This document shows, one piece after another, positions 1-64,000 of a stretch of DNA of 64,000 nucleotides. The stretch covers positions 95,147,001 to 95,211,000 of the forward strand of contig CM074861.1 in NCBI GenBank assembly GCA_037501455.1, read 5' to 3'. Each line of letters opens with the position of its first letter. The first letter of the stretch is position 1. Below the pieces are notes generated by a model. It searched no databases, was not told the origin of the DNA, and saw nothing but the letters and a program-made list of their open reading frames with translations. Made by a program: the position numbers and the translations under genes. The DNA is from Lantana camara. Its lineage: Eukaryota > Streptophyta > Magnoliopsida > Lamiales > Verbenaceae.

Positions 1-358
1 AGTTCGGGTTTTTTGCAAGGAACCCCTTGTGTCATGTGAAATGATAAAAAAAGACTCCGTGAAAAATAAATTCTCATATAAAACCCAATGTTTTCAAATT
101 TTTACAGAAAAAACCCTGAGACGCGTTTTTGAATCACACGCGCGTTTACTGCGTGTGATATTGGATTTTTCTTTACTTTGTCGCGTAAAATGACAAATTT
201 ATCCCAACATTATAATTGGGTTTTTTGCAAGGAAACCCCTTGTGTTATGTGAAATGATAAAAAAAGACCCCGTGAAAAAAAAATTATCATATAACACCCT
301 ATGTTTTCAAATTTTTGCAGAAAAAACCTTGAGGCGCGATTTTGAAATTTCGCCGGCG
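1..358. repeat. two direct copies of a ~140-bp repeat (left arm of an AT-rich element)
   Basis: Positions 1-145 and 216-358 are two diverged direct copies beginning GGGTTTTTTGCAAGGAA and sharing a stretch through TGTGAAATGATAAAAAAAGA and on to the GTTTTCAAATTTTT block. The same motif recurs in inverted orientation at 1208-1460, so the AT-rich stretch between is flanked by imperfect inverted repeats. No protein is recognised. This may be a decayed DNA transposon or foldback element; the family is not identified. Confidence 0.6.
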
Positions 359-379
359 GAAGAAATTCTATCAACTTTT

Positions 380-538
380 TTTTTTGAAATTTCTTTTATA
401 TGTATATATATGTATGTATTATATAATATATTATCTATATACATGTATATGTATAAAATTACTAATGTACTATATGTATTAAATATTATTTATAAATTTA
501 TTTATTTATTTTTGGTAGAATTTGTAAATTTATTGAAT

Positions 539-569
<31 letters not shown>

Positions 570-630
570 TTAAATATTATTTATAAATTTATTTATTTAT
601 TTTTTGATAGAATTTGTAAATTTATTGAAT

Positions 631-678
<48 letters not shown>

Positions 679-738
679 TATTATTTATAAATTTATTTAT
701 TTATTTTTTGGTAGAATTTATAAATTTATTGAATATAC

Positions 739-771
<33 letters not shown>

Positions 772-1060
772 ATTATAATTATTGTACTATACATATAAAT
801 AATATTTAATATGTATATACGTAATGTCTTTTTTTTCTTTTGAAATTTCTTTTATATGTATATATATGTATGTATTATTTAATATATTATATATATACAT
901 TTATATGTATAAAATTACTAATGTGCTATACGTATTAAATATTATTTATAAATTTATTTAATATACATATATATATATATAATTATAATTATTTTACAAT
1001 ACATATAAATAATATCTAATATGTATATATATAATGTATATAAATATATAAATTATAATA
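380..1060. repeat. AT-rich minisatellite with (TA)n tracts
   Basis: A unit beginning TAAATATTATTTATAAATTT, running through a GGTAGAATTTGTAAATTTAT block and ending in a TA run, starts at about 480, 571 and 675. The period is 91-104 bp and varies with TA-tract length; a partial unit lies near 936. A separate ~110-bp block at 380-490 is duplicated at 832-945. No coding potential. Confidence 0.75.
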
Positions 1061-1207
1061 TATATTTATTAAAAATCTTATAAAAAATATATATATAATA
1101 TTATAATGAAAATATATATGTATTGTACACTAATTATAATTATATATATATACAATTATTATTTTATTTATTGCATATATATATATATTATAATTTTTGC
1201 ACTATTT

Positions 1208-1460
1208 AATTTTTTGCAGGGTTTTTTTGGCTCATTTCATAAAACACAGGGTTGTGGGTGCATATAGTTCTTTAAGAATGTATTGTAATGAAAGAAGGGC
1301 AATTTTGACAAAACACGTCGGTTCTTTGACAAAATGGTGTAAAGGGGCGGTTTGCAAAAAAATAAAAAATACAGGGTTTATTTTACTAATTTTTTTTTTA
1401 CAGGGTTTTTTAGCTCTTTTTGAAAAACATAGGGTTGTGGGGACATATAGCTCAAAGAAG
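1208..1460. repeat. right-arm repeat, two copies, inverted relative to 1-358
   Basis: Copies at about 1208-1270 and 1395-1455 share GCAGGGTTTTTT, GGGTTGTGG and a CATATAG motif. Read as reverse complement they give ACCC..TGTGTTTTATGAAATGA, matching the left-arm core ACCCCTTGTGTTATGTGAAATGA. The two ends therefore form imperfect inverted repeats around an AT-rich core. Confidence 0.5.
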
Positions 1461-1466
1461 TTCTAA

Positions 1467-2350
1467 TCTCTACACACAACAGGTCATATTGCATCGACTC
1501 TTGATCTATAATAGCAAAACCTCGTTTGTCGATATGGCGGCAAACAAGATCAAGACCATGACTCTTACATGTCAAATAAACAGTGCAGCTAAAAATATCT
1601 TTGATTTCTTTAGGTATGACATGAAGAAGTTAGAGCTAATATTCTCAGAAGCCTTCAAAAAGGTTGAGCGGCGGATCCAGGAATTTTTATTAGTCGGGAC
1701 TGAAAATTCCTAGGTCTCAATCTATTAAAAAAATAATAATATCTTGACACTACAATTTATATATTATAATTGTTTTTGACGATTCGTATTCCTTTCAATT
1801 TGCTCCCACCATTTTTTTTTTTAAAACTAAAGTCTTCACATACAGATACCAATATGGTCCCTTATTTAAAAAAAAAAACTAAAATTTATTTCGGGATTAT
1901 AATATCCACTATCGAGAGTGTAGTAATTAATCATTTTGGTAAATTATAGCTAGGTAAGTTAAAATATAAACAGTTAAATAAAAAAAAACTATTAAGTCTT
2001 TTATATTCGAAATTAAGATTCGAATTCACAACATTTTATTAAAATAATATGTATTGAAAATTAGAGTTTTTTGCAATATTAATTTGACAGAGTTAAGTTT
2101 TGATTAGAATTACCGACGTGATATCATATTTTTATCTCTCTAATATTGTATAATACATTATCTATCTAATAAGATACACTACACTAAATTTTTTTTACAT
2201 AAAAACACAATACAATTGATTTTTTCATGAAGTGATGGGTCATAACAAAGTTTTCACGAATTATATCTAATATAATATATAGATATAACATTTATTATAT
2301 ATAATAGTTAATAAATTGTATACTTTTAAAAATATTAATTTATTTATTTT
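1467..2350. other. AT-rich stretch without recognisable genes
   Basis: Only short open frames without known motifs are visible, with A- and T-runs. I see no convincing gene or element boundary here. Confidence 0.5.

Positions 2351-2410
<60 letters not shown>
2351..2410. repeat. (TA)n microsatellite
   Basis: Nearly uninterrupted TA dinucleotides over about 60 bp, ending next to a G-rich tract. Confidence 0.95.
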
Positions 2411-2413
<3 letters not shown>

Positions 2414-2424
2414 TTTAAAAATTA

Positions 2425-2500
2425 AATTTGAGGGGGGTGAGTGGAGTGGGCTGGGGTGAGGTAGGGGGTGGAGGGTGGCGGAAGGGGGGGCTTCAGCTCT
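2425..2500 (+). other. G-rich tract
   Basis: A run of closely spaced G-blocks (AGGGGGG, TGGGG, AGGGGG, GGGGGGG) in a strongly AT-rich setting. The plus strand could form G-quadruplexes. It lies just outside the LTR fragment starting at 2560. Confidence 0.5.
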
Positions 2501-2559
2501 CCCCTTGGCCTTAACTGGCTCCGCCAGTGCATCAGAGGGACCAATGGGGAGGATAACAG

Positions 2560-2700
2560 TGTAGCACTGGAAACGCAAGGTAGCCACATCCCCCGTACTA
2601 TAGTCCGATCCACTTACGGAATGAAGAGTCCGTACATAAACCAAACATATAGCGAACGGGGAGACAATAAAAAAAACAATTCCAGCTAAGGGGGACTAAC
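2560..2700 (-). mobile_element. 3'-end fragment of a gypsy LTR
   Basis: Starts TGTAGCAC on the plus strand, the reverse complement of an LTR 3' end. It carries the CCACATCCCCCG block, a TACGG/CCGTA hairpin (2615-2634) and AGCGAACGGGGAGACA, all found at the matching place in other LTRs here. It ends abruptly at about 2700, where it meets a truncated RNase H sequence. It may be the other end of the LTR whose 5' part is at 9954-10586. Confidence 0.7.
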
Positions 2701-3922
2701 CCCGCTATAACTTTTCCTTGTTGCATCAATACAGAACCTAGCCTTTCTTTAGAGGCATCGGTATAAACCGTATAACCTTCATTTCCTTCAGGTAAGGTTA
2801 ATATTGGTGCAAATATCAATTGTTGCTTTAATTCTTGAAAACTTTGTTCACACCGTTCGGTCCATTCAAATTTTCTTTCCTTCTTTGTTAACCTTGTGAG
2901 AGGTGCAGCTATCTTGGAGAAGTCCTTTACAAACCTTCGATAATAACCTGCAAGTCCTAGGAAATTTCTCACCTCTGATGGATTCCTTGGTACTTTCCAG
3001 TTTGTAACTGCTTCAATCTTTGAGGGATCTACTACAACACCTGATCCCGAGATTATATGTCCGAGGAATGCAACTTTTTCTATCCAGAACTCGCATTTAC
3101 TGAACTTAGCATATAGCTTATGTTCTCGCAGTGTACTTAACACTATGCGAAGATGTTCAGCATGTTTCTCGGGCGTTTTTGAAAATACCAGAATGTCATC
3201 GATGAAAATGACCACAAATTTATCCAGGCATGGTCGGAATATCCGATGCATCATGTCCATGAATGCAACGGGTGCATTAGTCAATCCAAAAGGCATTACT
3301 ATGAACTCAAAATGTCCATAGCGGGTATTGAAAATTGTTTTAGGGGTATCCTCCTCCCTAATCTTTAATTGATAATACCCTTGCCTTAAATCTAGCTTGG
3401 AATAGACTCGAGATCCTTGAAGGACATCAAATAACTCCTCTATATGGGGTAGAGGGTAATTGTTCTTTATGGTCATTTTATTAAGTTCTCGGTAGTCGAT
3501 GCACATCCGTAATGACCCATCTTTCTTCTTTACAAACAACACTAGTGCTCCCCAAGGTTATGTACTGGGACGGATATATCTTGATTCAATCAAGTCATCA
3601 AGTTGTTTTCTCAACTCTTGAAGTTCGGCTAGGGCCATCCGATAAGGGGTTTTAGAGAAAGGCTCTACCCCAGGAATTGTATCGATTACAAATTCTAACT
3701 CGCGATCTGGAGGTAGCGGTTTAGGTGTTTTGGGAATACGTCGAGAAACTCATTTACCACTTCTACCTCCTCAACCTTGAGTTGGTCCTTTGGCCTATTT
3801 AAGAGATAGGCAACGAATCCTGTAGCTCCCTTCTGAACCAACTTTTTAGCTTCTGTCATAGAAATCATTGCCACTGATCTTTTATCTTCAAAAATCCAAC
3901 TCTCAACTTGTCCTAAGATGAT
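2701..3922 (-). pseudogene. Ty3/gypsy pol: reverse transcriptase and truncated RNase H
   Basis: This minus-strand frame encodes a gypsy reverse transcriptase, which copies element RNA into cDNA inside the particle. From N to C there are a DVFP linker, a [10 protein letters not shown] block, [46 protein letters not shown] and the FIDD catalytic pair (the usual form is YIDD), then [12 protein letters not shown]. RNase H starts at [10 protein letters not shown] and stops after about 20 residues, where LTR sequence begins at about 2700. Integrase is missing. An in-frame TAA lies near 3558 and a frameshift near 3735. Motifs resemble Del/Tekay-type elements, but lineage is not proven. Protease and gag lie directly upstream. 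Confidence 0.9.
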
Positions 3923-4321
3923 TTATTTCTTGAAACAATCCAATTTAGCATGGTATTTGTAGAGCCAATCCATTCCCAGAATGATTCCATATCTTGTCAT
4001 CGGGAGTTCGATGAGGTCTATAGGGTAGTATCGGTCACGGATTTGTATAGGGCAGCGTTTATATACTCGATCCGTTATGAAACAAGCTCCCAAAGGCGAA
4101 CTTACTTCAAAATTATATGATGAATATTCAAGTGGAAAATTTAAACGCGCACATAAATTTGATGCAATGAATGAATGCGTGGCACCAGGGTCATATAAGA
4201 CCTTAACTGGCGTGTTTAGAATGTGGACCGTACCTTCGACAACATCCGAAGGGTCTGGATCCTCGTTTCCTTCCAATGCGTAAGCTTTTCCTTTGACAAG
4301 TGGCTTTCCCGATTTTCCCAT
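3923..4321 (-). pseudogene. Ty3/gypsy aspartic protease domain
   Basis: About 132 codons. The catalytic motif reads YDPGATHSFI where active plant gypsy proteases usually have DSGATHSF, followed downstream by IILGMDWLYKYHAKLDC, the normal second landmark. The protease would mature Gag-Pol inside the particle. It lies between gag zinc knuckles (4349-4564) and RT, the usual gypsy order. The D-P-G change at the active site and the broken frames on both sides suggest it is no longer functional. Confidence 0.85.
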
Positions 4322-4348
4322 AACTTTCTCCTTTTCCTTAGATCCCGG

Positions 4349-5260
4349 TCATTTTGGACATGTATTAAACTGGTGACCAGGGTCTCCACACCATAGATAA
4401 GTGCCAGCTTTCTTTCGGCATTCTTGTTCAGTATGTCCCGGCTTGTGACAATATTCACAAGTGATCTCTTCATGTGAATTAGACGAGACTGACTTAGGCT
4501 TTTGCTGGGCTGGTGTGGGTTTCTTCCCGAACTTCTGACCGGATGGTCCAGCGGGACATTTCATTCCTTAAGAAGGTTTATTTTGAGGGGAACCAGGGCG
4601 ATTAGCTGCCTGACGAATATTCTTGTGAGCTGCTTCGGTTTTCAGGGCTTTATCGACCGCCTTATTATAAGTTTCAACATCTAAGGAAGCTAAAGCCCAT
4701 CGAAGGTCTGGCTTTAGTCCATCAATGAATCGCTTGGTCTTTCGTCGTTCATCATTCAGAATATGTGGAGCATACTGAATTAGTCTCACAAACTTTGCCT
4801 CGTATTCAGCCACTGACATATAAACCTGAGTTAAACTCATGAATTTAGCCTCTCGAGTATCCCTTATCACTTGGGGAATATATTTATTCTGAAATTCCTT
4901 TACGAATTCCGCCCAACTGTAATCAGTCCGGTCTTCTATCCAGGTTAGCTTGACGTGCTTCCACCAACTTAAAGCAGGTCCTTCTAAGAGAAAGGCTACA
5001 TACTGCACTCGTTCCCATTCCTCGGGAAATATATCCATAGCCTCATAATCTTTTCTAATCTGGCTATCCAGTTTTCAGCCTTCAGGTCATTAGGTTCTCC
5101 AAAGAATTTTGGGGGATTCATTCGGAGAAACCTTTCTAAGGATCGCTCGTTGTTAGGGTTATTTCCAGGTGTACATGTTCGAACGAACTGCCTTAGGGCT
5201 TCTACAAGTTCTGGGTGCCCTGGTGGGTCTTGTGGCCATGGGGAGTTGTTTCATGGTGTT
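4349..5260 (-). pseudogene. Ty3/gypsy gag (capsid and zinc knuckles)
   Basis: Gag forms the particle shell and binds element RNA. Reading from 5260 on the minus strand, the product includes an ELVEALRQFVRTC segment, NPPKFFGEPNDLKAENW, then (after a frameshift near 5040) FPEEWERVQYVAFLLEGPA and the capsid helices. An in-frame stop at 4568-4570 precedes the nucleocapsid. A CCHC knuckle CEYCHKPGHTEQEC is intact. A second, YLWCGDPGHQFNTC, has lost its first cysteine to tyrosine. The frameshift and the stop make this a pseudogene. Protease follows directly downstream. Confidence 0.88.
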
Positions 5261-5755
5261 CTTCATAGAGCCATTATGAATACTGAAATCACAATCACAA
5301 AGAAAATATAATGCATGTGGGGTAAGAGTGTTTCAGAGATTATCACAAAATAATAATCACCAAATAACATGAATCATCAAACATAAAGTACAGAAAGAAA
5401 TAACATTAGTACTCACGGTCCTGCTGGTATCTTGAAGCGACTCTAAGACTCATGATGCAGAAATGTAAAGTAACATGAAATAACAGTGTAAAATGATCAA
5501 AATGTGTCATATATATATGAATCAAGGTTAGTATGCTTCAAGAGCTACAAAAGTAAAAGCAAAAAGAGGGGGTGGACCCGATCTACCTCGAGTTACACCC
5601 TACAAGTACTGTCACTCCTAGTAAGTCAAAGTTGCTACTGTCCGCTGCTGCTACTATGTACTGCTGCAAAAATGGGGAGTGTCTCCACTGGCTGCTATAT
5701 ACATACCCCCAGATGACTATCCTATATACTGTACCTCGTATCCCCTGATCTGAAC
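5261..5755. other. gypsy leader between accessory ORF and gag
   Basis: No conserved coding signal is seen in this ~495 bp stretch. It separates the accessory frame from gag and probably served as a spacer or intron of the element. Confidence 0.4.
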
Positions 5756-6511
5756 TCAATCCTGTCCAGCACTACCTGCCTCAAGGTCAACCGTATCATC
5801 TGAATTTGGAACCCTAATAGGACTCCACTCCTCGCTGGGCTCAACACTGTCCTCCTCCTCGGGAACAACCTGCAATCCATCCACATCCTCGCCGATCTCA
5901 CCATCCTACTGGGGCTCCTCCTCGTCATAATCGGAATGGACTATAGCCTCGGAAGCCTCACTGTCTCCGGAATTGGCTACTGCGGGTCCGGGCTGCATCT
6001 CTAGAACCTACTCCATAACCTGAGTATCAATCAGGTGAAGTGCATCCTCCAAACAGCTCCTCATCTGGGCTCGATATTGGTCATGGATCACTATAGAGGC
6101 CTCACGATCCAGAGTCAAACTGACGATGTCCTCCTCGAGCTCAGTTACTCGTGATGCCAACTGAGAAATAGCGATCTGAGATACGGCTAACTGGTCCCGA
6201 ACATGATCACGATCTACCGCTGTCTGTCTAGCCATCTCTCGGTTCCTCTCAGCCTCCAATCGATACTCACCAGTCCTCTGATACTCATAAAAGTAGGCAT
6301 CTCTCCCGGCCTCTAATAGATGAACTGCTCTGTTCGGGTAGGCATACCCGGGAAAGGCCTCCTGATGTGAATCCTGACTATGCTACCTAATCCTCTGCCA
6401 AGGATAGTATCTAGGACCCCCACTACGAGTAACAACTAAGGTCCTAGGAGGCTCGTACTGATCAAGCCACTCGATGCTATCAAAATGTGGAAGCTCACCG
6501 TAGCCAGCCAT
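5756..6511 (-). pseudogene. accessory ORF between PBS and gag, coiled-coil with acidic tail
   Basis: An ATG at 6511-6509 opens a 251-codon frame ending at TGA 5758-5756. It is interrupted only by three in-frame TAG codons (6385-6383, 6010-6008, 5908-5906). The product starts MAGYGELPHFDSIEWLDQYE. It then has a heptad-like stretch (about residues 85-150) rich in E, R, Q, L and A that should form a coiled coil, and an acidic C-terminal part with EEEP and PEEEDSVEPSEE. It begins about 100 bp after the PBS and ends about 490 bp before gag. I do not recognise the family. It could be a former leader protein or a detached N-terminal Gag extension. Confidence 0.55.
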
Positions 6512-6617
6512 TTTTACTATAAGCAAAACACTTTACAAATTATTAGAGCGAAGAAATTATAGTGAAATACGTTCTCTATCTAATGTTTAAGTTAAGTTCT
6601 CTCTATCTAAACCTGAC

Positions 6618-6629
6618 GCTCTGACACCA
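6618..6629 (-). other. primer-binding site, initiator-Met type with one change
   Basis: On the minus strand this reads TGGTGTCAGAGC, one base from TGGTATCAGAGC. It lies 7 bp from the LTR end at 6637, as expected for a tRNA-primed element. Confidence 0.85.
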
Positions 6630-6636
6630 CCTTAGC

Positions 6637-9600
6637 TGTAGCGCCCCTTAACACTACAACCCCGAACCGTTGTACTTCTCGAGTGGATGTGAGACCTAGC
6701 ACTCGAGAAATACTTCGGCGAACGGACAAGACTATACAATACCAGAGTATGAAATTTAAAAGCAACGGAAAATAAACAAGAGCAATAAAAGGGGACAATA
6801 TATAACGAGACACATATTATTAAGTTGGACAAGTAATTACAACGATGGATCTAACTTCACAAGAGAGTGCTTATTGAAAGATGTACATGTACTCGTGATT
6901 ACTCTAATAACTGGAATGTGATACCTTAAAGCTTCAAGATACCTCTAAGGCGTCGCTGTGTAGATTCCTGAAATCATGAGTTAAAATAGTAGGAGGGTTA
7001 GTCAAAATGACTGAGAGACGGGGGGTTTGAGATTTAGGATTATAAGTGATTTTGAAAATGTTTTGACCAAGGAAGTCTTGGTTTGAAATATATATTATAT
7101 AATAACAAATAAGTATATGACAATAATATCCGGTTCATATTTGTTTGAAATAGGAGTAGGGGGAATATAGGCTATACTTTAGAAAACTTTATGAACCGTT
7201 TTGGGAAAATGATTTTTGATGCCCGCAAGCTAGGCGTCTCCAACCTTAACTCCTTAAAATTCGGGAAAAATAGTAACGACACTGATCAAGGTGTCGGTAC
7301 TTAATAAAACAAATACGAGAATACCATCCTTCACTCCTTAGTGTCACGTAGGGTTGCAAGCCCTAGTGACGATGAACAAGATTATGGGAGGGACGTACCT
7401 TTTTCCCATCACTTGATGTGGAATAACCAACCTCCGGTTAGATCATCATCAAGATCTAGTTGGCGGCTGGTATAATAGTAGACCTCGACCCGTACCTCCC
7501 GGACTACTACTTCTACCAAGACCACCGGGCCCATAGGAAAAGCAATAATTTTACTTGCAAGACGATAATATTTACCGGTAAGAAAGTACTAAGTACTTTC
7601 AGGTAAATATATGTTTTGAATAATTAATAAGAATTATTTTCCCATAAAGGGAATAATAACTTGAAACGAAATTCAAGGAAATAAAATATTTTATCATGAT
7701 TTCAGTTGAAAAGATTTAGACCCTCACCGAGTACCGAGGTTTAAGTGGAACTGTGAGGATTCCACTCTTCGATCCTATTGTCGCCTGAAAGTAATAACTA
7801 CTACTGACTTAGAACTAGGTTCTTAGTTCATAACTAACTAATTGCACATAATATTATAACAAAATAATTATAGAAGATACATATTATGTAATGCGTTAAA
7901 CATTTCCCGGTAAACCCTAAATTTACCCGTTTAATTAATAAATTCAGGGTTTATGGGATCTTTAACTAATCAAATATTTATTAACTTTATTATAATTCTA
8001 ATTGTAAGATTTGAAATGAAATTCAAGGTTTAATTTGACAATGTAGGTTATCTTTTGAAAAATATTACATAGTTTAACGATTTTTGGAAAAATTGGAAAA
8101 ATATTTCTTTAAAAATTCCAAAACCTATTTTATAATTATTTTTATAATAATTTCGAAATTAATTGTATTTTGTTTGACCAAAAAGTCAAAATTACTATTG
8201 AAAACATTGACTATTCAATTTCATATGAATTAAACACTTTATAACACAAAATCAAATTCACACACACACACACACACTGATCATGGCACACACACACATC
8301 CAAGAACATTATGAACATGTTCTTGAGCTTATTTGAATATTCAAAGAGGGTGTGTAACATGTTCTGTCACATTCATATTCATAACATAAGATTAAAGCAT
8401 AATATAGCAAAATATATGAACTTTCTATGAAAAATAATTCTAAATAAATTATTCTAAGCATGAATTTAATCAAACAAGATCATAAGAATTTAAATACATA
8501 TTCACATTATATCATATCATAATTCATGCATTTAATTAAATAAAATTTCATAATGTACACACATTGTATTTAAACTATCAACTATGCACATATTTCATAA
8601 AATAAATTCCTAGAGCATAATTTAATTAATCCTAGACATGCTACTATTATTATTATACTAAGAACATAATATAAAGCATGAAATAATACAAGAAAAACAT
8701 ACTTTAGAGAGAGGGAGAGAGGGATTGGCATGAGGTTGGGAGAGAGGGAGAGAGTGATTTTTGTGTGTTGATTTGTGAGGTATAAATGAGACTTGAGGGG
8801 GGTATTTATAGGTAGTCATGAGGGGTCTTTAAGCAATTAATGAAAGTTTATGGGAGATGTGGTTGCTTATGATTTCAACAAATGCTTGGTAATTAATTAG
8901 GAGATGTGGTTAAATTACATGTTAAACAAATGCTAGGTAATTAACTAAGTAATGTGGAGAAATTACATTCATTTAATTAATCCTTCTAGAAGATCATGTG
9001 GTCATGGATGATGTCATCTTGAATAAAAATAAATGTAAAATAATATAAAATTTATTCAAGAGTCGAGAGGTAAAACCTTGAAGTAGTGAATTAATGAAAG
9101 AATGAGTGAAAAATGAGCATCGTTTTGATTATAAATGTGGAATATTTAGACTTTTCGTTTATAAACTATGAATATTAAAGATGATGAAAATCATGAGAAA
9201 ATTATATAAACGAAGCTATGATAAAGTTTAGAGTTTGGAAAAATCATTATAATGTACAGAAAAATTCAAGGATCGTTTTAAGTATAATTTCGAATATTGA
9301 ATAAAAGTTAATTGTTTGACATAAATTGATGATTTTTAAATAGGAAAATATTTATAAATATGCTATGGGTGAAATCGAGTTTTTGGTAAATGCACGAAAA
9401 TTCATAAAATAATTTAAGGATCGTTTTGGTTATAATATTGAATATCAAAAAGTAGATGAGTAAGGATTTATTGATGATCGAATCATAAGCTAGGGTTTTT
9501 GCCGGTTTTTGATACTATGGGAGTTAGGATGGGAATTATGGTTCACAGAGAGTATCATGATCCTCGAAATAATGTGAGGATTCTTTTGGTTATAATATTG

Positions 9601-9953
9601 GGTAGTGAAAGTACGTCGGGAACCGTAGGAATATTTTTTAGCTGTAGGGGTATTTTCATAATTTCCAACCTAAAACTGTAGGAATGGGTTTTGAAGCATA
9701 TGAAGGGGTTTTAGGTGCTAGAAGGAAATGAATATTGGAATTCTAGGATTCTATGAAAAGAGTTTCAAGATACGAGTTAAATAGAGAAAATAATTAAATT
9801 TACGAACATTTAATTAAAGTGTAACACATAAAAGCACATAAGTCACATAAAATGCAATGCATGAAGAGAGTTAATAGGGATTGAGGTTATAAACGCTTCT
9901 TCAGTTACCCGTTACTTACCTCTCTCGACTTGGCCCTGAGTAGGGCTGTTACA
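6637..9953 (-). mobile_element. 5' LTR (3.3 kb) of the truncated gypsy element
   Basis: In plus orientation it starts TGTAGCGCCCC (adjacent to the PBS) and ends GGGCTGTTACA, so in element sense it runs TGTAACAGCCC...GGGCGCTACA. It is the same family as the solo LTR at 51697-55639: both share CTTCAAGATACCTCTA, the TGCCCG-AAGCTAGGC block and the terminal GGGCTGTTACA. A perfect 10-bp hairpin TTCTCGAGTG/CACTCGAGAA lies at 6676-6709, near its 3' end. A (CA)n tract is at 8262-8280. No palindrome cluster was found in this copy. Confidence 0.9.
6676..6709 (-). other. hairpin near LTR 3' end
   Basis: Perfect 10-bp inverted repeat TTCTCGAGTG (6676-6685) and CACTCGAGAA (6700-6709) with a 14-nt loop, between the conserved GCGAACGG block and the LTR end. 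It occupies the same place as differently sequenced hairpins in the other LTRs of this window. Confidence 0.7.
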
Positions 9954-10586
9954 AAGATGGTTCAAGTCTTGATCTTCTCTTGAAGTTTCTCCATGATTCT
10001 CTTTGAGGCTAACTTGTGTGGTTTGAAATGAAATGAAAAGGGATAAAGCTACTTATATGGTGGCTAATAGTTTTAGGTCAAGGTTAGAGTTTCCAAGATA
10101 TAATATGAGGCTAAAGCATTTAATAGGATTTGGGCTCAAATAAATGACTTTCGGCCCAATAAGTCAAAATTAAAAGGCTTAAGGTCTAAACGGTTTCCCA
10201 AAAATATAAAGTAAATTCCATTGGACCTGAATCACCGAATCAAGTCCAATGGTGGTGTCGGAATTCAAATTCAAATTCGAATTCCCGAGCTCATATTGGT
10301 CTTGAATGACCCAAACTCTCCTAACTCAAGTTAGGCCCAAACACATCAATAGGTGCAAGCCCTATTTAAATCTAACTCCAACAATTAATTTAAATTCACC
10401 CAAGTTTCAAATCTTAAGTTGTCATGTAAAAATTCATATTTTATAATTTTGCAATTTAGTTAATTAAGTCACATTTTCAGTCAAAGTTTGAATTAAACAC
10501 ATAGAAAGGAAATTAAATCAAATAAGTGCATAAGGTAAACTCTCTCGTGGCACATACCTGTACGATCTACCGGACGAGGTGTCACA
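9954..10586 (-). mobile_element. 5' part of another gypsy LTR
   Basis: Ends GAGGTGTCACA at 10586, so in sense it begins TGTGACACCTCGTCCGG, the typical LTR head in this window. The conserved GAATTCAAATTC...GAATTCCCGAGCTC block is present near 10262-10292. It is cut at 9953 by the 5' LTR of the gypsy element, and its remainder may be the fragment at 2560-2700. The retroelement appears inserted in the CACTA remnant that follows. Confidence 0.7.
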
Positions 10587-10589
10587 GCA

Positions 10590-11565
10590 GCAGCTTCCTA
10601 TACATGATTATGTACAATGATATTAAAGTCAAACAGTGTAATAACCATTTATGGCTAATAAATTACTTACATGCTTCTGAATGATTGTGTGGACACATTG
10701 AGAACCCCCCGCATTTGTCGGTGCCCCCAGTGTGGATAATCTATTTGCTTTATTCCTTTGGCGAACTGTTTGGTAATCTTCAAGTGCCCACAACTCAAAC
10801 AACTCATTATAAACTCCATCTAGCATCTACCCGGGCTTACGACCACTTTTCCTAATGTCGTGGAAGAGACCTCTCATTCTTTCACCCATCATCTTCATGA
10901 AAGCGGCATACATATATCCTTCCGCTTGAGGCTCCCAATAAACAAATTTTTGTAAAAATATCAATGTTATTACATGTTTTATAGTTACAAATAAATTAAC
11001 AAAGTCATGGTTACTTTCCAATCTTGGAAGCAACTGTCCCTCACTGGCTAAGGAGCTTTACTCCACTTAGCATATGCGGTGGTCAACCTACTTTTCAGTA
11101 CATTCGTAATGGTGTTCGTGCCATCTTTGTTGTCGTGATACCTATAAGAATTTCATTGAATAATTATAAACATTAATATGTTACATAACAAAAAGAAATT
11201 AAAATAAAAACAAGAATTTCAAAGGTGTCACTTGCCCTCTCTTTCCAATAGGAATTAAATACTTTTTGCCAACTGGAGGGGCATCGGTATCACTAGGGTT
11301 GTGCTGGTCTAATCCAATCACCCCATGACTAGACTCGCCAGGCGTGGATCCCGAAGCATTTGGTACATCCATTTTGGGTACATTTGACGGTGTAGTGGAT
11401 GGGGTCGGTGTATATACCGTAGACGGGACATGTGTCTGTATAGGAGAGGCATCTGGTGAGGCTTCTAGTGAGGGCATTGGTCCAATACCTCGGCCTCTAC
11501 GCGTAGAACCGCCACTCCTTACACGCAAGGCCTTACTGGGATTCCTGGTTGGTCCATCTACAATT
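10590..11565 (-). pseudogene. CACTA-type plant transposase-associated ORF (Ptta/En/Spm-like)
   Basis: Minus-strand frames separated by intron-like AT tracts encode a basic, proline- and serine-rich N-terminal part (11528-11199), then LKSRLTTAYAKWSKAP near 11045-11100, then YWEPQAEGYMYAAF, KSGRKPG, and NELFELW followed by QRNKANRLST and NAGGSQ. The order W-x-AP, KP, W and NKANR...GGS matches the plant Ptta/En/Spm transposase family found as a second gene in CACTA elements. In-frame stops (for example between KPG and MLDGV at about 10828) show it is inactive. The call is by motif memory and was not checked by search. Confidence 0.6.
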
Positions 11566-11821
11566 AAAAAACAGATTTACATTAATAGACAGTATATTCA
11601 TTTGCTAATGTAAAATAGAAATCAAGTCAAGACAAGTTGCAAAGATATGTAAACTGAATTGTAAGCTGCAAACCATTTGTTACTTATGTAGGTGATTTCA
11701 CTCTTAGCTGTATGCTAAAATAGAATTACAGTTGATTGCATAAATGTACAGAAATATGGATGTACCTAAAAAGCTAATGCAACAGAAGAAGTTTATGAAA
11801 AACATATTACCAAATCAATCA

Positions 11822-12140
11822 CTAAGGGTTTTTTTCCATATCCTCCTCTAGTGGATCATCTATTAATTCATCATCCGTTACACATTCACCAAATGTGTTA
11901 ATTTCAAGCTCTATAAAGTTATCTAAGTTAACGTTCGTGTCGACTAAAGGCCCAACCACGCCAACTGCATGTACCAGATTGATAATTGTTGTCTCATCAT
12001 TCTGATATGCAATTTCAAGCGATTCCTCTAATTTTACTCTTCCTCTTGGCTTGGTTTTGATTACGGCCCACTAATTTTGCTTATCTTTGATTCGACTATG
12101 GTATAGAACATAATAAACTTGTTGTGCCCATATATTCTAC
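11822..12140 (-). pseudogene. C-terminal tail of a TNP2-like CACTA transposase
   Basis: The minus strand reads NIWAQQVYYV, then (after an in-frame TAG where tryptophan is expected) WAVIKTKPRGR, followed by an acidic end (TDDELIDDPLEEDMEKNP) and a stop at 11824-11822. QVYY and a W-V-KTKPR block followed by an acidic tail are typical of the TNP2 C-terminus. The rest of the ~700-residue transposase is absent, so the element is internally deleted. The position just upstream of the Ptta-like ORF fits CACTA gene order. Confidence 0.5.
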
Positions 12141-13543
12141 ACTCCCTCCAACCAGATTCCTACGAGTGAAATTTCTCACAGTAAATAGACCTTTCTTAGC
12201 CAAATCTAAGATAAGCAAATAAAATCTTTAGTGCGTTTAGATCAAGATAACATAGACATATCTGTATTATGACCAATAGCTGAACTTAAATCTGAAAACA
12301 TCAAACCTTAAATTTTCAGAGAAAAGACACTAAAAAACCAAGAGATTCACAATCCCAAATAAACCCGTTGACCCACAGCTTATCTTCAGCTAAAACGGAA
12401 CCACATTCTCTTCCTTTGCTGAAATCTGAGTGATAGTGCGTTCCATTAACACCCAAATCCAAATGCCTCCATAAGAACGTAAAATCGAACAGAACCAAAC
12501 ACATTTCACCCAAAAACTGGAAGAAACTCTTCCAACACCCTCAACCAAGAAAATCGATTGGAGTAAAGAGGATACCTTGAGTACTGTGCAGATGCTTAAA
12601 TGTCTTCTTTACCTTCTATTCAGAAGCACCGGATTGAACCTCAAAATCTTGCACCTGCTTCATACACAAACGAACCCACAAAAGCCCTAAACGCTACCCT
12701 ATCGTTCCATTTCGAGAACCCTAGCCCCTTCAACGTTATAGAAATTGAAAATGCAAGTGATTTGGGGAGCAATCGTGCGTGTCTGCGGCTTGTGAGCAAT
12801 TCTCCGAGAACCTTAGCTCCTTCAGCTTTTGGAATACAAAATGCAATGGATTTGGAAAAAAAATTTTCAGTCCTCGTAATTACTGCTTTTAAAATTTTTG
12901 ACTGGAATATGCAATCGAATACCCGTCGGAATATGAATGTGATGAAACAATCGACGGATAACCAGCCATACAAGCCATCGGAATCTGTGCAAATACAAAT
13001 TTATACACACCATCGGAACTCTCCCGTTGGCATTCCATTGGAGGATGTATTAGGAAGTACCGAAGGTCATCTCCCGTTGGACATCCGTTAGTGCAGTAGA
13101 AGGCAGAGTGGTAATCATGGAAAGAATCCGATGAAACAAGGCCATCGGTTGTCCATTGGATTATTACTAATTAAGATAATACCGACGGGAAAACGACAGA
13201 CATATAACCGTGGGGTTTACAAAAAATTTATATGCAAATGTACAGACGGAAGGCCCGTCGGAAACCAGTGGCAAAGTTTTTAGTGCAAAAATTGCGCCAA
13301 ATGTTCCAACGGATATGCGAAACATGTCTGACGGTAAGGCCTTCACAAACTTTTGGAGCACTTTTTTTTAAATCCTGCCAATTTTTCCGACGGTCTAACG
13401 ACGGAATACCGACGGTCCTTCTCGTTTATTTTTTAGCAATGAGTCATTGCAATTTAGTTGGTTTCTCATGGCTTTTTCGTCGGTATTTCCGACGGGTCTC
13501 TCCCATCGATTTTTTCCATCGGAATTCGGTGATTTTCTTGTAG
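12141..13543 (-). mobile_element. CACTA element terminal region with subterminal repeats
   Basis: The right end carries TTTTCTTGTAG at 13533-13543, the reverse complement of the CACTA terminus CTACAAGAAAA with the outer CA lost. Inside it are many copies of CCGACGG, CCGTCGG and CATCGGAA (about 12920-13525), including TTTCCGACGG at 13488-13497. Such clustered subterminal repeats are where CACTA transposases bind. No open frame here looks real. Confidence 0.65.
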
Positions 13544-13761
13544 GAATTTTCTTTCCTCCACCAAACTCCTAGTGGATTCAAGGGTCATCCCAAATGGTGA
13601 GGATAGAGCAAGAGTTACCAGTCAGCCCTTGCTTTCCCGGTTGGCTCAATACTCTATCCCTCGGGCCCACAGTGTAGTACAATATTACTCGCCAAATCAG
13701 GATTGGTTCAGTACCATTAATACATTGCATTTTCAATCATTTGAGGTTTTGTGAAAATTAC

Positions 13762-13792
<31 letters not shown>

Positions 13793-15315
13793 CACACATT
13801 TTAGCCAAAATTCACATAAGGGTTGTAAGGGTTCTATGTAACTTAAATTTAAACCTCATTTATAGAGACAAAAAGAGAACAAGGATACAACCACGGTGCA
13901 TGCTCCTCGTCGGTAGAAAGCTGGTCTATGCAAGAAAGATAAATGTATGTGAGGTACGACTCTTATGAACAAATTAAGATGAACGGCGTAATCATAAAGC
14001 AATATGTCGTGCATTCACAATCATGAAATGTCATGAGCATATTCATGCATAAAATGAGCATATAAGAGCATATATTAATCATTTAGAGGCTTAGAAATGG
14101 AAATGAAGGAACTAAGTTTGTGCAGAAAATCACAAACACCCTCTGGAGCATGGGAACGACCGTTTTAGGTTTCAATGTAAAATGGGAAGGGCCGTTCCCG
14201 GCTCCCCAAACTGGCCCCGCGCGTCTGTAAAAAAATTACATTTTTGGCGCTTGGGAACGGTTGTTTTGGCCGTAGGCCAAAACTGGGAAGGGCCGTTCCC
14301 AATCTCACTCGCTAGATCTTTCAATGGGTGGGAACGGCCATTTTGGGAAATTAAAGAAAACTAGAAGGCCCGTTCCCGCTATTCAAAAATTTCAAAAACA
14401 GAACAGAACAAGGGAGTCCTTTGAACCAAAACCAAAACTCACAAATAACTAATAATTCAACTTCCAAATACATGTAAAACATGAAGTAGCAAGCTTAGGT
14501 ACTCAAAATGTAATAAAAACCATCAATATCACTTAAATCATGCCTTGATTATCATGAAATTCCAATATCAAACCCATATCCCAACTCATCAATCAACCCC
14601 ATAAAATTCATGATTCAAGCATCAAATTCAAGTTTGAAACCTAGAATCATGTTTCCACCAACTAAAACACATATTATCCAATCAAAATCATAACCCTAGC
14701 TTCACTTATCAATTCAAGAATTCACATATATAACTTGAAGGAAAATGAAATGGAAAGTGATGAAGTTATGAAGATGATTGAAGCTTCGAAGTCCAAAATT
14801 TTCTGGAAATTTAGCTTGAAATTGATGAAATCTTTTCTTGCTTCCTCTTGGAGATGAACCGAGAGAAATGGAAGGAAAGTTTGTATGCGTATGAAATGTA
14901 TGAATGTTGTGGAAGAGATGCCTTATGTGATTCATCCATTTAAAAGGAAAAATGTATATAAATTACAATTAAGCCTCTCAACTTAGTATTTATGCAATTA
15001 GCTTCTAACTTATGAGAAATGATCACTTTGGTCCAAAGAAGTTTTCATGCAATTGAGTTCTCCAATTAAAAGAAATGATCAATTAAGGACACATAAGCAA
15101 CTAAGTCATGTTCGGTAATTAATTCACATCTCAATCGAATTCAATTATGTAATAACTCTCAAGTTGATATGAATTTCATATAAACACTTAGAAATATAAT
15201 TCATATAATGTCATGAAGTGTAAAATTTAATACGTGAAAGAATAAAATAAATCTTATCTCTCGAAACTCACACGTGGCGTGCTTACCTGAACATCTGGAA
15301 AAGTGGGGGGTTACA
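13544..15315 (-). mobile_element. 5' part of a gypsy LTR with palindrome cluster
   Basis: Ends GGGGGGTTACA at 15315; in sense it begins TGTAACCCCCC and has CACGCCACGTGTGAG shortly inside, as in sibling LTRs. The left side is cut by the CACTA end at 13543. It contains a (TA)n tract at 13761-13787 and six GGGAACGGCCGTTCCC-like units (14151-14378). Open frames in it follow repeats and are not coding. Confidence 0.75.
14151..14378 (-). repeat. palindrome cluster A (GGGAACGGCCGTTCCC type)
   Basis: Six full or half-decayed units at 14151, 14183, 14252, 14284, 14329 and 14364, for example TGGGAAGGGCCGTTCCCG. They are 30-70 bp apart and 0.94-1.16 kb from the LTR start. Confidence 0.85.
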
Positions 15316-16303
15316 GACAGTGTCAAGAAATGGAAATATTTTCTTGGTAAGACTAATACTAAGAGTAATTGTATTCACCTATCCAAATAAAATTGTCTTA
15401 AATCCCTGTATCACTAGTGGTAAAAATAGTGCTCAAATTATCGTCATTGATACACATTTAGTATCACTCTTAAGTGACATTGTTGGGGTAAGGGGTATAT
15501 GTGTTATTAACTGTAAAATAGAGAACTTAGCTTCTAATGTTAAATCTTGCCACATTCTAGTTATTTGGTGACAAACTAACTATATATGATGCACAGACAC
15601 TTCAACAAATTTCATTTGGTGTGCTATGTCGTCTACAATACTCGTATCGGCAACCATCTCGGCCATTTGTCATGTTGAAAATTTAAGAAACTACCAGTAT
15701 CACCATATTTGTATCATCATCCTGTCACTTGGTTTCCCTAAGTGCTACAAGTCTATGTATTTCAGGAGAAGTTTCACGGACTCAGGAGGTTTCTCTGGAG
15801 AATGTGAATGTTTTTGCCCAATCTCTAACATTTAGAGTCCTAAAGGGAGGTCCTCTGGACATTTACATATCATTTGAGTACACACTTGAAGTTCGTGAGG
15901 ATTCAGTGAAATGGAGTATTATGTATGAGACATTAGTCGGGGACAACAGTCCTGATGACTACCTTTAGCTCATGATTAAAACAACTACTCGTGCGGATGC
16001 TTACATAACTCCTCCTAAGTCCTAAGTGAAGTTATATGCGTGCCATAAATGATAAAACCAAGCTTGTTTAAAATGTGTTTAATATGATGGGCTGTTTGTG
16101 TGCTTGCTTTCAGTTTGTGTGTTTGCTTTCAGTTTCAGTTGGCAATAAGATGTATGTGTGCTTGCTTTCAGTTGGCAATTGGCACAACTGCTCTATGTTT
16201 GTTTATTAATGCAGATAATTCTACTTATATATCATATAGTCTGATCCTTACAAATTTTCCGACATAACTAATCAATTGTAAAAAGCAATAAAAATGAGTA
16301 ATA
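15316..16303. other. unassigned sequence between LTR fragment and copia element
   Basis: Several open frames of 60-80 codons exist, but none has a recognisable domain. Near 16095-16185 the motif TTGCTTTCAGTT is repeated three times with TGTGTG spacers. It may be an old transposon interior or single-copy DNA. Confidence 0.4.
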
Positions 16304-16731
16304 TAGGGAAAATCCCTAAAACTTAATAAACATGTCGAAATCATCGAGAATACACAAGCGGAAGCGTACCTTGATCCATAGCAATTCGGATCTTAATTTG
16401 GCAATCCAAGGTTGTGATCTTCTAAGCCTTGATATGCCGTCTATTTAATTCTCTCAGGGATGGGGCAAAAAAGAAAACAAAGAACGTATCTGACTTAGGG
16501 ACCCCAACTCTAATATATAACCAATAGTAGGGCACGTTAATTTTGGGTCCATCAATCATAATTAAGTGTCCACGGGTTTCTACACATAAAAGACCCATAC
16601 TTCAACCAATATTTGTATAAGCCCATATCATTAACTAAATCTGAAGTAGATCACTCAATTGGGCTCGTATTATGAGATAGCCTACATATAATTAATTAAA
16701 TATGTGAGACCACTAAATAGATAATCCAACA
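16304..16731 (-). mobile_element. copia 3' LTR
   Basis: Shares GGAAAATCCCTAAA, CAAGCGGAAGCG and most of ~380 bp with the sequence at 21767-22150. In sense it starts TGTTGGATTATC (end at 16731). About 428 bp long. It is the downstream LTR of the minus-strand copia element. Confidence 0.8.
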
Positions 16732-17194
16732 ATCAACCACTTGGTCCAAATATGGTTCCAAATAATTGTACATAGTTTTAAGCCTTAGTGCGCGCAACCT
16801 TATGCTATCTCAACGTTCGAAATATTCCCAAACAATCTGGTCCATCAATTATGTTATTATAGGATAAAAGCAGCTTTCGTTACACAATTCGTAACTAAAC
16901 CGAACAATAGTCACAATACTAATACAATTAATGACACAAATAAAAATATAGCATGTATTATGGAAATTACATGTAATGTGATCTTAGTCATACCCATTTC
17001 CAACTGGTCCTACCTTATGACTCAAAGAGTCCCAAAGCACTTTCAAATACTTAATGCAAAACCGCAATAGAAAGCCAAAATCCTTATTATCAGAGTATTC
17101 AATAAAATATAACTTTATTTATCTCATAAACCTCAGTATGTACAGAACATATAACATATCAATAAGCAAAACAATAAATCACAAACGCACACTA
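16732..17194 (-). other. copia 3' non-coding region
   Basis: Lies between the copia stop codon (17197-17195) and its 3' LTR. No coding signal. Length is about 460 bp. Confidence 0.6.
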
Positions 17195-17264
17195 TTAAGA
17201 CATGTCATCTAGTTTGATGACACTCATATGAGCCACATGTTCATGAAACACTTTAGGTATGAAT

Positions 17265-20217
17265 TGTGACGCCCCGTCTCTTCGACATTCCAGGTACGGC
17301 GTCACGAGAGAGTTTAATTCAGTATTTTGTGAATTATGTGATTAAGCATGCTTACGTGTCAACGTGAGAATTACTTTAATTACGTGTGCTTTAGAATTTA
17401 ATTAAATTGTACTTGGACTCAATTGTCCAATATTTGCAATTTAGGGACCTAATTGTAATTAGGACGTTTGAGCCTTCGTGGGTAATTGTGTTCGGGAATT
17501 CGAATTCGAATTCCGATCCTATCATTGAGTTCGTTTCGATGATTCGGAGTCAATGAATTAACTTTTTAATTTCTAAAGCCCTTTTAGTAGCCCTACTGTT
17601 TTAAATCCGATCCGTTTGGGCCGGATACCGTTTGACCCTACCCGTTTTAACCGACCCGTTTGTCCAGCCCTAAAAACGGCCAAGCCTTTTTCTCTCTCCC
17701 TCTTGGATCGATCAGCACAAGTAAGGAAAGGTGAAGAAGATATTTCTTCCCCTATTTTTGGCCACCAAGCCTTGAGCTCGGGTTTGCAAGATCCAACCGT
17801 CCGATCAACGACCCAAGGTAAGATTTGTGACCCTTCCATTACGTGCTTTAATTTAATCTCTCTTTCGTGCCTTGGATATGTGCGTACGTGCTTGGTTGGG
17901 GATGATGATGAATAGTAGTGGGTCGGGGGTTTGGCGTGTTTAAGCTCGTTTCTTGAGCTCTTAAGTGTAATTATGTGTTCTATATATTATATATGCTTTA
18001 TTGGTTTAATTTTGCATGATTTGGTTGTTGGTTGTGGCTGTGTGTGTGTGGTGGTGTTGGCTCCCGATGCTATTGCTACTTCTGCTCTGTTTTTTCGAGC
18101 AGGACGGGCTAGAATGGCCGTTCCCGTTTTGGCCTTGGGGCCGGAACGACCCTTCCCATCCGTGTATGTGAACGACCGTTCCCGTTTTGTTCTTCGGGCC
18201 GGAACGGCCCTTCCGTGCAGTGCTCGTGAGAAGGGCCCTTCCTGTTTTGCCTTGTGTTTGGGAACGGCCCTTCCCGTGGTCCAGTGAGTTGGTTTGGGTT
18301 TTTATGCTTTTAATTGATTTCTTTTGGCTCCTATTAATTTATATCTTAATTGTATTGCATCTTTCGATATGAATTCGCATTATATGCTATGTTAGGTGCA
18401 TGAATTGTAATTTAATATTAAAGAATAAGTATTTTATGCATGATAGTTATGCCCTCTTCATTCCAAACTTTAGTATGCTTCGTTAATTGTCTGAAATGTA
18501 TTCGGTGTGCAATTATATGATCTTAAATGAATGATTTATGCATGTATACGTGATCCATGACTTTATGCCAATCATAAGCATATGTCGTGCGTCTATGTGA
18601 TTCATTCTTGAGTCTAAGTCCTGTTTTTGTGTGCAGTTTGTTCAGGTACACCCGGGGTGGTATTTTGTCAGCCGTATTGATTCCGGGGTGGATCAAACGT
18701 TGTGTCTTTAGCCTCTTCGGTGTCAGGTGAGGTTAGGATATAGTTACACCTTAATGCAATGTGCTCAGTTTTAATGTGTGTGGTTTAATAAGCCTTATAT
18801 GTACGTAAATAAGTGTGAAATAGGTATTTGTTGAATATGTTTCAAGTTGGCAAGTATGTTACGCAATGTACAAGCCTATGTATGCTTGATTTGGAATGAT
18901 TTGTTATATTTTGCCACGCGAAGCTATGCTTCTAACCGTATACTTCTCATGAGCCAAGTTTGGCAAGTACCGAGTTTGATTGAAACGGAAAGTGGTATGT
19001 ATATGTATATATGTATAAGTTATGTCTGTCTATCTCTGTTGTAGCGGGTTATGATATGTTATGTTTATGATGGGCCCCGGAGCTATGGGTAAGGAGCCCT
19101 CGGGACGGTATAGGGCCGTCGAGATTAAGTCTGTGCATAGTCTCCATATGTCTGCAGAGGATCACCCCTAAACTCACCGGGAGGTTTGGTGAGGGAAGGA
19201 ATCCTAAGGGTTGAGTACTCGCAAGGCACTCCCCTCGTTTGTATGGATGGTTTGGGCGTATACACCCTTCCATCACCCGGAGTTGAGGATGATATGATAT
19301 GATATGTATGTAAGTTTTCTGTTTTGATTCTGATATGTTATGTAATGAGGAGATTGGGGGAGTCGGAGCTCGTACCCGCCGAGTTCTATATGATATGTAT
19401 GTTATGTTAACGTTTATGAAACGGGGATAGATTCTAAGTTAAATTAAAAAGGGAATTTTTATAAGATAAGCTAAGTTCTGAATATGGTAAGAATTAATAA
19501 GCTTTGCTAAGTTTGTTCGGTAAGTTATTTTGGTTTGTTTGATTTTGCTAAAGTAAGTCCTATATGTATATATATCACGGGAAATGATTTAGTGTGCAAA
19601 AACTATCCCCGCGTTCATGAACACTATGAGTTTGATAAGTGCTTTGCTCTTATATATATAGTGCGAGTGAATTAACCCCTCACTCAGTCGAGTTAAGACT
19701 GACCCCTCCCCTTTTACTTTTAGTTTGCAGGTTTTGCTTGGAGTTCGTGCTAGGCGGAGTGTGTTGGTCTTTTGTTGTTGTTTTCGAGTCTTTGTCTAGT
19801 AGGTTGTCTTGCATTCGTATTTCTTTCATTCGACTCATGTATAAGATATATTTGGGTATGTTATTTGGAATTTAAATATGAAGTGATATGTATATTTCGG
19901 GACAGGTTAGGACAGGTTTGCTTGGTTTAGTTGAACCCGTTGGATTTATGATTATTGTTTGATATTCGGGATTAGGTATTTATGCTAGTTGAACCCGTCA
20001 ACTGCTTGTGAATGTTTTGATTATTGCATGGCTTGTTCGCTTCGGCATTCTTATTGTGGTTTGAGTTTTGCTTTCAGGGTCTAAGTTCCGCCTAGCTTAG
20101 GTGTGAGTCTGTCAGTCTCCCGTTCGCCACTGTTTGGTTCATGTACGGACTTTCCATTTCGTATGTGGATCGGACTTTGGTGCGGGGGATGTGGTGACCC
20201 ACCGTGCGGGTGCTACA
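17265..20217 (+). mobile_element. solo gypsy LTR inserted in copia RNase H
   Basis: Begins TGTGACGCCCCG and ends GTGCTACA, 2953 bp, flanked by TGAAT at 17260-17264 and 20218-20222. Removing it and one TGAAT restores the copia reading frame. Inside are an AAG|GTAAG donor at 17818, palindrome cluster B (18113-18276), TCAGTC/GACTGA at 19684-19702, a TTTGCAG|GT acceptor at 19730, and the LTR-end hairpin TACG/CGTA at 20144-20163. No internal retroelement sequence is left, as expected after LTR-LTR recombination. Confidence 0.95.
18113..18276 (+). repeat. palindrome cluster B (GGGAACGGCCGTTCCC type)
   Basis: Six units: AATGGCCGTTCCCG (18113), GGAACGACCCTTCCC (18143), GAACGACCGTTCCCG (18170), GGAACGGCCCTTCC (18201), GAAGGGCCCTTCC (18230) and GGGAACGGCCCTTCCC (18260). 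They start about 295 bp downstream of the predicted donor. Confidence 0.9.
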
Positions 20218-21065
20218 TGAATCCCTTAGTAAGTGGATCTGCTAGCATTGAGTTTGTACTTATATGCTCTATTGACACTTGAACACTCTAAACTCTTTCT
20301 TTCACAACCAGATACTTAATATCTATATGCTTAGATTTAGATGAACTCCGGTTGTTCTTTGAATATTACTCCGCAGCCTTATTATCACAATTAATTCTCA
20401 ATGGCCTTTCAATGCCATTAACAATTTACCGCCCGATGATAAAATTTTGGAGCCATATCCCCTGATTCGATGCCTTAAAGCATACTACAAATTCAGCCTC
20501 CATAGTGGAAAAAGCTATCAGTGTCTGTTTGACACTTTTCCAAGAGATAGCTCCCTTAGCCATCATGAAGACATAGCCTGATGTGGATCTTCTGCTGTCA
20601 AGGCATCCAGCATAGTCTGAATCGGAGTATCCAGTGATCTCCAAGTGATCCGATCTCCGATAGGTGAGCATGTAATCCTTAGTCTTTTGCAGATACCTCA
20701 TAACCCGTTTTTCCGCCCTCCAATGATGTATTCCCGGGTTACTTAGATATCTGCCTAACATTCCCACTATGTACTCTAAATCCGGACACGTACACACTTG
20801 AGCATACATGAGATTCCCCACTGTAGATGCATAAGGGATTTTCTCCATCTGTTTCTTCTCAAGGTCTGTCTTAGGACAATGGAACAAACTAAATTTATCA
20901 CCTTTTGACATAGGTGTGTCCCCTGGTGCAAAATTCTGCATGCCAAAATGGCTCAACAACTTATCGATATAGGCCTTTTGTGATAGGCGTCGACTATACC
21001 TTTGAAACGATCCCGATGGATCTGTATACCCAGAATATATGACGCCTCCCCAAGAGCTTTCCCCA

Positions 21066-21752
21066 GTAAGCTATATCGGAAATACAAACTAATAATTCAA
21101 CAAAATAGTACCCACATATATATATACAGAAGCACAGAGATATATCCATATTCCTCAATCCTCACGCAAAACGAGCAATCAATTGCAAAAATTAATAATC
21201 CACGCATCGAAAAATTAATACATGTATCCGTATGTATATGTGGATGTAAAGCTTCAGTGGAGCCCATAATTGCATAGAAAAAAAGTATGCAGCAACTTTA
21301 TTCATTCATATATGTATCGAATATGAGATTCTTGCTTCATACGCATACATTCAATTTGTAATATCATAATTACAATTAACATGCATACTGCAATACATAT
21401 ATATATGACAAAGGCCATATATCAAATATGCAAATCATTAAAGATTTTGGCCATTAATTAAAGAATCCTTAAATACACCTATGAATCAGGTAACTTCAAT
21501 GATAATATGGAAGATTCAAGTTTTCTCAAAGCAATCACTAAAGCATACTCAGTATATTAACAAATAAACGATAAATCAAATTCGAAAATCAATCCACGAA
21601 TTCAATATGAAATCGATAGAGAAATAGATAACATTAAAATCGGCTGAACCATCATATCAATAAATAAATCACGATTTACTCGATGACCATGTATAATTTT
21701 GATCTATTTGTTATCAATCGAAAATAAATCTCGATTTTTCGACATGAGAGTG
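21066..21752 (-). other. copia leader region, no gag
   Basis: AT-rich sequence between the PBS and the pol fragment, without gag motifs. The direct junction to RNase H-proximal sequence at about 21065 marks a large internal deletion. Confidence 0.5.
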
Positions 21753-21764
21753 GCTCTGATACCA
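21753..21764 (-). other. copia primer-binding site
   Basis: GCTCTGATACCA on the plus strand is the exact complement of TGGTATCAGAGC, 2 bp from the LTR start at 21767. Confidence 0.9.
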
Positions 21765-21766
21765 CT

Positions 21767-22150
21767 TGTATGGAAAATCCCTAAACCGTAATAAACATGT
21801 CAAAATCATCGAGAACATGCAAGCGGAAGCGCACCTTGATCCATAGCAATCCGTATCTTGATTCGACAATCTAAGGTTGTGATCTTGTAAGCCTTGATAC
21901 GCCGTCTATTCAATTCTCACTGGGACGGGACAGAAAAGAAGACAAAGAACGTATCTAACTTAGGGACCACAACCCTAATATATAACTAAAAGTAGGACAC
22001 CTTAATTATGGGTCCATCAATCATAATTAAGTGTTCACGGGTTTCTACACATAAAAGACTCATACTTCAACTAATATTTCCATAAACCAATATAATTAAA
22101 TAAATCTTAAGTAGATCGCTCAATTGGGCTCGTATTATGAGATAACCTAT
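21767..22150 (-). mobile_element. copia 5' LTR, truncated
   Basis: Starts TGTATGGAAAATCCC beside the PBS and aligns with 16304-16690. Homology stops near 22150, about 45 bp short of the expected LTR 5' end. Confidence 0.8.
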
Positions 22151-22440
22151 TTTCTTGGGATCATGACTTCATGTTGACACGTTTCTTTTTATTGTTACAA
22201 CTCGCCAAATCGTGGGAGGTAGTTAAGGCTTCATTTGCTTCAAATTTAACCCCTATTCGTGGGACCGATGGCCTGCCAAACCTATTCACCCAACGGACTG
22301 CGATTCACCCAACGGACTGCGATTCAAATTTAACCCCTATTCGTGGAATTAGATATTGTTAAATGATAATTAATTATTGTCATGAGATGATTATATATAA
22401 ATCCTTTTGGAGCTAAAATTAATTAGTCCTGCAGGTCCCC
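22151..22440. other. intervening DNA with short tandem duplications
   Basis: The 19-bp unit ATTCACCCAACGGACTGCG is repeated in tandem at about 22284-22323. AAATTTAACCCCTATTCGTGG occurs at about 22242 and 22327. No gene seen. Confidence 0.5.
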
Positions 22441-23667
22441 CAGCAAGCCCCAATTGAAAACCAAAAGAGAAAATATTAAAAAGAGAAAGAAAAATGAATT
22501 TTTCAAAGTGATTGAAAATAGTCAAGGGATTTATTTTAAGAAAATAAATCAATTTCCAAAGAGTTGGAAATGCCCGGAATTTTATTTTGGAAAAAATAAA
22601 ATTTTAATTTTAAAAAAAAATACTGACATGGCAATCCACGTGGCATGCCACGTCAGCAGACGAGCCCCAGTTGGCGCTGACAGGGCGCCACGTGGCGTGC
22701 CATATGGATGGCTGAGATTGCGCCACATCATCAGGAACGAACGGCTCAGATTGGAGATGGGCGGGTCGATCAACGGACCGGATAGTCCGATCAATCGGGT
22801 CGGAAAACGGGACCGGGTCAGGGTCAACGGGTCGGGTTGACGGTTAGGGCTGGACCGGACTGGACACGTGGCATCACCAGGACTGGCCACGTGTCGAACC
22901 GGACTGGTCTAAGCCAGAAACCCTAGAGCCGCGTGTATAGTGCACGTGCTGCCTGTTAACTCCGATTGGCGTGTGGGCGGCGACGCTGGATTCGTGGAGA
23001 AGAGACCTTCAATGCAGTGTCCTCGGTTTTCGTGTCCAAGTTGGCTACGCAGGTGGGGTGTGAAATTACTATTTTGCCCTCGGTTTTTCCCCTATAAATA
23101 TGGGTCTTAGCCTTCATTTTTTCATTCACAAGTTTGGGCGGTGGTTTTGGCTGAGTTTAAGCTTTGAAACCATATCCCTTTTCTCCTAGTTAATTCCGAT
23201 TGATTTTGGAATTAATTTTAATTAGGTGTTTATATAAAACGCCCAATTTCGGGGAGATTAAACCCTAAAAAGGGTTTCCTAGTTTAAAGTTTTATTTTCT
23301 CTAAGTATTTAGAGAAATACTTTCGGAGCCCACACTCCGAGGGTGTCCCGGGGTTATTGCAGGGAAGCTCTGCCGGTTTCACGAGGAGATCGGGTATCGG
23401 GTTCACGGGAGGTGAATTCGGGAGCTGAAAAAATACCGTTAGATAGCCATGTTTGCAGTCCGGTAATATTTTACAATTGTTTTATTTTAAGCATGATAAA
23501 TTATGTGATCTTAAGTGTTAATTACTTGTAAGATTTTTATCTACTTAAGTGATTTAAAATTTATTATCAATTGCATGTATATACTTGAGATGATCCAGCT
23601 AGTCTTCCGCTTTTGTATTAAAATGTTTTAGAAATATTTTAATACTTGTATTATAATAAAAATTTTA
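22441..23667 (+). promoter_or_regulatory. LTR-like promoter region rich in G-boxes
   Basis: Contains CCACGTGGCATGCCACGTCA (22637-22656), GCCACGTGGCGTGCC, ACACGTGGC and GGCCACGTGTC within about 270 bp, and a TATA-like CCCTATAAATATGGG near 23090. An AT-rich tail follows with CTTCCGCTTTTGTATTAAAA, which resembles copia-type LTR ends. Its right edge abuts truncated gag at about 23668. It is probably an unassigned LTR in plus orientation. A host promoter cannot be excluded, but no downstream gene is present. Confidence 0.45.
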
Positions 23668-24594
23668 AAATGTGGTCCTAGACTGCTACTGTTCTGGGCC
23701 CACCTCCCAGTATTTGGTCGAGTCGGTGCAGCCTGAGAACATTGTCCTCCATACCGAGGCTTCTTAAAAGGACCCTTAGGTAGGGGAGCGACTGGAACCA
23801 TCGGTCTCTTTCCCGAATTTGATCCGGAACCTCTTTCCATTGCTTCTCTAAAGACCGGATCCTTCTTCTTAAATTCTTCCTCTTGTTCCAACGCCCTTTG
23901 CATCGTGTCCGCGAAGGAGACAAAGTTGTGACCCGCCTGGCCATGTCTCAAGTCCTGTCTTAATCCCGCAATAAATTTCCTTAATTTTCTCTTCTCATCT
24001 CGGGTGACATGAGGGGCATATTTTCCAAGCCTGTTAAATACGGCAAGATATTGGGTCACCGTACGCGCGTCTTGCTTTAAATCCATGAACTCCTGCTCCT
24101 TCCTTTCCCTTACCACTTCTGGTACAAAACATTCTCGAAATTCCCTCTTGAAGACCTCCCATGTAACTTCCTCTCCATCCACTTCAAGTTTCTCTCTTGT
24201 TCTTTCCCACCACTCATAAGCATCGCCATCCAGTTGGAATATGGCAAATTGAGCCTATTCTTGCGTAGTAAACTATCGAACTCCAAAAATCCTCTCCAAT
24301 CTAATCAACCAACCCTTCGAAATTACATCATCAATGGAACCGGAAAACCAAGGGGGGTTATAGCTCAGAAACACCCCATGAGGATCCCTATTATTATTGT
24401 TTGGTGGAGGAACCGATTGTTCTGCTTGTTGCGGTGGGGGAGCTTAAGCCCTCCTATGCTCGACATAATTAAAAACTGCTTCCATGAAATTCCCCATATC
24501 CATTGGAGGCGCTTGTGGTTGTGGTGTAGGAGATCGATCATGATGACGGCGTCGTCCTGGAGATCTCTCAAGGTGTCTACCTGGAGGCATCCTG
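23668..24594 (-). pseudogene. Ty3/gypsy gag, 3'-truncated
   Basis: The minus-strand ATG at 24594 begins MPPGRHLERSPGRRRHHDRS (basic), followed by NPPWFSGS, LDGDAYEWWERTR and the capsid segments FVPEVVRERKEQEF, VTQYLAVFNRLGKYAP and KLRKFIAGLRQDLR, typical of plant gypsy Gag. Three in-frame stops (one TAA, two TAG) lie between residues about 50 and 115. The frame is cut at about 23668 before the zinc knuckles, and no pol is present. Its own 5' LTR is 28116-31836; a solo LTR separates the two at the PBS. Confidence 0.88.
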
Positions 24595-24784
24595 TCCAAG
24601 AAACACTGAAATACATGCAATTTTTAGTCCATGCATGCAAGTGCAATTAATTCAATCAAAATTCGAAATCTAGAGCACACAAACACGTAAACAATGTATA
24701 TGTAACACACCGAAAAGTTATTCCTAAAGCCGAACGACTTAACTGACTCAACATGACACGAGAGCCCGGGTTTTGCAACCCTAA

Positions 24785-24794
24785 GCTCTGATAT
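24785..24794 (-). other. primer-binding site, split by a solo LTR (inner half)
   Basis: GCTCTGATAT here and GATACCAC at 28101-28108 are the two halves of GCTCTGATACCAC, the plus-strand form of the PBS. The 3306-bp LTR lies between them. Confidence 0.85.
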
Positions 24795-27700
24795 TGTAAC
24801 ACCCGGGACGATAGGCGCCACATTCCCTGCACCATAAGTCTAATCCACGTATGAAATGGATAGTCCATACATGAATCGGACTCATAGCGAACGGGTGACA
24901 ATTAAAAACAACCTGGCTAGACGGAACTAACCCTGACCAATTAATCAACAACATTCAATAAATCGGTGCGGAAGCAATAACATTAACATGAATGAATTCC
25001 ATTAATGGCTATAAGCCCAACAATTTCATAAACATAATTAAATCCATCATGCAACCTAACAACGGGTTCAACTAGACATGCAATCTATCCCGAATCAATA
25101 TTCAAAATCCATAAATCATAAATAATGTGTTGGCTCACAGGTCTATTTAAATACGAGACGTGATATAATTAAAACATAATAATATGGAATGAGACTTAAG
25201 TGTACACGTGTGACTCGATCAAAATGCTATGACTTGGCTTCCGCCTAGCAAACCTACAAGAACTGAGAAGTGGGGAAAAGAGGGGTCAGTCTCTAGTAGA
25301 CTGAGTGAGCAGGAGCTGTACGTAAATATAAAAACAAGCACATGCAAGTCATACATCCCAAGCAAGGTTTTATTAAAGTTAGTTCCCACGAAGGGCATGA
25401 AATCCTTTACCAATGCTCAGTCTTTACGACTAATTCATATTAAATTCGTTAAGTTCGTAATGCATGAAAAATCGTTATGGCTCGACGAGTGAGCGTGCGT
25501 TATCTCCAACCAAACTCCGACCGTGTACAATGAACATGATTTAATACTTTGAATACGTGATCATACAATACATAATAATACATGCGGAATATAAAACATA
25601 CTCGTTCGTTCGTTACATTCATTGCATTCATTGACATTGTGCAAATACGTTTCCAACCTTCTTCCTCCAGAATGGTCGGGTCTGCAGACCCAACCATTTA
25701 ACGTTAACGTGTCGAGACGGGGGCTCATGACTCCTACCCGCTCCTTTCAAGTGGATTAACCACCGGCTCAAGAATATCCCGCCTTCCTGCCACCAAAGTC
25801 GCGCAAGGATAATCTGAAAGAGTACTATGTGATAAAGGATTGCCCGACGGCCCGATACCGGACCGGTATCCAATACCACATTTCCCCGGGCCCAATAATG
25901 TGAACGTGAAGTGCGTTATCTCGCCAAAACATTTCAATTTGTTAAAACATTTCAATACATTTCGTTACAATTAATTTATTCCTTGAAAATATTCACTCGA
26001 TAAGAATTTACTCGATGACTTAACGTTGAAATCAACTTATATATATAATTTAGATTTTTGGCCAAAACTTATCATATAAGGGTTATAGGATTGAATACAT
26101 AACTAGAACGAAAACTCCCTCACCTGGAATAAACTGAGACAAGAAACATGATTGATACGGGTGCCTATTCAATCCGGAAGTCTCTGCCCTGGAGATGAAC
26201 TGTACAGAGAAAGTAACAATGTGTACTCGTGAGAGGAGACTCAATATGATACCAAATAGGACGCACGACAATGATTATGAGATGGTGTAACGTGTCATGA
26301 GATGATTCAATATGGAATAAAGTATAAGTATGTCATGGAAAGGTGTGGTCATGTTCATATGCTCAATTACTCACAAGGATTCAATTCATATATCAAGCAC
26401 AAATTCAAACAATCAAACTTAAGCAAGTAAAAACTAAAGAGTGTCAAATAAGAGCATAATTATCAATTAATCAAGCATATAACTCATATAAGTTACACAG
26501 GGGAGCCAAGGAAGTGAAAGGAATGCAATATGAGGGGTTTTGGTGAAGTTTCGCAAAAACGGATAATTTTTGGAAATGCGCAAGTTGTGGTAAAATGAGA
26601 ATATCTTGAGTTATAGAAGTTGGAATGGATTTTGGTTTATTTTATATGAAACTAGACACATATACCTTTCCAAGCATATATGGCTCGAATTCTAGTTCCG
26701 AACGAGGAGTAAATGACATAAGTTTGAATTTAGGTGAGTGTAATTTGTCGGGAAAGTGGCGATACCTAAACGAATGGATCATATCTCACAAAATAGAAAT
26801 TATAATGAGGTGATTCCAATTTGAGGTTATTCTAGACTTCAATAGGTTTCTGTGGGTTTAAAAATCAGGTCAATCGGATTTCGTATGAGAGAGAAACGCC
26901 CGTTTCAAAAATGTACTAAAAGCAGAAACGGGTGTGTGAAGCTCCTCGGGTTGATGCAGTAGGTTGCTAAACGGGCGTTTGGTGAATGAACGGGGAGTCC
27001 AAACGCCCGTTTGGGAAGTCACCGGACGAAAAAATAGGGGAAAAATAGGGCAAGGCTCGAAAAATGGCTCCCAAGCCATTCCAACACAAAACCACAACAA
27101 ATAAACACTTCAAAACTAACATATAACATCAATATACATCTAATACTTCAATTACAATTCATAAATCAATCATTTAAATACTTAGATCCATCAAACAAAA
27201 CTCATATAAACCATATCATCCAATAAACCAAATAACCAAAGTGTTCATGCAATAAGTTCAAAGATACACACCTATATGATCACATATTCATGCTCAAGGT
27301 CAAAGAAACTCATCCAAATCACAAAGCCCTAACTATTCAACATAATCCATCACATAATATACCATTACCAACCTTGGGAAGAAAGAAATGGAGGAGATGA
27401 TCTTGATGATGCTAATGTCTCTTGAAATGATCCTTCCTAGCTTATGATCAAAGATGTGATGAAGATGAAGATGAAGATGAGAGTGTAGTGTGTGTGTTAG
27501 AGAAATGATGTGTGTAATTGTGTATCTTGCATATGCTATGTAATGAATATACAATATATGTGTAATATAATTATAGATATAACATATATGTGTATAAAGT
27601 CATAAAGTGTAGATATTATGTATATTATATTATATAATTGATCTTAGTGCTATAATAATATATACATATATAATGAATGTGAGTGTTAGTGAAGGAAGAC

Positions 27701-28100
27701 TTATAGATGTATATATATATAATTGCATGTCTCATGAATAAATATATGAGATAATGAGAATATTAATCTTAGGAATTTAGCTTAAGTATAAAGATATACA
27801 TACATATATATATATAAGAAAATAATATGTTATGAAATGAAAGTGTATGAATTATGCATATGTTAGAAATTAAAATGAAATGAAATGAAATATGTATAAG
27901 TTAAAAGAAAATATGTGAAATGATTATGAATGAATATTTTGAAATACTTATATGTGATGAAGTGGCTTGCGAACAAAATTCATATATTTCACGTAAGTCA
28001 CATAGACATATTACTCAATTAAGCATATAAAGGAATTCTAACTCTCAAAACTCACACGTGTGGTGCGTGTACCTGTACGATGAAAACACGAGGCGTTACA
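24795..28100 (-). mobile_element. solo gypsy LTR inserted in the PBS of the gag element
   Basis: Plus strand TGTAACACCCGG to GAGGCGTTACA, 3306 bp. Flanks are GATAT (24790-24794) and GATAC (28101-28105), a 5-bp duplication with one C-to-T change. Features in sense: donor AAG|GTTGG at 27372, palindrome cluster C, TCAGTC/GACTGA at 25286-25304, acceptor TTGTAG|GT at 25254, and hairpin GTATG/CATAC at 24849-24870. Confidence 0.92.
26893..27014 (-). repeat. palindrome cluster C (AAACGCCCGTTT type)
   Basis: GAAACGCCCGTTTC (26893), a decayed GAAACGGGTGTG (26934), AAACGGGCGTTT (26969) and CAAACGCCCGTTTG (27000), inside the solo LTR 24795-28100 and about 360 bp downstream of its predicted donor. Confidence 0.85.
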
Positions 28101-28115
28101 GATACCACATAAGGA

Positions 28116-29712
28116 TGTAGCACCCGAGCGCAAGGTACCACATCCCCTGCACCGAGACCCGACTCGTATATGAAATGGAAGTCCATACACGTGCCAAATC
28201 ACGGCGAAGGGGGACACCACACACACACTATGCTAGGCGGGGCTAACCCTTAAACCATTCAAGAATGAGACAATATAAAAATCAGAGCGATAATAAAAAT
28301 ACGGAAGGAAGATCAACATACATTATAAATCATGAGCCACCAAGCTCCAAAATAGATATACAAAATCATTCATGTATCTAAGGGCCACACGGCCTACAAA
28401 ATCATATACGCTCCAAGACATGATCATATACAAAATGGGAATAAGAGCATGAGTGTATGAGATACTGAAAAGAAGTGTTAAATAATAATTCAAGACCTAG
28501 ACGACTTGTATTCCCGCCTAGCACTCCTATACCTGCACAAAACAACTGAAAACAAACCGGGTTCAGTCTAAACGAGACTGGTGGGTATAAAACGGGGTAT
28601 AAGATATAATATCGCAGAAATTAAACACATACATGCAAGTAATAATCCTGAATGAGGTTTTAAAATAATTTTCCCAAGTAGGTAAAACAAAAGAAGGCAT
28701 CATCGGGATTACTACTACTATATTTAATCATTAGGGTATTCATGGCCCTGGCTAGGGGGCGTGCATTATCTCCAACCAACACCTTGTGTATTCATAATCA
28801 TTTATTTATTCATTATCATACATATATTCTTGTGTGCACATTCATACGATTCATAATCATACATACACACCTTCTACCCTCCGGGTGGCGGACGGGCTTG
28901 CAAGACCCGACCACCGGTTCCTACATAGGCCAATGGGGTACATGAATCCCCCAAGGGCACTCAGCTCCCATTCCTCGCTAAACCTCCTAGCGAGGGCTGG
29001 GATCACCGTAGTTTGGTTGGGACTAGTATATGGGATCCCCGTAAGCCCTTGCCTCCTCGGTTAGCCACATGTACTAAGTCCCGAGGCCCGTGCAATCATA
29101 ATCATGACACGCCAAAATCATAAGGTAGGGTTTTATAACTAAAAGGGTCATACTTTTGAAATCATTTACCTAAAATGACTCGATTTATATGTATACTAAT
29201 TTGGCTTAAATCTTGCACATAAGGGATATTTTGGGTTGTCATAACTATTAGAAGAGAAACCCACCTTTTAAAGCAAAAGAAAGGCACAAGTGTCTCAATG
29301 CTCGCCCTCGTCTCCGACCAAACCCGAATCTGTGCACAAGAAAAGGTATGAGACTCAAAATGACCATATATGATGCTCGGCAATGAAATGAATATGATAT
29401 GAATGCGTAAAAGATGATATTATGTCATGAAAATGTTCATGTGCACTATTAAGGAATTTAAGGCATATAAATAAGCCATTCGTTCATTCATTCATTTTCA
29501 TTCAAATTCATAAATTCACAATTCACATCAATTTAATCTAAGAATTTCATAGAACAATCATAGCATGTATTATTTCACGTTCACAATTAGAATTAAGATA
29601 AATAAAAATGTTCAAGCCATAATCGTTAATTTAAATATGTGAAATAGATATCAATTAAATTCTATAGTTAAAATAAATCAAATAATACTTAAAATATATA
29701 ATAAATAAATAA

Positions 29713-29743
<31 letters not shown>

Positions 29744-29942
29744 CTCATACGTACACATATGACATAGGTTACATGCATGCATTCTTACATTTTAAATATA
29801 AATATATACTCATATACCATGCATGCAAAATATATACGTACCTATGTAAATTACATGCACAACACCAATTAATCCATGCATAAATATATATATAATTAGT
29901 CATGCACACCCAATATTACATGTATGCATACAATTTAGCTAA

Positions 29943-29977
<35 letters not shown>

Positions 29978-31836
29978 CACGCACACATCCTGCAACAATT
30001 GAAGAACAGCAGCAGCAGATCCATAAACTGATAAACAGACACACATGCAACAACAAAAGGAAGGAAGGAAGTAGCAAACGAAGAAAGAAAAAGAAAAAAG
30101 CAGCAGGGGAAGAAAGAAAAGAAACAGAGGCAGCACGTAGAAGGCTACCCGCCCGGGTAGACATCCCACGCCAACTTCCCCGGTAGGATAGAATGATTAC
30201 AGAAGGTTTCTGCAGTAGGAGTACCCGGCCGGGTACTTCCACGCACAAACTCTCCCCGCCCGGGGAGAGTGTTACAGAAACAAAGCAGCTATAGTAGTTC
30301 GTGCAGGAACAGGGGACGGGAACGAAATAAAACAGGGCAACACCTAACAAGCTTCAACCAAACCCATGCCATCAATATAAGGTAAGAAAGAGTAGCAAAT
30401 AGACCAAGAATCCAGTTCCAAACAACCACCAAATCAGCTATAAAGTTCACGCAACAACAACAAGAAATATACAGCAGATTTCATGAGGAAAAAAAAAACA
30501 GGGCAATATCTAATGAAAACAGAGCAAGCCATTACATGATCAATCAACCATCACTCCTTCAGTAAATAAGGTAAAAAGAGTAACATTGGACATCAAAATA
30601 AGTCACAAAAGCTAGCAGCAGTTCAAGACTTGAGGGAAGGGAAAAATCAGTTGAAGTTCATTCAATACATAACAATCTCATTAATGATATCTCATCCAAT
30701 TCTTAACCACCAACCAATACAAGCATACTCAGTCATAAATGAGGGAAAAAAATCATATATGTAGCACCGAAACAAGTCATAGATCAAAGAAAATCAAGAA
30801 ATCATCAAAATACCCTATAACCTAACTATTCATTCTAATCCTCAAAACCACATGAAATCTGACTTAGAATTAGGGGAGAAAGGATCAAAATGACCAGAGA
30901 TGCATGTATAACATAATCCTAACTCACCTTCTTGATTGGATGAAAGTTGGTAGAGATTTGAGCTCCAAAATCTCAAGAAATGGGAAAGTGACGGGAAACT
31001 GGAATGCAGGAGCTTTGGCTGAATGTTCTTGCTTGTGTTAGGGTGTGTTCAGTTAGGTCTGAGTATGGGGAGATAGTGGGATGAACTAGGGTTACAAGGA
31101 CTCCAACCATAGTTAATTTGGTTAAGGTATGAACAAGTTAGGGCCATTTTAGTTAAATGTAACAGTTTTGATGTTGTTCCGTTTTTCGGTTAGATTTCGG
31201 AGGTTCAAATGATTTCAGAAAAATAGGAGGCTAAATTCATTAAACCCAAATTTCGATAAGAGTTCAACGAAGTTGACGGAACTCAAATCCGAGTTCCCGA
31301 GATCAAGATATCACAAACGGAACCAAGGGTGCCCTAATTGCTCGTTAGCCCCAGATTTGGTTCCACAATTCAAATTAAATTCGTTACCACGTCAAACAAG
31401 TTCAAAAACATAAACCGAGCATATAGGCATGTTCATAACACATAAATTTACGACATACTAAATTTCCACGACATTTCGATATCATTTCATATAAGAACGA
31501 AGCACAAATAAACATTCATGTGCATAACCTTAATAAATTCATACATTATAAATTAAAACTAACATTTAAATTCTATTTTAAATATAATTCAAATTCAACG
31601 GATTTATAAAATTAATTCAGATAATTAAGGTTATAATTTAAGTAATACTAAACACTTAATTAACAATTTAAAATATTGAATTAACGAAATGATAATAAAA
31701 TAAAATAAAATAAAATAAAATAAAATAATAACAATTTATAATAAAATTAAATATAAACCACGTATAAACAATTAATTCGTGCAAATTGGTAAACACATAC
31801 GTCATACCTTTACGTCTAAAAAGTCGGGGCGTTACA
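28116..31836 (-). mobile_element. 5' LTR (3.7 kb) of the gag-bearing gypsy element
   Basis: Plus strand TGTAGCACCCGAG to GGGGCGTTACA. It sits next to the split PBS, so it belongs to the gag pseudogene at 23668-24594. The part 31250-31836 is close to the LTRs at 45192-59013, suggesting related families. Contains predicted donor AAG|GTGAG at 30927, acceptor GTGCAG|GT at 28533, palindrome cluster D, TA repeats near 29714-29745 and 29950-29974, and a (TAAAA)n tract at 31694-31727. It is inserted in the plus-strand LTR at 31837 at the site GGTTA, which is uninterrupted in the 3' LTR copy at 38244-38248. Confidence 0.9.
30145..30269 (-). repeat. palindrome cluster D (CCCGGCCGGG type)
   Basis: CTACCCGCCCGGGTAG (30145), GTACCCGGCCGGGTAC (30221) and CTCTCCCCGCCCGGGGAGAG (30250), plus a half unit CCCCGGTAG near 30178. 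Confidence 0.9.
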
Positions 31837-32517
31837 GGTTAAGTGCTCGCATTCGCCGAGCTTTTGTACGATTCATTGATTATGAAATGGGATAGGAGCT
31901 TCCTTTAACTCTAGTACGTTTTGTTTTGATTATGAAATGTTTAAGTTTATCTTGAAAATTGGTTTGGTGTGCAAAACCCTATTCCTGGTTCATAATCCTT
32001 TGATTAATATGTGCTTTGTTCTATATTTATGCAGTGTGTGGGTGTGCATTAGCCCCCTCACTCAGTCAAGTTGTGGCTGACCCCTCTCCTTTTCCCTCCT
32101 TAGTTGCAGGTCTGGTCGAGCTAACTGGGATGGTACGTGGTCGTGTTGTGCTAGCTAGTTTGGGTCGAGTCAGCATTTCATTCTTGCATCTTTTGAATAT
32201 TTTAATATGTATTTGAATTAAATTGTACTTTTGGAATTAACGCTTCATGTATTATTGGATCTATTTTGGGCCGTGAGGCTATTTATATATAGTAATGTAT
32301 GTGGTTTTGTTGAGCTCTTATGGATACTGTTTGATGCTTTCGCCTTTTCTGTGTTTGTTTTGTGCGCTCTGTTATCGTCTTAGTACTGCTTAGCCTAGTG
32401 TGTGTGTGTGTAGGTCCCCGTTCGCTTAAGCTTGGGCTCATGTATGGGCTTCCATTTCATAAGTGGGTTTGGGTCCAGGTGCGGGGGATGTGATGGCTCA
32501 TCACTCCGGGGGTCACA
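31837..32517 (+). mobile_element. 3' part of the 5' LTR of a plus-strand non-autonomous gypsy element
   Basis: Aligns with 38244-38893 plus 41983-42011 (its 3' LTR), with roughly 30-40 differences over about 680 bp by eye. Ends GTCACA at 32517, followed by the PBS. Its 5' part is displaced beyond the nested element to the left. The acceptor region CTCACTCAGTC...TTGCAG|GT is at 32060-32109. Confidence 0.9.
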
Positions 32518-32525
32518 TCCTAAAG

Positions 32526-32537
32526 TGGTATCAGAGC
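32526..32537 (+). other. primer-binding site
   Basis: Exact TGGTATCAGAGC, 8 bp downstream of the LTR end at 32517. Complementary to the 3' end of initiator-Met tRNA. Confidence 0.95.
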
Positions 32538-32853
32538 TCCGGGTTGCAAAACCGGAGTTCTAGTGTCGTGTTGTGTCAAGTCTAGGTCGTATGGCTTAGG
32601 AACAAGGTGATAACATGTGCATTGCATTAAGATATATGAAACTTCTTGAATTATGTGTTTTAAATTTCCTTTGCAATTACTTAAATATCGCATTCTTATG
32701 CTTTACTTGCGTTTATTGCTTTAACTATGTGTCATACCCACTTACTAACCGCATGCATTGTATTTTCACCTAGCTTGTGCATTGCAGGTTAACACCTTTC
32801 TACCGAATCATATAGACAACCAAGGCAACTAATTGCTCTCTCTTCCTATCAAG

Positions 32854-33522
32854 ATGCAAGGAAAATTACCTCGGTTTAACACAAGAGATGCTCTGGCCTC
32901 CTCAAGTGCACCTGTTCCTGGAGTACAATTCCTATGTGCTTATTGTAAAGGGCCAAATCACACCTATGGAGATTATAGGAAGCGGTTAGGGGCTTGTTTT
33001 GGATGCGGTGCTCCCGATCACAAGGTCAATGCATGTCCCCAAAATGTTCAACGGCGGGCTAAAGAATCTGAAAGGTTGGCCCGATTTATGGATGGGATTA
33101 GAAGAGATCTCAAGGACATTAAGCCCAGAACTCACCCGAATGAATGGCTTGAGTCCACAAGGAGAGCTCTCAAGTCCGAGTCAAAGGAATTGCAAAAAAG
33201 AAGCATGGTGGGAAAATTCGAGCTGGAGAGTAGTTTTGGGTCGGTATCGAAACGGAGCCTAGGGATTAACGAACAGAGCTCAAATAAGAATAGGAAGATG
33301 AAAGAGGCTCAACTACCAGAACAACCTCCATGTGCTCATTGCAAGAGCACGACCCACATCTATGAGAGTTGCTGGAAAAGGTTGGGACGCTGTTATGGGT
33401 GTGGATAGCCAAACCATAAGTTGGATGCGTGCCATCGACTAAGGCCAAAGAAACAACCCAGAGGTAATCGCATTCATAGCACGTGCACTCGTCTTGCATC
33501 GTACCTCATTACACTATTGTGA
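32854..33522 (+). pseudogene. duplicated zinc-knuckle ORF of a non-autonomous gypsy element
   Basis: The first ATG at 32854 opens a frame of 222 codons, with one in-frame TAG at 33406-33408 and a final TGA at 33520-33522. It holds two copies of a tandem CCHC-knuckle module. The first is CAYCKGPNHTYGDY (last Cys changed to Tyr) with CFGCGAPDHKVNAC. The second is CAHCKSTTHIYESC with CYGCG-stop-PNHKLDAC, so the TAG falls inside the last knuckle. A charged, lysine-rich linker of about 110 residues joins them. Zinc knuckles bind element RNA in Gag. Capsid, protease, RT and integrase are all absent from the ~3 kb interior. I know of no standard gypsy gene with this layout. Confidence 0.75.
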
Positions 33523-35560
33523 TGTGTGTTATGTATTGTTATTACTTGTTGTTTTCTTGCTTTATTGGGTGATAACGTGACACATAGCATAAGCAAATCT
33601 AACTCGACATGCATAAGTTCCATGTCTTCGTGATAGCATGTATGAGATCTTTACACGTTCGAGTGAAGTTTTCCTCGTAGTAACGAGAACCGGGGTAAGA
33701 AGAAGGTGAAAATTGAAAGGAATTAGAGGAGATAATTACAAGAAGGCTAAGGACCCTGCGAAAAGAGAAGGATTCTTTAATGATAAGTGGTCAAGGGAAT
33801 GTTGAAGGGAGCATTGAAACCACGATCCGAGAATAAGTATTCAATCTAAAATCCTAGGAGGGAAAAGAATAACTCTCGATTCTAGAGAAACTTTAATCGG
33901 ATTCCACGGGATCATCTAACCTGAGAAAAGAGCAAAGGAAGGATCTTTAGAATATTTTAATTCGAGATTCAGATCAATGATGAGGTGATGATCTTCAAGA
34001 GGACTCAAGGTAAAATAGGTTCTTTAAGGGGAAAAGTAACAAAGATTGTAGGAGAAGGTTCGAATATCATGGGGTTAGGGGATAATTAGCACTACGGACC
34101 ATCAAGAAAGAGTTTCCAATTAAACCAATTCATCAGAAGTCAAGCTCGGGCAAGAGAAAAGAAGAAGAGAGACCTAAGACACCTCGGATTTTTGGAAAAG
34201 AAGAAGTTGGATTGGGAGAATATAAAAAGAATCGATCATTACAGTGATTCCAAGTCTATGGAAAAACCAAGATGCGAGAAGTTCTATCTTCAGGATGGAT
34301 TGGAATTTACTTTCCAGATCCAAGTGGATTTGGCCGTGTTATGAAGTTGAATTGGGAGATATAAAGTAACAAATGAAAACGATAAAGAAAAGCAAAGAGT
34401 TTTGGAAGGAAATTATCTACCCAAGTGCAAGTCAACAGAGGACAAGTCATGCAACCAATTCGAATTCGTAAAGAGTAAAATCAAGGGGCTTCCATCGAGA
34501 TGATAACTAAGTAAAGATTCGGAACAATAATTGGAGGTCGATTAGTATGACGAAGTCAGGATACTAATTCCATGGAAATAGAAGAATTGGAGTCAAGGAA
34601 TCGTAATCTCGGACCATGAAGATATACTAGTTGATGTAAGAAGATTCACAGAGATTTTGAAGACCTTGGGATTTTAAAGGAATTCAAGAATTATCTAGGC
34701 ATGGTCCGAAGTCGACTAGGACATGCTCTTACACCTTTTGGCGCACGGGAAGGGTTAATTCAAAGAGAAGTAGAGAGAAACTTTCAAAACGGCTCGACCA
34801 GAGCAACTCCACACCAATATAAGGGATTATTAGATGGGACAAGGAGAGTTGACCGAGTGGATACGGTGATTAGAACATACGGAGTTGGAGAAAGAAATTG
34901 ATTATCAAGTTAGGATTCTTCCAAGAAACTTGAGACCGAGATTGTCGAGCTGTGAGCCTTACAACACCAACTTTGGCTACTCACCTAATCATCCAGATGT
35001 CAAGAAATTCCAAACAATGATGAACAGTACACAAATCATTCATGGCACGTGCATCATGCATTCTTGTTTTACTATTTGGATTATTGTCATTTGTTCTTAC
35101 ATGTATTTGTTACCTGTTGAGTGCTTACTTGTTCTGAGAGTACGAGAGTGTGGTAAGTCAAGGGTCGAGATTACAATGGACTTTCGAGGCAACAACGAAT
35201 AGAAGGATGGCCATCTTGGAGGAACTTCCGAAGTTAGAAGGTGCGAGTGGTGAACGTCCAGTAACTACACTACTCGTGTAATGCCGAGCTCTTGAGTTAG
35301 TTTGGAACAAATCAAACGGTGGGTGATTAATCAAATTTGGACCCTTCTACCATGCGAGATGTTTGAATTGCTCCTAGCCCGGATCAAACAGTGAGGAATT
35401 ACTCCATCAAGACTTCAAGAGTTGATCAAACCCTTTCGTGTTAGAAGACCTTACCGAGCTAACCCTTGTCGGGACGTCATGAACCTCGAACTTGGGTGAA
35501 TACGGAAGTTGTTGGAGCTTGAAACTCGAGCAGTAGAACCTGGGGACCAGGTTTACTTAA
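33523..35560 (+). other. non-coding interior of the non-autonomous element
   Basis: A purine-rich stretch of about 2 kb without domains. The motif ATTCATRGCACGTGCA occurs at both ends of the interior (33473-33487 and 35038-35053). Confidence 0.6.
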
Positions 35561-35571
35561 GGGGGGAAGAT
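35561..35571 (+). other. polypurine tract
   Basis: GGGGGGAAGAT immediately before the 3' LTR start TGTGACACC at 35572; primes plus-strand DNA synthesis. Confidence 0.85.
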
Positions 35572-36921
35572 TGTGACACCCTGCTCACTCGTATGTACAG
35601 GTACACGTCACGTGTGAGTTTATTTTTCGTAACTTAGTTGATTCCTTATTTAATTGATGACTTTATATGATGTATGTTCTCACATTTTATTTCTCATATT
35701 AACTACTTGAATTGCCCTAATTGAGCTCCAAATGTGAATATATGCAATTTGTGAAATTTACGATTTATAAATTAGAATCCCGAGTATGTCAACTTTGTGA
35801 ACTATGTGAATTAGATGATTTTAGCACTTATTTGTATGTATTAACTTGCCTTGGACTTAATTGATTTTAGTTTGCACTCAATTGCACTTTATTTGAATTT
35901 TTGGGCCTTTTTGCAAATTAGCCACTCTTGAGTCCTTAATTCGTATCTTGAGCTAGGGAACTCGGATTCGAGTTCTGTCACCTCCATTGGATTCAAATCG
36001 ACGATTTGGATTCAATGAGACAAGCCTTATCACCTTTTGACTTTGTTTTGACCTCCCGATTATGCAAGCTCGCCCTACGTACCTAAAACGCCCCTAGATA
36101 CCTACTTGGAGGCTAGCCCACTTGTCTCTTGTCCTTGCTTTGACTTTATTACACCCAAGACTGGAAGGAACATCCATTTTTGGCCCTTAAGCTCAAGATT
36201 TTCATCCTTCTTGCTCCAATCTTTTAAGGTAAGTTAGGATTCTTGATTCTCTTGTTCTTGTGCTTCTTTCTCTCCATGAATTTCATGCTTTGATGTTGAG
36301 GATCTTTGTATATGCCAAACTTGATGAATAGTTAGGGTTCTTGGTAGATTTTGGATTTTATGTGCATTCTTTGGCTATTTGGAGTTTGATGGCTTATGTG
36401 ATGACCTAGGAGGCTTCTCTCTTGCTTATTTGTGATTCTGGTTGGTGGTAGTTGCTTGGGGTAATATTTACCATTTATGCTCTTTGGGGTTTTTGGGGGA
36501 CATGCATGAAACTCTTGCCTATTTGCTCATCTAACTGAATTGGTTGAAGATAAGTGCATCGGAGTGGATTTTTGACATGTTTTCGTGCATCTCTTGCTTT
36601 CGTGAAATTTTATGACTTGTATGTTGATCTATGGAGCTTAATTATCTCATAACTTGAGCTTTACAACAAGGTAGTTCTTTGAGATTTAATTCACCATTAA
36701 TGTTCATATGAGTTCTTGCAAGAAAAGGGATGAATACTTGTGCTTCTTTGATCCTTGCTTCCTTGAATGATTTGAATGAGTTTAGGTTGGTATTTCCTTG
36801 AATTCCTTGCATTATATTATAGTATCTTTGTCCCTTTACCTTCCTTCATGATGTGGATGTGATTTTGCTTAGTTTTGCTTTGGTTTGCAAGCTTTTTCTC
36901 GTTTTTTTTAGCCTCTGACCC

Positions 36922-37047
36922 AAATCCACCGGGGTGGATTTCTGCTTTGAAAATAATCCACCGGGGTGGATTTGAGGCAGAGAGCTATCTGCCCTAAATC
37001 CATGGGGGTGGATTCCCCCTTTGGAAAAAATCCACCGAGGTGGTTTT
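36922..37047 (+). repeat. palindrome cluster E (AATCCACCGGGGTGGATT type)
   Basis: Four units at 36922, 36955, 36996 and 37028, e.g. AAATCCACCGGGGTGGATTT; the third and fourth carry one to three changes. Spacing is 32-41 bp. A 100-codon open frame on the minus strand is a by-product of the repeats. Confidence 0.95.
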
Positions 37048-38893
37048 AGGGCAGCGACTTCTTTTTGCTTCGCACTTTGTTTTCTTATTTTTCTTTGCTT
37101 GTTTGCTTTTCTCCCACCCCTAATATGATTCCTAAGCTTTGCTAACATGTAGTATTATGTGTTAATTTGATTTTATTAGATTTTTGAATTCATTTGTTAT
37201 GATTTGAACGAGTTATGATTCAATATGTCTTCAGTGACATACGTGTAATATTTTCTTGTGTGGTTTGCCTTCTTTATGCATTTTAAACTCATGAACGCTT
37301 ATGGTATGCTATAATACGATACATTATGAGGTTATTTGATATGATATGAGTTTAATTCTTGAATCCTTATATATTATTTTATTATTTGCTCCGGCATGCC
37401 TAAATATGAATTTATATGATATGCATTGCACCCACTTGCATTTGTATGCATCGTCGTGCGTCTAATTGGTTCATGATTGAGTCTAAGTCTCTGGTGTTGT
37501 GTTCTTTTGTTTCAGAGCCTCTGTCCTTGAACCCAAGGTTTAGGTGTTTGTTTGCTCTATTTTGGCCTCAGACTCCACCTACTTTTGCTACAAGGTGAGG
37601 TTTAGGATCTTTTCCTTTAGTTAATCAACCTATGGCCTAAATGTGATGATTTCTCACCTGCATGCGAATATACTATATATTAATATATTAGATATGTGTC
37701 ATATGATATGTTTATGACCTTGTCATACGAATAAATGTTTTGAACTATAAGTATAAGCATATATAAGCTTGAAAATGTTTTACAACGAGGCTATGCTCCA
37801 AACCGTGTGTTGTCAAGCAAGCTAGGATCTACCTCAACATCTTAATGTTAAGGAAGACACGGAGAGGTACGCGTATAGCATATGCAAAGTTACAAGGTAA
37901 GGTATGCTCGATAAGGTACGTAAGTTATGTTTAATTATGTAGTAAGTTAAGTAAGTTTAATTGGATAATTGGTTGTTACTGGGCCCCGGAGACGTGGGTA
38001 AGGATGCCCGGGACAACAAGGGCCTTCGGGTTAAGCCTGTACACAGTCTCCATTTGGAGTACTCACGCGCGACTCTTGGAGGTTGTGGAGGCGTGGTGCT
38101 TCAAGCACATTGAGGGTTAGCTACCCCATGTGCATTGGTAATTAGGTGGAGAGGGTTTGACTCCCGAAACACCGTGGTTGTTGGGGATGGATTGTTTATG
38201 TATTTATGGTATTCTTGATTTTCTAACGTTATATAGGAGTAAGGGTTAAGTGCTCATACTCGCCGAGCATTTGTACGATTCATTGATTATGAAACGAGAT
38301 AGGAGCTTCCTTTAACTCTAGTACATTTTGTTTTGATTATGAAATGTTTAAGTTTATCTTGAAAATTGGTTTGCTGTCCAAAACCCTATTCCCTGTTCAT
38401 AATCCTTTGATTAATATGTGCTTTGTTCTAAATTTATGTAGTGTGTAGGTGTGTGTTAGCCCCCTCACTCAGTCAAGTTGTGGCTAACCCCTCTCCTTTT
38501 CCCTCCTTAGTTGTAGGTCTGGTCGAGCTAAGCGGGATAGTACGTGGTCGTGTTGTGCTAGCTAGTTTGGGTCGAGTCAGCATTTTATTCTTGCATCTTT
38601 TGAATATTTTAATATGTATTTGAATTAAATTGTACTTTTGGAATTAACACTTCATGTATTATTGGATCTATTTTGGGCCGTGAGGCTAGTTATATATAGT
38701 AATGTATGTGCTTTTGTTGAGCTCTTATGGATACTATTTGATGCTTCCGCCTTTTCTGTGTTTATTTTGTGCGTTCTGTTGTTGTCTTAGCCTCGCTTAG
38801 CCTAGTGTGTGTGTGTAGGTCCCCATTCGCTTAGGCTTGGGCTCATGTATGGGCTTCCATTTCATATGTGGGTTTGGGTCTAGGTGCGGGGGA

Positions 38894-41800
38894 TGTAACA
38901 CCCCGGAGCAGAGGGTGCCACATCCCCCGCACTAAGGTCTAACACGAGTAACGAAATAGGGAGTTTGCACCCCTATCAAACCATAGCGAACGGGAGACAT
39001 ACAAACCACACACCTTCGCTAGGCGGCCTAGACCCTCAAAACTGCCCAAAATAAAATCAGAGTAGTGGAAGCAAATGATGCAATAAACATAAGCCCCAAG
39101 ATCACATATATACATATCAAAAGAGAGGGTCAAGTATCCAAGCTACCATGCTAGATCATATACAAACTATAGAATACCATCACAGCCCAAAATAATAAGA
39201 GTAGTCATAATACATAATCCAAAATACATAAGCAAAGGAGAAGTAATCCACTATGATGCATGAGGACTCAAGCTACACCACAAGTAATCCAAAACATACT
39301 TACCGCCTAGCTTGACTCGGAAGAACCTGTAAACTTAAAAGACAGGGAAAAAGGGAAAACAACAACGAGGGTTAGTCCTAGTAACTAGTGAGTGGAGGCT
39401 AACTCACACACCCGATACATATATATATTGAGAGCAAAGCAAGTAATCAAAATCAAAGGATCCTTGAACCAAGAATAGTTATTGCAATCCAAAGCATTAC
39501 CCGTGATACAGATATACATAAGTGTAAAGAAAAGGGCAAAAAGGGCTAAATGCCAAATCTCAAGTTTTAGGTATTTAGGAATCCACTCTCGTTCAATAGA
39601 TCATGCAAACTAAACCAACTCGGCGAGTACGAGTCACACATCCCAACTTCCATATACGAAGAACATAACAAAGCAAAACAAAATATAATCCATCCCGAAC
39701 ATCGGTTGATAGAAGGGTTGACGGCCCAAGCTATCCATATACACACGAGACAAGGTCGAATCACGACCTTGAAACCTTCGATGGTTAACTCAGCCAGCTC
39801 AAGAGAAACACCCTTCCTCGATCCTCTCAAGGTTGGATGAGACTCTCAAATGGAGGTGTTGATGGAAGAGCTCGGCGACCCCTTGGCCATCCCGAGATTA
39901 CCATAACACACTCCGGGGCCCAAACATATCACGTAAATCACGCATACATATCACAAAGCTTATCTTTCAAAGCCACATCTCGCTTACACGCACACACACT
40001 TGCACAAAGCTAAAGTTTTTCAAATGAAAACAAAATAGCTTATATACTTATACAAAACGTTTTCAAAATCTCGTAACAAGGGGGTCAATCCCTCAACATA
40101 GATATCATACACTTATTTAACATATAATATACATAATCGCATGCGAGGCTTCAAATCAAGTAGGGTTAAAGGTCGATTAACTAAAAGAACAAAAACCTCA
40201 CCTTGTCAACGTGCGTAGTGGAGACAAAAGTGTAAACCGGACACCTACGGAGCAAGCTCGTCCTCAGAAGGGAGAATCTCTGAACAAGACGACCAACAAG
40301 GAATGCTCTTAGACTCAATATGAACCACATTGACACTCGGTATATGAGAATGTATGTTCATGATGCAAATGATATGAAATGAACTCATCTTTAGGTCATA
40401 TAAGAGCATTCAATGTATATAAGATCAAATCTCATAAACGAGGGCAAAGAATAATCCAAAAGTTCACGAGATCAAGCCTACCACATCATATAACAAGTTA
40501 ATCATACATACACATCATAAACGAGGCAAGAAAGATCAACAAAAGGCAACAAAACGACGAAAGAAACTCCTTCCGGTTATCACCTACGAAGTGGACATGG
40601 CCATGTCCAAAATACAAAGGAATCGGACACGGCTGTGTCCGATTTAAATTAATTCGGGACTCAAAGTTGAAAGCTTGACACGGCCGTGTCAAGTTGCAAG
40701 GGTTTTTGGACACGGCCGTGTCCAACGTTCGGCCTGGAAAAATAGTTGTTGCAACAAGTCCGAATTTGAGGGGAAAAACAGGGGATTTCGGTTCTTGGCA
40801 TTAGGGAGTCTCTTAGGCCTTCAAAATCACATAAACCAAGCATGAAACTAACACTAATTAACCATATATTCAAGCCATACAAGAAGCAACAAGTTCAGCT
40901 CCAAAAATGCAAGAAACAAAGCAAGACAGAGGAGGAAATTTATCAAGTTATATCATCAAATTCTCAAGAGGCCATTAATGATCAACCATTTATAACTCAA
41001 CTACCATGAAAGGATAAGCAATAAATACCAAAAATCATGTCTTAGAAGTCACATATCATCACCAAGAATCAAGAAAACAAGAATGGAAGCAAGAATCATC
41101 AATTTCTCCCAAGTTCTACTATTCAAAAACCTAGCCAAATCTCATCAATCTACCACGGAAATCAGCTAAAGAGTACATTAAGGAGATAAGAGAGAGTGAA
41201 TATTAAAATCATAAACTTACCTTTCAAAGTTGAGAAGCTATGGGTGTGATTTGAGCTCAAAATCATCAAAATGGCCAAAAGGGGTTTCTTCCTTCATTTC
41301 TTGCTTGGAGCTGATCGATATTGAGGGAGAGGGAGGAAATGGATCGGTTTTAAGGGGGTTAAGGGGTTGATATGATGGTTAACTCAAGGTACAAATCATG
41401 GTTTGGGGTTTGGTTAAGTTTAAGTGGGGTCCACAAAGCTTAGTTAGGTCAAAAGATAGCTCGTAGGCATAAAGGGCTCGTTTCGGTTAAATTTCGAGGG
41501 TCTTAATGAGCTTAGAAAAAAGTGAGGCTTGTCCCATTGAACCCGAATCGTCGAAACGAGTTCAACGGAAGTGACGGAATTGAAATCCGAATTCTCGAGC
41601 TCAAGATACATGACCCGGAACCCAAGGTGCGCTAAATGCTCTTTAGCCTCCTTTAGGTCCCGTCTCCAAAATGAACCCAATAAGGAAAGCAAAACAAATA
41701 CCAAAACATAAACGAGCACATAAACCAGTCCATTAGGCATATAATTAACACATAACTCAAATTCACGAAAATCAGAATTAAATTCAAATCCAAAACAAGC

Positions 41801-41977
41801 AAAATACGAGCAAGGGAATTAAACGTCCAAAACTAGCAAATTCATATCAAGGCAATATAATTCAAACATCTTCAATTATTCCACATTAACACGTAAATAT
41901 CACATAATCACTTAAATAAATAATTAAATTATGCACGTAATAGGTTACCTGAGAGTTCGATCAGTCGGGATGTTACA
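38894..41977 (-). mobile_element. solo gypsy LTR inside the 3' LTR
   Basis: Plus strand TGTAACACCCCGG to GGGATGTTACA, 3084 bp, flanked by GGGGA (38889-38893 and 41978-41982). Predicted donor AAAG|GTAAG at 41220, acceptor TTACAG|GT at 39327, palindrome cluster F at 40593-40723, hairpin ATAGGG/CCCTAT at 38956-38976. Confidence 0.95.
40593..40723 (-). repeat. palindrome cluster F (GGACACGGCCGTGTCC type)
   Basis: Four units: GGACATGGCCATGTCC (40593), CGGACACGGCTGTGTCCG (40624), CTTGACACGGCCGTGTCAAG (40674) and GGACACGGCCGTGTCC (40708). Changes are often symmetric: the first unit has AT...AT on both arms and the third extends the arms by CTT/AAG. Confidence 0.95.
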
Positions 41978-42011
41978 GGGGATGTGATGGCTCGTTGCTC
42001 CGGGCGTCACA

Positions 42012-42333
42012 TTTATTGCTCAAGATATTGATACTGGTTATGAGTTTGAACTTTATAAATATGAATTCCTTTAGTTTAATTGTTGATGATCTGGTTTTAA
42101 TTATTATGAGTAGCTAAACCCCGTTAGCCAAGGGGATGATAATTGTGTAGTTTTTGTTATTGATGATATGCTAGATTGAACTCTGATAGGTTTCTATGTT
42201 ATGAATTCTATGTTTTGTTTGCATGTTAGAGACTGATAACCTTCAGCATGAACTTAGAATTTACTTCGAATCGAGAGATTATTTTTAGATTTGGATTGGG
42301 AGTTTATACATTAGAATTAAAGGTTTGAAGAGA
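42012..42333. other. sequence flanking the nested element, unassigned
   Basis: Low GC with a CCCCGTTAGCCAAGGGG inverted repeat near 42119. No coding motif recognised. It may be the older insertion-site DNA. Confidence 0.4.
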
Positions 42334-42561
42334 TAGTGTAATCTGAGTCGCTGCTATCTATACACTAATCTTGTTTGATTGGTGTAAGGGAGAACTGACC
42401 ATAAGAGCATGTGTTAAACTTAAGTAAGCACATTTGTTCGACTTTTAGAGAAGCTTGCACTACAAGAAAACAACCGAAAACCGATGGGAAAAACTAATCT
42501 TGAGTAATAGGTAGTGTAATCTGAGTCGCTGCTATCTGTACACTAATCTTGTTTGATTGGT
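42334..42561. repeat. 50-bp direct repeat around a CACTA terminus
   Basis: 42334-42383 and 42512-42561 match at 49 of 50 positions (start TAGTGTAATCTGAGTCGC). The 128-bp insert between them contains CACTACAAGAAAA at 42458-42470, a perfect CACTA terminal sequence, followed by AACCGAAAACCGATGGG. Confidence 0.75.
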
Positions 42562-42565
42562 CTAA

Positions 42566-43720
42566 GTAGCGAGGGTTAAGCTTCCCACCTTTACCAATCC
42601 GAGCATACCCTTTTCTAGGAGATGCCTTTAAAAAGACCTTATCTCCGATCTCAAACTCCAAGGGTCGTCTTCTCTTATCTGCATAGCTTTTCTGCCGGTC
42701 CTGTGCTGCTTTCAACCTCTGTTTAATCACTTTCACCTTCTCAATGGTATCTTGAATTTCCTTAGGTTTCTTAGCCCTTTCGAGCTTTTCATCCTTAGTC
42801 CATCTCCACTCGTCAATATCCCAAAAGAGAGGGGATCGACATTTCCTTCCATATAAAGCCTCATACGGTGTCATACCAATTGAAGACTGAAATCCGTTCT
42901 TGTAGGCATATTCAATCAAATCCAACTGCTCATCCCACGAATCCTGATAATCCAAGGCACAAGCACGAAGCATGTCCTCAAGATACCTTATTAGCCACTC
43001 AGACTGACCATCTGTTTGTGGATGAAAAGTAGTACTAAACTGAAGCTTCATTCCCAAACTCCTGTAACTCTTGCCAAAGACTAGATGTGAACCGAGGATC
43101 CCTATCTGAAACAATACTGACCGGAGCACCATGCAATCTAACAATCTCTTTCCGATACAACCGGGCCAACTTAGGTACTTTATCGGACATTCTTACCTTA
43201 AGAAAATGAGCTGATTTCGTCAACCGATCAACAATGACCCATATTCCATCAAAACCTCCTTTGGTCCTTGGCAAGCCGGACACGAAGTCCATTGTCACTT
43301 GCTCCCACTTCCATTCGGGAATTGGAAGTGGTTGGAGAGTTCCTCCCGATTTTTGGTGTTCTGCTTTCACCACTTGGCATGTTTGATATCTTCTAACAAA
43401 GTTAGCAACATCCCTCTTCATGCCGTTCCACCAATACAAACTTCTTAGATCCTTATACATCTTGGTGGTACCGGGATGTAATGAATAAGCTGATCTATGG
43501 GCCTCTTCAAGTACCAATCGCTTAAGTTCCTCCAGAACACAAACCCGAGCTTTAAACCGAAACAACCCTGAATCATCAAACCCAACCTTAGTTTTAGAAT
43601 CAACCCTTGACCTAATCACCAATTTCTGAATCTCAGGATCTCTAGATTAAGCTTCTATCAATCTTTGTTTCAAATCTGACTGAACCAAAATATTAGCCAC
43701 ACGAGCTTCTGAAATCAGAA
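42566..43720 (-). pseudogene. Ty3/gypsy integrase
   Basis: Integrase would insert element cDNA into the genome. The minus strand shows the HHCC-type zinc region with HPGTTKMY and FVRRYQTCQVVKAEHQ, where the first cysteine of the CxxC pair is tyrosine. The core has TMDFVSGLP, VSDRDPRFTS and FHPQTDGQSE, so the D, D and E residues are all visible. GKLNPRYL follows; the chromodomain region is cut off at about 42566 by the direct repeat. There is a stop near 43648 in the N-terminal linker and a frameshift near 43060-43080. It continues from RNase H upstream. Confidence 0.9.
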
Positions 43721-44139
43721 CTACTGAACTCCGCCACTAGAAGCAGCTTCCAAGCTCAGAACACTAGCCTTCCTATTTAGAGCATCCACCACTACATTAG
43801 CTTTACCCGGATGGTACTGAATCTTACAATCATAGTCCTCGAGTAACTCCATCCAACGTCTCTGTCTCATATTCAAATCTTTCTGGGTAAACAAATACTT
43901 GAGACTTTGGTGATCGGTGAACACTTCAAAAGTAACTCCATAAAGGTAATGACACCATTTCATCAAAGCAAACACCACCGCAGCGAGTTCCAAATCATGA
44001 GTGGGATAGTTTTTCTCGTGATCCTTTAACTTCCTTGAGGCGTAGGCCACTACTTTACCGTTCTGCATAAGCACACAACCCAAACCTTCCTTTGATGCAT
44101 CGGTGTAAACTGAGTAGCCTTTCGAACCCTTGGGTAGGG
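43721..44139 (-). pseudogene. Ty3/gypsy RNase H
   Basis: RNase H removes element RNA from the RNA-DNA hybrid. Visible are [45 protein letters not shown] and [16 protein letters not shown]. The acidic residues of the active site appear kept. Frameshifts near 44143 and 43722 separate it from RT and integrase. Confidence 0.9.
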
Positions 44140-45191
44140 TTAAACTAGTGCAGTAGTCAATCTTTCCTTAAGAGTTTGAAAACTCTTCTCACACGCCTCA
44201 TCCCACTCGAATTTAACCTCTTTCTTTGTTAACCGGGCCAACGGGGAGGTAATACTTGAGAAATCTTTCACAAAGAACCTATAATACCCTGCCAACCCGA
44301 GAAAACTTCTCATCTCTGAGGCATTCTTTGGTTGCTTCCAAAACTTAACCGTCTCAATCTTCGCTGGATCCACTTCTATACCATTCCCTGAAATGAAGTG
44401 ACCCAAAAAGGAAACTCGATCTAACCAGAACTCGCACTTACTAAACTTAGCAAACAAGTGATGTTCTTGAAGTGCAGATAAGACTATGCTCAAATGCCCC
44501 GCGTGCTCCTCCTCGGACCTCGAATACACCAGAATATCATCTATATAGATGACCACGAATTTATCGAGGTAAGGCCGGAATATTCGGTGTATCATATCCA
44601 TAAACGCGGTTGGAGCATTAGTAAGACCAAAAGGCATGACCACAAACTCGAAATGCCCATATCTCGTGTTGAAACCTGTCTTCAGTATATCTTCCTCCCG
44701 GATACGCAACTGATAATACCCTTGTCTGAGATCTAACTTAGAATAAACACTTGAACCTTGGAGGAGATCGAACAACTCTTTAATGTGAGGGAGCGGGTAT
44801 TTGTTCTTAACCGTTAACCGGTTCAGCTCACGGTAGTCAATACACATTCGCAAGGACCCGTCTTTCTTCTTTACACACAGGACTGGGGCACCCCACGGAG
44901 AAGTGCTCGGGCGAATGTAACCACATTCTAAGAGCTCGTCTAGTTGCGTCTTCAACTCCTTCAACTCAGTCGAAGCCATCCTATAGGGAGACTTTACATA
45001 AGGTTCTGCTCCGGGATAGAGATCTATTACAAACTCCACATCCCGATCGGGAGGTAAGGTTCCCAAATTCTCCGGAAACACATCGGGGAATTCTTTCACG
45101 ATCTCCGTCTCCTCGAGTTTGGCCTGATCCTTCGGCTTATTCAAAAAATAGGCCACATAGCCCGTCGCACCGTCCTGGAACAATCTGCTTG
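44140..45191 (-). pseudogene. Ty3/gypsy reverse transcriptase, 5'-truncated pol
   Basis: About 350 codons remain open. Order: [86 protein letters not shown] and [12 protein letters not shown]. Catalytic aspartates are intact, so the domain is much better kept than the RT at 2701-3922. The frame runs into LTR sequence at 45192, so protease and gag are displaced by the nested element, beyond the window if they survive. The style is Del/Tekay-like. Confidence 0.93.
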
Positions 45192-47866
45192 TGTAGCACC
45201 CCGCACGTGAGGCGCCACATCCCCGCACTATGGCTCAACCCGCGTAACGAAATGGTAAAATCCGCACCCGTATCAAACCATAGCGAACGGGAGACAAACA
45301 GAAAAATCCTCCTAAGCTAGGCCGAACCTAGACCCTGCAATTATAACTAATCGACAAGACATAATGCAACAGAGAACTAAATTCAAACACAAGCATTGGC
45401 CACGACCTGCAGAAATTAAACAAACAAACCGTACGCATACTTGGGCTCTTTAGGCCTCTTTTAGAATTCATAATCAACCCCGACGAGGGCAATTCAATAG
45501 CACATATACATAGTCTCAAGTTCATAATCTTACAAAGTTAAACCACGCATAATTTAAATACATAAGTGAATACAGAGATGCTTCTAACGTAACTTGACCG
45601 ACTCAAACCCAACACAACTCCGCCTAGCTCGAAACTCGAAAGCCAAACCTACACACTGAAGTTTTGGGGAGGGAGCGGGTCAGTCTCTAGAAGACTGAGT
45701 GAGCAGGAGCGATATACATATATATAAAAACATTCACATGCAAGTCGTAAATCCCGAGCAAGGTTTTATTTAAAATTAGTTCCCAAAAGGGCAAGAGAAG
45801 GATTAAGCAATTCTCAGATTTTATGACTAATCATATTAATTCATTATATTCATAATTTACACATAAACATAAAGGCTCGGCGAGTGAGAGTGCATTATCT
45901 CCAACCAAACTCCGACTGTGTACGACACATATCACTGATATATTAATTGGGTGATCATGCAATATATATCATAATACACACAGGTTATATATCATATCAT
46001 AAAACATATTCGTTTAGGCAATCCGTGTCCCAGCCTTCCCACACGGTGCATATCAATCATACTTAAACATAAACATAATCATAAAAATCAATTATAACCT
46101 TCTTCCTCCGGGCGGTGGACAGGTTTGCAAGGCCCAACCACCTAAACATATCATGATGGCTATGAGGTTCATGAGTCCTCAAAGCCCGGTTAGCGTTTCC
46201 TCGTCAAAAACTCCTTGACGAGGTCCGTCTCGTCGTTAAACATAATGGAATCAACACACGGGATGACCGTTGGCCCTTGCCTCCCCGGATAGCCACGTGT
46301 ACTGAAGTCCTGGGCCCGTGAACATAACATACATGCATAGACTCGCCAAAACATTTCAATTCATAAGAAACATAACATAATTCATAATTCACTTGAAAAG
46401 GGGTTTATTCGATCATAAATTACTCGAGGACTCTACTTTGAAAATACCATATATATATATTCATAAGGTTTTGGCCAAAGCTTTTCACATAAGGATTGTA
46501 AGGTTTATTATATAACTAAAACAAAAACACCCTCACCTGGATCATGGTGATACAAGGATTCGAGTACCGAGTGCCTAGTTGATCAAGATTTGTCCACCCT
46601 GGAGATAAACTGTACAAAGGACAACGTAATGCGTTCGTGAGACTCAAGACTCCAAATGAACCATATATGACGCACGGCATGCGATGAACATGTTATGAAT
46701 GCATAAAAGATAATGTTATGTAAGGAACATGTTCATGTGCACAATTAATACATTTAAATCATATAAACAAGCCATTCATTCGTTCAAGAAAGCGTTCATA
46801 ATCATTTAACTCATGAATTTCATATTTCATATCAAATCAATTCAAGGAATTCAAATAACGATTAAAGCACGTATTAAACACTTTTACAATTAGGAAATAG
46901 GCAATTAAAACATTCAAGTCATGATCGAAATTAATTAACGTGAAATAGATAACAATTAAATTCTATAATTAAAAAAATTAAACAATAGTTAATACATATA
47001 ATAATCATGCATTTAAATGATATATAATCAAATTAATATCTAAATACATATACATATTTAGATACATATATACCTAAGTGTATGCATTTACCATAATATA
47101 TATTAAATATATACTACACATATATAGATATATACGTAACACCCAAATCAAAAACACATAATATATATTAAGTACAGATTTTCATGCAAAATACATCTAT
47201 AATATAATTCATACATGCAAATACTATAAACATATAAATACATATTATACGTACTCATGCATGCAAAATATATATATATATTTATATATTACATGCAACA
47301 CACACTCTCCCGAGCTCAAGATATCATGTACGGAACCAAGGGTGCGCTAATTGCTCGTTAGCCCCCGATTTGGTTCCACGATTCAAATTAAATTCGTTAG
47401 CATGTCAAACGAGTTCAAAAACATAAACCGAGCATATAGGCATGTTCATAAACCATATATTTATGACATACTAAATTTCCACGACATTTCGATACCATTT
47501 CATATAAGAACAAAGTACAAATAAACATTCATGCACATATTCTTAATAATTCTATACATTATAAATTAAAACTAAAATCTAAATTCTATTTTAAATATAA
47601 TTCGGGTCAACGGCTTTGAATAAATTAATTAATGTGTTTGTAGCATGATGAATTAATAAAACACCTAATTAACAATTTATAATAATTACTAAATTAACGA
47701 AATAATTAAATTGAAATAAAATGAAAATAAAATAAGATAATATAATTTATAATAAAATTAAATACAAAACACTTATAAACAATTAATCACATAATTAAAT
47801 AATTTAGTTGCGAAATTTATAAACAAATACGACACATAAGTTTAAATGAAAAACCGGTACGTTACA
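45192..47866 (-). mobile_element. 3' LTR (LTR1) of a non-coding gypsy-type element
   Basis: Plus strand TGTAGCACCCCG to GGTACGTTACA, 2675 bp, followed by PPT sequence. It is inserted in the pol pseudogene. Compared with LTR2 it lacks about 1.45 kb at 47310 (between CACTCTCCC and GAGCTCAAG), including the palindromes and donor. Hairpin CTATGG/CCATAG at 45228-45283 and TCAGTC/GACTGA at 45680-45698 are kept. It differs from LTR2 at roughly 12 of the first 290 positions. Confidence 0.93.
45228..45283 (-). other. LTR-end hairpin
   Basis: Outer stem CTATGG (45228-45233) with CCATAG (45278-45283). The same pair is at 50979-51034 in LTR2. Confidence 0.65.
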
Positions 47867-47925
47867 ATCTCTCCCCCTTAAAAAGAATCCGTCCTCGGAT
47901 TCACTGCACGCCTAAAACAATCAAT

Positions 47926-48113
47926 GAGAGATTCCCCGTCTCTCACAAACAACAAAGAGAGAGCCCCGTCTTTCGAGCAACAATGAGAGAACCCCGTCTC
48001 CCCAACAACAATGAGAGAACCCCGTCTCTGGCAAGCAAAGAGAGCACCCCGTCTCTCGAACAAAAATAAGAGAATCCCCGTCTCTTACAAACAACGAGAA
48101 CACCCCGTCTCTC
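47926..48113 (-). repeat. array of seven GAGAGA-CGGGG-TCTCTC hairpins
   Basis: In sense, each ~28-bp unit is a small stem such as GAGAGACGGGGAATCTCTC or AAGAGACGGGGATTCTCTT, separated by TTGTTG-rich spacers. The GA and AA stem variants change on both arms. It lies about 45 bp upstream of the PPT in element sense. Confidence 0.8.
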
Positions 48114-50921
48114 AACCAAAATAAAGAAAGGGAGTCTCCAATACCCCCCAAGAAACACACGCAAAACCAATTTTAAAATCACGCAAGCCACCCGAAGGCA
48201 AGTAACAGATATCACTCACGTTAAGCATCAATTACTCCAAGTAATTTAACTTAAGAAGAAATCGGAGAACATAACAAAGAACTTATTGAAATTAAATTTG
48301 CATGAATGTATGTATCATGGATGCTATAATTACCGTTCACCGTAGTTGCGAAATTTAAAATTATGAGTTGTCGTTGTCCAGTGTAGCATTTGTCCTGAAG
48401 ATAACTCAGTGCTCAGCTTGTCTTTAACCTCTTTAGGATACCCCTAACAATTAATAGATCCGCTAAGGATTTTATTCTTTAACCCCTTTCCGACTTGTAC
48501 CACATCCATTCTTCTTCGATCCCTCACCATTTTCCATAATCTTCATTCAACCAACCAACTCTTTTGATTAACCGAGCTTGACCTCTGGTACACCCTTAGA
48601 CCATCCGTCTCGAAGTTAGGTCCATAGCTACTATCTTACCCCTATCGGAGTTTAGCATATCCTCGAGGGTAACTACTCTCGACAACCTTGATAGTTCAAT
48701 CCCGACCTTGAGATATTTATCCTTATGGTCTCTCTCAACACGAATCGTTTCCCATCTTCCGTTCTCGTTGTTCGTTCATTCTCTTTGACCCTCTTAAGGT
48801 TGTATTCGATATCTGGCACCATCCCATTATATGATAACTGGATTCAATCTTCTCTTGTTAATTCTGACTTAGGAGTTCACAGAAACTTCCTTATAATTCC
48901 ATCACCTCCAGATCGGACTTCCATACGTAGAAATGTTCAATGAACTATTTCCCTTATATCTCGTAAAATCTTCACCCGAATTTAGCAACGTAGATTTTCT
49001 CTTATCAACTTAACCATTACAGTCGTCTTATTCATTTCCAGTTGCCACCATTCGGACTTCCAGATCCTCCTTAATTTGTACCCCCGTTGTCGCTACTAAC
49101 ATATTTCTTTGATCCCCACTTCCATCTTCCAATTTATCTCTCGGTCGTAATTTCCCCCTTAAATTTTTTGCCCTTACATGTCAAACTCCATTAATCCTTC
49201 TTTCACTGAAATTCTTAATAAGCCACTTCCATTAGGGAGGGTTTTAAGCACAATGACGACCCAAAGGTTTCGCCTTTCCATTTCTCTTCTAATCCTCTTG
49301 AGGTGCGGGACTTCTTCATCTATTCGAATTCCCGTTTCATCAACCTACCCCTTACTTGAAATTCTTTATTTCCCGAAGTCATCTTCATCGAATTCGAAAG
49401 TGGCTTGGTTAAGTAATACTTGATAGGTGAGGTCGATGAGCTTCCTATCAAATAAACACTAAAATGCATGTCGGGTAAAGATGACGATGTACATGGCACA
49501 CTTGCAACGAAGTAAGAGGCAACACATTAAAGCAATGAAATCAAACAGAAATGCGCGAACAAACATAAGGCCAGAAAAATAAATAATTAGTGCGAGGTAT
49601 GATGCACGTGCTATAAATGTTTTGGAACCTGTCACCAATGTGGTAAGTTGTTAGCTCCGTCTCTTTTCCTCGGTCCTCCAATCCCGATTTTACTTTGACT
49701 TGGTGATTATTCCTTGCCTTTCCCACGGTCTTCGAGATTTCCATGAATCTTTGTAAATCAACTTGTATCTTCCACTATCTGAGATTGCAATTTCTTGATT
49801 CCTAATTCTTCCACGTCCAAGAAGTTAGCATTCAAACTTCTCCTCGAAATCCGACCTCTACTTCTAGTCGTCACCTCGATCAAGAATCGCGTGCATGTCC
49901 TTTATGAGGTTAACTCACCTCCAATTGCTTATACTTGAACGCAGGATTTCCTTGCAAAGAGTCTTTGCCTTTCTTTATTGTTCCCCATTTGTTACTCCAT
50001 ATCTTCCAATTCAATCTCACAACACGACAATTCAGCTTGGATTTGGAAAAACGAACCCAAATCCCGACCTCAATATCACCACCTTCCCTGAATTTGGATT
50101 ACCCAGTTACTTACCTCTCTCTACTCCCTTCCAGACTCGCTTTCTATCTTAATCGAAATCTAGAGCACCCAAATCCAAATTTTCCCGGTCTTAACTTCGA
50201 CAAACTCGATTTCTAATCACTAGGCTTAGTCAGAAATCCTTCTTTGTCAACCCTTGGTTCATAACTCCTATCGAACCCATCTTACCTCGACTCCTCTTAA
50301 TTGTTGATACCACTCCGATGATCCGAATCTGGGACCAAAATACCTTCAAGGTTTTGTTCACTTCATTCCTTAAGTTAAACGATCCCGTTGAATCCGATTA
50401 TCATAGTTTATGTTGAAGTGCTGCATATATCAATCTTCAGAGTTAGCAATATTCCCCGAACAACTCTTATCTCATCAAATGCCTCTTTAGCCTCGCATCT
50501 CCAAAACGTTCCTCCATTCCGAATCCTAACCCTTGAACTCTAGCTCCATCTAGAAAGCCTCACATCTCGAATTCTCTACATTCTTCCCGAGTGTATCCTT
50601 CCTATCTTCCATGCCTCGGAAAAGCTTGCAACCGATCGTCCTTGTCAAAGAACCTGGCCATGGTTTGATATTATCTTTATAACCTATAAATCATAACTTA
50701 CTTCGAGAGTATATGCATGCGATTAGTGCATGCCCATGACATATATTCAATGCTAAAAACAAGGATCCATATATTAATGCAGCAGATAGTTCAACAAAAT
50801 TAAAAGAAAAGCCAAATTTCACGTTCAAGATCGATGCAATGCGCACATTGTCATATAGTTCCTAAGCCGCACGACCTAGACTGACTCAATCACGACACGA
50901 GAACATCGGTTTTGCAACCGG

Positions 50922-50933
50922 GCTCTGATACCA
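50922..50933 (-). other. primer-binding site of the LARD
   Basis: GCTCTGATACCA, exact complement of TGGTATCAGAGC, 8 bp from the LTR start at 50942. Confidence 0.95.
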
Positions 50934-52889
50934 CTTAAGGATGTAGCACCCCGCACGTGAGGCGCCACATCCCCCGCACTATGGCTCAACCCGAGTAACG
51001 AAATGGTAAAATCCACACCCGTATCAAACCATAGCGAACGGGAGACAAACAGAAAAATCCTCCTAAGCTAGGCGGAACCTGGACCCTGTAATTATAACTA
51101 ATAGAAAAGACATAATGCAACGGAGAACTAAATTCAAACACAAGCATTGGCCACGACCTGCAGAAATTAAACAAACAAACCGCACGCATACTTGGGCTCT
51201 TCAGGCCTCTTTTAAAATTCATAATCAACCCCGACGAGGGCAATTCAATAGCACATATACATAGTCTCAAGTTCATAATCTTACAAAGTTAAACCACGCA
51301 CAATTTAAATACATAAGTGAATGCAGAGACACTTCTAACGTAACTTGACCGACTCAAACCCAACACAACTCCACCTAGCTCGAAACTCCAAAGCCAAACC
51401 TGCACACTAAAGTGTTGGGGAGGGAGAGGGTCAGTCTCTAGAAGACTGAGTGAGCAGGAGCAATATACATATATATAAAAACATGCACATGCAAGTCGTA
51501 AATCCCGAGCAAGGTTTTATTTAAAATTAGTTCCCAAAAGGGCAAGAGAAGGATTAAGCAATGCTCAGATTTTATGACTAATCATATTAATTCATTACAT
51601 TCATAATTTATACATAAACATAAAGGCTCGGCGAGTGAGCGTGCATCATCTCCAACCAAACTCCGACTGTGTACGAAACATATCACTGATATATTATGTA
51701 GCGCCCCCACTTTGCTGGTAGAGAGCGGCGCCCCAACCCCCGCACTGAAGCACCCCTCAAGTAATGGTGTGAGCCACTACTCAAGAAATACCCCAGCGAA
51801 CGGCATATCCATTAACGATTAACAAATAGTGTTTAACTATGTGGCTTAAGCAGCGAAAAATCAGAGTATTTTAAAACTTTTCAAAACATGTGCGTGATGG
51901 CATATAAACAAGCAAGTACTGATCGTTAAGCAGAAGAGACTATTAACATTACTATATCAACATTATCACAGAAGCACATGATAGCAATTATAGCAGTATC
52001 CAAGTAGCAGAAGGATTATTACAAAAGCATAAGGTAAAGTATCAATGCAGCCATATAACATATGCAGGACACAAAATAGATTAATAAAGTAAAGTCCTGA
52101 CTCAAACAAAATGAACACTCTAGAGCTTCAAGATACCTCTAGACTGCGGCTGCAAGACCTGAAACCCTGAGGCCAGAAAACAGGTAGAGGTATTAGTCAA
52201 AGTGACTAAGTGAGGGATATCTTTAAAAGAAAGTACTTAAAGTAAACGTTTGAAGTGAAGTTCATAAGGTAAAACCTTTAATGCAAAGTTTTAATGAAGA
52301 ACTTAAGAATAAGTTGAAGTGATAAAACCCTTTGATGCAATGCTATAAGAAATGAGAGTTTTCAAAACACTTTCATGAATGCTGTCACACGCGCACACAT
52401 ATGCTATGATTTGGTTCATATGATTTTCATAAAACGGGATAAGGGTAGGGAACAACTTTGCAAGATATGAACCAACTTTATGAAAACATTGATGCCCGTA
52501 AGCTAGGCTTCTCCATCCTTACTCCAGAAAACATGACCATTAATAGGGTGTCGGACCGAGATCAACAACACCCTAATACATACACACATGCACCATCCTC
52601 CACCAAGTTTCACTTCGGGGAGCGACCCCTAGGTGACCATTAACCATTGATTTGGGAATAGATTTGCAGTCCATTCCCGACAATTGTCCTGACTTAACCA
52701 AACCTCCTGATTAAAGTCGGTATCAATCGCCTAGTGTGGCGGTCGGTATTAGTGATGTCGTTGGCGCTCACCTCCCGAGCATCACCTCTACACATAACCG
52801 TCGGGCCCATACCATTAACCATTGATTGCTTGCACCATTGATGACATCCAGAATAAATCCGAATGTATGAACCATTGAACATATGCATT

Positions 52890-53008
52890 GAACCATTGAT
52901 GCAATACTTTGAAAACATTGAACCATTGATGCATTACTTTGAAAACATGAACCATTGATGCATTACTTTGAAAACATTGAACCATTGATGCATTACTTTG
53001 AAAACATG
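52890..53008. repeat. 29-30 bp minisatellite, four copies
   Basis: Units start GAACCATTGATGCA at 52890, 52920, 52949 and 52979, each ending in TTTGAAAACAT. Confidence 0.9.
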
Positions 53009-53565
53009 TGCCTTTGATCAAGAAATATGGATAGGTCTGGGTTCTTTGAAGAATCATCCCTTATAAAGGATATTTCAAAACAAGAATGTAAAGCACTAGG
53101 CTTAGAGTTTCAAAACGATGGAATCATTAAGTATTCATGGTTCCAGTTGAAAACATTTATAACCTCACCTATTAGTAACAGTAGGTAGGATAGATTATGC
53201 AGTGCCCTGGGGATTCCAGTGCTCAACCTTAACTCCTGTAAGTGTGTACTAAGGTGAGGTAAGACACACTTCTATCACGATGCACATAAACATATAAAAC
53301 AAGTACAGAACATGTAATGACAAGAGAGTAATACCATTTAAGGTATTAGAGAAGGATAACACATAAAGGAATCCTTAAAGTGAGTTATCATTAACGTGGG
53401 ACTATGATCTTACTATAATCGATTAGGAATTAATCAAATTATGAATTCTAAACGTAAACCTTAGGTTATAAAACAAGTCCTCGAAAGAAAACACATTTTA
53501 GACCCCGGATTTGAAAACCCTAAGTGCGAATGTCTGTTAAGAAAGCACAAGTTTTAATTCACTGT

Positions 53566-53640
53566 TACTATTCAAAAGTACTATTCACAGTTACTATTCT
53601 AGATTACTATTCACGGATTACTATTCACAGGTTACTATTC
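53566..53640. repeat. TACTATTC array, six copies
   Basis: TACTATTC starts at 53566, 53579, 53592, 53605, 53619 and 53633, a 13-14 bp period, with CACAG or similar spacers. It occupies the part of the LTR where other families carry palindromes. Confidence 0.9.
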
Positions 53641-56600
53641 GCTTGTCGGGTCAAAGGGTCGGGTCAAACCCACACACTAAACACACACTCATGCACACAC
53701 ACGAACACACTCACACACACACAGCATGCACACATACACACACCCTAATTCAATTATGATCTTGATTATAACCTATAGTTTCAAGTTCATGTTATAATAA
53801 GCAAGTGTGATCTAGGTTAAAGGCATAACCTATGGTTAAGAGGTCTAATTAATGCATAACATCAAGTTATGAAACACTATTCTATCTTAGGTTATAACAT
53901 GTGACACTATCAAAGTGTATAACATATGATCAAGGCACTATTCCATTAATCCATATCATATCATAAGCTCAAGTCATAACATATGAGTCATGTAACATTG
54001 TAACAATGTAATAACATATCATAGACATAAGTCATAGCACATCAAGACCATTAATCATGTAATATTTATCAATTGAGACCATATAGTAACATGTAACAAG
54101 TTATGATATAATTGATCATAGGTTACTATTCCGTTGCATAAAATGCTTGAACATAAATTAAATATCATAATCATGCATCAATTATCATCACATAATAGCT
54201 CCATAACATGATCATACCATATACTAAAGCAATTCATAACATTTCACAGCATATACTAAACAATTAAATCATAATTCACTACTAACAAACATATCATAAA
54301 AACTATATAATAAATGCATAAAATAAAATCCTATATGGCTTAGGGAAGACCCTAAGACCCAACCTAAACACAATATAAACATACCATAACATAAAAACAT
54401 AAACTAAACTAAGATATAACATAAAAACATAACATAAAATAAAACAACATCTAACCTAGCAAGGGGGGGAGCCTCACGGCAAGAGGGGGAGAGAGGGAGG
54501 AAGAAAGGGAGTTTTTAACACAACATATGAGCAAGGAATTAAATGGCATGAGGGGGGTATTTATAGGTGTTGGGAAGCCCCTCACCTTGGAAATAAAATG
54601 TAAGGAAGGGTAGGAGAGCAAAATGGTAAAACTTCTCTTGGAAGCTAACTTTGTTCTTGAAGCTAAAATGGGACTGCTGGGGGTATTTCTGTAATTTCGT
54701 CCCCCAAGACTCAAGGATAAGTGGCTGGAAGTTTAACCATTCCAACGGCAAGAAAATTAGCTTCGAAACGCATATTCATTCGTCGAAATCGGATTTACCG
54801 TTTGAAAGATAAATTAGTTTTAATGAATAAAAGTTTTGAGCTCGAAACTCGACATGAGTGAAAAACGACTTTCCAGAATGATTTTCAAGTCCGGATTGTT
54901 TCCAAAATTCAAGAAATAAATCGAGAAGCGTTTTGAATCCAATATCGACTATAAAACGTTTTAGCGATAGAAAGTTGAAAACGTAGAATGAATAGTGAAT
55001 TCTTACGTACAAACGTACGCTTCAAAATTTCAAGCTAGGGTTTGAATCAAGAGTTGTAAAACATTTCAAAAATCTTGAAATAGATCAAGTAGTGCAAATC
55101 CTAAGAGAAAACATTTTCCGAATGAAAACCGTTCGTAGAAGAAATAGTGAACTAGGGTTTTCGTAAACCTTTTCAAATAAAACAAAGCTCGGAATAGATT
55201 TTCAAGTCAAGAATGATTTCAATAGACTCGTTTCGACTCAAGGATCGATTTGACTGTAAACTTGGGTAGGAAAGATATCAGAATCAAAAGCTCATTTTCA
55301 GATGAATAGTAACTTTTGGTCGGTAAGTTCCCAAAATGCCCTTATGGTTCAAGAAAGGTTTCCGGAACATGGAAAACAAGTTCAAAGGATAGGAAAACAT
55401 GTGATATGAACCTATAGGGTTCCATTGAAGCATTGGGTAATATAGGCTTGGGAAATGAATAGTAAACTGTATCGAAGGTCAAGAATTCCCCCTAAAAACA
55501 TGTCAGATCACATATGAGCACGAAGTTCATGTAAGAATGCAATGCATGAAGGTTTATAAACTTGGATCACGGTCTATAAACGCTTTACCATTGCCCTTAG
55601 TTTACCGTTTTCAACTAGGCCCTGTTTTGGGCTGTTACATATTAATTAGGTGATCATGCAATATATATCATAATACACACAGGTCTTATATCATATCATA
55701 AAACATATTCGTTTGGGCAATCCGTGCCCCGGCCTTCCCGCATGGTGCATATCAATCATACATAAACATAAACATAATCATAAAAATCAGTTCCAACCTT
55801 CTTCCTCTGGGCGGTGGACGGGTTTGCAAGGCCCAACCACCTAAACATATCATGATGGTTGTGAGGTTCATGAGTCCTCAAAGCCCGGTTAGCGTTTCCT
55901 TGTCAAAAACTCCTTGACGAGGTCCGTCTCGTCATTAAACATAAAGGACTCAGCACACGGGATCACCGTCGGCCCTTGCCTCCCCGGATAGCCACATGTA
56001 CTGAATTCCTGGGCCCGTGAACGTAACATACATGCATAGACTCGCCGAAACATTTCAATGCATAAGAAACATAACATAATTCATAATTCACTTGAAAAAG
56101 GGTTTATTCGATCATAAATTACTCGAGGACTCTACTTTGAAAATAACATATATATATATTTATAAGGTTTTGGCCAAAGCTTTTCACATAAGGATTGTAG
56201 GGTTTATTATATAACTAAAACAAAAACACCCTCACCTGGATCATGGCGATACAAGGATTCGAGTACCGAGTGCCTAGTTGATCAAGATTTCTCCACCCTG
56301 GAGATAAACTGTACAAAGGACAACGTAATACGTTCGTGAGACTCAAGACTCCAAATGAACCATATATGATGCACGTCATGCGATGAACATGTTATGAATG
56401 CATAAAAGATAATGTTATGTAAGGAACATGTTCATGTGCACAATTAATGCATTTAAATCATATAAACAAGCCATTCATTCGTTCAAGAAAGCGTTCATCA
56501 TCATTTAAGTCATGAATTTCATATTTCATATCAAATCAATTCAAGGAATTCAAATAACGATTAAAGCACGTACTAAACACTTTTACAATTAGGAAATAGG

Positions 56601-57315
56601 CAATTAAAACATTCAAGTCATGATCGAAATTAATTAACGTGAAATAGATAACAATTAAATTCTATAATTAAAGAAATTAAACAATAGTTAATACATAAAA
56701 TAATCATGCATTTAAATGATATATAATCAAATTAATATCTAAATACATATACATATTTAGATACATATATACCTACGTGCATGCATTTACCATAATATAT
56801 ATTAAATATATACTACACATATATAGATATATACGTAACACCCAATTCAAACAAGCATAATAAATATTAAGTACACATTTTCATGCAAAATACATCTATA
56901 ATATAATTTATGCACGCGTATACTATAAATATATAAATACATATTATACGTACTCATGCATGTAAAATATATATACATATTTATATATTACATGCAACAT
57001 ACACTCTCCCAGTTCATGCATGCACAGCAAACACACACACAAATTCCATGCATGCAATCACTTCCCAAACAACAGCAGCCTTGTCTGCATAAAATTCACA
57101 CACACACCCCTGCACAGCGAAGAACAGCAGCAGCACCATCAAGTCCCTCCCAAGCATACAAATACGCAGCAACAACACTCCAAATTAAGCAAACACATAC
57201 ACACAGCAACACAAGGAAGTAGGAGTAGCAACCCAGCAACAAGAAAGGAAAGGAAAAGAAAGAAGAAAGAAGCAGCAGAAGAAAGAAGAAGAAGAAGAAG
57301 AACGAAGAACAGAGG

Positions 57316-57440
57316 CTGTACCCGCCCAGGTAGCCAACCCTTCACCAATCTCCCCGGTCGGGTAGGAGGTACAGAAAGTCTCTGTAACAGGAGTCCCCGG
57401 CCGGGTACTATCCAAGTGAAAACTCTCCCCACCCGGGGAG
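57316..57440 (-). repeat. palindrome cluster D' (CCCGGCCGGG type)
   Basis: CTGTACCCGCCCAGGTAG (57316), CCCCGGTCGGGTAG (57351), GTCCCCGGCCGGGTAC (57393) and CTCTCCCCACCCGGGGAG (57423). Same family as cluster D but each unit has drifted by one or more bases. Confidence 0.85.
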
Positions 57441-59013
57441 TGTGTTACAGAAGCAAACCAGTAGCAACAGTAGGCGGCAACGAAACAGGGCAAGAAAAGA
57501 GGTGGAAAAAGGGCAGACCAAACACCCACAAAACTTACCCAATTCAAGCCAACACAATAAGGTCTGAAGAGGCTACGAACGTACAGCAACAAGACCTGGA
57601 ATAACCTCAACAAACGCAACAACCCACAAGGAAAAGACAGCAGTTCGTGCGAGGGGAAAAATAGGGCAACCGGGAAGGAACAAAGCAAGGTAATCCAGCA
57701 TCAAACAACCAACATTCTTACAGAAATTATGGTAAAAAGAAACAACATTTAACACCAAAATGAATTACAGGAGCTAGCAGCAAATCGGTACGTAAAGGAA
57801 GGGAAAATTCAGTTTGAAGTTCAACCCTTTCATAACAATCCATAAATGATATCTCACCAAACTCTTAACCATCAATTAATACAAGCATACTCTGTCTTAA
57901 ATGAAGTAATAGAATCTTATATATCATCAAAACAAGTCAGAGATCAAAGGAAACAAGAAATCATCAAATCACTCCAAAACCTAACTATTCATTCACATCT
58001 TCAAAATCCCACGAAATCTGACTCAAATTTGGACATGAATAGGTCAAAATGACCAGAGAAGCATGTATAACATAATCCTAACTCACCTTGTTGATTGGAT
58101 GAAAGTTGATTGAGATTTGAGCTCCAAAACCTCAAGGATTTGCACAATTACGGGAAAACTGGACTGCAGAAGCTTTTGGATGAATTTCTGGTATGTATGA
58201 GGATTGGCTCGAGATGGGGCAGGTAAGGAATGGTAAAGAGTTTAACTAGGGTTAAAATGCCACCAACCATAGATAATTTGGTTAACTTTTGATCAAGTTA
58301 TGGCCATTTTAGCGAAGGGTGGTCATTTTGGTGCCGTTTTGTTTTCCGGTTGGATTTCGGAGGTTCAAATATTTTGAAAAAATATAAGGCTAAGTTTATT
58401 AAACTCAAATCTTCGATCCGAGTTCAACGAGTTTGACGGAACTCGAATCCGAGTTCCCGAGCTCAAGATATCATGTACGGAACCAAGGGTGCGCTAATTG
58501 CTCGTTAGCCCCCGATTTGGTTCCACGATTCAAATTAAATTCGTTAGCATGTCAAACGAGTTCAAAAACATAAATCGAGCATATAGGCATGTTCATAAAA
58601 CATATATTTATGACATACTAAATTTCCACGACATTTCGATATCATTTCACAGAAGAACGAAGTACAAATAAACATTCATGCACATATTCTTAATAATTCT
58701 ATACATTATAAATTAAAACTAAAATCTAAATTCTATTTTAAATATAATTCGGGTCAATGGATTTGAATAAATTAATTAATGTGATTGGAGCATGATTAAT
58801 TAATAAAACACCTAATTAACAATTTATAATAATTACTAAATTAACGAAATAATTAAATTGAAATAAAATGAAAATAAAATAAGATAATACAATTTATAAT
58901 AAAATTAAATATAAAACACTTATAAACAATTAATCACATAATTAAATAATTTAGTTGCGAAATTTATAAACAAATACGACACATAAGTTTAAATGAAAAA
59001 CCGGGACGTTACA

Positions 59014-59702
59014 TTCTCTCCCGCTTAAAAAGAATCCGTCCTCGGATTCACTGCACGCCTAAAACAATCAATGAGAGATTCCCCGTCTCTCACAAACAAC
59101 AAAGAGAGAGCCCCGTCTTTCGAGCAACAATGAGAGAACCCCGTCTCTGGCAAGCAAAGAGAGCACCCCGTATCTCGAACAAAAATAAGAGAATCCCCAT
59201 CTCTTACAAACAACGAGAGCACCCCGTCTCTCAACCAAAATAAAGAAAGGGAGTCTCCAATACCCCCCAAGAAACACACGCAAAACCAAATTTAAAATCA
59301 CGCAAGCCACCCCAAGGCAAGTAACAGATATCACTCACGTTAAGCATCAATTACTTCAAGTAATTTAACTTAAGAAGAAATCGAAGAACATAACAAAGAA
59401 CTTATTGAAATTAAATTTGCAGGAATGTATGTATCATGGATGCTATAATTACCGTTCACCGTAGTTGTGAAATTTAAAATTATGAGTTATCGTTGTCCAG
59501 TGTAGCATTTTTCCTGAAGATAACTCAGTGCTCAGCTTGTCTTTAACCTCTTCAGGATAACCCGAACAATTAATAGATCCGCTAAGGATTTTATTCTTTA
59601 ACCCCTTTCTGACTTGTACCACATCCATTCTTCTTCGATCCCGCACCATTTTCCATAATCTTCATTCAACCAACCAACTCTTTTGATTACCCGAGCTTGA
59701 GC
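59014..59702 (-). mobile_element. 3' end of a second LARD interior (truncated)
   Basis: Copy of 47867-48590: PPT, the GTCCTCGGATTCACTGC stretch and a hairpin array (59073-59232) with six units instead of seven. It stops at 59702, where a plus-strand LTR is inserted. Confidence 0.9.
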
Positions 59703-60661
59703 TGTAACGCCCCAATTTTCGGACAGTCAGGTACGCTCGACACGTGTGGGTTTCGAGCGTTAGGATTTTATTCTATTAATTTCGTTTAATTAATTTATAC
59801 GTGTTATGTTAATTTTATAAATTGTGTTCCAACATGAATACGTGGAAAGTATATGAAAATCCATTTATTTCGAGAATTAGTGTATACATGGAATTTAATT
59901 GTTACATGACTTAATTGTCCAACTTGTATTAATTGCATAATTGCCCTTAATTGCTCATTTATTTCAATTGAGGGACTAAATTGCATGCAAACCTTTTTGG
60001 ACCTAATTGATCATTTCCAAACCTTAGATACTCAATTGCATAACTTATAGAACTTTAGGGATTTGATCATAAATATTATATTTTGGCCAAATATATCGTG
60101 ATATACATTTCTCCCACAATCATCATCTTCATTTCATGCCCATCATCCCAAATTTGCTTCTTGCTCTCACCGAACCACAACTCCAAAGAAGGGAGAAGAG
60201 ATTTCATCCAATCATCCAAGTTTATTCAAGAAATTCCAAGCTTTCAAGCTCAAACGTCCATTTTCATCATCTTTTTCCATTATTTCATTCCAAGGTATAT
60301 TTGATCATTTATATGATTTCTTGATAATTATGCATGAAGCTAGGGTTAGTGTTTAAGCTTGCCAACTTGATTGTTTGATGTTAGGAGTATGACTTCATGC
60401 TTTTAGCTTGAATTTATGTTTGAATTCTTGAAGAATTTGAGGATATATGCTAAACTCAATTATGAGCTTGAAGTGGATGATTTGTGATGATCAAGCAAGA
60501 TTTAAGTGTTTATGTTGGATTTTATTATTTCTTAGGTATGCTAGCATGTTTCCTTCATGATTTATTGCAGCTAAGATTGAATTATATGATTGTTGATGAG
60601 TTTGGCAATCATTTCGTGCCTCCCCTGTTTCATCCCCTGTTCTTCTGCACCTTCTGTGTAA

Positions 60662-60860
60662 CGGGAACGGCCGTTCCCATCCCCTTTGCAATTGGGGAAC
60701 AACCATTCCCATTGTTTGAATAATGTGTCAGGCGACGAGGACGGGAACGCCCGTTCCCACTTTGTCTCACAGACGGGAACGACCGTTCCCATCTTCGGGG
60801 AGCCCGACAGCGGGAACGGCCATTCCCACTTTGAACTGAAACCTGGAACGGCCGTTCCCA
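60662..60860 (+). repeat. palindrome cluster G (GGGAACGGCCGTTCCC type)
   Basis: Six units: CGGGAACGGCCGTTCCCA (60662), GGGGAACAACCATTCCCA (60694), CGGGAACGCCCGTTCCCA (60742), CGGGAACGACCGTTCCCA (60774), CGGGAACGGCCATTCCCA (60811) and TGGAACGGCCGTTCCCA (60844). Most changes fall in the central four bases; the GGGAAC and GTTCCC arms are nearly invariant. Confidence 0.95.
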
Positions 60861-61323
60861 CCCCACTGACAGAAGAAAATATTCTGCATAAAATTACAAT
60901 TTTAGCCCCTCGTTCCAATGGCTTATTTGACCCCAAATTGCTATTATATGATTGATTATATGTTGAAACAACATGTTATAATGCTACATTATGTATTGCT
61001 TGATGTCTCGTGTGTGATCATGCCGTGCGTCATTATATGAGATTATATGCTTGAATTGTGGTCTCATGCACGTACATTATCCCGTTTCATGTCCAGTTAT
61101 TCTCCAGGGCGGAGATTGTGGATCATGAGCACGTTCACGCATTCAAGAGTCGTATGTCGCCTGTCAGGTGAGGTTTAATTTCTAGTTATATAGAACCCGT
61201 ATAACCTTTACGTGATTTTTGACTAAAGGTATTTATAGTTATAATTTCATTAAATCATTTATCATTTCAAGTATGTTATTGTTCACGAATCAAGCATGTC
61301 ATGTTCATGAAAGCAAGTAAATG

Positions 61324-61628
61324 CGTTCTCCTGGCCAGGTCCTCCTTAGTGAGGGCGCTGGGCTGGTCTTCGGGCTGGTGGTTGTCCGTCCAACTACAGG
61401 AAGAAGAATACTCTATCGTGTACGTGTGTTCTCTTGGCCAGGTCCTCCTTAGTGAGGGCGCTGGGCTGGTCTTCGGGCTGGTGGTTGTCCGTCCAACTAC
61501 AAGAAGAACAAAGCCTTATCGTGTACCTGTGTTCTCCTGGCCAGGTTCTCCTTACGTAGGGCGCTGGGCTAGTCTTAGAGCTGGTGGTTGTCCGTCCAAC
61601 CACAGGAGGAACAAACCCTATCGTGTTA
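61324..61628 (+). repeat. three tandem ~103-bp repeats in the LTR
   Basis: Units start at 61324, 61428 and 61531 with GTTCTCYTGGCCAGGT; each includes GGTGGTTGTCCGTCCAAC. The first two are almost identical and the third is more diverged. Other LTR families have a single related block (e.g. near 46105). Confidence 0.93.
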
Positions 61629-62249
61629 CAAGCAAGCCATGTATTGATTGCATGATTTCCATTCCATGAATGTGCTAATTGATTACAATATCGCACGATT
61701 GCACGATAATTGAATTGCATGATCACCTAATGATTAAAAAGCAAGCAAGCATGTTCATCGATTGCATGAAAGAACAAGTATTTAATATTGATAGTTGTAT
61801 TCTCGGGTGAAGCTATATTATTATTGAACTTGTATATTTATCTTTTGTAAATCTTTACCCGAGAATATGACTTGCATGTTATCTGCGCTAATATGTATTT
61901 AAACCCCTCACTCGGTCTTCACAGACTGACGCCTCTACCTTTCAGGTATTGCAGGTGCACGCTAGGCGGGAAGTGAGTCGAGTCCAGTCCTGGTAGTCGA
62001 GTCTTGCACGGTGCATTTTATTTAATTGTTTATTTATTATTTAAGGGATTTAGGTTATTGTTATTGCTTATTTGGAGATGATAATGTATTGATAAATATA
62101 GTAAAGCATGTTTAGATTGATAAATGAAACATCGTGACTTGGTAAATGGAAATGCTTGATAAAGATTAGTTTATGCTTCCGCTTTAATTTTGCTGCATGA
62201 GTTAGTTTTCCCGCCTAGCCTATTGAGTTATTGCATTGTCACCCGTTCG

Positions 62250-62303
62250 CTATAGGTTAGTTCGTGTACGGATTGGCCATTTCGTATGTGGATTGACCTA
62301 TAG
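62250..62303 (+). other. LTR-end hairpin
   Basis: Outer stem CTATAGGT (62250-62257) with ACCTATAG (62296-62303), inner stem TACG (62267-62270) with CGTA (62283-62286), and a loop with CCATTT. Confidence 0.7.
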
Positions 62304-62342
62304 TGCGGGGGTGTGGTACCTCCACGTGTAAGGGGTGCTACA

Positions 62343-64000
62343 TCTAAGGTGGTATCAGAGCCCGGTTGCAAAACCGAGGTTCTAGTTCGTGTCGTGTCGA
62401 GTCTGGGTCGTACGGCCTAGGAATTACTTGATAATCTGAGAGTCTTGCATTTTATTTGAAAATTACTTGGCTACTTGGATTCTTTGAATTACCTGAAATA
62501 CTTGATAGCTTGTACTTTGTAATAATTCATGCTATTAATTGCCATTGAGTGATCTTGAATTGTTTCGAAGTTTATGTGACCAACGTGTTTATTTTAAATA
62601 TTGACGAAATACTTGTTTCAATTTTTATTAAAATTCTTGTTATCAGCATCAATTATGTGACAATTACGTGACATGAACACGCTTCACCCACATGCATTTA
62701 TTTGCAAAGCAAGTTGTGAGTGACAGGTTTCGGGAAATATATAAATCAAGGCCGGGGATTTTGAAGATTAAAAGAGACTGAGCAACCGCCTGGGCTAAAG
62801 TTACAATTTGGCCAACAAGGAATGGACGCTGGAATCGAGTCTAACATTTCTACGGTGCCAGGTTCTTCAATACATTCATAAGCACGTGCATCATAATTGT
62901 TAATTAAATTGCCTTTCATTATAAAATATCGTTATGAATATTATTGAGATTATCTACTTGATGCATTAAAAATATGTTTGAATTAGTTGAAATATTTAAT
63001 TTTCTTTGCTTATGAGTATTTCTGTAAATCAATATAAATGTTCCAACGTGTGGCATTTAAAATTGTTGGTAGGTTGCTACGTGCATTGTCACTTTAACTA
63101 TCATGCATTATTTAGTGTTTGTTAATTAATAGGTTTCCCCTATGCTTTGCACAATCCTTGCCTCTATTTCTACCAACTTGAATTTAAAGAAGAGGTTTTT
63201 GAATTATTGAGAATCATGGTTGTAATCGGGTCAATTGATGTTGCTTGAAGATTAAAAATATTTGGGACAGTGAGAATTTATTGATCCAGGATTAGTGGGA
63301 GTGGGTATGATATAAATATTTGGAAAATTTTGGAACGGGGAAAGGTTGATAAGTCCAAGCAGATAAATGTTCAGGGTCCTTCAACCTTCAAGAAATTAAT
63401 CAGCCTTTGGAGATGTGTTTGGAATTAAGAAAGTAACTTCCTTGTTTCGGACTATGGTGCCGAACTTGTAAATGCCAATCCGCTGGAAAACATTAGGTGA
63501 GCCTAGGATGTTGAAGAATTTTAACATCAAACCGAAGTGGTGATAGTTAGGGAGCTCCAAGTTGAGTATGCTGATAGCAGAAAGAATTAGAAAAGGATCA
63601 TCAACCAAAATCTTGATTAATAACAAGTAGGACGAGGAAAAGGTTACGGGAATTGAGTCAACAGAGAAGCTTGCAAGTGGAAGAGGATAAGAAAGTCTCC
63701 ATTTTCTTAAGGGGGAGAGCAGGTTTGAAAATAAGTTCAAGTTTGAAGTTAGATAACACTCGAGGAAGTTGGGAATTTTCAGAGAATCAATTCTTCCTGG
63801 AATTCTCTATCAGAATCATGTGAAGGAGGTTGTCAATAATCTAAACTTTTCTCTCTCTTACACCAAGAAAAGTCCCATCATCGACAGTACCTTTGTTCCA
63901 TCATCGTTTTCAAGAAAGTGGGTACACCGTCTGCAATTCTTCGATAACCTCAGGATATTATTTGATTCAGTGAATAGGAGAAAGGATTCGATCTGGCAAA
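62343..64000 (+). mobile_element. interior of the plus-strand element (partial)
   Basis: Beyond the PBS no gag or pol motif is found in about 1.65 kb. The composition is purine-rich like 33523-35560, and ACATTCATAAGCACGTGCAT lies at 62872-62891, matching the other non-coding interiors. Probably another non-autonomous element; coding parts may lie beyond the window. Confidence 0.6.
62350..62361 (+). other. primer-binding site
   Basis: Exact TGGTATCAGAGC, 7 bp after the LTR end at 62342. Confidence 0.95.

Follow-up and report, generated by a model that had tools for sequence, protein, structure and literature searches.

The 64-kb window, the whole stretch of the Lantana camara contig CM074861.1 analysed here, carries palindromic arrays in eight long terminal repeats (LTRs), one at every position where the first-pass annotation had reported them. 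On the minus strand, the LTR starting at 15315 holds array H (14151..14378), with doublet centres at 14159/14191, 14260/14292 and 14337/14369 (each 32 bp apart) and half-sites GGGAACG and GGGAAGG, several of its units being asymmetric. LTR A (17265..20217, plus strand), with termini TGTGACGCCCCG ... CGGGTGCTACA and a conserved CCCCTCACTCAGTC block at 19676, contains array A (18109..18276, plus strand; centres 18117/18149, 18175/18207 and 18235/18267, each 32 bp apart), which has GGGAACG and GGGAAGG half-sites and asymmetric or mixed units, as in array H. LTR G (24701..28100, minus strand), with limits inferred from terminal motifs and homology, carries array G (26891..27014, minus strand; 26899/26931 and 26974/27006, 32 bp) of the AAACG-NN-CGTTT type, and LTR F (28116..31836, minus strand; limits also inferred) carries array F (30144..30270, minus strand; 30152/30183 and 30228/30259, 31 bp) with ACCCG and CCCCG half-sites. 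LTR C (35572..38893, plus strand), whose 3′ part matches a partner-LTR remnant at 31837-32491 (93.7%; PBS at 32526), contains array C (36922..37047, plus strand; 36931/36963 and 37005/37037, 32 bp) of the ATCCACC-NN-GGTGGAT type. It is followed by LTR D (38894..41977, minus strand) with array D (40592..40725, minus strand; 40600/40632 and 40683/40715, 32 bp) of the GACACG-NN-CGTGTC type. LTR E (50942..59702, minus strand) is broken twice, by an insertion at ~51697-55638 and, at 59703, by the element to which LTR B belongs; its array E (57317..57443, minus strand; 57325/57357 and 57400/57432, 32 bp) has ACCCG and CCCCG half-sites, a weak extra match at 57385 (9/14) being left out of the unit count. 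LTR B (59703..62342, plus strand; PBS at 62350) contains array B (60662..60860, plus strand; 60670/60702, 60750/60782 and 60819/60851, 32 bp) of the GGGAACG-NN-CGTTCCC type.

The arrays start 848 (A), 959 (B), 1350 (C), 1254 (D), 1567 (F) and 1086 (G) bp from the LTR start, and 937 bp for array H by subtraction from 15315. For array E the distance of at least 2.26 kb is only a lower bound, because LTR E is interrupted at 59703. As these distances vary between LTRs, the place of the array is similar rather than fixed, contrary to the earlier claim. Likewise, the three to six palindromes first counted per LTR are in fact four or six units in the window LTRs, all in 31–32 bp doublets, with up to ten in the LTR L034 (LTR counts only). 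In six window LTRs the arrays lie ~1.0-1.9 kb upstream of a TATA-like block (hand-calculated), which would place them in the U3 of these long LTRs. CpG observed/expected ratios within the arrays range from 0.40 to 1.22.

The domain order gag-PR-RT-RNaseH-INT of L017/L018, together with Retrotrans_gag and RVT_1 matches in the window, identifies the elements as Ty3/gypsy, not Ty1/copia, and rejects membership of the Sireviruses. The Pfam scan comprised 20 ORF pieces, 10 of them without any hit, and covered L017/L018, one autonomous element, throughout and the other elements in part. The ORFs of at least 150 aa in L017/L018 gave domain matches to gag, protease, RT, RNase H and integrase and, weakly, to a chromodomain, and to no others; the chromodomain match (Chromo in L018, E 0.0018, 18.6 bits) falls below the cut-off of 25.1, and the L024 piece gave no chromodomain match. 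By position, the two ORFs share one frame in L019/L020 and L023/L024 and occupy different frames in L017/L018. The elements would be chromovirus-like members of Ty3/gypsy and, from LTR length, termini and PBS, probably Tekay/Del-like. The non-autonomous elements L027/28, L029/30 and L031/32 contain a conserved ORF encoding two zinc knuckles (dN/dS 0.32-0.37); the LTR L031 was trimmed to a TGTAAC start, its two copies matching over 2,969 bp.

A strict scan for GC-rich palindromes over the whole window, inside and outside the arrays, yielded 37, compared with 5-15 in 12 dinucleotide shuffles, the kind of density check that the first-pass annotation had proposed. Shuffles reached at most 2 per 250 bp, whereas four of the eight arrays held 3-4 under the same strict criteria. 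All 38 units of the eight arrays are paired into 19 doublets, with a centre distance of 32 bp in 17 and 31 bp in two, while the distance from one doublet to the next is variable. A motif-blind scan of the window recovered 10 palindrome pairs spaced by 31-33 bp, against 3 in the next-highest distance bin and 0-2 in 30 shuffles. Shuffle density and this distance scan together rule out chance palindromes.

The same spacing recurs across the genome. We compiled 66 arrays of at least three units, 7 from the window and 59 fetched, with duplicates removed; the fetched loci are copies related to one another, and each family contributes many. A 31-33 bp doublet is present in 64 of the 66, such doublets include 271 of 300 units, and 136 of 234 adjacent distances lie at 31-33 bp (143/246 before removal of five places read twice). 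The exceptions were L049, with distances of 83 and 84 only, and a further type in L016, whose only GGGTAACG pair seen is spaced by 34 bp. Genome-wide, 16,820 pairs of the GGAACG type have a gap of 2-32 bp, against 0 in the control; among 50 forward places listed, 38 lie at 31-32, 12 at 42-45 and none elsewhere between 16 and 46. In the viral_contigs control, 68 stretches contained the palindrome; 67 of these had one copy each, and the last had two, 181 bp apart. A protein search of viral_contigs returned one weak locus.

Each unit pairs two 7-bp half-sites in inverted orientation, with 2 bp of free sequence at the centre. Where half-sites converge within 14 bp, they are separated by a gap of 2 in 54/61 (GGAACG), 49/50 (GACACG) and 18/19 (AAACG) cases, and ATCCAC half-sites by a gap of 4 on the same centre in 59/59, although one gap per locus is given by construction, because a single exact unit served to retrieve each locus. 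The gap, symmetry, first spacing and spacer-class counts include five places read twice (L039/L065, L040/L066, L041/L067, L042/L068, L044/L069), and the half-site gap, symmetry-class and array-spacing counts leave out L001-L004, L038, L043 and the second LTR of each pair. Exact whole-genome counts, covering four types with the CCCGGCCGGG type left out, were 15,128 for GGGAACGGCCGTTCCC, 867+925 for CCAAACGCCCGTTTGG, 292 for TGGACACGGCCGTGTCCA and 708+678 for AATCCACCGGGGTGGATT, against 0 for each backwards-read control. A CGG-CCG core, arising where the centre is GC, is present in 39/45 GACACG and 20/40 GGAACG units (tally dropping L001-L004 and no others), and absent from ATCCACC-NN-GGTGGAT units and from AAACG units with a CC or GG centre.

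In one LTR group the half-sites are identical at 251 of 252 positions, compared with 70.1% for the rest of the LTR, 65.6% between doublets and 87.9% within doublets (gaps excluded); this figure represents about one lineage split, because one LTR was compared with three that are 87-90% alike. In the other group half-site identity is 95.7% and the spacers reach 86.8% and 93.2%, so that the segment there is either conserved as a whole or of recent common origin. Spacers were classed for doublets of exactly 32 bp, without L052, which has no orientation, and these fall into 21 classes that are only weakly alike. These observations bear on whether duplication, slippage or template switching could have made and homogenised the palindromes without function. 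Array A, where the spacers share GTTTTG and doublets look duplicated as units, the 74-bp duplication in array C and the symmetric outer bases of GACACG units agree with such a by-product, but it does not account for many unlike spacers of one length beside varying inter-doublet lengths, for half-sites held while inter-doublet spacers drift, or for doublet spacing kept in the units of arrays B and H that have lost symmetry; we regard it as very improbable. Tandem Repeats Finder reported array C only among the eight arrays, and with the unlike spacers and the half-site conservation this rejects neutral tandem repeats, in line with the initial view that the arrays are unlike neutral tandem-repeat decay. 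Helical spacing and GC-rich dyads could reflect nucleosome phasing or cruciform extrusion without a sequence-specific factor, yet structure alone does not need a base sequence that is common and conserved within an array, which leaves such a role scarcely credible.

We analysed outer-arm symmetry on independent classes, finding P values of 0.011 for GACACG (8 classes), 0.028 for CCCG (6), 0.72 for GGAACG (12), 0.54 for AAACG (4) and 0.51 for TAACG (2), with a single class for ATCCACC. Before collapsing, none of 1000 shuffles was as extreme for GACACG, a significance inflated because the units are related. The arm-symmetric changes noted at first sight are weakly supported, the low P values being those of GACACG and CCCG.

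Complementary outer-arm changes would be expected if the palindromes acted as RNA hairpins in transcripts, in processing, packaging or as small-RNA templates, and their weakness speaks against this second proposal of the first-pass annotation. For six of eight array stretches (arrays A, B and H in part, 149-150 nt), folding is indeed stronger than in almost every dinucleotide shuffle (z -3.6 to -7.6), and a small-RNA excess is described for Sirevirus palindromes in the portions of PMC10760457 and PMC5311732 consulted, those of maize being reported as hot spots of small RNAs. Such folding is, however, expected of any palindrome; two stretches are ordinary (z -0.8 and -1.3), and the folded stretches have no common fold, which is thereby rejected. 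Nor do hairpins need a 2-nt centre with conserved flanks, an equal 32-bp spacing or conserved half-sites beside drifting spacers. Hairpins are therefore not favoured, and we consider them unlikely.

Two palindrome types can adjoin within one LTR, three types occur on a single LTR backbone, and one type is common to LTR groups whose alignment reaches only 47%. The claim that the sequence differs between but not within families is therefore wrong, and a family-specific motif is rejected. Different types also occupy LTRs that are ~80% identical on both sides of the array: the swappable cassette with array A (18010..18560, plus strand) is non-homologous to the matching stretch of L005, both flanks being ~80% identical. 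Array cassettes have been exchanged between LTR backbones. This distribution is relevant to the idea that the elements or their helpers encode a factor specific for their own array, comparable to VANC in VANDAL elements, which are DNA transposons. Differing sequence-specific arrays among related elements and the zinc-knuckle ORF kept by non-autonomous elements would suit this, but the autonomous L017/L018 offers only Gag-Pol domains, the weak chromodomain included, and the sharing of types across poorly aligning groups, with several types per backbone, fits a shared trans-acting factor better; we judge an element-encoded factor improbable.

Starting from the observed architecture, spacing and conservation, we consider it likely that the arrays are doublet-based cis-regulatory DNA sites in U3 for a putative dimer-of-dimers protein. 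The binding sites for a dimeric protein suggested at the outset are well supported by the anatomy, and the fixed 2-bp centre, the 31–32 bp spacing over several types and half-site conservation far above that of the LTR in one comparison sharpen them to a candidate dimer of dimers. The doublet would be the functional unit: a protein may dimerise on each palindrome, and as the 32 bp from centre to centre make about three helical turns, two dimers could pair on the same helix face as a tetramer, a pairing that would need the doublet geometry. Occupancy would rise with several doublets in succession. The half-sites would have undergone several concerted changes of sequence under an unchanged geometry, the cassettes travelling between backbones by recombination. 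The binder may be a family of related factors with differing specificities, probably host-encoded rather than element-encoded, that would promote or protect LTR transcription and with which the arrays may co-evolve. A literature search on LOB-domain factors yielded no plant factor with the doublet geometry. With two dyads at a distance of 32 bp and no demand on their sequence, the geometry gives a rule by which a possible reader of plant LTR palindromes might be found, and any factor binding the 16,820 GGAACG-type pairs could widely affect silencing and expression. More tentatively, gypsy-type plant retrotransposons may possibly share a palindrome-32 bp-palindrome docking site for a tetrameric protein family of conserved geometry and fast-changing specificity, LTRs escaping or gaining recognition via recombined cassettes, as a plant LTR-element counterpart of the arms race between factors and transposons.

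At the level of titles and abstract openings, and in the parts considered of PMC11963269, PMC10794571, PMC6911290 (which treats palindromes as insertion targets) and PMC11656987, we found no recognisable description of palindrome arrays in gypsy LTRs. The VANC motifs, as portrayed in the sections used of PMC5735166, are 9-bp motifs in one orientation inside tandem repeats, bound by a transposon-encoded protein. The parallel drawn to them at first is only loose: short motifs in high-density arrays and turnover between related elements are common to both, whereas the Lantana units are dyad-symmetric, only array C registers as a tandem repeat, and L017/L018, the one autonomous element scanned throughout, shows only Gag-Pol domains. 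Among known systems, the palindromic repeated motifs (RM) of Sirevirus LTRs come closest. In the parts drawn on of Bousios et al. 2010 (PMC2829016), RM are element-specific palindromes, mostly with a CGG-CCG core, clustered in the first LTR half of these Ty1/copia elements, close upstream of the TATA box; they vary in sequence by element, are proposed to be regulatory, carry a CpG island over the cluster, number at least 8 copies per element and are reported absent from other copia elements. The words spacing, spaced and apart lead to no statement on unit spacing in that text, as far as covered. A 2016 study, as cited in passages of PMC10760457 and PMC5311732, describes clustered palindromes that evolve rapidly in the cis region of the LTR; small-RNA targeting and secondary structure are what it is cited for. 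Like RM, the Lantana arrays are clusters of near-identical palindromes in the LTR, with overlapping copy numbers (3-14 per LTR, Table 3 of PMC2829016, against 4-6 in the window and up to 10 in L034). Unlike RM, which begin 200-400 bp after the LTR start in copia elements, they lie 0.85-1.6 kb into seven window LTRs of gypsy elements. Palindromic LTR arrays thus occur not only in the Sireviruses of Ty1/copia but also in abundant Ty3/gypsy elements, in which control-region cassettes pass between LTR families.

All eight palindrome arrays of the first-pass annotation were present in the window, one in each of the long LTRs A–H, and they exceed chance, a strict scan returning 37 GC-rich palindromes over the whole window against 5–15 in 12 shuffles. 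At that setting, four arrays out of eight held clusters of 3–4 palindromes, the shuffles yielding at most 2. Genome-wide counts of exact palindromes, covering the four types other than CCCGGCCGGG, amounted to 15,128, 867+925, 292 and 708+678 in the 1.27-Gb genome with 0 for the reversed controls, showing motif specificity across the whole genome.

Each palindrome unit comprises two inverted half-sites with 2 bp between them. For convergent half-sites within 14 bp, the gap was 2 in 54/61 cases for GGAACG, 49/50 for GACACG and 18/19 for AAACG, and its equivalent was found in 59/59 for ATCCAC, each locus fetched from the same genome (L-numbers) having at least one such unit by construction. The central two bases varied (GC, AC/GT, GG/CC). 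The half-sites found were GGGAACG, GGGAAGG, GGACACG/TGACACG, CCAAACG, GTACCCG/CTCCCCG and ATCCACC, as well as GGGTAACG in L016, a CG adjoining the centre being common to most types.

Using relaxed half-site matching (at least 9/14 bases, a score reached by 0.33% of the tested window positions outside the arrays), arrays H, A, G, F, C, D, E and B contained 6, 6, 4, 4, 4, 4, 4 and 6 units, respectively, with one additional weak match in array E set aside. All 38 units were paired, forming 19 doublets with centre-to-centre distances of 32 bp (17) or 31 bp (2), separated from one another by 26–69 bp. A motif-blind scan of the window yielded 10 pairs at 31–33 bp, every one inside seven of the eight arrays, the second-highest distance bin holding 3 pairs and 30 shuffles giving 0–2 at 31–33 bp. 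In a deduplicated sample of 66 arrays (7 window arrays passing the filter and 59 fetched), many of them related copies and the fetched ones chosen by palindrome, which biases toward arrays and not toward spacing, 64 had at least one doublet at 31–33 bp; such doublets comprised 271 of the 300 units and 136 of the 234 adjacent distances. The exceptions were L049, with distances of 83 and 84 bp, and L016, whose sole GGGTAACG pair lay at 34 bp; the latter locus bears at 398–453 a further palindrome type, GGGGTAACG-NN-CGTTACCCC, with its two units off the 32-bp rule. L084 had three consecutive palindromes at 32 and 32 bp, which are not doublets. GGAACG-type pairs with gaps of 2–32 bp numbered 16,820 genome-wide, and the 50 forward places listed fell at 31–32 bp (38) or 42–45 bp (12), with no other distance between 16 and 46 bp among them. 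The 16-bp spacers of exact-32-bp doublets formed 21 classes with a weak T-rich tendency, indicating that spacer length is held more than spacer sequence. A mutational origin of the arrays would leave these many unlike spacers of a single length unexplained and is very improbable.

Comparing L023 with L027, L029 and L031 (group 2), roughly a single split since the latter three are 87–90% alike, half-sites were identical at 251/252 positions, intra-doublet spacers showed 87.9% identity without gaps, inter-doublet spacers 65.6%, the TATA-like block 89.3% and the remaining LTR 70.1%. For L017 against L019, L021 and L025 (group 1) the values were 95.7% for half-sites, 86.8% and 93.2% for intra- and inter-doublet spacers and 75.9% for the remaining LTR, which is less specific evidence because the whole array segment is conserved there; L021 had one unit missing. 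The two groups align at 47–49% and have the palindrome in common.

At 10.5 bp per helical turn, the spacing among a doublet's four half-sites comes close to whole turns, which puts them on one face. The first-pass annotation had proposed sites for a dimeric protein or RNA hairpins. The geometry favours the former, sharpened to a dimer of dimers because the half-site gap is fixed, the doublet distance is near-fixed across types and the half-sites are frozen beside drifting inter-doublet spacers. Hairpins formed by the palindromes would need neither a fixed gap nor a fixed doublet distance nor frozen half-sites, and folds of the eight array stretches had nothing structural in common, two being near shuffles, so that this part of the proposal is unlikely. 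The doublets are thus candidate sites that a dimer-of-dimers DNA-binding protein would recognise, their architecture being what such a protein would require.

The first-pass annotation's central claim that palindrome sequence is family-specific proved wrong, as one backbone occurs with several types and one type on several backbones. L005 was ~80% identical to LTR A on both sides of an unrelated segment with different palindromes, which in turn was 75% identical to LTR G. Assigned from alignment coordinates, backbone A had three types across copies: GGGAACG/GGGAAGG in the window, CCAAACG in L005–L008 (A-like on both sides) and GGGTAACG in L016:398–453, adjoining a 5' part that shares 75% identity with A 1–786. 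Likewise, backbone H had GGGAACG/GGGAAGG in the window and CCAAACG in L010 and L012 (both sides) and L009 (3' side only), and backbone D had GACACG in the window and ATCCACC in L040 and L044 (both sides). An F-like 3' part (71–72%) adjoined GACACG arrays in L015 and L016, and L017 and its relatives had two types adjacent in one LTR. Palindrome cassettes are exchanged between LTR backbones. Since backbones have several types and types several backbones, the simpler reading is that the arrays would be recognised by a trans-acting factor common to many LTR families and, for that reason, more likely host-encoded. That a single geometry goes with several specificities suggests that the proteins would be related.

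Eight fetched LTR pairs were 98.4–99.9% identical within the pair, measured ~2.6–2.7 kb and had the ends TGTAACRCCCC...GGGTGCTACA; the primer site TGGTATCAGAGC was seen in six, those displayed in matching orientation. The coding order in the autonomous copy L017/L018 is gag, protease, RT, RNase H, integrase, and a chromodomain match there stayed below threshold. This order marks the elements as Ty3/gypsy; they are probably Tekay/Del. The group LTRs have a TATA-like block about 80% of the way in, with a CCCCTCACTCAGTC-like word after it. Of the eight LTRs in the window, six (A, B, C, D, E and G) have related words 3' of the array, at ~1.0–1.9 kb by subtraction with the E insertion removed, and none was found in F and H. 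Should the TATA-like block serve as promoter, the arrays would fall within U3.

Directly 3' of this block is a short inverted repeat, TCAGTC...GACTGA (L017 LTR 2137–2152, L027 LTR 2127–2145, and relatives), with a loop of 4 nt in group 1 and 7 nt in group 2, groups otherwise hardly alignable. A splice-donor-like AGGTA (CAGGTA in 11) lies ~26–31 nt into 12 of the 15 LTR starts compared (e.g. 17265, 35572 and 59703, plus strand; 41977, 28100 and 15315, minus strand; L017, L023) and is absent from those of L027, L029 and L031; it could act on transcripts running into the 3' LTR. An exon-like block ending AG|GTGAGGTT occurs ~1.4–1.5 kb into all eight group LTRs. The partner of LTR E (45192–48584 vs 50942–59703) is without the 1.4-kb segment 57011–58454 containing array E. 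LTR E and its partner also carry 28-bp tandem repeats with GAGAGA...TCTCTC arms (47916–48113, 7 copies; 59063–59232, 6 copies), a different kind of array, and the 3' half of LTR B a 103-bp tandem repeat (61325–61626, 2.9 copies). Three non-autonomous elements without pol matches retain an ORF (L028:991–1779; L032:957–1778; L029:4950–5840, minus strand) that encodes a pair of CCHC zinc knuckles and measures 243–277 aa when counted from the initial MSQ. It has no Pfam match and a dN/dS of 0.32–0.37, a mini-Gag apparently under selection.

The VANC anti-silencing proteins of VANDAL transposons had been offered as a parallel; their motifs are unlike these arrays in arrangement and in what encodes the binder. 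The nearest known kind is the palindromes in LTRs of Sireviruses (Ty1/copia; PMC2829016), which differ in superfamily and position within the LTR. A word search of that paper's text returned no statement on unit spacing. With 3–14 copies per LTR (Table 3 of PMC2829016), their copy numbers overlap those reported here, and in both kinds the array falls within the LTR's first half.
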